Assembly (NCBI RefSeq): GCF_025352015.1
Contig: NZ_JANXUG010000114.1
Location: 1 to 34,795 of the forward strand
Origin: Flavobacterium sp.
GTDB lineage: Bacteria; Bacteroidota; Bacteroidia; Flavobacteriales; Flavobacteriaceae
DNA: 34,795 bases
Reading direction: 5' to 3'
Numbering within the stretch: position 1 is the stretch's first letter; the number at the start of each line of letters is the position of its first letter. Positions 1 to 34,795 of the stretch are shown here, piece after piece. Under the pieces are notes generated by a model. The model saw only the letters and a program-made list of their open reading frames with translations. It did not search any database and had not been told where the DNA came from. Made by a program: the position numbers and the translations under genes.

Positions 1-239
1 CCATTGGATAAATCAAGCAAATTATAGATGCCAGCGGTTGTATTTAGTGTAATGGTTTGTCCGTTACTTCCAATTACTTCAACAGCTTGTAAATCAATGT
101 TTACTTTTTCATAAGGACCTGGAGCATCTGTCATTCGTACTTTATAGGCATACGTGGCTGAACTACTGGAATCTTTACTACAAGAATTTAATGAAAGTAC
201 TAAAACAACAGACGATACAATTAAAATGAACTTTTTCAT
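1..239 (-). CDS. DUF4382-type lipoprotein, N-terminal part (cut by window edge)
   Basis: The minus-strand reading frame from the ATG at 239 stays open to the window edge, so only about 79 N-terminal residues are visible. It opens with a lipoprotein signal peptide (Met-Lys-Lys, hydrophobic stretch, then LNSC lipobox with Cys at residue 20) followed by a Ser-rich linker. After that comes VRMTDAPGPYEKVNIDLQAV, which resembles the start of DUF4382 domains of Bacteroidota surface or periplasmic lipoproteins; function unknown. The first 38 bp upstream contain no gene, and a TACAAAG element lies at 278..284. The gene is separated from the stress cluster upstream by a terminator, so it is its own unit. 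Family assignment is from the conserved N-terminal motif only; the rest of the protein is outside the window. Confidence 0.75.
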   Translation of the reverse strand, partial: MKKFILIVSSVVLVLSLNSCSKDSSSSATYAYKVRMTDAPGPYEKVNIDLQAVEVIGSNGQTITLNTTAGIYNLLDLSN

Positions 240-597
240 ATTATAATTTTTAGGTTGCGAATTAATTTTCTCAACTGTACAAAGATGCTGTTATAGTTTT
301 TTGATGATGTTGTGTAATAATAAATAAAACTTCTATAATTCTTATCTTGTGGATTGCTAGATATACTTTCATCACTAGTTGTAATCACAAAAAAAAACTC
401 CTCATTAAAGAGAAGTTTAGGTTACAATTTAGTTTTGATTAAGTTTATTAGAGTGCAATATTCCGATTACCAATATATATATATCAACTAGATTAATGTA
501 AGCCAAACATTATTAGAAAATGCAGAAAATAAAATATGTTAAATTGATTTTATAAAAATTTACTAGAAATCACTGTACTTTGAACTTGATTTCAGTA
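240..597. other. Intergenic region, 358 bp, no gene seen
   Basis: No coding frame is convincing here. The region holds a rho-independent terminator for the upstream minus-strand cluster (387..418), a short alternating AT run at about 473..484, and the promoter region of the DUF4382 gene. It also contains a weak match to the 68-bp regulon architecture at 278..345. Confidence 0.7.
387..418 (-). terminator. Rho-independent terminator after the small-membrane-protein cluster
   Basis: On the minus strand a 9-bp stem (AAACTTCTC pairing with GAGGAGTTT, one G-U pair) with a 6-nt loop is followed directly by a run of about nine T. It lies 180 bp after the stop of the last gene of the 1715-to-598 cluster and before the DUF4382 gene. 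Confidence 0.7.
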
Positions 598-930
598 TCA
601 GGAACGTAAACTTTTTTTGGGACTAATTTTATTCAAAATGAACATTAACGTATTCCCAAGAATGTTTTTGATAGGTTTTTCAAAAAAAGATAAGACTCTA
701 TTTTTGGCTATAAAATGTGTAGCTAAATCTATGGTATTATGAAGTAAATGCGATTTTGTATCAGGTGAAGTTATAAATCCTTTGAAAGTGTTTTTTAAAA
801 AATTTAACGGATTTAAATGTTCAACGGTATCGTGAAATTCTCTTTTAATCAAATGCAACTCTAAGGCTTGTTTATTTTCTAATGCAATGATGCGCTGCAC
901 CAACAAATCCATTTTATTTATAGTTTTCAT
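598..930 (-). CDS. Small conserved protein of unknown function, last gene of the small-membrane-protein cluster
   Basis: This is a 110-residue protein without a domain I can name. The N-terminal half is charged and amphipathic, with many Leu, Glu, His and Lys. The C-terminal half has one moderately hydrophobic stretch (about residues 75-100) and a Lys/Ser-rich tail. Its start overlaps the stop of the preceding holin-like gene by the 4-base ATGA arrangement, which supports translational coupling and fixes the ATG at 930. Genes of this kind often follow YtxH and holin-X-type genes in Flavobacterium. I infer an envelope or stress-associated role only from that context. Transcription probably starts at the promoter at 1743..1810. 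Confidence 0.7.
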   Translation of the reverse strand: MKTINKMDLLVQRIIALENKQALELHLIKREFHDTVEHLNPLNFLKNTFKGFITSPDTKSHLLHNTIDLATHFIAKNRVLSFFEKPIKNILGNTLMFILNKISPKKSLRS

Positions 931-1280
931 GGTTTTTCATTTGTTTCAAAACTTTCAATAATTGAATTACTCATTTTTACTTGAATCCAAGGTTTTCTAA
1001 AAATAAAAATAATAATTCCCAATAAGGAATAAAACAATCCCATAACTAAAAAGCCGTAAGCTGTTTTTCCTAATTCATCGCCTATCAACAGCGACAATGC
1101 TATTGTAAACAGCAATGAAACTGCGAATATTATTAAGGTAAATATAAATTTTACGGCTAAAAAGGAAAATAGCGCTGCAGTTTTATAAATGGCAGTGTAC
1201 TTGTATAAATCGATAGAGGTTTTACTATACTGCTCAATTCTTTCGACTAAATTTTTAATTGTTGAGGCGCTATTTTCCAT
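927..1280 (-). CDS. Phage-holin-like (holin-X/YqjE type) small membrane protein
   Basis: This 117-residue protein has a short amphipathic N-terminus, two long transmembrane segments (about residues 33-60 and 70-95) joined by a short polar loop containing GDELGKTAYG, and a charged tail. This matches the layout of the holin-X / YqjE families of inner-membrane proteins, which despite the name are chromosomal genes often clustered with YtxH and other stress proteins. No phage genes are nearby, so a lysis role is not suggested. It sits 17 bp downstream of the ytxH-like gene and overlaps the next gene by 4 bp, so it is part of one transcription unit. Confidence 0.75.
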   Translation of the reverse strand: MENSASTIKNLVERIEQYSKTSIDLYKYTAIYKTAALFSFLAVKFIFTLIIFAVSLLFTIALSLLIGDELGKTAYGFLVMGLFYSLLGIIIFIFRKPWIQVKMSNSIIESFETNEKP

Positions 1281-1297
1281 GTAGTATGAGAATATAA

Positions 1298-1543
1298 TTA
1301 TCTTAATTTCTCTTGATGATCAGATACAAATTCTTTAGCATCATCCATCACATTCTCATATTTGTTAGTAATATTTCCATATAGATCTTCAAATTTATTT
1401 TTAAGATCGTTGGAATAATCACTTCCTTTTTTCATAATTCTTTTTCTTGTTTCTGTACCCTTGTCTGGGGCAAAAAGAACTCCTGCAATAGCACCCACTG
1501 CTATGCCGCCTAAAACTCCTAATACTACTTTACTTGCATTCAT
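1298..1543 (-). CDS. YtxH domain-containing protein
   Basis: This is an 81-residue protein with a Gly/Ala-rich single transmembrane segment at residues 5-25 (VLGGIAVGAIAGVLFAPDKG). That is followed by TRKRIMKKG and a long charged helix, the standard YtxH layout. YtxH proteins are small membrane-anchored proteins linked to general stress responses in Gram-positive bacteria and common in Bacteroidota; the biochemical role is unknown. It lies 19 bp after the lmo0937-type gene and before the holin-like gene in the same direction. Confidence 0.85.
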   Translation of the reverse strand: MNASKVVLGVLGGIAVGAIAGVLFAPDKGTETRKRIMKKGSDYSNDLKNKFEDLYGNITNKYENVMDDAKEFVSDHQEKLR

Positions 1544-1562
1544 AATTTTAATTATTTAATTA

Positions 1563-1715
1563 TTAAATATTTCTTCCTTGTATAAGTCTCAAAATTATCG
1601 CTATAACTGCAATAAGAAGTAAAACGTGTATAATGGCACCTGCACTGTAAGCAAAGTAGCCAATAGCCCATAAAATAAGTAGCACAACGGCTATGGTGTA
1701 GAGTAAATTGTTCAT
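1563..1715 (-). CDS. lmo0937-family small membrane protein
   Basis: This 50-residue protein is two transmembrane helices separated by GYFAYSAGAIIH, typical of the lmo0937 family (about 50 aa). A longer in-frame start exists at 1808, but the 31 extra residues are polar and unlike the family, and they would overlap the promoter elements described below. The ATG at 1715 is preceded by a run of 12 A on the coding strand, a common A-rich leader in Flavobacterium. It is the first gene of a four-gene unit (lmo0937-like, YtxH, holin-like, unknown). The -7-like element lies 27 bp upstream of this start. Confidence 0.85.
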   Translation of the reverse strand: MNNLLYTIAVVLLILWAIGYFAYSAGAIIHVLLLIAVIAIILRLIQGRNI

Positions 1716-1742
1716 TTTTTTTTTTTTAAGTTGATATGATAT

Positions 1743-1810
1743 TACAAAAGTATTATTTTGGCTGGTAAATGTGTTTATACAATTTGGCAAAATAATTATA
1801 TGATTCACAC
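1743..1810 (-). promoter_or_regulatory. Regulon promoter, site A (GTGTGAAT-23-box2-23-TTTTGTA)
   Basis: On the minus strand GTGTGAAT (1803..1810) is followed after exactly 23 bp by TATAAAC (1773..1779) and after another 23 bp by TTTTGTA (1743..1749). With the preceding bases the last element reads TACTTTTG, a full TAnnTTTG -7 match. The octamer begins right after the stop of the iron-permease-like gene. The same spacing recurs at four other promoters in the window. Confidence 0.75.
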
Positions 1811-2251
1811 TTAAGTAGCAGATTTGTTTTGAGTATCACTATCGTCTTCAGATAGAAGTATTTCCGATTCTTCTTCAATGAGAATTTCCTCTTGCATTTC
1901 GATATACTCTCTTGCCAGTTCTCTTATTTCATGTTCTGTTTTTTCGTTAGTATCCATCACAGCATTATTAGCTGTTTCATGCGATGATATTAATTCATTC
2001 ATTTTTAAATGAACCAAAGCAGAATAACGGTTAAATGATTTTTGGATAATAAACAAACTTAAAAAAGTGGTTCCAAAGATAAAATCACCAATATTCTGGT
2101 GTAAATTATTAGATATAAATAAACCTTTGGTCCACCAAAAAATCACTATACAAAATGCCAAAATAAAAGTTAGAGAATTGCCCAAAATTTTGGTTGCTGC
2201 TAACGTGAGTTTTTCGAAAGTACGTTCAATAACGATATAGGTTTTTTTCAT
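1811..2251 (-). CDS. Low-affinity iron permease family protein
   Basis: This is a 146-residue protein with two hydrophobic segments (about residues 22-45 and 55-75), separated by a short loop containing TKGLF and NIGDFIFGT. Next comes IQKSFNRYSALVHLKMNELI, the conserved core of the low-affinity iron permease family (PF04120). The C-terminal 50 residues are very acidic (EEILIEEESEILLSEDDSD). The family name comes from yeast Fet4; bacterial members are short and iron transport has not been shown for most, so the substrate is uncertain. No copy of the 68-bp architecture precedes it; its stop is adjacent to site A of the next unit. Confidence 0.75.
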   Translation of the reverse strand: MKKTYIVIERTFEKLTLAATKILGNSLTFILAFCIVIFWWTKGLFISNNLHQNIGDFIFGTTFLSLFIIQKSFNRYSALVHLKMNELISSHETANNAVMDTNEKTEHEIRELAREYIEMQEEILIEEESEILLSEDDSDTQNKSAT

Positions 2252-2281
2252 AATTTAAATAAATTGTTGGGGACAAAATTA

Positions 2282-2494
2282 TCATATTATTTGATGATTT
2301 GTAATATATTTTTTGAGCATTTCTTCCAGTGAGTTGTAATAATCTTGCAAAACTTTAATGTTTATTTCTGGATTGTTAACATCTGGAATGGTAACTGTCA
2401 TTTCATTCAAATACTTTAGCAATTCAGGATTATCATTGCTAATTTTGGTAGTAATTTTTAAGATTTTCTCGTTTAATGTTTGTTCTAAAAGCAT
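2282..2494 (-). CDS. Small protein of unknown function (70 aa)
   Basis: This is a soluble, charged 70-residue protein without signal peptide or membrane segment and without a domain I recognise. It reads as three helices, with a Pro/Asn-rich turn (TIPDVNNPEINI) in the middle. The ATG at 2494 lies just downstream of a minus-strand terminator, so it probably begins its own unit together with the iron-permease-like gene 30 bp further on. An overlapping plus-strand frame (2358..2552) is unlikely to be real because every flanking gene is on the minus strand. Confidence 0.6.
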   Translation of the reverse strand: MLLEQTLNEKILKITTKISNDNPELLKYLNEMTVTIPDVNNPEINIKVLQDYYNSLEEMLKKYITNHQII

Positions 2495-2510
2495 AATTTT
2501 TATAATTTTA

Positions 2511-2536
2511 AAAAAAGCACCTTATTGGGGTGCTTT
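2511..2536 (-). terminator. Rho-independent terminator ending the 9532-to-2561 operon
   Basis: On the minus strand an 8-bp stem (AAAGCACC with GGTGCTTT, loop 7 nt) is followed by continuous T residues. It lies 25 bp after the stop of the frameshifted small gene and just upstream of the 70-aa gene. It thus marks the probable end of the long operon that includes GH130, the GT fusion, dps and mlaEFD. Confidence 0.8.
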
Positions 2537-2560
2537 AATTAATAGCTATTGAGCGATTGA

Positions 2561-2850
2561 TTATTTTTGAATTGAATCGTATTTCTTCGAGTTTTTCTTT
2601 TGATGTTTTTTGACCATTTTCGTTTGACTTTTGGCTTTTATGTTGGAAACCTTCGCCAAATCTTTGTTTCCGTTCTCAAAATGTTTAGCCGCTTCGTTGT
2701 GATTTAATGCAGCGGTTTCGTGATGAGTTGCAGCTTTCTTGTGATTGTCAACTACTTTTTGAGCTTTAGTTGCGGGATTTTTTTTTTTTTGTTTTTACTA
2801 CGTCTGAAATAATTATTTTTTCTTTAAGCTGTAAATGAATTTTAGCAACA
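2561..2850 (-). pseudogene. Frameshifted His/Ala/Lys-rich small protein gene
   Basis: The 2561..2773 segment encodes an open C-terminal part rich in Ala, His, Lys and Asn (VVDNHKKAATHHETAALN, then NHNEAAKHFENG), ending KKYDSIQK and a TAA. It resembles small His/Ala-rich helical proteins common in Flavobacterium stress clusters. The frame stops upstream at a homopolymer of 13 T (2778..2790; A on the coding strand). In the +1 frame the reading continues as EKIIISDVVKTKKK. A one-base slip in the homopolymer would join the two parts. No ATG is present in the upstream frame, only GTG near 2876, so the start is unknown and the 5' boundary given is approximate. It could be a decayed gene, a sequencing indel or a slippage-controlled gene. 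Confidence 0.5.
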
Positions 2851-2921
2851 CTATAAAGGTCAAAAAAAAACACCACTTTGCAGGTTATACAATCTTGATA
2901 TTAAATTGCATTATTCTCATT

Positions 2922-3647
2922 TTATTTCTTCTTTTCCGAACTCTTCTTATCAATCAATTCTTGTTTCTTTTTCTCGGCTTCTTTTTCTTTCTTTTTGAAA
3001 TAGCCGCGTAATAAAAAGTTATGTTTAGCAGCTTCCATATTTTCGTTTAAACCATTAGAAGCATTTTTAATATTTTTAAGTGTAGCATCAAGCGATTTTC
3101 CCATTTTGTCATCATTGACTAGTTTAGAAAGCATACTATTTTTATTATTCATTTTGGAGGTGAATTCCGCTAAATCAGCAGTTATGTATTGCGCATTGTC
3201 GACAATAACTTTGACACTTTTCATAATATCTTCCATTTCTACAGCTTTTGTTGATGCAATAAAAGCATTATTTTTCACAATAACTTTTGACGCAGTTCCG
3301 GGCGAAATAGTTAATACTTTGTCGCCCATCAATCCGTCAGAACCTATGCTAGCCATAGCATCTGTTTTGATGTATTTATGTACTTCTTCTTTAATAACTG
3401 CAAGCACAACCACGGATGTATCCGAGATAAATTCAATTGCTTGTACAGAGCCCACATTGATTCCAGAAAAGCGAACGTTGTTGCCTACTTTCAGTCCACT
3501 AACATTTTTAAATCTGGTGTTTAACATAAATGTTTCACCAAATAAATTTTTGTTACTACCAATTAAATAAATAGAAATCATAAAAAGTATCATGCCAATG
3601 ATGACAAACATTCCTAGCTTCCAGATATACGCTGATTTTTTTATCAT
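2922..3647 (-). CDS. mlaD: MlaD family (MCE domain) lipid-transport protein
   Basis: This 241-residue protein has one N-terminal transmembrane anchor (about residues 10-30) and then an MCE domain (about 37-115) with the typical GLKVGNNVRFSGINVGSV signature. A helical region and a Lys/Glu-rich tail follow. MCE proteins form periplasmic hexameric rings that pass phospholipids between membranes together with an MlaE permease and MlaF ATPase. Those two are encoded directly upstream in the order E, F, D with 16 bp before this ATG. No MlaB or MlaC homologue is visible in the window. The protein is longer than E. coli MlaD at the C-terminus. The neighbourhood with dps and glycan enzymes suggests envelope upkeep under stress. 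Confidence 0.85.
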   Translation of the reverse strand: MIKKSAYIWKLGMFVIIGMILFMISIYLIGSNKNLFGETFMLNTRFKNVSGLKVGNNVRFSGINVGSVQAIEFISDTSVVVLAVIKEEVHKYIKTDAMASIGSDGLMGDKVLTISPGTASKVIVKNNAFIASTKAVEMEDIMKSVKVIVDNAQYITADLAEFTSKMNNKNSMLSKLVNDDKMGKSLDATLKNIKNASNGLNENMEAAKHNFLLRGYFKKKEKEAEKKKQELIDKKSSEKKK

Positions 3648-3663
3648 AGCTGTTATTTTTAAA

Positions 3664-4401
3664 TTATATAAAAAAGGATTTTACCCAAGGATCTTCACTT
3701 TTTTCCAATTGAGTATAGGTGCCTTCGGCATTGATAATGCCATCTTTTAAAATCATAATTCTTTTGCCCGTTAATTTGGCGCAAGCCATATCGTGTGTGA
3801 TAATGAGCGATGTGGTTTTGTATTTTTTTTGAATAGAAACCATCAATTCACTTATTTCTCTTGCTGTTATGGTGTCTAAACCCGATGTAGGTTCGTCATA
3901 CAAGATAATTTCAGGTTTGATGATTAATGTTCGTGCCATCCCAATTCGTTTTCGCATTCCGCCCGAAAGTTCCGATGGCATTTTGTCAATTGCATCCAAC
4001 AAACCTACGTTATCAAGAGCTTCTGTTATTTCGGTTTCTATGGTTTGTTTGGAGCTGTTTTTATCGTGATGTTTTAGGGTAAAAGTAAGGTTTTGTCTTA
4101 TTGACATCGAATCGTATAAAGCTCCATTTTGAAACATAAATCCCATACGTGTTCTAATAGTATTGAGTTCATTGTTACTAAGTTTGGTGATGTCGGTTCC
4201 AAAAACTTTTATGATGCCTTGATCAGCCTTTTCCAGTCCAACCAAGCATTTTATAGTTACTGATTTTCCAGAACCTGAACGACCAAGTATTACCACATCT
4301 TCGCCTTTGTTTACTATGATATTCACGCCATTAAGAACTTCGTTCTCACCAAAGGTTTTATGTAAATTGGAAATTTCTATTACAGGTAAATTTTTTTCCA
4401 T
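3664..4401 (-). CDS. mlaF: MlaF-type ABC transporter ATP-binding protein
   Basis: This 245-residue ATPase has a complete nucleotide-binding domain: Walker A GRSGSGKS (residues 40-47), a Q-loop in FMFQNGALYDS, the variant signature LSGGMRKR, Walker B IILYDEPTSGLD and the H-loop in LIITHDM. The LSGGMRKR signature and the lack of a fused permease are typical of the MlaF/Mkl group, which powers MCE lipid transport. Its ATG overlaps the stop of mlaE by one base (TAATG), which indicates tight translational coupling. mlaD follows after 16 bp. Confidence 0.9.
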   Translation of the reverse strand: MEKNLPVIEISNLHKTFGENEVLNGVNIIVNKGEDVVILGRSGSGKSVTIKCLVGLEKADQGIIKVFGTDITKLSNNELNTIRTRMGFMFQNGALYDSMSIRQNLTFTLKHHDKNSSKQTIETEITEALDNVGLLDAIDKMPSELSGGMRKRIGMARTLIIKPEIILYDEPTSGLDTITAREISELMVSIQKKYKTTSLIITHDMACAKLTGKRIMILKDGIINAEGTYTQLEKSEDPWVKSFFI

Positions 4402-5159
4402 TAGAAAAATAAATCAGTTATTTGAACCGCAAGCATGTCTATGATGAATATAGAAAGTGATGCTGTCACTACAGCCGAATTGGCAGCGATACCAACACTT
4501 GCTGTTCCGTTTGAAGCATTGAATCCTTTATAACAACCAATTAGCCCAATAAAAAAACCAAAGAATAAAGTTTTAATCGTTGCAGGTATAACATCTAGGA
4601 ATTCAAGATGCTCAAAAACACCACCAAAGTAGCGATAGAAACTCATGCTGCCATGAACATTATAGCCAACATATCCGCCAAAAATCCCAACTAAATCGGC
4701 ATAAATCACCAAAATTGGAATCATTAATGTAGTAGCTAAAATGCGAGTTACCACAAGATATTTATAAGGATTGATTGCCGAAACTTCCATGGCATCAATT
4801 TGTTCGGTTACTTTCATCGAACCTAATTCGGCACCTATTCCGGAAGCAATTTTTCCTGCACAAATTAGCGCTGTAATAACAGGAGCAATTTCACGTATTA
4901 GTGAAAGCGAAACCATGCCAGGCAACCAAGATTCGGCACCAAACTTTGCCAATGTAGGACGTGATTGAATAGTAAGTACTAAACCCATAATAAAACCTGT
5001 AATGGTTACAAGGGGTAATGATTTATAACCTACAGCATAACTCTGCCTAAAGAATTCATTTATTTGAAATGGCGGTTTAAATAATTCTTTGAAAAACCTT
5101 GCGGTAAATAAAGAAATCGAACCCGTATCTATAAATATGTTTTTTAATCCTGGAATCAT
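4401..5159 (-). CDS. mlaE: MlaE family ABC transporter permease
   Basis: This 252-residue polytopic inner-membrane protein matches the MlaE/YrbE family throughout. Conserved stretches include GYKSLPLVTITGFIMGLVLT, SLIREIAPVITALICAGKIA, GAELGSMKVTEQIDAMEVSA and the C-terminal GCYKGFNASNGTASVG. It forms the membrane core of the MCE transporter with MlaF and MlaD. The start lies 13 bp downstream of dps, so the two are probably co-transcribed. Length is normal for the family and no key motif is missing. Confidence 0.9.
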   Translation of the reverse strand: MIPGLKNIFIDTGSISLFTARFFKELFKPPFQINEFFRQSYAVGYKSLPLVTITGFIMGLVLTIQSRPTLAKFGAESWLPGMVSLSLIREIAPVITALICAGKIASGIGAELGSMKVTEQIDAMEVSAINPYKYLVVTRILATTLMIPILVIYADLVGIFGGYVGYNVHGSMSFYRYFGGVFEHLEFLDVIPATIKTLFFGFFIGLIGCYKGFNASNGTASVGIAANSAVVTASLSIFIIDMLAVQITDLFF

Positions 5160-5172
5160 ATATATTTTTAGT

Positions 5173-5652
5173 CTAATTCAAATAGCGTCTTAAAATCCAA
5201 GCTATTGTTTCGTGTTGCTGTAATACTTTTGTTAATAAATCGGCTGTTCCAGCATCATGATTTTCATTGGAACATACATCAATATCTTTTCTAATTTCGG
5301 TAATCAGCGTTTCATTATCGTTTAAAAGCTCTGAAATCATCTCCTTTTGAATGGGATATTTGTTTTCGTTTTCTTCTAATCGTGACAAGTTAGCGAATTC
5401 TATCATAGTTCCAATAGTTTTGCTTCCTAAAGTGTTAATCCTTTCTGCAACTTCATCAATTATTTCTTCATATTGTTTGTATTGCATTTCAAACAATTTG
5501 TGTAATTCCATGAAACTGTTGCCCGTTATATTCCAGTGAAATTTTCTGGTTTTTACATACAATGTCATCTCATCAGACAATATAATTGACAAAAGTGAGG
5601 CGCTTTTCTTTAAGTTGATTTCTGTTATCCCTATTTTTGGCATAGCAATCAT
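5173..5652 (-). CDS. dps: Dps family DNA-binding ferritin-like protein
   Basis: This 159-residue protein is a Dps/ferritin-like four-helix bundle. The inter-subunit ferroxidase ligands are present with the same spacing as E. coli Dps: His39 (in KFHWNITG), His51 (in ELHKLF), Asp66 and Glu70 (in IIDEVAERI). It should oxidise and store iron using peroxide and protect DNA during starvation or oxidative stress. The N-terminus is short with a few basic residues, so direct DNA binding by an N-terminal tail is uncertain. A second Met at residue 4 is an alternative start. It sits between the 49-aa gene (23 bp upstream) and mlaE (13 bp downstream). Confidence 0.92.
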   Translation of the reverse strand: MIAMPKIGITEINLKKSASLLSIILSDEMTLYVKTRKFHWNITGNSFMELHKLFEMQYKQYEEIIDEVAERINTLGSKTIGTMIEFANLSRLEENENKYPIQKEMISELLNDNETLITEIRKDIDVCSNENHDAGTADLLTKVLQQHETIAWILRRYLN

Positions 5653-5675
5653 AATATTAAATTTTATAAATTTTG

Positions 5676-5825
5676 TTAAAAGGAATCGCTATCACCGAAT
5701 TCATTTATTTTCTTTTTGATATTTTGTTTAGAATAAGGCGATTTATTACTAGTATTTGCGATAGTAGAATTTTTTAACATCTCCTGTTTTTTAGATGTCA
5801 CTTTTTGTTTTTTTTGTAAAGGCAT
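5676..5825 (-). CDS. Short Lys/Ser-rich protein (49 aa)
   Basis: A small reading frame starts with ATG at 5825 and ends with TAA at 5676: MPLQKKQKVTSKK, then a Ser/Asn/Lys-rich body, ending EFGDSDSF. It is basic, without membrane segment or signal peptide, and looks disordered. It fits exactly between the GT fusion gene (11 bp) and dps (23 bp), with no other frame open there, which supports it being a real gene of the operon. I recognise no family. A basic protein next to dps could bind nucleic acid, but that is speculation. Confidence 0.55.
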   Translation of the reverse strand: MPLQKKQKVTSKKQEMLKNSTIANTSNKSPYSKQNIKKKINEFGDSDSF

Positions 5826-5836
5826 AATTTTAAGTT

Positions 5837-8161
5837 TTAAAGTGGAACATAATGTAAATTTTTATGTGTTTTCGGAACCCTTTGTAAAGCCAGTTTTGGA
5901 AATTTTGAAGTGTCTTTTTCCTGATACTTATCCATGGTTAATCTAGCCATTAGATAGCTAACAGTTGATTCGGCACCTTGGTTGAGATTGATATAATCTT
6001 CTTCTAAACCATCGTAACAGCCGCCTGTGCAAGGATTATATATAATTTGATTCAAATGATTCTTTCCTAAAAACCAATTAAATGCGATTTTCATTTTTTG
6101 CAAATAATCTTCATCACCAAAAGCATCATAAAACTTACTCAACGCCATGATTGTATAGGCTACATCAATTGGTTGCTCACCACCAATTTTTGGTTCATAA
6201 TTTTCCTCTCCATAGTGCAGCCATCCTTTATTTGAAATTACTTTGATGCTATCTTCTTTAAAAATTTTAGAAACTAAAAAATCAAAAGAGAGTATTGCGA
6301 TTTCTTTATAAATAGGTATATCTAATGTAATATATGCACATAACATTGCTTCAGATAAAATGCTATTACCGTATGTTAAGTAACTTTCAAACCATTGCCA
6401 GTTTTGATTAGCTTCATGTTTGTACATTTGGACTAATTTATCAGTCAAATGTTTCATGATAAGTAAATTGTCATTTGATGCGTTTTTTTTATTACTATAA
6501 TAAATGCCTTTAATGATGAAAGCCATTGCTCTTGGGGAATGAATTTTCAAAACATTTGACAACGATAGTTTCATAGTTATTTTTGCATCATCAATCAAAT
6601 CTTTTGGTAACAGATGACCGATAGAAATTAAATAACCTAACGCCCATATCGCTCTGCCGTTTGAATCAGAAAGATTTGTTTCGTTGTTTTGTTTGGTAAA
6701 TTTCTTGTTTTTATCTACATAATTCAAAAAATATCCATCCTCATGCAAACAGTGTTTAATAAAGTTGTAATAAAGTTGTATCAGAATCAAATCTGATTTA
6801 TTTTTTAATATTTCATAATGTTGACACAGTGCCACCAAAGCTCTCGCGTTATCATCTAAAGTGTACCCAGATTCGAGATTGGGTTGATTTATTATAGAAA
6901 ACTGAATCATTCCAAAATCAGTAGTCAGGTTTCTGATATGATTCAGATTGATTTTAGGTATTTTGTACTGTAATGCCAAAGATGTTTTAGAAATACTATC
7001 AAAAAGTAAAGAGTGCGCAATCGCCGAGTTTTCCCAAGCCGTAGGTGCTAATTTGTGTATTCCATTTGCAGAAATTAATGAACAGAATGCTTCGTCTTCT
7101 ATTAATTCAATGACTTTTCGGGCGAGTTGTTTTGGGTTTTCAAAATCGACAATAATACCGGTTTCGTTTTGCAACACTTCAACAGCATGAGGAATAGGCG
7201 TAGAGATTATAGGGCAACCACAACTTAAAGCATACGAAAAGGTTCCGCTTACGGCCTGATTTCGGTCTTTGGAAGTAAATAAATAAATGTCTGTAAGTTG
7301 TAAATATTTAAGTAAATCTGCCAATGGAACATATTGATTTATGAATTTGACATTGTTTTGCAGGTTCATTTTTTTTATTGTTGCTTCAAGTGTATCACGA
7401 TACCTTTCACCTTCTTCTTTTACGACAGTAGGATGTGTTTTTCCTATAACTAAAAAAAGTACGTTTGGATGTCTTTTGACAATAATTCGCAACGCATTAA
7501 TCGTAGTTTCGATACCTTTTCCTGAACTTAATAAGCCAAAAGTTGCTAATACTATTCGTCCTGATAAATTATACGTTTCCTTTAAAATTGCTTTGTCCAA
7601 ATGCTCTACTAAATGCGTTCCGTGTGGAATAATAGTAATTTTTGCTGAATTGATGCCATAATCGTTTGTCAGTATTTTAGCAGACGAATTAGTCATTACA
7701 ATAATACTTTGAACCAAAGAATCGATATTTTTGATTAACTTTTTCAATAACACTTTAGGCTGTGGTAAAACAGTATGAAAAGCAATTATAATAGGTTTCT
7801 TAAGCTCTTGTAAAAAACTAATAAAATCGTCTTCATTGTTTTTGAATAAGCCAAATTCGTGCTCAATGAGTATTAGTTGAATGGCTATGTTTTCATTGAT
7901 ACTTGCAGCAGTATTTTTATATGATTTCTTATTATCTGTTTCTAAAATATATTTGACTTCTTTTGGGTATAAATGTTTGTAATTCTGTTGTTCTAAAGCA
8001 CAAATATTAATTTTAAAAGATTTTTCAAATTTATTTTTTAAAGCTCCAATTAAATCTTGAGAATAATTAGCAATACCGCATTCACGTGATGGATAGGAGG
8101 TAACAAATACTAGTTCTGGCATATTTTCAGTAGAAGCAGTGTGAAGGTTTTTATTTTTCAT
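5837..8161 (-). CDS. GT4 glycosyltransferase fused to a C-terminal (alpha/alpha)-barrel domain
   Basis: This is a 774-residue cytosolic protein in two parts. Residues about 15-375 are a GT-B fold family-4 glycosyltransferase. Visible motifs are the N-terminal SYPSRECGIANYSQDL, the sugar-nucleotide domain start VLATFGLLSSGKGIETTINA, and the donor-binding loop SGTFSYALSCGCPIISTPIP. Residues about 400-760 are helical, with repeated Asp/Asn/Gly-rich motifs (LDDNARALVALCQ, SDSNGRAIWALGYL, GGEQPIDVAYTIMAL) resembling an (alpha/alpha)6 glycosidase-type or epimerase-type toroid. The two-domain form is a recognised arrangement in Bacteroidota and is often beside GH130, whose gene overlaps this one by 11 bp. 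The pair probably builds and trims a mannose-containing glycan; acceptor and product are unknown. Confidence 0.8.
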   Translation of the reverse strand: MKNKNLHTASTENMPELVFVTSYPSRECGIANYSQDLIGALKNKFEKSFKINICALEQQNYKHLYPKEVKYILETDNKKSYKNTAASINENIAIQLILIEHEFGLFKNNEDDFISFLQELKKPIIIAFHTVLPQPKVLLKKLIKNIDSLVQSIIVMTNSSAKILTNDYGINSAKITIIPHGTHLVEHLDKAILKETYNLSGRIVLATFGLLSSGKGIETTINALRIIVKRHPNVLFLVIGKTHPTVVKEEGERYRDTLEATIKKMNLQNNVKFINQYVPLADLLKYLQLTDIYLFTSKDRNQAVSGTFSYALSCGCPIISTPIPHAVEVLQNETGIIVDFENPKQLARKVIELIEDEAFCSLISANGIHKLAPTAWENSAIAHSLLFDSISKTSLALQYKIPKINLNHIRNLTTDFGMIQFSIINQPNLESGYTLDDNARALVALCQHYEILKNKSDLILIQLYYNFIKHCLHEDGYFLNYVDKNKKFTKQNNETNLSDSNGRAIWALGYLISIGHLLPKDLIDDAKITMKLSLSNVLKIHSPRAMAFIIKGIYYSNKKNASNDNLLIMKHLTDKLVQMYKHEANQNWQWFESYLTYGNSILSEAMLCAYITLDIPIYKEIAILSFDFLVSKIFKEDSIKVISNKGWLHYGEENYEPKIGGEQPIDVAYTIMALSKFYDAFGDEDYLQKMKIAFNWFLGKNHLNQIIYNPCTGGCYDGLEEDYINLNQGAESTVSYLMARLTMDKYQEKDTSKFPKLALQRVPKTHKNLHYVPL

Positions 8162-9197
8162 TGGAAATAGTATTAAGCATTATTTCTTGTAACAATTCGG
8201 ATAAATTCATAGATGCACAAGCAATTCTTTCATCGGCAGCGCCATAATAAATGTATAAGGTTTCATCAAAAACAACCGCTCCAGTAGGGAAACAAACGTT
8301 GTTTACTTCACCTTTTACTTCCCAATGAAACTCGGGCACAAATAGCGGATAGGGTAGTCTGGCTATTTCTTTTTGTGGATTATTTATATCTAACAATGCA
8401 GCGCAAGCAGAATAAACATAGCCTTTTAACGAATCGTGAACACCATGATAAATTAGTAACCAGCCATATTCTGTTTCTATAGGAGGACAACCACCGCCAA
8501 TATAACTCACTTCATGCGCGTATTTGGGTTTTAAAACGACATAATCGTTAAAATGTGTAAAGTAATTTTTCCAAAATTCTGGGGTTAATTCTTCAACTGT
8601 GTCGAACGAAGTTACAATCTGGATTTCAGGACGAATTCGATGAAGAAAACATAGTTTACCTCCAATTTTTCGTGGAAAAAAGATAACATTTTTATCCCAA
8701 ATCAGCATTGGAGTTCCTTCTTTTTCAATAATATGATCGTGTTGGTTGTAACGGTAATATTTTTCGTTGCTAATTCCTTTTGCGCCAATTAATGCATTGA
8801 AATCCTGGTAAGTTATTTGCGGAACAATTATACCTTTTTTTTGAAAATGAATTAAATCTTTTGAAGTGGCCAAACAACCCAAGGCATTTACACCATCGTA
8901 AGCTGTAAAAGTCAAATAATATATATCTTCAATTTTTACAATTCTTGGATCTTCAATTCCATGACATTCATAATCAAATTCGGGAGATAGCAACGGTTTA
9001 ACATCTCTTTTTTCAATAAATAAAGGACCTTTAAGTTTACAGTAACCAACGCTTGAATAATTTCCTTTACGAACCGCTCTGTAAAGAAGGTGCACAAACT
9101 CGCCATCTCTTATGACAGCTGGATTTAAGACGCCTTGATTTTCAAAATCGAGTTCCGTTTTTTGCAGTAATATGCCTTCTTTTATGATATTTATCAT
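8151..9197 (-). CDS. Glycoside hydrolase family 130 protein (mannoside phosphorylase/mannosidase type)
   Basis: This 348-residue five-bladed beta-propeller enzyme has the GH130 signature stretches: VLNPAVIRDGEFVHLLYRAV near the N-terminus, GIEDPRIVKIEDIYYLTFTA, SYIGGGCPPIETEYGWLLIY and YHGV, and FPTGAVVFDETLYIYYGAAD. GH130 enzymes act on beta-mannosides, either by phosphorolysis or hydrolysis; which applies here cannot be told by eye. Automated annotation sometimes labels this family a pesticidal Cry7Aa protein, which is not supported. There is no signal peptide, so it should act in the cytoplasm. It overlaps the GT fusion gene and follows the small exported protein by 17 bp. Confidence 0.85.
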   Translation of the reverse strand: MINIIKEGILLQKTELDFENQGVLNPAVIRDGEFVHLLYRAVRKGNYSSVGYCKLKGPLFIEKRDVKPLLSPEFDYECHGIEDPRIVKIEDIYYLTFTAYDGVNALGCLATSKDLIHFQKKGIIVPQITYQDFNALIGAKGISNEKYYRYNQHDHIIEKEGTPMLIWDKNVIFFPRKIGGKLCFLHRIRPEIQIVTSFDTVEELTPEFWKNYFTHFNDYVVLKPKYAHEVSYIGGGCPPIETEYGWLLIYHGVHDSLKGYVYSACAALLDINNPQKEIARLPYPLFVPEFHWEVKGEVNNVCFPTGAVVFDETLYIYYGAADERIACASMNLSELLQEIMLNTISNEK

Positions 9198-9214
9198 GGT
9201 AATAGTGATTAATT

Positions 9215-9532
9215 TTATAAAATTAAAATCAATACCAGAACTATGATTATAATTGCGCCGATGGATAGATAAATTCCGTTACTGCTTCTCTTCATTTCAC
9301 CTTTTATGACTTTTACTTCTTTTCTTAAGTCTTTTTTATCTGCTCGGGATAAGTTGGTTTTATCCATGTTTTTTATGTCATTGAGCCGATTGAGTAATAC
9401 TTCGGTTTTTGCCGCTTCTGATGGTGCATTAATTGTTGAATTTGTAATTACAGGCGTAACAGTATTTGCGAATATGAAGGATGTAAATACTAGTAGAACC
9501 ATAACTAAATTTACTTTTGAAAATGTTTTCAT
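9215..9532 (-). CDS. Small exported protein with C-terminal membrane anchor, unknown function
   Basis: This 105-residue protein has a cleavable-looking signal peptide (residues 1-22, ending FIFAN), a charged helical middle (LNRLNDIKNMDKTNLSRADK) and a C-terminal transmembrane helix (about 87-105) rich in Ile, Val and Leu. No domain is recognised; the layout resembles small periplasmic tail-anchored proteins common in Flavobacterium. It is the first gene of the long operon running through GH130, the GT fusion, dps and mlaEFD, and its leader carries regulon promoter site B about 71 bp upstream of the ATG. Confidence 0.7.
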   Translation of the reverse strand: MKTFSKVNLVMVLLVFTSFIFANTVTPVITNSTINAPSEAAKTEVLLNRLNDIKNMDKTNLSRADKKDLRKEVKVIKGEMKRSSNGIYLSIGAIIIIVLVLILIL

Positions 9533-9603
9533 TGGATTATTTTTATAAGATTAATTAAATTTCCCTTCGTTTATTTTGGTAAGCAAAGTGGATTGTTTAT
9601 AAT

Positions 9604-9671
9604 TATAAAATTCGTTTTAATTCTCTTTAATGCTGTTATACAAATCTGTCAATAAATTATATTATTCACAC
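9604..9671 (-). promoter_or_regulatory. Regulon promoter, site B (GTGTGAAT-23-TATAACA-23-TTTTATA)
   Basis: On the minus strand GTGTGAAT (9664..9671), 23 bp, TATAACA (9634..9640), 23 bp, TTTTATA (9604..9610). The first two boxes are perfect; the -7 element is the weakest of the strong set. The leader to the ATG at 9532 is 71 bp. It would drive the whole operon down to the terminator at 2511..2536. Confidence 0.7.
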
Positions 9672-9700
9672 TTTATCTATTGTTGAACAGTAGTATATGT

Positions 9701-9733
9701 AAAAAGGTTGCCTCGTTTTGAGGCAACCTTTTT
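9701..9733. terminator. Strong hairpin terminator downstream of ompA-like gene
   Basis: A perfect 14-bp stem (AAAAAGGTTGCCTC with its complement, 5-nt loop) has T-tracts on both strands. On the minus strand it lies 29 bp after the OmpA-family stop and ends that transcript, insulating it from site B. The symmetry makes it able to work in both directions. Confidence 0.9.
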
Positions 9734-9762
9734 AGAGAAATTAGAGCAAACAGTTGTATTAT

Positions 9763-11217
9763 CTAGTAAGCCGTTCTTAATTCTACTCGTCTGTTTTTGG
9801 CACGACCTAATGAGGTTTTGTTATCAGCAATTGGTTTGCTTTCTCCGAAACCTGTCGCACTTAAACGAGAAGCAGCAATACCTTTTGTTACCAAATAAGC
9901 TTTTACAGATTCAGTACGTTTTTGCGAAAGCGTCAAGTTTGAAGCATCAGAACCATTGCTGTCTGTATGACCATCTATGAATAGATTAGCACCTTCATAT
10001 TTGTTAAGAATTTTTGTAAGTTCATCTAATGATGTCAACGAAGCTACTCTTAATTTATCACTATTATTTTCAAAGAAAAGTTTACTTCCTAAATAAGTTA
10101 TTCTCACAATATCTTGCTTGGCTATTTCTGGACAACCTTTATTTTCTATTGTTCCTTTTGCATTTGGACAACGGTCGTCTATATCAGCTACACCATCTCC
10201 ATCAGAATCTGGACAACCTTTTAAACTAGCAATACCAAAGGTATCTGGGCAACGGTCATCATCGTTCAATACACCATCTTTGTCATTGTCTAACGGACAA
10301 CCAGTTTCATCTACTTTGGTGCCTGGTTTTGTGTTTGGACATTTGTCATCTAAATCGGCAACTCCATCACCATCACTATCGGGACAACCTTTTAAAGCAA
10401 TTGTTCCTTTAGTATCTGGGCATCGATCTTCTGAATCCATCACACCATCATTATCTTTATCCGGGCAACCGTTCATTAATGCATTTCCTGCCACATCTGG
10501 ACATTTGTCTAAATAATCGGCAACGCCATCATTATCTCTATCAAGCGGACATCCATTTTTGTCAACTGCAACACCAGCTGGAGTGTCTGGGCATTTATCT
10601 CTACTATCACTAATACCATCATTATCGGCATCTTTTTTGCTTCCAAAATTGAAAGTCAATCCGACCATGTGCATCAAATAATCATCATTTTTACCAGCAA
10701 TAATGCCATCTCTGCTGTCATTATTAGTAAACATGAATGTTTCCTGAAGATTTAAAGACATCACTGGGCTTAACCTGATGTTTATACCTCCACCGGCTGT
10801 TGGCAATGCAGAATCGATTTTTTCTTTATGAAAATTAAGTTGTCTGTCAAATAGTATTAAACCAACTCCCCCAAATACATAAGGTCTAATCACGTAATCT
10901 GACGTTACAAAGTTCCATCTTAAATTGATTGTTGCCGCGCTAAAATCACTCTTATATCCAGTAACACCGCTATTATATCCCAAGGTTCCTCTGGTATAAA
11001 CTCCGTTCAAATCGATGTATTTCCATAAATATCTAGAAACACTAATACCAGCAAAACCATACATAGTTTTATCAGTTTTGTACCAGTCCCTGCCCAAATC
11101 GCCATGATACTGAATGATTCCGCCATGAAGTCCGACGTTCCATTTCATGTCCTCGGTTTGAGCTTTTGTGGTAAATGTTGCCGCTAGGCAAATACATAAT
11201 AGTAGTAATTTTTTCAT
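9763..11217 (-). CDS. OmpA family outer-membrane protein with thrombospondin type 3 repeats
   Basis: This 484-residue protein has a signal peptide (1-19, ending TKAQ) and an N-terminal outer-membrane beta-barrel (about 20-192). Six calcium-binding TSP3 repeats follow (196-363, motifs such as DNDGVADYLDKCPD, with paired Cys). The C-terminal OmpA peptidoglycan-binding domain (about 385-484) contains FIDGHTDSNGSDASNLTLSQ, with the Asp and Arg residues that hold diaminopimelate. It should tie the outer membrane to the cell wall. The gene is monocistronic: terminator below, regulon promoter site C above, with a 22-bp leader. OmpA/TSP3 proteins are among the most abundant outer-membrane proteins of Flavobacterium; regulation by a stress promoter suggests this is a conditional paralogue. 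Confidence 0.92.
   Translation of the reverse strand: MKKLLLLCICLAATFTTKAQTEDMKWNVGLHGGIIQYHGDLGRDWYKTDKTMYGFAGISVSRYLWKYIDLNGVYTRGTLGYNSGVTGYKSDFSAATINLRWNFVTSDYVIRPYVFGGVGLILFDRQLNFHKEKIDSALPTAGGGINIRLSPVMSLNLQETFMFTNNDSRDGIIAGKNDDYLMHMVGLTFNFGSKKDADNDGISDSRDKCPDTPAGVAVDKNGCPLDRDNDGVADYLDKCPDVAGNALMNGCPDKDNDGVMDSEDRCPDTKGTIALKGCPDSDGDGVADLDDKCPNTKPGTKVDETGCPLDNDKDGVLNDDDRCPDTFGIASLKGCPDSDGDGVADIDDRCPNAKGTIENKGCPEIAKQDIVRITYLGSKLFFENNSDKLRVASLTSLDELTKILNKYEGANLFIDGHTDSNGSDASNLTLSQKRTESVKAYLVTKGIAASRLSATGFGESKPIADNKTSLGRAKNRRVELRTAY
10129..10632 (-). repeat. Tandem TSP3 coding repeats
   Basis: The DNA encodes six Asp/Asn-rich calcium-binding repeats of about 23-36 residues, each with a DxDxDG core (DADNDG, DRDNDG, DKDNDG, DSDGDG, DNDKDG, DSDGDG) followed by CPD or CPN. 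The fourth and sixth units are the most alike, which suggests internal duplication. Confidence 0.85.
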
Positions 11218-11239
11218 GTTTTTTTTGTTATATTATTTG

Positions 11240-11307
11240 TACAAAGGTTGGTAGGATTGATCACTGGTATGTTATATAACTATAATTTTTAGTTGCGTTA
11301 TTCACAC
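11240..11307 (-). promoter_or_regulatory. Regulon promoter, site C (GTGTGAAT-23-TATAACA-23-CTTTGTA)
   Basis: On the minus strand GTGTGAAT (11300..11307), TATAACA (11270..11276) and CTTTGTA (11240..11246), all matching the consensus, with both spacers 23 bp. The leader to the OmpA-family ATG is 22 bp. Confidence 0.8.
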
Positions 11308-11320
11308 ATAAATATTTTCC

Positions 11321-11356
11321 GAAAAAAAAGTCCTGCCGTAACCTATAGACAGGACT
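11321..11356 (-). terminator. Rho-independent terminator after the DUF892-like gene
   Basis: On the minus strand a 7-bp stem (AGTCCTG with CAGGACT, 14-nt loop) is followed by a run of eight T. It lies 44 bp after the stop of the two-gene unit starting at 12106 and just above promoter site C. Confidence 0.8.
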
Positions 11357-11400
11357 CATAACAAACGAATTAACATTTGTTATCAACTAACCAAAAAGTT

Positions 11401-11706
11401 TTATATCAGTTTGTTTTCTAATTCAGTTTTACTAATCTTGGGAAATTTTTTCTCTAATACTTTTATATGTTCTCTTGTATATTGGTGTAGTAAAGTAAGC
11501 GAATCAACCAACTCAAATGTTGTAGCACTTTTTAAAAGCATTGGAATTACGATTAAAAGTTCTTTCTCATACCAGTAAATTCTTTTTAATTCGTTAATAG
11601 CTTCTTTACGCAAAACTTCGTTTGAAACATGTTTGTTTTTATCCATTTTTCTAATAATGTGATTGTTTAAAATTTTATTCGGATAAATGTTCAGTACTGT
11701 TTTCAT
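11401..11706 (-). CDS. Half-length DUF892/YciF-like ferritin-fold protein
   Basis: In this 101-residue protein, residues about 33-90 align with the start of the DUF892 (YciE/YciF) family. The matching features are a Leu-Lys-x-Ile-Tyr-(W/A)-x-Glu-Lys-x-Leu helix (ELKRIYWYEKELLIVIPMLL), then KSATTFELVDSLTLLHQYTR and EHIKVLEKKF. The family is a four-helix ferritin-like bundle of about 160 residues induced by stress. Only the first helix pair is present here, so the protein would need to dimerise to form a bundle, or is a reduced derivative. The first 20 residues are unlike the family, and Met21 (MDKNKHVSNEV) is an alternative start at 11646. It follows the 127-aa gene by 16 bp. Confidence 0.6.
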   Translation of the reverse strand: MKTVLNIYPNKILNNHIIRKMDKNKHVSNEVLRKEAINELKRIYWYEKELLIVIPMLLKSATTFELVDSLTLLHQYTREHIKVLEKKFPKISKTELENKLI

Positions 11707-11722
11707 CGTTAGCAGAATTTAA

Positions 11723-12106
11723 TTATTTTTGGAAAAACTCTTTTACAAAAGCATGTTGCTGATTTGGAGACATTTTATCGGTTTGTTTTACTTCAATTTT
11801 GATGTGTTCAAAGCGATTATCGGAAGCAATAACATTAAAAAGTTCTTGTTTAGCATTTGTTGGTCCAAAAAGAATAACTTCTTTATATTTTTTGACAATA
11901 TTCGTAAGTTTCTTATAATACTTGGTTTGTTCTTCTTGTTCTTTTTTGTGCATTTGAAGTTCGCCTATTAGGAGGCTGTTTACTTTTTCTTGATGAGTAA
12001 ACTTGGATTCGATGGTTTTAATTTCAAAAGAATTATTAGCGTGTTCCATTAAATGTGCTATGGAATGATTCATCCAAATCCCGATTTTATTTCCTGTAGT
12101 TGCCAT
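11723..12106 (-). CDS. Small cytosolic protein, possibly eRF1-domain/host-attachment-like
   Basis: In this 127-residue protein the start (GIWMNHSIAHLME), then a lysine-rich linker and KYKEVILFGPTNAKQELFNV and MSPNQQHAFVKEFF, give an alpha/beta pattern. It resembles the small eRF1-domain-1-like or host-attachment families found in stress clusters. I do not see a decisive motif, so the assignment is tentative. It heads a two-gene unit with the DUF892-like gene and is preceded by regulon promoter site D with a 34-bp leader. Confidence 0.6.
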   Translation of the reverse strand: MATTGNKIGIWMNHSIAHLMEHANNSFEIKTIESKFTHQEKVNSLLIGELQMHKKEQEEQTKYYKKLTNIVKKYKEVILFGPTNAKQELFNVIASDNRFEHIKIEVKQTDKMSPNQQHAFVKEFFQK

Positions 12107-12140
12107 TTTTGGTTTGTATTAATGAATATTGATTTATTAT

Positions 12141-12208
12141 TACAAAGGTGGCAGGAAATACGAATAAATCTGTTATATGATTAGCGTGTTAGTTTCTATA
12201 ATTCACAC
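12141..12208 (-). promoter_or_regulatory. Regulon promoter, site D (GTGTGAAT-23-TATAACA-23-CTTTGTA)
   Basis: On the minus strand GTGTGAAT (12201..12208), TATAACA (12171..12177) and CTTTGTA (12141..12147) all match the consensus with both spacers 23 bp. The leader is 34 bp. It lies in the gap downstream of the response-regulator gene. Confidence 0.8.
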
Positions 12209-12236
12209 GTTATCAATTATGTTATATTCTAAATAA

Positions 12237-12671
12237 TTACATTCTTTCCATGTACCAATTGAGTTCATTTTCCATTTTTTGATATTTAAAAAAAGTGGAA
12301 ATTACTTTTTGTAACCTTACAAAAGAGGTTTCACTTTTTACCACATAATCAAAAGCTTTGTGGTGTATACAACTCACTGCAACTTCAATTTTATCTTGGC
12401 TGGAAAGCATTATTACAGGTATACCGGCATTAAATTCTTTTATTTTATCTAACGTTTGCATACCGTTGATAGCATTTTTAACAATACCGTCAAGATGATA
12501 ATCTAAAATAATAATATCAGGTTTTTTTGTCAAATTTTTAATGCAAAGTTCTCCAGTAGGAAAGGTTTCTATCTCAAAGTCTGCATGTTCCATAAATTGT
12601 ATTTCCATTGCTTTCAAGAAAACTGCATCATCATCTACAAGGAAGAGTTTAATTTTAGTATCAGTTTTCAT
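12237..12671 (-). CDS. Receiver-only response regulator
   Basis: This 144-residue protein is a single CheY-like receiver domain. It has the acidic pocket Asp13-Asp14 (LVDDDAVFL), phospho-acceptor Asp57 (IIILDYHLD), the Ser of IMLSSQ and the conserved Lys of DYVVKS. About 20 helical residues follow, and no DNA-binding or enzymatic output domain is present. It probably works as a phosphate sink or protein-interaction switch. The start is 2 bp from the stop of the hybrid kinase gene, so the two are co-expressed and the kinase's HPt domain is the likely phosphodonor. Confidence 0.88.
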   Translation of the reverse strand: MKTDTKIKLFLVDDDAVFLKAMEIQFMEHADFEIETFPTGELCIKNLTKKPDIIILDYHLDGIVKNAINGMQTLDKIKEFNAGIPVIMLSSQDKIEVAVSCIHHKAFDYVVKSETSFVRLQKVISTFFKYQKMENELNWYMERM

Positions 12672-12673
12672 GC

Positions 12674-15649
12674 TTATTTTTTTAAATTTATTAATTCATT
12701 TTTTAATTCTATAAACGATTGTAGACATACTTCTTCTAATTCTGTCACCATATCATTTAATTCTACAGCTAGGTCTAGTTTTTCAGCATATTCTTGAATT
12801 TTTTTTGCAAGTTCTTCATATTGAGGATTGATGCCCATGATGGCAAAAGAAGGGATAATTTTATGAGCGGTTGCTTTTAATAATTTCCAGTCTTTATCTT
12901 TAAAACTTTGTTTCATTGAGGTTAGTAATGGCGGTGTTTGTTTTAAATACACCTCTATCATTTCTGTCATTAATTTGGCATTGGCTTTGGTAAGTTGAGA
13001 CAAATAGCTCAAGTCGACATACTTTACAGTTGGTATTTCTTTGTTTTCGTTTATTTGATTATCGGTGATTGAGTTTGGTTTTTTAATGAAGCTCAATAAT
13101 TTGCTGTAAAGCAATCGTTCGTCAACAGGTTTAGAGATGTAATCATTCATCCCGACGGATTTACATTTGGCTACATCAACTGTGGTTACATCGGCTGTAA
13201 GGGCTAAAATTGGCAGGGTTAACTTCATCTTTTGTCTGATGTATTCCGTTGCTTCAAACCCATTCATTTCAGGCATCTGTAAGTCCATTAAGATTATATC
13301 ATAGGAATTTTTTACTAATTTTTCTATTGCAATTTTACCGTTGGCTGCAATTTCGCATTCGAAACCAAAGTCATCCAACAATGTTTTCATTAACAGTTGG
13401 TTGAGTTCCATGTCTTCAACAACTAATATTTTGGTATTTTTAATTTCGGTATCAATTTCCAAAATTTCGGGTTCTAAAACTTCCTCAACTTGTGTTTTAT
13501 CAAAATAAATAACAAAGCTAAAAATAGAGCCTTTACCAATGGTGCTTTCTACTTCAATAGTGCCATTTTGTGCTTCAACCAATTGTTTAACGATTGCTAA
13601 TCCCAAACCCGTTCCACCAAATATTCGAGAAGTGCCACTAGTAGCTTGTTGAAAGTTTTCAAATATTTTTTCGATTTTATCATCGGTTACGCCAATGCCT
13701 GTGTCGGTCACAGAGAATTTTATTGCCACATTCTCATCGGTTTCAGAAATTAATTGTACACTTACAGTAATTTTTCCTGCGTTTGTAAACTTGACAGCAT
13801 TGCTTACCAAATTTAGAATTATTTGATGCAAACGCACTGGATCGCCCACCAAAACGTCAGGAATAGCAGTATCATAATGAGTCACTAATTTTAAATTTTT
13901 CTCCTGAATTTTAGTTTCAAAAAGATGTAACATTGCTTTGATCGACATTTTTAGTTTGAAGGGTGTTTTTTCAAAAGTCATCTTTCCGGCATCTACTTTT
14001 GCTAAATCAAGTATGTCATTTATAAGTACAATTAAGGCATCACCACTCATTTTGATGGCTGTTAAATATTCTTTTTGTTTGGCAGTTAATTCGGTTTTGA
14101 GTACCACTTTGGTGAACCCTATAATGGCATTCATTGGTGTCCGAATTTCGTGACTCATATTAGATAAAAATTGTTGTTTTGATTTTACGGCTTCATTAGC
14201 TTTAGTCGTTGCAGCTTCTGCAATAATTTTTGCTTCATCGGCAAGTGATGATGCGAGTTCTGCGAAAGTCTTGGATTCAATTAATTCTTTTTCAGATTTT
14301 TTTTGTTCGGTTATATCTCTGGCTACTACAACGGCACCAATAATATTACCTTTTTCATCTTTGTAAACTGCGCCGTTAAACAATACATCTGTTAGTTTTC
14401 CGTCTTTTAAAACCAATGGATAATCCACCACAAAACCTTTGGAGAAAACTTCTTCATATCCTTTTTTAGCTTTTTCGGGCTCGGTAAAATAGTTGGTAAA
14501 ATCAGTGTTCAACAAATTCTCTTTTGAAACCTCTGTTACTCTCACAGAGGCTTGATTGGTATCGGTGATTTTGCCTTGTGGACTGATGGTAAACAAAGGG
14601 TCTCGACTAGCTTCGATAAGACTTAAAGAATATTGTGACGCTAATTTTAGTGAGTAATTATAGGCTTCCAACTCTTTGTTTTCAAATACTCTTTTTTCTT
14701 TTTCTTCATTTTGAAAATTAAGTTCTTTGTCTGCAATAACTAGTTCGTTGGCTCGATTTTGTTTTTCATCTTTTTGAAATACCAATTCTTTATTGGCAAT
14801 GATTAATTCATCAGCTCTTTTTTGTTTTTCGAGGGTTTGAAATTTAAGTTCAATGTTGGCAATCAGCAATTCGTCGGCACGATTTTGTTTTTCACCAGTT
14901 TGAAATAATAATTCTTTGTTAGCAATAATTAATTCAACGGCTCGTTTCTCTTTTTCTTTGTTTTGAAAAGCCAATTCTTTATTGGCGATGATTAACTCGG
15001 CAGCACGTTTTTCTTTTACTTTGTATTGGTATTCTAATTCTTTATTGGCTACCTGTAATTCTTCAGCACGCTTTCCTTTTTCGGTGTTTAGATGTTCTAG
15101 TTCTATATTGACGATATTTAATTCGTCTGAACGTTTTTCTTTTTCATCGTTTTGATAGGCAAGTTCCTTATAGGCAATAACGAGTTCGGCGGCGCGTTTT
15201 TCTTTTTCTTCATTTTGAAAAGCCAAGGCTTTGTTTGCCAATACCAACTCTGCAGTAGATTTCTTTTGATTTGTAATATCTATATATGAACTGTGATTGT
15301 ATTCATTACCTTCGGAATTAATGACTTGAATGGATACAAGAAACCAAATAGAATCTCCTTTTTTATTTTTAAGTTCTATTTCGAAATTGTTCAATCCTTC
15401 TTGTTTTTTTAATTTCAAAAGGATTTGGTTTCTAATTTGGGGTGTTATAATCCCTAATTCTATAGATGTTTTTCCTATGATTTCTTCTCTGGTATAGCCA
15501 AAAAATTGTAAAAATGACTTATTTGCGTATTGAAATTTTGAACTTTTTACATCAGTAAAAGCCATTCCAATGGTGCTATTTTCAAAAATATCAAAGAATA
15601 GATTGCTAAATATGTTCTTATGTTTTTCTGATATATTAGGTAAAATCAT
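12674..15649 (-). CDS. Hybrid sensor histidine kinase (PAS - 21-aa repeats - PAS - HisKA - HATPase - REC - HPt)
   Basis: This 991-residue cytosolic kinase has no transmembrane segment. Domains in order: PAS (about 20-130); nine 21-residue coiled-coil repeats (131-320); a second PAS (about 335-450); a helical linker; HisKA with His500 in SHEIRTP; HATPase with N-box Asn617, DTGIG (649-653) and GGTGLGLAI; receiver with phospho-acceptor Asp789 (ILMDLQMPEMNG); and HPt with His929 (TAHKIIPSFAIMG). All phosphorelay residues are present. It resembles tripartite BarA/ArcB-type kinases. The AraC-type regulator is 16 bp upstream and the receiver-only protein 2 bp downstream, giving a compact signalling operon. 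The signal is unknown; soluble PAS domains suggest an intracellular cue. Confidence 0.92.
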   Translation of the reverse strand: MILPNISEKHKNIFSNLFFDIFENSTIGMAFTDVKSSKFQYANKSFLQFFGYTREEIIGKTSIELGIITPQIRNQILLKLKKQEGLNNFEIELKNKKGDSIWFLVSIQVINSEGNEYNHSSYIDITNQKKSTAELVLANKALAFQNEEKEKRAAELVIAYKELAYQNDEKEKRSDELNIVNIELEHLNTEKGKRAEELQVANKELEYQYKVKEKRAAELIIANKELAFQNKEKEKRAVELIIANKELLFQTGEKQNRADELLIANIELKFQTLEKQKRADELIIANKELVFQKDEKQNRANELVIADKELNFQNEEKEKRVFENKELEAYNYSLKLASQYSLSLIEASRDPLFTISPQGKITDTNQASVRVTEVSKENLLNTDFTNYFTEPEKAKKGYEEVFSKGFVVDYPLVLKDGKLTDVLFNGAVYKDEKGNIIGAVVVARDITEQKKSEKELIESKTFAELASSLADEAKIIAEAATTKANEAVKSKQQFLSNMSHEIRTPMNAIIGFTKVVLKTELTAKQKEYLTAIKMSGDALIVLINDILDLAKVDAGKMTFEKTPFKLKMSIKAMLHLFETKIQEKNLKLVTHYDTAIPDVLVGDPVRLHQIILNLVSNAVKFTNAGKITVSVQLISETDENVAIKFSVTDTGIGVTDDKIEKIFENFQQATSGTSRIFGGTGLGLAIVKQLVEAQNGTIEVESTIGKGSIFSFVIYFDKTQVEEVLEPEILEIDTEIKNTKILVVEDMELNQLLMKTLLDDFGFECEIAANGKIAIEKLVKNSYDIILMDLQMPEMNGFEATEYIRQKMKLTLPILALTADVTTVDVAKCKSVGMNDYISKPVDERLLYSKLLSFIKKPNSITDNQINENKEIPTVKYVDLSYLSQLTKANAKLMTEMIEVYLKQTPPLLTSMKQSFKDKDWKLLKATAHKIIPSFAIMGINPQYEELAKKIQEYAEKLDLAVELNDMVTELEEVCLQSFIELKNELINLKK
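14690..15259 (-). repeat. Nine 63-bp coding repeats (21-residue coiled-coil units) in the kinase
   Basis: The translated units follow the pattern AAELxIANKELAFQNEEKEKR; most keep AxEL, (I/V)ANKEL, FQ and EKxxR. Each is 21 residues, that is three heptads, so the repeats can extend one continuous coiled coil between the two PAS domains without changing register. Units differ by many substitutions, so the array is not freshly expanded. Confidence 0.9.
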
Positions 15650-15665
15650 TTTTTTTGAATTAAGA

Positions 15666-16232
15666 TTAATTGCCTAGTTCCTCTATTGGGCTTCTTTTTT
15701 TATCTTTTAGTAATTTAAAATGTGATGGCGTTAAACCGGTTACTTTTTTAAATTGGGTGGACAAATGCGCCACACTGCTGTAATTCATTTTCCAAGCTAT
15801 TTCTGTAATATTCAACTCGTCATAAATGATGAGTTCTTTAATGCGTTCTATTTTATGCAAAATCAAAAATTGTTCAATAGTGGTGCCTTGTACTTCCGAA
15901 AATAAGTTGGCGAGGTACGTATAATTTTGATTCAATTTTTCACTTAAATATTCTGAAAAAGTCACTTTAATAGGCTCGTCTAAATGATGAACCATTTCTA
16001 TGATTACATTTTTTATTTTTTCAATCATTATGGCTCTTTTATCATCCATAAGTTCCAAACCTGTTTCTAATAAACCTGCTTTGAGTAAAGCTCTTTTTTC
16101 ATCAGAAATGTTTTCCATAATGTCAACTACACCCAAATCAACAATGATAAAATGCAAGCCTAATTTCTTGAGTTCTTCTTTAACTATTATTTTGCAACGA
16201 TTGCTGACCATGTATTTTATATAAAGTTTCAA
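15666..16232 (-). CDS. Short AraC-type helix-turn-helix transcriptional regulator
   Basis: This 188-residue protein has an N-terminal 85 residues without recognisable sensor domain. An AraC-type double HTH follows (about 88-172: YLSEKLNQNYTYLANLFSEV, ITEIAWKMNYSSVAHLSTQF, KKVTGLTPSHFK). The start is TTG at 16232; the disrupted paralogue nearby has ATG at the matching position and the leader AAACAAACTAT is shared, which supports this start over Met8. It is the first gene of the operon with the hybrid kinase (16 bp gap) and the receiver-only protein. It is the only intact DNA-binding regulator encoded in the stress island, hence the natural candidate to act at the shared promoters, although that is not shown by the sequence. 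Confidence 0.85.
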   Translation of the reverse strand: MKLYIKYMVSNRCKIIVKEELKKLGLHFIIVDLGVVDIMENISDEKRALLKAGLLETGLELMDDKRAIMIEKIKNVIIEMVHHLDEPIKVTFSEYLSEKLNQNYTYLANLFSEVQGTTIEQFLILHKIERIKELIIYDELNITEIAWKMNYSSVAHLSTQFKKVTGLTPSHFKLLKDKKRSPIEELGN

Positions 16233-16650
16233 GATAGTTTGTTTAAAAAGATTTTATTAATGGTTTTGTTTTTAATTAAGATAATTCTATTAAAATTTTA
16301 AAATTTACTGTTTTAAGTCAAACTTCATCAAGCGTGTTTCTTTTCTTAGCTTTAAGATTTTTAAATAAAGTAGTTGTTAAACCAGTTACTTTTTTAAATT
16401 GAGTCGATAAATGCGAAACGCTTCTATAGTTCATTTTATATGATATTTCTGTAAGGTTAAGTTCATCATAGAGTAATAATTTTTTTACCTTTTCAATTTT
16501 GTGGGCAATAATATAATGTTCAATAGTAATTCCTTTAATTTCCGAAAATATATTGGCAAGGTAATTGTTATAAAACCCATTATTTTACTAATATATTCAG
16601 AATAGTTTACTTTGGGTAGTTCATCGTTGTAATGAATCATTTCGATTTTT

Positions 16651-17629
16651 GATTGTCTGTTTTTACTCATAACCCTGTAATGCCAGCAATTACTAGCCTA
16701 TCGAATAGTTTTTCTTCAAAATATCTTCTATTTAACTTGTAAACAAACTCATTTAGGTATAATTGAAGGTGTTTTCCTTTTATTTTATGGTAATTACCTA
16801 GGAAATTTCGCTTTGCATTACTTATTGCAATATGAACCCATTTTAAAGTTTCTGTTGTTGTTTCTTTATTAGACTTTTCTGTTATGTGTATTTCTACAAA
16901 ATCTGCAATGTCAATATAGGATGTGCTTTTGTCTGTAAAAAGAATACTTTTCTCTGAAATTGATTCTTTTATAGTTTCATTTATCTGTTCAGCGGTATGA
17001 TCTGTCAAAACTTTTGCTTTAAAATACCTGCATTGATTTGATTTCTTTCCTGTTTCAATATCTTCTAAAACTGTTGACTCTGCCATAATTGCGGTATTCA
17101 TTTTTCCTACCGCACCTCGACCACGAATTCCTTTGTCTTGTTCTATTTCTGATGATGCAACAGTAAAATAACCTTCGTCAAATTCTATCATTCCTTCCAA
17201 AGTATAACGAGCATCTCTATTGCCCATTGCTTTTCGCAGCTTATGAACCATCGCCCAAACTGGTTCGTATCGTTTTAATCCAAGCTGTTTTTGAATTTCT
17301 TTACTCGAAAAACCTTTCTTGGTTGCAGTCATTAAAAACATCGTTTTATACCAAATCAAGAAAGATAAATTGGAACTTTGCATTATGGTGCCACTTCGTA
17401 AAGAAGTTCTACTTCTACATTTTTTACATTCATAACTCCAGACACTTTTTATCCAAAAATGCTCTTTGCTTCCGCATTTACATTCAACTCCTATTTTATC
17501 TCTTTCTTCTTTAAAATGAAGTCTACATGATTCTTCGCTCCCGAAATTTGCTGTAAAACTGAATAAATTCATTGCTTTTTATTTCAAATATAATACTTTT
17601 TTATTAATTATGAATAATTACGGACAATC
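16651..17629 (-). mobile_element. IS1595-family insertion sequence, complete (979 bp)
   Basis: The imperfect terminal inverted repeats are 22 bp with 18 matches (GATTGTCTGTTTTTACTCATAA at the left, read on the plus strand; GATTGTCCGTAATTATTC... at the right, read on the minus strand). They enclose one intact transposase gene whose stop codon lies within the left repeat. The flanking octamers (CGATTTTT and AATTCTTC) do not match, so no target duplication remains. That fits the deletion seen in the interrupted gene. Confidence 0.85.
16667..17572 (-). CDS. IS1595 family transposase (ISXO2-like)
   Basis: This 301-residue transposase has an N-terminal zinc ribbon (Cys pairs in VECKCGS and YECKKCRSRTS, about residues 30-55). 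A helical segment (MTATKKGFSSKEIQKQLGL) and an ISXO2-like catalytic domain follow, with IEFDEGYF, LFTDKSTSY and the conserved C-terminal WVHIAISNAKRNFLG and YLNEFVYKLNRR. Length and layout are normal and no frameshift is seen, so the element may still be active. The ATG lies 57 bp inside the right inverted repeat. Confidence 0.92.
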   Translation of the reverse strand: MNLFSFTANFGSEESCRLHFKEERDKIGVECKCGSKEHFWIKSVWSYECKKCRSRTSLRSGTIMQSSNLSFLIWYKTMFLMTATKKGFSSKEIQKQLGLKRYEPVWAMVHKLRKAMGNRDARYTLEGMIEFDEGYFTVASSEIEQDKGIRGRGAVGKMNTAIMAESTVLEDIETGKKSNQCRYFKAKVLTDHTAEQINETIKESISEKSILFTDKSTSYIDIADFVEIHITEKSNKETTTETLKWVHIAISNAKRNFLGNYHKIKGKHLQLYLNEFVYKLNRRYFEEKLFDRLVIAGITGL

Positions 17630-17691
17630 AATTCTTCTTTGACTAACATTTTACAACGCAGGCTGACCATATATTTAGTGTATAGTTTCAT

Positions 17692-18290
17692 TATTAATAG
17701 TTTGTTTGATAGGTACTGATTTGTATTGATTATTTTAAATTAAAATTTTATTTTTATTTCGAATATGCCGTAATTTATTTGTGTGTTAAAAGTTAAAGCA
17801 AAATTATTATTTAATAATTTTTAATTCATTTTTAATTCATTTTTAAAATTGTGGACATCATTTTAAATTCTTTATTAACAGAAAAAATTTATATAATATG
17901 AAAAAGAATAAAAAATTATTTCACGTATTACTAATTTTAATTTATGGGTTTTAATAGTTATTTTGACTGAATAGTCAATAATTTACATGGAATAATTGCC
18001 AAAAAAATGCTATTGTCATGAAAGTTAGGAATAATAAAAGAGAAATCAGGAATGTTATCTTTTATTTTTTTAATATTAATTTGAATTACCACAACATTTA
18101 TTATATAATGCAATATCTAAACTGTAATGTCAAATTTAGATTTTTCAAATTCAAATGTATCCATGCTCTTATTTTGAAAACGAATATCAAGTCACAATAA
18201 AAGATTGTTAAGTCAAAAAATTAAATATTTTTAAAGATAAACTTAAGTAAGCGGCTAATATTTGACAATCGTGCAAATAATATTTAAAGC
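17692..18290. other. AT-rich intergenic region, about 600 bp, no firm gene
   Basis: This contains the presumed leader and promoter of the disrupted AraC paralogue (a TAATTTTG -7-like element on the minus strand at 17799..17806). It also holds short direct repeats of TTTTAATTCATT (about 17818..17846), a perfect 6-bp inverted repeat TTGACT-GAAT-AGTCAA at 17963..17978, and an 18-codon plus-strand frame (17898..17954, MKKNKKLFHVLLILIYGF). A 60-codon plus-strand frame at 18018 has low-complexity composition and no homology I recognise. I see nothing here that I would call a gene. Confidence 0.6.
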
Positions 18291-18485
18291 CTAGGACTCA
18301 TCTTTTGTGGTACGTACTAAACTAATGCCCGACGCAAAGAAAAGTACTCCCAATACTCCATATATAATGAGTGTTTTAATATCTCTTGTACTATTTGTTG
18401 CAGAAAGAAATACTTGTGCTGCATAAATAAGGCTTCCTATACCTAAAACAGTTAATATAGCTCCAAAAATTCTTTTTAAGTTCAT
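18291..18485 (-). CDS. Two-TM small membrane protein (64 aa)
   Basis: This 64-residue protein has two transmembrane helices (about residues 5-25 and 38-57) joined by a polar loop (SATNSTRDIKT) and a charged tail (RTTKDES). An in-frame upstream ATG at 18533 is rejected because it overlaps the -7-like element of promoter site E; the ATG at 18485 gives a 43-bp leader like those of the other regulon genes. I recognise no family with confidence. Shared regulation with the lmo0937-type and YtxH cluster suggests a similar envelope-stress role. Confidence 0.7.
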   Translation of the reverse strand: MNLKRIFGAILTVLGIGSLIYAAQVFLSATNSTRDIKTLIIYGVLGVLFFASGISLVRTTKDES

Positions 18486-18528
18486 GATTTTGAGTTTAGA
18501 GTTGTCAATTAATTTTAAACAATGTAGC

Positions 18529-18596
18529 CACAAAGATTAATTTTTGCACTCTATTTACATTTGCATAATAATTTTATTAAATTATATAATTCACAT
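18529..18596 (-). promoter_or_regulatory. Regulon promoter, site E (ATGTGAAT-23-box2-23-CTTTGTG)
   Basis: On the minus strand ATGTGAAT (18589..18596) and CTTTGTG (18529..18535) each differ from consensus by one base, and the distance of 53 bp is the same as at the other four sites. The middle box (TGCAAAT, 18559..18565) is poor. This is the most diverged of the five. Confidence 0.6.
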
Positions 18597-18717
18597 ATAT
18601 GATAACAAAAAAATACTCGAATCTCATATTTAGGGCATTTATTATGATAATTAGTCTAAATTATTTCTATGTTTAAATTTACTTTTTAATAATTTTAACT
18701 TGCTTATAAGTCTTCAT

Positions 18718-20187
18718 TTATTCCACTTTCTGTAAAACTTTGTTGGGGTTATATCCAAAAAGATAGTGTTGTTTGATGATTTCAGCAATACCTTGGGGTA
18801 ACAATTTTTCCCAACCTGAAGTTCCATCACTAATCATTTTCAGTACCTCACGAGAGAATATTTTTAAATGACCTTTATCAAAATCGGTGATATCAACTAC
18901 TTTACCATTATAAGCAAAGAATTTATACAACTCTTTCATTCTAGGATGTACTTTCAAGTTTTGTGAAGTTACAATTTCTCCATTTTCATCTTCCATTGGA
19001 TATAAAAATACTTTTAAATCACGATAAAATAATTTTCCAAAAGCTTCTAATATCCCACCACTCAAATGGCGATAGTATTTTTCGTCAAATATATCAACCA
19101 AATTATTAACTCCCATTGCTAAGCCCATTCGAGCTTTTGTATAACTCGCAAAATATTCAACTACTTTGTAATATTCTTGAAAATTCGAAATCATAACCGT
19201 TTGACCTAGTGAGCATAAAAGTTCTGCTCTATCCATAAAATCGCGTTCATCAATTTCTCCTTCTGAACGTAAATTGGATAATGTAATTTCAAAAATTACG
19301 AGCGCATTATCTTTTTCTACTTTGCTTTCTTCAAGAAACATTTTCAACGATTTTTCATACATATCAATGTTTACTTGTGTAACAGGACGAAAACTGCCTC
19401 TTAAAGCGAGAATGTTTTTTTTGTAAAGTATCGCTGCTGGTAAGATATTTTGACCGTCGGGACCAAACATAACCGCATCAGTCATACCATTTTTTACCAA
19501 TTGTAAACTCATCAATCTATTATCTACATTAGCAAAACGAGGTCCAGAAAAATTGATTGTATCAATTTCTAACTGATCTTTGTCTAAATGGTCGTACAGA
19601 TAACGTAATAATTTTTTTGGATCATTATATTTATAAAACGCACCATAAATCAAGTTCACACCAAGCACTCCAAGAGTTTCTTGTTGCAATCTTGCATCAT
19701 TTTCTTTGAAACGTATGTGTAGCGTAATTTCGTTGTAAGCTTCATCTGGTTCTACTTGGTATTTAATTCCTACCCATCCGTGACCTTTAAACTGTTTTGC
19801 AAAATCAATAGTAGAAACTGTGTTGGCAAAACTAAAGAACAATTTATTAGGATGTTTATCTCGGCTTAAACGCTTTTCGATTAATTCAACTTCATGCGAA
19901 AGCATGTTTTTCAAACGGCTTTCAGTCACATATCGACCATCATCTTCGATGCCGTAGATAGCGTCACTAAAATCTTTATCGTAGGCAGACATTGCTTTTG
20001 CAATAGTTCCCGATGAGCCACCCGATCTAAAAAAGTGTCTGACGGTTTCTTGACCTGCACCAATTTCAGCAAAAGTTCCGTAAATATTCTCATTAAGGTT
20101 AATTCGCAATGCTTTATCCTTTAACGAAGGAATTTGCTCAAAAACTTTATCGCCTTTTAATTTAATGTCTGATTCAGATAATACCAT
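18718..20187 (-). CDS. Conserved Bacteroidota cytosolic protein of unknown function (489 aa)
   Basis: This large soluble protein is without signal peptide or membrane segment. Notable stretches are RINLNENIYGTFAEIGAGQE, FFRSGGSSGTIAKAMSAYDK, LGVLGVNLIYGAFY and DAVMFGPDGQNILPAAILYK. I recognise it as a widely conserved Bacteroidota family. Database labels for it (for example TonB-dependent receptor or a nicotinate-nucleotide enzyme) are not supported by anything I can see: there is no plug or barrel and no clear nucleotide-transferase motif. It is a single gene. A TAACTTTG -7-like element lies on the minus strand at 20207..20214, giving a 19-bp leader. Confidence 0.8.
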   Translation of the reverse strand: MVLSESDIKLKGDKVFEQIPSLKDKALRINLNENIYGTFAEIGAGQETVRHFFRSGGSSGTIAKAMSAYDKDFSDAIYGIEDDGRYVTESRLKNMLSHEVELIEKRLSRDKHPNKLFFSFANTVSTIDFAKQFKGHGWVGIKYQVEPDEAYNEITLHIRFKENDARLQQETLGVLGVNLIYGAFYKYNDPKKLLRYLYDHLDKDQLEIDTINFSGPRFANVDNRLMSLQLVKNGMTDAVMFGPDGQNILPAAILYKKNILALRGSFRPVTQVNIDMYEKSLKMFLEESKVEKDNALVIFEITLSNLRSEGEIDERDFMDRAELLCSLGQTVMISNFQEYYKVVEYFASYTKARMGLAMGVNNLVDIFDEKYYRHLSGGILEAFGKLFYRDLKVFLYPMEDENGEIVTSQNLKVHPRMKELYKFFAYNGKVVDITDFDKGHLKIFSREVLKMISDGTSGWEKLLPQGIAEIIKQHYLFGYNPNKVLQKVE

Positions 20188-20206
20188 AATATAGTTGTAA
20201 ACGTTA

Positions 20207-20214
20207 CAAAGTTA
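20207..20214 (-). promoter_or_regulatory. -7 element (TAACTTTG) of the 489-aa protein gene
   Basis: This matches the Bacteroidota primary-sigma TAnnTTTG consensus on the minus strand, 19 bp before the ATG. No clear -33 TTG was found at the usual distance. Confidence 0.5.
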
Positions 20215-20249
20215 CTAAAATACCTATTTTATAAAAGAGAATTAACTCC

Positions 20250-20257
20250 TATTTTTG
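20250..20257 (+). promoter_or_regulatory. -7 element (TATTTTTG) of the PhnP-like operon
   Basis: This matches TAnnTTTG on the plus strand in the divergent gap, 67 bp before the ATG of the metallo-hydrolase gene. No clear -33 element. Confidence 0.45.
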
Positions 20258-20324
20258 TATTAGTTTTGGATTTATACAATACTTTTATAACTAATTAAAA
20301 ATTTTAATCAAAAACCGTGCTATT

Positions 20325-21092
20325 ATGCAAGTTTATTTTCTTGGCACCGGAACTTCACAAGGTATTCCTGTTATCGGGAGCAATCATCCCGTGTGTCAAA
20401 GCACAGATGCAAAAGATAAACGGTTAAGAGTTTCAGTCTGGATTATCTGCGATAACCAATCTTTTGTTATAGATTGCGGTCCTGATTTTAGACAACAAAT
20501 GCTAACTTCGGGTTGCAAACAACTTGACGCAATTCTTTTTACACATGAACATGCAGATCATACTGCGGGTTTAGATGATATTCGTCCGTTTTTCTTTAAG
20601 CAAAAAAAGAATATTCCAATTTATGGACATCAGCGTGTTTTGGAAAATCTTGGTAATAGATTTGGTTATATTTTTGAATCCGAAAATAAATATCCAGGTG
20701 CTCCAAGTGTTCAAACATTTGAAGTGTTGAATAACAAGAATTTTTACATTGGACCTACCAAAATTATTCCGATTGAAGTTAATCACGGAAATCTAAAAGT
20801 TTTTGGATATAGGATATATGATTTTGTATATTTAACGGATGTAAAAAGTATTAATAATGCTGAAATCAAAAAGTTGAAAGGAACGAAAGTGCTGGTTGTG
20901 AATGCCTTGAGAGAAGAACCACATCATTCGCATTTTAGTTTGCAAGATGCATTAGATTTTATACATTTGGTTAATCCAGAAAGTGCTTATTTGATTCACA
21001 TCAGTCATCTTTTGGGTTTTCATGAAGAAGTACAACAACGTTTACCAAAAAATGTTTTTTTGGGCTATGACAATTTAAAAATTATCATTTAA
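20325..21092 (+). CDS. PhnP-like MBL-fold metal-dependent hydrolase
   Basis: This 255-residue protein is a metallo-beta-lactamase-fold hydrolase. The start VYFLGTGTSQGIPVIG and the metal motif HEHADH (His74, His76, Asp78, His79 in LFTHEHADHTAGLDD) place it with the PhnP / cyclic-phosphate phosphodiesterase branch of the tRNase-Z-like group. Further ligands are likely in VNHGNLKVFGYRI and YLIHISHLLGFHEE. No phosphonate genes are nearby, so a general phosphodiesterase role is as likely as one in phosphonate use. It is first in a three-gene plus-strand run; the next ATG follows after 3 bp. Confidence 0.85.
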   Translation: MQVYFLGTGTSQGIPVIGSNHPVCQSTDAKDKRLRVSVWIICDNQSFVIDCGPDFRQQMLTSGCKQLDAILFTHEHADHTAGLDDIRPFFFKQKKNIPIYGHQRVLENLGNRFGYIFESENKYPGAPSVQTFEVLNNKNFYIGPTKIIPIEVNHGNLKVFGYRIYDFVYLTDVKSINNAEIKKLKGTKVLVVNALREEPHHSHFSLQDALDFIHLVNPESAYLIHISHLLGFHEEVQQRLPKNVFLGYDNLKIII

Positions 21093-21095
21093 AAT

Positions 21096-21611
21096 ATGAA
21101 GAAATCTTTATTCTTATATCTTTTTATCATCGCCGCATTGATGAATGTTTTCACCTATAAATATTTTACTTCAAAAGAAAATAGTACACTAAAACCAGAA
21201 ATACAGGTAGAAAACAGTTCCAATTCAAAAACCTTGTCAGACAGTATTAGTAAGTTAACAGATAAGTTATATGATGCCAATGCATTTTCTTTAGAAAACA
21301 ATGATAGAGCTCAAAATTATTTGACAGAAAATAAAGTTACCAATATTGCTGCTTTTGACGAAAAAGTGAAACAAGCACTTTTGGCTTATAATGATAATGA
21401 GGCGGGAAATAAATTTACAGATCAACCCAAAATGGGTGAACAAAAATTTATCATCAATAAAGTAAAATTATTAAACCACCGCTGGATTATAGCCAATTAT
21501 AGCAATGGTGAATTGTGGGGCGAAGTTTTATTAAAGTATTTCATTGACGATAAAGATGGCATTTCTTTTGAAATTATGAATTCGTATTTGTATCCAGCAG
21601 CCTTAAACTAG
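21096..21611 (+). CDS. Membrane-anchored or exported protein of unknown function (171 aa)
   Basis: The protein opens with a hydrophobic segment (residues 4-22) after a short Lys-Lys start: an uncleaved anchor or a signal peptide. The remaining 145 residues should be periplasmic: a Ser/Asn/Thr-rich linker, a helical part (AQNYLTENKVTNIAAFDEKV) and a C-terminal beta-rich domain with HRWIIANYSNGELWGEVLLK. I recognise no named domain. The 3-bp gap after the PhnP-like gene and 19 bp to the next gene indicate co-transcription. Confidence 0.75.
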   Translation: MKKSLFLYLFIIAALMNVFTYKYFTSKENSTLKPEIQVENSSNSKTLSDSISKLTDKLYDANAFSLENNDRAQNYLTENKVTNIAAFDEKVKQALLAYNDNEAGNKFTDQPKMGEQKFIINKVKLLNHRWIIANYSNGELWGEVLLKYFIDDKDGISFEIMNSYLYPAALN

Positions 21612-21630
21612 TTAATACCTTCTCTCTAAA

Positions 21631-22122
21631 ATGAAAAAAATAATTGCCTTTATTCTGGTGTCCCTGATGGTTTTTTCTTGTAAATTAAATGACCAAAACG
21701 AAGTTGTCGGAAAAATTCCATCGAAAAGTACAACAGCCAAAGATTCAACGCTAGTAAATGAAAAAGATGAAAACGGTTGCTTAGCATCGGCTGGTTATGT
21801 TTGGTCAAAAGTGAATAAAGAATGTGTTAAAGGATTTTCGGGTATTCAATTAAATCCAATAGATAAACCAGCAAACGAAGATGAAACCTTAAGTGCATAC
21901 GTGTTGTTTAACGAAGATACCAGTAAAGCTGAAATTTTTCTGCCAAAAGATACAACTTCTATTGTTTTGTCAAGAACCGGACAAGGAAAATCTTGGATGC
22001 TAAACGATTGGCAGCTTTTAGCTTCAAAAGGGTATTTGCTTAAAAAATCTAATAAGACTTTATTTTCGGGTGATGAAGAAATTGGCAAAAAAGTAACGGG
22101 GAGCGATACCGAAGAACAATAA
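21631..22122 (+). CDS. Small lipoprotein of unknown function
   Basis: This 163-residue protein has a lipoprotein signal peptide (hydrophobic residues 4-16, lipobox VFSC with Cys17). A conserved-looking motif GCLASAGYVWSKVNKECVKG with two Cys follows, then a C-terminal beta-rich region (YVLFNEDTSKAEIFLPKDTT). Such short lipoproteins with a GCxxxxGYxWS motif occur in many Flavobacteria; function unknown. It is the last gene of the plus-strand run and converges on the esterase gene 11 bp away. Confidence 0.75.
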   Translation: MKKIIAFILVSLMVFSCKLNDQNEVVGKIPSKSTTAKDSTLVNEKDENGCLASAGYVWSKVNKECVKGFSGIQLNPIDKPANEDETLSAYVLFNEDTSKAEIFLPKDTTSIVLSRTGQGKSWMLNDWQLLASKGYLLKKSNKTLFSGDEEIGKKVTGSDTEEQ

Positions 22123-22133
22123 CATTTTTTTGG

Positions 22134-22778
22134 TTAAGATTGCAACCAATTTTTAAAATCAAAAAAGTTTTGTGGCGCAACACCATGACCAATTGGATAT
22201 TCTTTATACAACACCTTAATTCCTAAACTTTCTAAAATAGGAATTGATTTTCTTGCCCAATCTACAGGAATCACTTGGTCATCAGTTCCGTGAGAGGCAA
22301 ATATTTTTAGATCTGAAAAGTCGTTATTCGCAAAAGTATTCAATGCAATTTCGGTATTCAAATAACCACTCATAGCGACCAATCTCTTGATTTTTTCAGG
22401 ATAAGACAATGCCACAGCATAACTCAAAATAGCACCTTGACTAAAACCTATCAATGTAATATTATCTGCATCAATAGCATAATTTGTAATTAGTTGATCA
22501 ACAAAATCTGCTATGATATCTCTTGAAGCACGAGCTTGACCAACATCGGAAAACTTATTTTCATCTGCATCAAAATTGATGGCATACCATGCATAGCTAC
22601 CAATTGTCAAATCGAAGGGAGCACGTACGGAAATGACATAATACTCATCAGGAAGTTGCTTTGCGAACGAAAACAAATCTTCCTCATTGCTACCATAGCC
22701 ATGAAGCAATAGGAGTAGAGGATTTTTATCTAATTTTATTTTCGGTTCCCGGACTAAATGGTGTAAAGTTAAATTCAT
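22134..22778 (-). CDS. Alpha/beta hydrolase, phospholipase/carboxylesterase family
   Basis: This is a single-domain serine esterase. The oxyanion motif is HGYGSNEEDL near the N-terminus. The nucleophile is the Ser of GFSQGA (residue 113 from this start), with the acid Asp in HGTDDQVIP (residue 167) and the His in GHGVAP (residue 198). It fits the carboxylesterase 2 family acting on short esters or lysophospholipids. I prefer the second Met (MNLTLHHLVREP), because homologues usually begin there and it leaves a 7-bp gap to the TonB-receptor stop. An upstream ATG at 22796 overlapping that gene by 11 bp is possible. Confidence 0.88.
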   Translation of the reverse strand: MNLTLHHLVREPKIKLDKNPLLLLLHGYGSNEEDLFSFAKQLPDEYYVISVRAPFDLTIGSYAWYAINFDADENKFSDVGQARASRDIIADFVDQLITNYAIDADNITLIGFSQGAILSYAVALSYPEKIKRLVAMSGYLNTEIALNTFANNDFSDLKIFASHGTDDQVIPVDWARKSIPILESLGIKVLYKEYPIGHGVAPQNFFDFKNWLQS

Positions 22779-22785
22779 ACTAATA

Positions 22786-25194
22786 TTAATTTCCAATTCT
22801 ATTTTTTTCGTCTTCTAAACCAGAATTTCTGTTAGTTTCTTTTTTAATTTGTTCACTACCAAAATTATAACTCAAATTAAAACGTACTTGTCGGCTATCG
22901 TTTCCACCATTTCCATTGATAACTAAATTTGGAAATTTTGAACTTGCTCTCCATGGCGCAGTGAATAAAACATCAGAAACTGCTAATCGGGCATTTAATT
23001 TTTTATTCAAAAATTGTTTTTGAATGGCTAAATCCAAAGAACCTATACTTTTCGTCTTGTAAGTTCCACCCCAAACAGATGGCGAACTAAACCATCCCGA
23101 AACTTCAAAAGTAAAGGCCTTGGGCAACGAAAAAGTATTTTGACCATACAAACCCAAGGTTTCTTGAGTAATACCAGTAAACGAACTACTTGTCGCAATG
23201 TATTTACTCTGAAAAGCATTGACAGACATATAAATACTCCACCATTCTTTTATTTTAAAAGGATATGAAACTCCCAAATTGATAACTTGTTGATTAGCAA
23301 CATTTCTGGTTATTAAAAAATTTTTAGTCGTGCCAGCAGCTTCGGTAACTTGGGCAAAAAAGTCAGTAATGTAACTGTAACTCAATGAAGTGTTTAAGGT
23401 GTAGTTATACGTATGATTTAGCTTTATATTGGTAGTATACTGTGGCTTCAAAAAAGGATTCCCTTTTTGAAATGATAGTTCATCGATTTGAAATTCGAAG
23501 GGGTTTAGTGATTGATAACTAGGTCTTTCAATTCTGCTACTGTACAACAAGGCAAAGGAATTTTTTTCACTGACTTGATACGTAACTCCTCCACTTGGAA
23601 AAAAGTCGGTGTAATTTCTTTTAACTTGTTGATTTGCATTTTGTTGTGTGCTAATCAAATTCCCTTCTGAATTAGTATTCTCTATTCGTAATCCTGCTTG
23701 AAAATTATACTTTTTATATTTTAGGTTGTAGTTTACATAAACAGCATTAATGTTTTCATTGAATTTAAAACGATTACTCAATTGCGGATTAAAAACAGGA
23801 TTTCCATTCATATAATTAAAAACTTCAAAAATATTATCGGTTTTAACTAACGAAGTTTTGAAACCTGCGCCTAGTTTTCCTTTAAACAATCTTTGCTCAT
23901 AATCACTTTTTAAGGAAAAAATAGCAATTTGAATAGGAGTGTTTTGTGAATTTATAGATTGACTTAAAATAGCACTTTCGGAGTTGTTGTAATAAAAGTT
24001 GGGCTGATAATTGGATCTGTCGCTCGCAAACTTTCCATAATCAAAATCAGAACTTAATGAGGTTCCGGTGGTGTCTTGATACCTGTAATTGATGTTTGAA
24101 TACAAATTGTAATTCTTGTTATAGCTATTGCTTTTGGCAATTAAAATACTGTCAAACGTTGTTGAATTTACAGATTTTATGGGAGTTCTCGTGTTTCCGA
24201 TTGTAGTGCCATTATTGAAATTACCACTCACTACTATGCCAAAAGTATTTTTTGTATTGGCATAATAATCATAGCCAATCTTTATATTATTGGCATTATT
24301 TTCGTTGACGCTGGACGATTGCGAGTCAAAAATTGTATTGCTTTGTAATCGATTTATATTAATGAAACTATAATTTCTACCAAAGCGGTTGCTGTAATTT
24401 CCATAAAAATTATTCTTTTTATTCCGATTATTAAATGCAACTGAACTCAAAGATGTTGCAAATTTACCAACATTTATTCCATTACTTATTGTTCCGTTTG
24501 TTCCAAAATTTTTATTTTTTTTGAGTTTGATGTTGATAATTCCGGCATTGCCGGCTGCATCATATTTTGAAGAGGGCTGTGTAATAATTTCTATGGCTTC
24601 AATATCTGCGGACTGAATGGTTTTCAAATAATTTGTCAAATCAGAACCACTTAAAAACGATTGTTTTCCGTCAATATATATCAAAACACCCGATTTTCCT
24701 TCAACAATCAAATTATCATTGTTATCTATTACAACTCCAGGAGCTTTTCGCAATAATTCAAAACCCGAGGTTCCGGTGGCGTTAATCGTATTTTCAACAT
24801 TAAAAACTGTTTTGTCCGCTAGGACTTGCACCATTGGCTTCTGCTTTTTGATGACAACCTCTTTAAGTTCTTGAGTTGATTTTTGTAACTGAATGAGTGG
24901 GAGTTCTATATTTTTATCCACAAGTGTGAAAATTGCACTTTTATAGGTTTGAAAACCAACATAATTTATTTGGATAAAATATGTTCCTGTGTTAATATCA
25001 GAAAAAATATAGTTTCCAGTGCTATCTGTTACAGCAGCTTTTAAAATTTTTTGATTATTTTCAGGATAAAGTTCTACTGAAGTTAGGGCAATTTTTTCGT
25101 TGGCTTCGGTAGCGATTTTGCCGCTAATAGAAAAAGATTGTGCATTTAGATAGTTTGTGGTTATTAGTGCGAATAGTATTATATAAGGCTTCAT
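22786..25194 (-). CDS. TonB-dependent receptor-like outer-membrane beta-barrel protein
   Basis: This 802-residue protein has a signal peptide (1-18, ending LNAQ) and an N-terminal carboxypeptidase-regulatory-like domain (about 22-100, DSTGNYIFSDINTGTYFIQI). Next is a plug domain (about 115-230, with APGVVIDNNDNLIVEGKSGV and SADIEAIEIITQPSSKYDA, then GNAGIINIKLKK). A long outer-membrane barrel of the OMP_b-brl_3 type runs to the C-terminus. The substrate is unknown; no SusD partner is present, so polysaccharide uptake of the Sus type is unlikely. The esterase gene starts at its 3' end and is probably co-transcribed. Confidence 0.9.
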   Translation of the reverse strand: MKPYIILFALITTNYLNAQSFSISGKIATEANEKIALTSVELYPENNQKILKAAVTDSTGNYIFSDINTGTYFIQINYVGFQTYKSAIFTLVDKNIELPLIQLQKSTQELKEVVIKKQKPMVQVLADKTVFNVENTINATGTSGFELLRKAPGVVIDNNDNLIVEGKSGVLIYIDGKQSFLSGSDLTNYLKTIQSADIEAIEIITQPSSKYDAAGNAGIINIKLKKNKNFGTNGTISNGINVGKFATSLSSVAFNNRNKKNNFYGNYSNRFGRNYSFININRLQSNTIFDSQSSSVNENNANNIKIGYDYYANTKNTFGIVVSGNFNNGTTIGNTRTPIKSVNSTTFDSILIAKSNSYNKNYNLYSNINYRYQDTTGTSLSSDFDYGKFASDRSNYQPNFYYNNSESAILSQSINSQNTPIQIAIFSLKSDYEQRLFKGKLGAGFKTSLVKTDNIFEVFNYMNGNPVFNPQLSNRFKFNENINAVYVNYNLKYKKYNFQAGLRIENTNSEGNLISTQQNANQQVKRNYTDFFPSGGVTYQVSEKNSFALLYSSRIERPSYQSLNPFEFQIDELSFQKGNPFLKPQYTTNIKLNHTYNYTLNTSLSYSYITDFFAQVTEAAGTTKNFLITRNVANQQVINLGVSYPFKIKEWWSIYMSVNAFQSKYIATSSSFTGITQETLGLYGQNTFSLPKAFTFEVSGWFSSPSVWGGTYKTKSIGSLDLAIQKQFLNKKLNARLAVSDVLFTAPWRASSKFPNLVINGNGGNDSRQVRFNLSYNFGSEQIKKETNRNSGLEDEKNRIGN

Positions 25195-25239
25195 TTAAAA
25201 ATAGTATAGTGCCCCATTGGTAGCTAACTTAAGTTATTG

Positions 25240-25563
25240 TTACAAATTTTTAAAAGTATTTTGAAAAAATGCACCAACTAACGGCAACTCTCTTTTCAAA
25301 CCTTGCAAAGCTCCGGTGAAACCAAAAATCCATAAAACAAAATAAAAAAGATAAAATGCCGAGGTGGCCGTCCAGCTATTGGCATAACCTACAAAATAAC
25401 CAAGTATAAAAAAGGAAAGAAACAAGCCTAACGCTTGCCGGATATGAAACGAAGCAAATTCACTTTTGCTTTCTTCTTGATTCATAAAAATCGCAATTAC
25501 GCTGCCAATTATGGTTAAGTAAGCAATGATTGCAGTTTTTTTTGATTTTTCTAAATTTTCCAT
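25240..25563 (-). CDS. DUF4870/Tic20-like small membrane protein
   Basis: This 107-residue protein has three to four transmembrane helices. The N-terminal KKTAIIAYLTIIGSVIAIFM, the motif FASFHIRQALGLFLSFFILG and the C-terminal LQGLKRELPLVGAFF are typical of the DUF4870 / import-component group, whose function is unknown. It starts 4 bp after the dihydroorotase-like gene stop (minus strand) and so belongs to the BatA / dihydroorotase-like unit. Confidence 0.75.
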   Translation of the reverse strand: MENLEKSKKTAIIAYLTIIGSVIAIFMNQEESKSEFASFHIRQALGLFLSFFILGYFVGYANSWTATSAFYLFYFVLWIFGFTGALQGLKRELPLVGAFFQNTFKNL

Positions 25564-25567
25564 TATG

Positions 25568-26824
25568 TTATGAGGATAAAATTAATGCTCCTTTGTTATA
25601 AATTCCGATTGCTTTCCCTTTCATTTGTTGTCCAAGAAAAGCCGAGTTTTTAGATTTGGATAAAATATGTTCTTTACCAAATATCCAATTATTTGCAATG
25701 GTGAATAAAGAAATTGAAACTTTATTATTTTCTGCAATGATTTGACTTTCAATATTTAAAATTGTTTTACCAAAAGTAAGTTTTTCTATTATTTTTTTTA
25801 AAGGCAAAATCGTTTGTAATGATCCAAAAGCACTTTCCAACCCGATTGTTCCCTCTTTAGACAAGTCGAATTCCATTTTTTTATTCTCGATGTCAAACGG
25901 ATTATGATCACTAGTAATACAGTCTATTGTATTGTCTAAAACGCCGGCAATTAAAGCTTTTCTATTTTCTTCATTTTGCAATGGCGGTGCTACTTTATAA
26001 CGGGTGTCAAAACCTTCTAATTTTTGATCCGTTAAAACCAAATGATGCACCGCAACACTACAAGTTACTTGCATTCCTTTGGACTTTGCTGCTTTTATAA
26101 GTGATACCGATTTGGCTGAAGAAATCGTTGGAATGTGCAATTTTCCGCCAGTATATTCTAATAAAAACAGGTTTCGAGCCACATCTACTTCCTCCGCCAA
26201 GTTGGGAATTCCTTTCAGTCCCAATCGCGTCGAAACAATTCCTTCATTGGCAACACCATTTCCTTTTAGTGTTTCATCTTGACAAAAAGCGATGAGTATT
26301 CCATCAAAATCTTGCACATATTGCAAAGCAATCTTCATCAGATTAGCATTGGACAAACTCTTGTTATAATCGCCAAAAGCAATCGCTCCTGCGTTTTTCA
26401 TATCAAATAATTCCGCCAAATCTTTTCCTTCACTTGCCTTGGTCAACGCTCCAATTGGGAATAATTCGGTTGCCGAATTACTTGCTTTTTGTTTTACAAA
26501 ATGTATTTGTGACTGATTATCAATAATAGGATAAGAATTAGGTTGCAATGCAATACCCGTAAAACCACTTTTGGCAGCTACTTCCAACCCATTAGCAATG
26601 GTTTCTCTATCTTCAAAACCAGGTTCACCAAGGGAAACACTGGTGTCAAACCAGCCTTGTGAGATATGTAAACCGTCTAACTGAAATTCTTCATGCGCAG
26701 TTGTTTGGACTAATGATGTTCCAATTTTTTCAAAGATACCATCCGTTATTTTCACGTCAACGGTTTGATTATGAAACTCACTTTTTGGATCTACAATGAT
26801 GACTTTTCGGAGGATTACATTCAT
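25568..26824 (-). CDS. Dihydroorotase-like amidohydrolase lacking the HxH metal motif
   Basis: This 418-residue protein has the full amidohydrolase fold of class I dihydroorotases, which close the third step of pyrimidine synthesis. The normal metal-binding HxH before the conserved EPG is replaced by Asp-Thr-Ser-Val-Ser (residues 60-64, GWFDTSVSLGEPGFEDRE). Later ligand positions are kept (HHL in CSVAVHHLVLTD and Asp in TSDHNPFD). It may therefore be a non-catalytic PyrX-like subunit or have changed chemistry. The start at 26824 is chosen because it gives the family N-terminus (MNVILRKVIIVDPK) and overlaps the BatA stop as ATGA; the longer frame from 26887 lies inside that gene. Confidence 0.88.
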   Translation of the reverse strand: MNVILRKVIIVDPKSEFHNQTVDVKITDGIFEKIGTSLVQTTAHEEFQLDGLHISQGWFDTSVSLGEPGFEDRETIANGLEVAAKSGFTGIALQPNSYPIIDNQSQIHFVKQKASNSATELFPIGALTKASEGKDLAELFDMKNAGAIAFGDYNKSLSNANLMKIALQYVQDFDGILIAFCQDETLKGNGVANEGIVSTRLGLKGIPNLAEEVDVARNLFLLEYTGGKLHIPTISSAKSVSLIKAAKSKGMQVTCSVAVHHLVLTDQKLEGFDTRYKVAPPLQNEENRKALIAGVLDNTIDCITSDHNPFDIENKKMEFDLSKEGTIGLESAFGSLQTILPLKKIIEKLTFGKTILNIESQIIAENNKVSISLFTIANNWIFGKEHILSKSKNSAFLGQQMKGKAIGIYNKGALILSS

Positions 26825-28749
26825 TTTACAAATTTTTGAATGAGTAGCTCTACTACTAATAACAGTAACGCTATAATTACAAACCATTTCCAGAGTTGGG
26901 TATCAGTTCTATCAGTTTGAATGGTGTTGAACACAGTTTCAATATCATTAATTTCTTTAAAATTGGCTGCAGCTTTTGGATTTGCTAATGTCAAATTGCT
27001 TTCGGTTCTAATGTAATTGAAACTGATGTTTTGAACCAAATTTTCTTTGTTAAAGATACCAAAATTTCCTGCTTCTTTTGGGTTGTCACCAAAAGTCATT
27101 TTTACTTTGGTATTCAATAATTGTTGCACAGGAATAATACGTTCCGCCGCATTTTTTACCGTCAAGATTTCATCTTTTGATACTTGAGCATCCACTACAA
27201 AAGGTTGGCTTTCGCCAATAATAATGGCATTCACACCGCTTTTTTGACTGTTTTGAGACATGTTGTAAAAGATGGGAACTATAAGTGGTGAGTTCTGAAA
27301 ATTACTATTGATTTTATTGATTGGCGCTGCAAATACATAGACCGATGAGAAGGCATTAGACAACGACGTTAAAAAAACACTTTGGTCATCATACGACAAT
27401 ACAGCGGGTGTTGTACTACTCAAATTAAAAGATATTTTAGTTGTTGGGTATTGAAAGTTGTCAATTTTCTTTTCAAAAACTGTACTGAATAAAGGATGAT
27501 TAAAATTAATCTTAGTGATTTTCTTTTCAGCAGTTGTGAGAGCCTTGAATTGTAATGCTCCAAAGTTTGCCATAAAAGAATTCAACGCCGTAAAACTGTT
27601 TTCTTGAGCCGGAATAATAATTAAATTTCCGCCTTTGGTCACAAACGATTTCATGGTTGTTTGTAAAGCTTGTGGTATTGTTGAAAGCTCATTCAACACG
27701 ATGGCATCTTGTTTTTCTAGCAAATTATAATCTAAATTGGCTATTGGAAAGTTAGTGTAATTAAACTCATCGCTGGTATATATTCGGGCAATAAAATTAC
27801 TTTTATCATTATCGCCAATACTTATAACATTGGTTTTACTAGGTTTTGAAATACTAAAATAATAGGTGTTATCATACGCCAACCCTTTATCGGTAATAGC
27901 AACATAGCCATGAAAATCCTCTTTTGGTATCGTGAAGTTGATGGTTTTTGTATTCGTTTCAAAATTGAGTATTGTTTTAGCAACCAATTTGTTTTTGTTA
28001 TACAAGGCAATTGGAATACCCTTTAAACCCTCTCCATTTGAAGAAAGTTTGACACCTATTTCATAAAAATTATCTAAAGTTTGTGTGATAAAAACACTAT
28101 CAATGGCAATATTATATTTCTGTTCAGCTTCGGGAATTGTGAAATATACATTGTCCTCTTTTTTGAAACTTTTGGTTTGCATTTCTTCTAGACCAACGGC
28201 ATCGGTAATAACAAGAATGTCTTTGTTGAATGCCGATTTACGCGCGTTGACTTTGGCAATCAAATTTTCCAATCTAAAAGGAGTTGCACTGTATTTCAAA
28301 TCTTGTAGATCCTTTTGAATAGATTTGATATCGGTGTTCCAATAGTTTTCAGAATTGGTTATCAACGAAAAGTTTTGCGACTGTGGAGTGTGTTCTAACA
28401 AATCTTGAACGGCACGTTTTAGCAATTCTCCTTTCTTGCCTTTTGCCTGCATGCTAAAGGAATTATCCAAAATAATATACATTTCGTTATTCGATTTTTT
28501 ACTGTCTTTGGCACTAAAAAAGGGTTGGGCAAAAGCCAAAATCAAAAATGTCAAAAGCAATAATCTAGTGGCTAGCAAGAGCCATTTTTTAAGATTCGAA
28601 CTTTTACGCGTTTGTATCGAGAGTTCTTTTAGGAATTGTACGTTGGTGAAATATTCTTTTTTGAAACGGCGCAATTGAAACAAATGCACCAAAATTGGGA
28701 TAACCAATAAAAAAAGGAAGTAAAGAATCTCGGGATGTTTAAATTGCAT
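26821..28749 (-). CDS. BatA domain and vWA-type membrane protein
   Basis: This 642-residue protein has the N-terminal BatA double-transmembrane domain (HPEILYFLFLLVIPILVHLF and the second helix about residues 55-75, with RLLLLTFLILAFAQPFF). A von Willebrand factor A-like domain follows with a MIDAS-type DNSFSM. A long beta-rich extracytoplasmic region and a final transmembrane helix (WFVIIALLLLVVELLIQK) complete it. Related proteins are widespread in Bacteroidota and distantly related to the Bat (aerotolerance) proteins; the exact role is unknown. It is co-transcribed with the dihydroorotase-like gene (4-bp overlap) and DUF4870 gene. Confidence 0.85.
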   Translation of the reverse strand: MQFKHPEILYFLFLLVIPILVHLFQLRRFKKEYFTNVQFLKELSIQTRKSSNLKKWLLLATRLLLLTFLILAFAQPFFSAKDSKKSNNEMYIILDNSFSMQAKGKKGELLKRAVQDLLEHTPQSQNFSLITNSENYWNTDIKSIQKDLQDLKYSATPFRLENLIAKVNARKSAFNKDILVITDAVGLEEMQTKSFKKEDNVYFTIPEAEQKYNIAIDSVFITQTLDNFYEIGVKLSSNGEGLKGIPIALYNKNKLVAKTILNFETNTKTINFTIPKEDFHGYVAITDKGLAYDNTYYFSISKPSKTNVISIGDNDKSNFIARIYTSDEFNYTNFPIANLDYNLLEKQDAIVLNELSTIPQALQTTMKSFVTKGGNLIIIPAQENSFTALNSFMANFGALQFKALTTAEKKITKINFNHPLFSTVFEKKIDNFQYPTTKISFNLSSTTPAVLSYDDQSVFLTSLSNAFSSVYVFAAPINKINSNFQNSPLIVPIFYNMSQNSQKSGVNAIIIGESQPFVVDAQVSKDEILTVKNAAERIIPVQQLLNTKVKMTFGDNPKEAGNFGIFNKENLVQNISFNYIRTESNLTLANPKAAANFKEINDIETVFNTIQTDRTDTQLWKWFVIIALLLLVVELLIQKFVK

Positions 28750-28855
28750 TCTTTTAAAGTTTACCTCTATGAGGTTTATTTTTATCGGTTTTCAATACAT
28801 AAACCATAGGTCAAAAATAGCAATCAATTGTCAAATATCAAGTACCAATTATCAA

Positions 28856-30199
28856 TTATTTCTTTTTCCTTTTTGCGACTCTAGTTTTAAGAATATTTCG
28901 GTTTACGGAAGTTCCGGTTTTTTTCTTTGTTTTTGAAGGACCACCAAGGTTGACTTTTGAATTTTTCTTTGCTTTTTCGTGAAATGAAGCGCCGCCTTCT
29001 AACTTGTTGGTTTTTAAAATGACTTTCATTTTTTTTCTGTCCTTTTCAAATTCCAATAAGCGAACCGCTACTGTAACGTTGGTTGGCATTGGGATAAAAG
29101 TGATTTCTTTTTCCATCAGTATTTCAGCGCCAATCATAATTTCTTCTTCATTGGGAGCGATGAAACTAATCGCTATTCCTGATTTATCAGCACGACCCGT
29201 TCTTCCAATTCTATGAATATATTGTTCTGGAACCTCGGGAAATTCCACATTAATTACATGAGTGATGTTCGAAATATCCAAACCTCTCGCCATAACATCG
29301 GTGGTTACAATCCCCCTAATTTCTCCATTTTGAAACGTTTGCATTGTTTGCAAACGGTAGTTTTGTGATTTGTTTGAATGAATAGTGCCAAACTGTTCTG
29401 GAAAAATCTCTTCGAGTTTGTCAGACACTAAATCGGCTGTTTTTTTATTGTTTACAAACAGCAATACTCTTTCATAAGCTGCATCTTGTAATAATTCGAT
29501 AATCAGATTAACTTTCGTCAAAAAGTTAGGTGCTTTATATCCCAATTGTACAATTTTTTCTAGTGGGGTTCCGCTTGCCGCCAAAGAAACTTCTACAGGA
29601 AAATCAAAATATTCCTCTAGCATTTCATCTACATCATCGGTCATCGTAGCCGAAAATAAAATGTTCTGCCGCTTATTTTTGAGCATGGTTAAGATAGAGG
29701 TTACTTGCGTACGGAAACCCAAATTGAGAATTTCATCAAATTCATCGATTACCAATTTCTGCAAACTATCAAACCTGATTACATTATCTAGCGCCAAATC
29801 CATAATTCGTCCCGGTGTTCCCACTAACACGTCTATACCTTGATAAACTGCTTTTTTTTGCGTATTAATGTTCACGCCACCATACACACCTAGGGTTCGA
29901 ACAGACAAGTATTGCGTCAATTTTTCGACTTCGCCCGCTATTTGTACCACTAGCTCCCTCGTTGGAACCAGTATAACAATTCGTGGAGTATCTGTAGCCA
30001 CAAATTTCCATTGTTTCAGAATGGGTAGGAGGTACGCAAAGGTTTTTCCTGTACCCGTTTGAGCAATACCCATCATATCGCGACCCGACATAATCACCGA
30101 AAAAGATTTTTCCTGGATAGGAGTAGGCGTGGTTAGTCCTAATTCATCAACAGCTTTTTGCAATGATTTTGGAAGATTAAAGGATTCAAAAGTGCTCAT
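28856..30199 (-). CDS. DEAD-box RNA helicase (motif II DEFD)
   Basis: This is a 447-residue ATP-dependent RNA helicase. Motifs in order: Q motif (FNLPKSLQKAV to TPIQ), Walker A AQTGTGKT (46-53), PTRELV (79-84), TPGR (128-131), motif II DEFD (152-155) instead of DEAD, SAT (183-185), then DVMARGLDI and HRIGRTGR in the second RecA domain. A basic Lys-rich tail (about 405-447) probably binds RNA. It resembles the RhlE / DbpA-like group in Bacteroidota. It stands alone with 106 bp to the next gene downstream. Confidence 0.92.
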   Translation of the reverse strand: MSTFESFNLPKSLQKAVDELGLTTPTPIQEKSFSVIMSGRDMMGIAQTGTGKTFAYLLPILKQWKFVATDTPRIVILVPTRELVVQIAGEVEKLTQYLSVRTLGVYGGVNINTQKKAVYQGIDVLVGTPGRIMDLALDNVIRFDSLQKLVIDEFDEILNLGFRTQVTSILTMLKNKRQNILFSATMTDDVDEMLEEYFDFPVEVSLAASGTPLEKIVQLGYKAPNFLTKVNLIIELLQDAAYERVLLFVNNKKTADLVSDKLEEIFPEQFGTIHSNKSQNYRLQTMQTFQNGEIRGIVTTDVMARGLDISNITHVINVEFPEVPEQYIHRIGRTGRADKSGIAISFIAPNEEEIMIGAEILMEKEITFIPMPTNVTVAVRLLEFEKDRKKMKVILKTNKLEGGASFHEKAKKNSKVNLGGPSKTKKKTGTSVNRNILKTRVAKRKKK

Positions 30200-30431
30200 T
30201 GGGGTTGTTATTTATTGCATCTGTTTGACCAATTTTTTTGGTCACCGATGCCGCAAAGATAGCAAATTCAAATTTAGAAGTTTTACTGCAGATGATGGGT
30301 ACTTTATTTGAATAAAATCAGGCTTACTACATAAAGTATCGAAGTCAAAGATTTGTTAACCAAATAAAAGCCCCACCGAAGCAGGACTAAAGATTTTCAT
30401 CTACGGCTTATAATAAAAGATACTACAAACG

Positions 30432-31196
30432 TCAAAATCCCTCGAAAACTCCTAAACCAAATAGCGCAAAATCGTACTTGATAGGATCATTCGCATCTAG
30501 TGCGCGTAAGGCAGCATCAAGTTCTGTTAATGCTTTCGCATCATTTTGCTTTCGGGTGAGTAAACCTAGTTTTCGAGCTACATTTCCGGAATGAACATCC
30601 AATGGGCAGGAAAGAGAAGCCGGTGTAATGTTTGTCCAAATGCCAAAATCTACACCAGCATTATCTTTTCGACACATCCATCGCAAAAACATATTGATAC
30701 GTTTTGCAGCCGAACCTTGCATAGGATTAGAAACGTGTTTGGTAGTTCGTTGTTGATGTGGTATTTCAAAAAACAAGTATTTAAACGCTGTGATACTTTC
30801 CTGCATGGATTGAGGTTGTTGATTTTTGGCGAAAGCCATTTCAAGTCCCTGATGCGTTCTGTAAATGTGTTGTAATCCTTTGATAAAAGTAATGCAATCG
30901 TTGCCATTAAAAGTTCGATGTATAAAATTCTCGAGCCTTTCCAACTGATGCTCCTCGTGATTCATCACAAAATCATAGGGAGAATTGCCCATCATGTTAA
31001 CCAGTTTTTGAGCATTGTTAATGATCATCCTTCGGTTGCCCCAAGAAATAGTTGCGGTCATAAAAGCAGCAATTTCGATATCTTCTTTTAATTTAAATTG
31101 ATGCGGGATTTGTATTGGATCAGTTTCAATAAATTTAGGATGGTTGTAAAGCAACACTTTTTCGTCCAAGAACTCTTTAAGAATCTCCTTATTCAT
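30432..31196 (-). CDS. TIGR02757 family protein
   Basis: This 254-residue protein matches the TIGR02757 family throughout. Recognisable stretches are FLDEKVLLYNHPKFIETDPI, MTATISWGNRRMIINNAQKL and MFLRWMCRKDNAGVDFGIW, then PASLSCPLDVHSGNVARKLG and LDANDPIKYDFALFGLGVFE. The fold is helical, related to helix-hairpin-helix DNA glycosylases, but the activity is unknown. The start overlaps the preceding membrane-protein gene by 8 bp. Confidence 0.9.
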   Translation of the reverse strand: MNKEILKEFLDEKVLLYNHPKFIETDPIQIPHQFKLKEDIEIAAFMTATISWGNRRMIINNAQKLVNMMGNSPYDFVMNHEEHQLERLENFIHRTFNGNDCITFIKGLQHIYRTHQGLEMAFAKNQQPQSMQESITAFKYLFFEIPHQQRTTKHVSNPMQGSAAKRINMFLRWMCRKDNAGVDFGIWTNITPASLSCPLDVHSGNVARKLGLLTRKQNDAKALTELDAALRALDANDPIKYDFALFGLGVFEGF

Positions 31197-32889
31197 AGTT
31201 GCTCACTTTTTGCGAAAAGAAACCATCTATTACATCTGTGCTGCGTTGTTGCGGTATAAACGAAAATCCTTTTTGAAAATATTCCAATTGTACGCTGTTA
31301 ACGCAGGGCAAATTGCCATTGCTGGTCAACCAAAAGTTAGAATTGTCTTTTGGCGAATAATAAGGCATATTTCCAATACTAGTTTTTTTGAAATCTCCAA
31401 CCCATTTTGAATTAGGTTCAGGAATAAAAATATTTCTCCAATGCAGCGTGCAGTTCTTTGTTAACCAATCATTGTCTGTTAAACTTTTATATGACAAAGG
31501 AACAGTTACTAAAATTATCACCAAAATAAGACTCAACGTATACAGACGAAAAATCCATTTTTGGTTTGTAATCCATAATGAAAGCATAAGCTGCAAAAAA
31601 AACAAAGTAAAATAAACATAAAAACGATATTGAGGCGAACTCAAGGTTAACAAAAGAATCAATATTATAAAGACAGTATAGATTGTCCAAAGTGATTTTG
31701 GCAACTGTTTTTTGATAATAACTATTGGGATAATGAAAAGAGTTAACACGCTGAAAATGCCAATTAAACTGCTTAACCCGTTATATAAAAAATACTGTTT
31801 TACAATTTCCAAAACAGTTGCGCCACCATAAGCTTTATTTGAAATGTAAAAAGAGTTCATCATGCCTTTGCTAAAGAAAAAATTCATTATTTCTGGCGGT
31901 ACCGAATACTCTAAAACATCCATTCTTGCGGTAAGTAACGGGAAAAATGGATAACCTGTCAGCCAACAATTTTTTATCACAAATAATACCAATACAAAAC
32001 AACTCAAACCCAGTAAAAGAACAATTCTTTTTTTCAGATATTGAAAGTGTTTGAGCGCAAAAATAACTGGAAACAAGAGCAAAACCACCGCGGTAACTTT
32101 ACAGTAAAAAGCAAATAACGCCAGTAAGGTAATGATGCTAAAGGTAGTTTTACTTTTCACTACATCTTCATCCAAAAACAAAGAAAACACTAAAAATGCT
32201 AAAAGACAGACCGCAAAATCGGGTGATGGTGCGCTCACAAACTGAAATAAAAAACTATAAGTTAGTGGTACTAAACCAAAAATTAAATCCATTGTATTGC
32301 CCTTTAAGAAATAAGAATGTAATTTTTGAAACGCAAAATAATTGACTAAAAGCAAACAAAAGCCATTCAAATCATTAAATCTGTCGTAAAAAAAAGAAAA
32401 ACTATAAACACTCTGTGTAATATGCCAACCACTAGTTTGTCCTAAAAACAAATGTAAGTTTGCTAAACCTGGTACAAAACCATATTCATTGAGCCATTTT
32501 ATTGTTTGAACATAATACGTTTCGTTGTCATAAATAAAAGGCAGCGTGGCACTTTGCGCTAGTACTAACAAACTAAAACCCAAAAAAAGCAGTTTGAAAG
32601 GCGCTACAAACGATTTAATTTCTTTATGAGTTGATGTTAAGATAGTAATTAGCAGTGTTTTATTTTTATACCAAAAAAGTAAGGTAAAAAACACTAAAAT
32701 AATATGAAATCCTACAGAAATGGGATTAAAAAATGCCCAAACACTAGCCAATACCGTGATTGAAAACAAACCTATAAAAGTCGTGGTTACAAGTTCAAAT
32801 TTTGAAATTCGCAACACGTTGCAACTTGCAATACCAAAAATAATTGATGTAAAAAAAATATAGACCCAGCTGATTAAAATTAGTATCAT
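31189..32889 (-). CDS. LIC_10190-family polytopic membrane protein
   Basis: This 566-residue protein has about twelve transmembrane helices and a soluble C-terminal part (about 480-566). The N-terminal VYIFFTSIIFGIASCNVLRI, the exposed loop with YDNETYYVQTIKWLNEYGFV and the VPGLANLHLFLGQTSGWH motif are typical of LIC_10190-family proteins. These resemble GT-C glycosyltransferases, with an acidic loop after the first helices. A role in glycan transfer is plausible but unproven. It follows lolD by 4 bp. Confidence 0.82.
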   Translation of the reverse strand: MILILISWVYIFFTSIIFGIASCNVLRISKFELVTTTFIGLFSITVLASVWAFFNPISVGFHIILVFFTLLFWYKNKTLLITILTSTHKEIKSFVAPFKLLFLGFSLLVLAQSATLPFIYDNETYYVQTIKWLNEYGFVPGLANLHLFLGQTSGWHITQSVYSFSFFYDRFNDLNGFCLLLVNYFAFQKLHSYFLKGNTMDLIFGLVPLTYSFLFQFVSAPSPDFAVCLLAFLVFSLFLDEDVVKSKTTFSIITLLALFAFYCKVTAVVLLLFPVIFALKHFQYLKKRIVLLLGLSCFVLVLFVIKNCWLTGYPFFPLLTARMDVLEYSVPPEIMNFFFSKGMMNSFYISNKAYGGATVLEIVKQYFLYNGLSSLIGIFSVLTLFIIPIVIIKKQLPKSLWTIYTVFIILILLLTLSSPQYRFYVYFTLFFLQLMLSLWITNQKWIFRLYTLSLILVIILVTVPLSYKSLTDNDWLTKNCTLHWRNIFIPEPNSKWVGDFKKTSIGNMPYYSPKDNSNFWLTSNGNLPCVNSVQLEYFQKGFSFIPQQRSTDVIDGFFSQKVSNYE

Positions 32890-32893
32890 ATTA

Positions 32894-33553
32894 TTAAATA
32901 ATTAATCCATCTTTCATGACTAATTTTCTGTCGGCCATATCAGCAAAATCTTCATTGTGGGTTACAATAACAAAAGTTTGTCCAAATTCATCTCTTAATT
33001 TAAAAAATAATTGGTGTAAATTTTCAGCAGCAGCGGTATCTAAATTCCCCGAGGGTTCATCTGCAAAAATAACAGCAGGTTTATTTATCAAGGCACGAGC
33101 CACAGCAACACGTTGTTGTTCACCGCCCGAAAGCGCATTGGGTTTGTGATGTTCTCTATCGGATAAGTTGAGATAATTTAGTAATCGTTTGGCTTCTGCT
33201 TCGGTTTCTTTTCGTTCTTTTCCCGCAATGTAAGCAGGAATGCAAACGTTTTCCAACGCTGTAAATTCGGGCAATAATTGATGGAACTGAAAGATGAAAC
33301 CCAATTGTGTGTTTCTAAACTTTGATAATGCTTTATCCTTCATTATCAATATATTTTCATTATTTATCTCAAGCGATGTTTCACTTTTTTTTGTGGGATC
33401 ATCAAGTGTTCCAAGGATTTGCAAAAGAGTAGTTTTCCCTGCACCAGACGCTCCGACAATAGAAACAATTTCACCTTGCTGTATATGTAAAGTAACACCC
33501 TTTAAAACATGTAAATTGTCGTAATATTTATGAATGTTTTTGGCTAGTATCAT
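32894..33553 (-). CDS. lolD: LolD-type ABC transporter ATP-binding protein
   Basis: This 219-residue ATPase has Walker [10 protein letters not shown]-loop [14 protein letters not shown], signature LSGGEQQR, Walker [13 protein letters not shown] and H-loop [11 protein letters not shown]. The [10 protein letters not shown] and [12 protein letters not shown] stretches place it in the LolD/MacB group, which powers lipoprotein release from the inner membrane or extrusion by MacB-type permeases. No LolC/E permease is in the window, so the partner must be encoded elsewhere. It heads a three-gene unit. Confidence 0.85.
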
Positions 33554-33669
33554 CGTAATGGTTTTTTACAAAGTAACAAAGTATTTTCTTTTTTACAGGT
33601 ATAGTTTTTACTTATGCTCGAATAATTTATAAAGTTATGTTAACAAATTTTTTTTGTTCAATTATTTTG

Positions 33670-33677
33670 TATTTTTG
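33670..33677 (+). promoter_or_regulatory. -7 element (TATTTTTG) of folE
   Basis: This matches the Bacteroidota TAnnTTTG consensus, 22 bp before the folE ATG, in the 146-bp divergent gap with lolD. The only TTTG nearby lies 13 bp upstream, closer than the usual -33 spacing. Confidence 0.5.
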
Positions 33678-33699
33678 TTAAACAAAATAAATATTATTT

Positions 33700-34371
33700 A
33701 TGAACATTACCATTGATAAAGAATTATATGAATTACTAGGAGATAATCATCAAATGACTTCGGCTGAAACTCCTTTACGTCCAGATGCATTTGTAAAATC
33801 GGACGAAGAAAAAATAATAAACATAGAAAATCATTTCTATACTATTATGGAAGAAATGGGTCTCGACATGACTGATGATAGCCTTAAAGGAACTCCGCAC
33901 AGAGTTGCTAAAATGTTTATCAAAGAAATTTTTTATGGGCTAAACCCCGCCAATAAGCCCAAAATTGCAGTTTTTGAAAACTCTTATCAGTATGACAAAA
34001 TGTTGGTTGAAGCCAATATCAATTTTAATTCCACATGTGAACATCATTTTTTACCTATAATCGGTAAAGCGCATGTTGGCTATGTCTCAAGCGGAAAAGT
34101 AATCGGTTTGTCGAAACTCAATAGAATTGTGGATTATTATTCGAGAAGACCTCAAGTTCAAGAACGTTTAATTATGCAAATATTTAACGAGTTAAAATCG
34201 GCATTAAACACTGATGATGTTATTGTTGTGATGGAAGCAAAGCATCTCTGCGTTTCAAGCAGAGGAATTAAAGATGAAAGTAGTTTTACTTCAACAATTC
34301 AGTATGGAGGAATTTTTGAAAGAAAAGAAAACCGCGATGATTTTTTTAATTTAATGCAAAAAGAAAAATAA
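33700..34371 (+). CDS. folE: GTP cyclohydrolase I
   Basis: This 223-residue enzyme converts GTP to dihydroneopterin triphosphate, the first step of tetrahydrofolate synthesis. Zinc ligands are visible as Cys113 and His116 in STCEHHFLPI and Cys184 in HLCVSSRGI. The active-site stretch GLSKLNRIVDYYSRRPQVQE is intact. Length and motifs are normal for the type I enzyme; the N-terminal 40 residues are variable. It is a single gene, followed by a strong terminator. Confidence 0.96.
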   Translation: MNITIDKELYELLGDNHQMTSAETPLRPDAFVKSDEEKIINIENHFYTIMEEMGLDMTDDSLKGTPHRVAKMFIKEIFYGLNPANKPKIAVFENSYQYDKMLVEANINFNSTCEHHFLPIIGKAHVGYVSSGKVIGLSKLNRIVDYYSRRPQVQERLIMQIFNELKSALNTDDVIVVMEAKHLCVSSRGIKDESSFTSTIQYGGIFERKENRDDFFNLMQKEK

Positions 34372-34403
34372 AATTTTAAGTTTTGGTTGTTAGTAATGTT
34401 TGA

Positions 34404-34435
34404 TAATCCCAAATTTATTTGGGATTATTTTTTTT
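34404..34435 (+). terminator. Rho-independent terminator of folE
   Basis: A 10-bp stem (TAATCCCAAA with TTTGGGATTA, 4-nt loop) is followed by eight T on the plus strand, 32 bp after the folE stop. The stop codon of the convergent DUF6787 gene lies inside the hairpin. Confidence 0.9.
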
Positions 34436-34729
34436 AGAGAATAAGAATCCGAAGCCACAACCTATTAAAATTTTTTTTTCGAATGCCCAAAAAAATGTAA
34501 ACTGTCCAAACAGAAATCCAAAACTAACTAGCAGCAGTTGATATACTGGGAAGATTATAATCAAATATAACGAATAATATTCCCAAGGGTTGTCTTTATT
34601 AACACCAAAACTAGATAAAATTGGTTTAGAGAGAAAAGCAGCACTTGATCCTGTAATAGCAAAAACTAAAATGATGACAAATAATTGCCATTTAGATTTG
34701 ATATTCCAGCGATCCTTAAAATTATCCAT
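34415..34729 (-). CDS. DUF6787-type small membrane protein
   Basis: This 104-residue protein begins MDNFKDRWNIKSKWQLFVI, followed by three hydrophobic segments, a GVNKDNPWEYYSLYLI loop, the motif LLLVSFGFLFGQFTFFWAFE and a short Lys-rich end. This matches the DUF6787 family of Bacteroidota membrane proteins; function unknown. Its last codons and stop lie within the folE terminator hairpin, so the two genes converge with no spare sequence. Confidence 0.8.
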   Translation of the reverse strand: MDNFKDRWNIKSKWQLFVIILVFAITGSSAAFLSKPILSSFGVNKDNPWEYYSLYLIIIFPVYQLLLVSFGFLFGQFTFFWAFEKKILIGCGFGFLFSKKNNPK

Positions 34730-34759
34730 GTTTCTTGAAATTTCACAAAACTACTTAAT

Positions 34760-34795
34760 TTATGACCTTGGAACAAATCCTGATAATTGCTGTTT
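34760..34795 (-). CDS. Possible C-terminal end of an upstream minus-strand gene
   Basis: The minus strand from the window edge reads KQQLSGFVPRS and a TAA stop, 30 bp before the DUF6787 ATG. It could be the tail of a gene that lies outside the window and is co-transcribed. Eleven residues are too few to name it. Confidence 0.3.
   Translation of the reverse strand, partial: KQQLSGFVPRS

Follow-up and report, generated by a model that had tools for sequence, protein, structure and literature searches.

Six predicted promoter blocks on the minus strand of a 34,795-nucleotide stretch of Flavobacterium DNA, here called the window, probably bind the AraC-family protein encoded at 15666..16232, which, judging from the sequence, would activate predicted stress-protection genes. 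A broader reading, offered tentatively, makes this arrangement the equivalent, in Bacteroidia, of a general stress regulon, in which a copper-sensor-like AraC protein that has lost its metal ligand and come under a kinase–receiver relay might drive widespread envelope and cell-protection genes via a fixed 21-bp direct-repeat promoter code. Bacteroidia abound in soil, water and guts, and with the code tied to one regulator gene, regulon members would be predictable in any genome. We know of no described master regulator of CsbD/YtxH/OmpA/Dps-type genes in Bacteroidia.

Predicted promoter blocks in the window

The original prediction had described five 68-bp blocks, each with an octamer, a middle box TATAACA, not exact at every site, and a CTTTGTA-like last box at fixed distances. 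A check of the sequence located all five on the minus strand, at 1743..1810 (site 1), 9604..9671 (site 2), 11240..11307 (site 3), 12141..12208 (site 4) and 18529..18596 (site 5), with the octamer GTGTGAAT at four and ATGTGAAT at one; a single promoter architecture with fixed spacing is common to the sites, and the spacers are unrelated. As claimed, three sites have the exact middle box; it reads TATAAAC (two mismatches) at site 1 and TGCAAAT (four mismatches) at site 5. CTTTGTA itself forms the last box of two of the five sites, the others having TTTTGTA, TTTTATA and CTTTGTG. A scoring matrix built from 93 sites of relatives, none from the window, gives 47.8, 45.2, 39.0, 31.6 and 23.6 for sites 3, 2, 4, 1 and 5, respectively, and 24.4 for a sixth site at 345..278. 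These six outrank all other positions of the window, of which the next best scores −1.5; among 100 dinucleotide shuffles the highest score was 17.7. Site 6 (278..345, minus strand) is new with respect to the original prediction. By itself, the octamer shows no enrichment in the window (27 one-mismatch matches, with 34 expected); enrichment is seen for the fixed-gap combination of boxes. No RNA element came up when the window was scanned against Rfam at gathering thresholds.

The genes behind the sites are, by family, of the stress type originally proposed, a claim borne out by gene family and not by expression. Site 1 precedes the minus-strand genes of an lmo0937-family (DUF5670) membrane protein of 50 residues (1563..1715) and a YtxH-like protein (1298..1543). 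Behind site 2 follow, on the same strand, a gene for a 105-residue protein and those for a GH130 phosphorylase (8151..9197), a glycosyltransferase (Glycos_transf_1; 5837..8161), a Dps/ferritin-like protein (5173..5652), and MlaD, a Mla-type ABC ATPase and MlaE (2922..5159). Site 3 precedes an OmpA-family outer membrane protein (9763..11217, minus strand), and site 4 a 127-residue DUF1904-like and then a 101-residue DUF892-like protein, both labels resting on Pfam matches below the cut-off. Site 5, with a weak right half, precedes a two-TM protein (18291..18485, minus strand; 64 residues from its ATG), whose gene also comes first after a site in 12 of the fetched relatives. Site 6 precedes a DUF4382-like lipoprotein, which starts at 239 and is cut by the contig end; it was likened by eye to a relative's target, G029_31590, which matches DUF4382.

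Architecture of the motif

The motif is a pair of AraC-style direct half-sites with a spacing of 21 bp, AAT-n-ATRYAAC on the left and ART-T-n-TRTAAC on the right; the downstream one lies on the −33 region and is followed, at an almost constant distance, by a σA-like −7 element. The gap between the halves is at consensus in 137 pairs, one shorter in 3, with 4 strays elsewhere; from the right half to the −7 element it is at consensus in 91 cases, one shorter in 9, with 1 stray. The original prediction had taken the boxes for a 30–31 bp repeat; they are the edges of the two half-sites, and the longer repeat was dropped for the 21-bp direct repeat on the strength of a symmetry test, in which the latter was the best internal symmetry of 97 sites (4.13, against a maximum of 2.80 in 200 column permutations). 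Inverted symmetry ranks second (3.06), likewise above the column permutations. At site 1 the left half-site covers about 1806..1790, the right one about 1785..1769 and the −7 element 1752..1745 (minus strand); +1 is predicted at 1740, from the placement of TAnnTTTG at −12..−5 in a start-site map of F. psychrophilum (PMC9723704).

The AraC-family protein

The presence of the regulator gene within the same island as the sites, like the class-wide distribution treated below, was absent from the original prediction. The protein (15666..16232, minus strand; 188 residues, TTG start as listed) combines a predicted HMA-like N-terminal domain, a linker helix and a C-terminal AraC double HTH; HTH_18 matches with 59.3 bits (Pfam cut-off 33.6), and seven helices are predicted between residues 91 and 175. 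No receiver domain was seen in the protein, and the 22 NCBIfam equivalog models that matched it all fell far below cut-off. On the same strand lie the genes of a hybrid histidine kinase (12674..15649; PAS, HisKA, HATPase, REC and a weak Hpt) and of a single-domain response regulator, receiver only (12237..12671); for each of the two, 20 of the 21 islands fetched have a match. Two relatives, G189 and G148, have the two-TM gene, then a tandem AraC copy, the AraC gene, kinase and receiver, all on one strand.

The N-terminal domain has the predicted order β-α-β-β-α, with a two-residue strand at 59–60. Pfam HMA does not match the window protein and matches a paralogue below cut-off (E 0.0049); 9 of 11 PDB matches, all weak (E 0.033–0.45), are metal chaperones or copper ATPases. 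The metal-ligand CxxC is absent from the window protein, which has SNRC instead, and MVSxRC stands in 62 of 63 motif occurrences at the 58 loci of the window-type search. The domain may descend from an HMA domain that bound metal, with serine now in place of the first ligand cysteine.

Linkage of the sites to the regulator gene

That the AraC protein is the binder has to be weighed against another reading, which we consider unlikely: a DNA-binding protein encoded elsewhere may occupy the sites, the AraC gene being merely a member of the regulon. Against it, the frequency of sites climbs with AraC similarity, from 9 of the 144 class genomes in which AraC has no match at 1e-25 to 15 of the 16 with one at E ≤ 1e-85 (the window's genome among them); the bins between, in falling order of similarity, give 9/11, 13/21, 10/32, 5/29 and 9/42. 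The nine genomes with sites but no such match are what another binder would explain; no full-length AraC copy turned up in any of them in a profile search at 1e-10, and they include G415 (16 sites) and G468 (11 sites). A kinase relative in G415 is located some 1 kb short of a contig end, so that the assembly may lack the regulator. G468 carries some sites with a TAATTTTG-like end.

A site often stands upstream of the AraC gene itself (12 of 21 genus islands, 12 of 29 class-level loci), as it would for a mere target, and the same counts suggest positive autoregulation; directly upstream of the AraC gene of the window there is none. Flanks of up to 1.5 kb around the 29 best class-level AraC loci hold a same-strand site in 21 cases and an opposite one in 3, with none in shuffled sequence. 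Further evidence speaks against an outside binder: the AraC gene encodes the sole DNA-binding regulator domain among 22 island ORFs scanned (598–18533), the other DNA-acting ORF being a transposase, and the 21-bp direct repeat is the classic geometry of AraC half-sites.

A paralogous AraC branch points in the same direction, with related sites of its own beside it. It has retained an intact CxxC and adjoins metal-transport genes; at 20 such loci, counted without shuffle comparison, a same-strand site was found in 10 and an opposite one in 2. The best symmetry of 12 sites of this branch is direct with 21 bp, and the target proteins examined (5 of 12) are all metal P-type ATPases or HMA-domain proteins. 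Domain order, site architecture and the position of sites beside the regulator are alike in both types, whereas the metal branch differs from the window type (MVSxRC) in these targets and in its N-terminus, which is MVCxRC in 15 of 18 proteins read; the other three have MVSLRC, at loci without a site. If true, the relationship would mean that one regulator family moved from metal sensing to stress control.

Core promoter elements

The −7 box reads [G/C]A-YC-TTTG, with the first T of TAnnTTTG mostly replaced: among 97 sites, A is kept in 98% and TTTG in 84–99%, the first T in only 16%, with G or C in its place in 73%. An activator-dependent promoter with a degenerate −7 element, one of two options in the original prediction, is supported by the sequence. 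The other, an alternative sigma factor that reads the block as an extended promoter, is very improbable. The nearly fixed spacing down to −7 and the degenerate −33/−7 elements would suit it, but the −7 box retains the A..TTTG of σA, sequence is conserved as far as some 70 bp ahead of the predicted start, well past a two-element promoter, and none of the 22 ORFs scanned in the window's island (598–18533) has a sigma-factor domain; the motifs SM4–SM6 of F. psychrophilum, as given in PMC9723704, differ as well. As the main reading it was rejected for the retained core and the lack of a linked sigma gene among these ORFs.

Occurrence in the genome, the genus and the class

In a scan of the own genome (2.6 Mb, 116 contigs), as called for in the original prediction, the three-box pattern with up to three mismatches gave five hits, four of them in the window, and a refined pattern eight, five in the window, with none in either reversed control. 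Outside the window, C7:73902 bears a good site, with a score of 38, and C57 a weaker one, with a score of 20. Because most pattern hits fall in the window, the set in this genome is mainly one local island.

A leave-one-genome-out scan of 21 related islands returned 152 sites on the AraC strand, none on the opposite strand and none in a single pass of shuffles; the islands were selected because they hold the AraC gene, and linkage among these related genomes is not independent evidence. The proposed comparison with coding sequence did not refute the pattern: only 4 of the 152 sites in these islands lie mainly inside a CDS, where a rough ORF mask would lead one to expect about 123. At 151 of the 152 sites, TTTG is followed by the first ATG of an ORF of at least 45 residues at a distance of no more than 400 nt (median 40 nt), and the first genes behind these 151 fall into 31 BLAST clusters.

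Across the genus, a pattern hit at two mismatches was present in only 30 of the 43 genomes whose AraC match reaches E ≤ 1e-80 and in 20 of the 98 whose AraC matches are all weaker, counts that include variant ATGGAAATTCTATAAC sites (G013, G051, G195, G025, G011, G181), maybe those of another regulator, and a few chance-looking hits (e.g. G120, G155, G193). Some hits lie on contigs other than that of the AraC gene. The class scan found sites in 70 of 295 genomes and 41 of 155 genera, with none in the reversed control and with other neighbours where examined. Shared ancestry of the island genes' upstream regions, with no binding site involved, would fit the clustering of many genus sites in one co-oriented island, but is the least credible reading in view of the unrelated spacers with fixed gaps, the many gene clusters and the recurrence in other genera.

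Proposed mechanism and comparison with known systems

On the preferred reading, an AraC dimer on the two half-sites would offset the weak −33 and −7 elements and recruit σA RNA polymerase. More tentatively, the conserved hybrid kinase and lone receiver might pass a stress signal to the AraC protein. The claim that no regulator with this signature has been described agrees with the literature searched, subscription papers and preprints lying outside it; no Bacteroidota paper was among the matches listed for the octamer, and AraC does not occur in the main text of PMC9723704.

With the AraC/XylS activators (AraC, RhaS, MarA/SoxS) the system shares the C-terminal double HTH and direct half-sites, the downstream one at −33. 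In araI1/I2 two helical turns separate the direct half-sites, and the downstream half-site occupies the −35 region. In contrast to these activators, the N-terminus here is predicted to be HMA-like, not sugar-binding, and the targets are of the stress type. CsbD-like proteins and YtxH belong to the SigB regulon of Firmicutes, and such gene products overlap with those found here. Both terms, CsbD and YtxH, occur in a SigB paper (PMC7824861). Unlike in that regulon, no sigma factor was found in the island ORFs scanned, an activator acting over σA-like promoters is proposed, and the phylum is a different one. The HTCS of Bacteroidota, finally, consist of a hybrid kinase plus an AraC-type HTH. Both are likewise present in one locus here, but a separate gene encodes each of kinase, receiver and AraC protein, and no receiver domain is seen in the latter.

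Sites in the window and in its own genome

Five copies of the three-box promoter block had originally been predicted on the minus strand between 1743 and 18596, and a check of the sequence found all five as described. A sixth site, absent from that prediction, lies at 345..278 on the minus strand, upstream of the gene for a DUF4382-like lipoprotein, which starts at 239 and is open at the contig end. Scored with a matrix trained on relatives' sites alone, the six sites outscore every other position of the window (47.8 to 23.6 vs. −1.5 for the next); the top score in 100 shuffles of the window was 17.7. In the 2.6 Mb of the own genome, strict patterns fall mostly on the window contig (3/3, 4/5, and 5/8 at three pattern settings). 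A good off-island site (G000:C7:73902, score 38) is located upstream of the gene for a 585-aa lipoprotein, whose N-terminal start resembles, by eye, the relatives' 563-aa Big_5/ice-binding-like protein. Another off-island site, G000:C57:11545, precedes the gene for a 148-aa protein that is rich in methionine and lysine and has a signal-like start.

Distribution and predicted target genes

Of 199 genomes of the genus Flavobacterium, 58 contain the three-box pattern at up to two mismatches and 3 the reversed control. A refined pattern, run on 295 genomes of the class Bacteroidia (GTDB; 155 genera), matched in 70 of them from 41 genera, with no match for the control; at this setting 225 genomes were without a match, and a single genome, G297, carried 30. 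Islands, taken as the regions around the AraC orthologue, came from 21 genomes of the genus selected by AraC match and contig size; the genus pattern matched in 18 of these genomes and not in G166, G017, and G142. At up to four mismatches it gave 93 sites in the islands, all on the AraC strand, and one match in three passes over shuffled islands. A leave-one-genome-out matrix scan found 152 sites on the AraC strand vs. none on the opposite strand and none in one pass over shuffled islands; the three pattern-negative genomes contributed to the 152. Since the training sites came from the pattern of the original prediction, the scan would overlook sites with a markedly different layout. A mainly coding location was seen for 4 of the 152 sites vs. 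≈ 123 expected (rough ORF mask, 81% coverage). We conclude that the promoter code is real and present across many genera of the class. A variant class, ATGGAAATTCTATAAC...TATAACA...CTTTGTA with unchanged spacing, was noticed in G051, G195, G025, G011, G181, and G013 (C2:22372 and 22486), the latter with two copies close together.

The first genes behind the 152 island sites form 31 clusters, headed by CsbD-like (32 bits, under Pfam's 40) and Big_5/ice-binding-like proteins (15 genomes each). OmpA, a two-TM protein, and the AraC gene itself follow with 12 genomes each, a DUF2383 protein and Dps with 9, and a DUF1904-like protein and an outer-membrane barrel with 7; the remaining clusters are smaller than that of the barrel. 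These gene families may point to a stress regulon.

The AraC gene as candidate regulator

The AraC gene (15666-16232, minus strand), assigned to its family by domain, encodes the sole DNA-binding regulator domain among the 22 island ORFs scanned (598-18533), which include a transposase. The hybrid kinase (HK, 12674-15649) and the single-domain receiver (REC, 12237-12671) were each found in 20 of the 21 islands, AraC in all by construction; the island of G076, selected for an AraC paralogue, lacks both. In bins of falling AraC similarity, sites occur in 15/16 (counting the window's own genome), 9/11, 13/21, 10/32, 5/29, and 9/42 genomes of the class, and in 9/144 without an AraC match; the Fisher p of 5e-14 at E ≤ 1e-75 is overstated because the genomes are related. 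The corresponding numbers in the genus are 30/43, 5/16, and 20/98, with 3/42 for genomes without a match. Within flanks of up to 1.5 kb, the best 29 class-level AraC loci have a same-strand site in 21 cases and an opposite-strand site in 3, compared to 0/29 in shuffled sequence. Twelve sites begin 86–120 bp upstream of the AraC coding start, and at six further loci (L154, L155, L160, L161, L165, L166) the site begins at +552, where the AraC coding sequence ends. The promoter code is likely read by the AraC protein, a putative HMA-like activator.

The +552 start recurs in the paralogue loci L189, L194, L198, and L205; it is seen in several families and in both branches. In the HK, as in L180, PAS domains are separated by a run of near-identical coiled-coil repeats; the number of repeats may vary, as suggested by numerous overlapping matches in G297.

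Nine class genomes have sites yet no AraC match, the serious cases being G415 (16 sites) and G468 (11). The G415 assembly has a kinase relative (50% identical over 569 aa) roughly 1 kb from a contig end, so that the AraC gene is possibly hidden by an assembly gap. The eleven sites of G468 (C24, C46, C129) share a TAATTTTG-like −7 end, and two of them occupy the identical position (244) on separate contigs, which suggests that they belong to a repeated element.

In the window, the matrix scan detected no site directly upstream of the AraC gene. In G189 and G148, one strand carries, in this order, the two-TM gene, a tandem AraC copy, the AraC gene, HK, and REC, an arrangement in which the site upstream of the first of these genes would drive the regulator. 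In the window, the two-TM gene and the AraC gene are now separated by an IS1595-type transposase gene (16667-17572). Abutting the transposase gene are the broken remains of a second AraC copy in tandem (16321-16670; 65% to residues 104-185), and stop-free tandem copies are found in the relatives G189, G148, G166, and G197.

Paralogue branch and N-terminal domain

Twenty paralogue loci (51–59% identical) were picked from a longer match list; a same-strand site was found in 10/20 and an opposite-strand site in 2/20, counts taken without a shuffled control. Behind 12 same-strand sites of this branch, the five first proteins examined comprise two metal P-type ATPases, two small HMA proteins, and one HMA-MauE protein. 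We infer that this metal branch senses metal. Its regulators carry MVCxRC in 15 of 18 read among the 20 loci and MVSLRC in three (L192, L195, L199), where no site reached the threshold; at window-type loci, 62 of 63 motif occurrences are MVSxRC. The predicted structure of the AraC protein (pLDDT 82, pTM 0.71) places an HMA-like order at residues 2-60, followed by a linker helix and the AraC domain, with weak matches for the HMA kinship of the N-terminus.

Promoter architecture

The consensus of 97 sites (93 from relatives, 4 from the window) reads AAT GTGTGAAT n AT RY AAC TTTT in the left half and, after about 5 bp, AAA RTT n TRTAACAC TTTT in the right half, followed by [GC]A YC TTTG TA. The best internal symmetry of this matrix is a direct repeat of exactly 21 bp (4.13; maximum of 2.80 in 200 column permutations), ahead of an inverted arrangement (3.06); a 21-bp direct repeat was again best for the 12 paralogue-branch sites (score 1.0, without permutation background). 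Both gaps are near-constant, between the halves (137 at the consensus, 3 one shorter, 4 strays) and from the right half to the −7 element (91 at the consensus, 9 one shorter, 1 stray). In this element, read as TAnnTTTG, the first T is retained in 16% of the 97 sites and replaced by G or C in 73%. For F. psychrophilum, published work (PMC9723704) places the −7 element at −12 to −5; positioned likewise, the predicted start would fall on matrix column 70, with A or G in 77%, and the downstream half-site would span about −45 to −29. Such an architecture would be expected of an activator-dependent sigma-A promoter.
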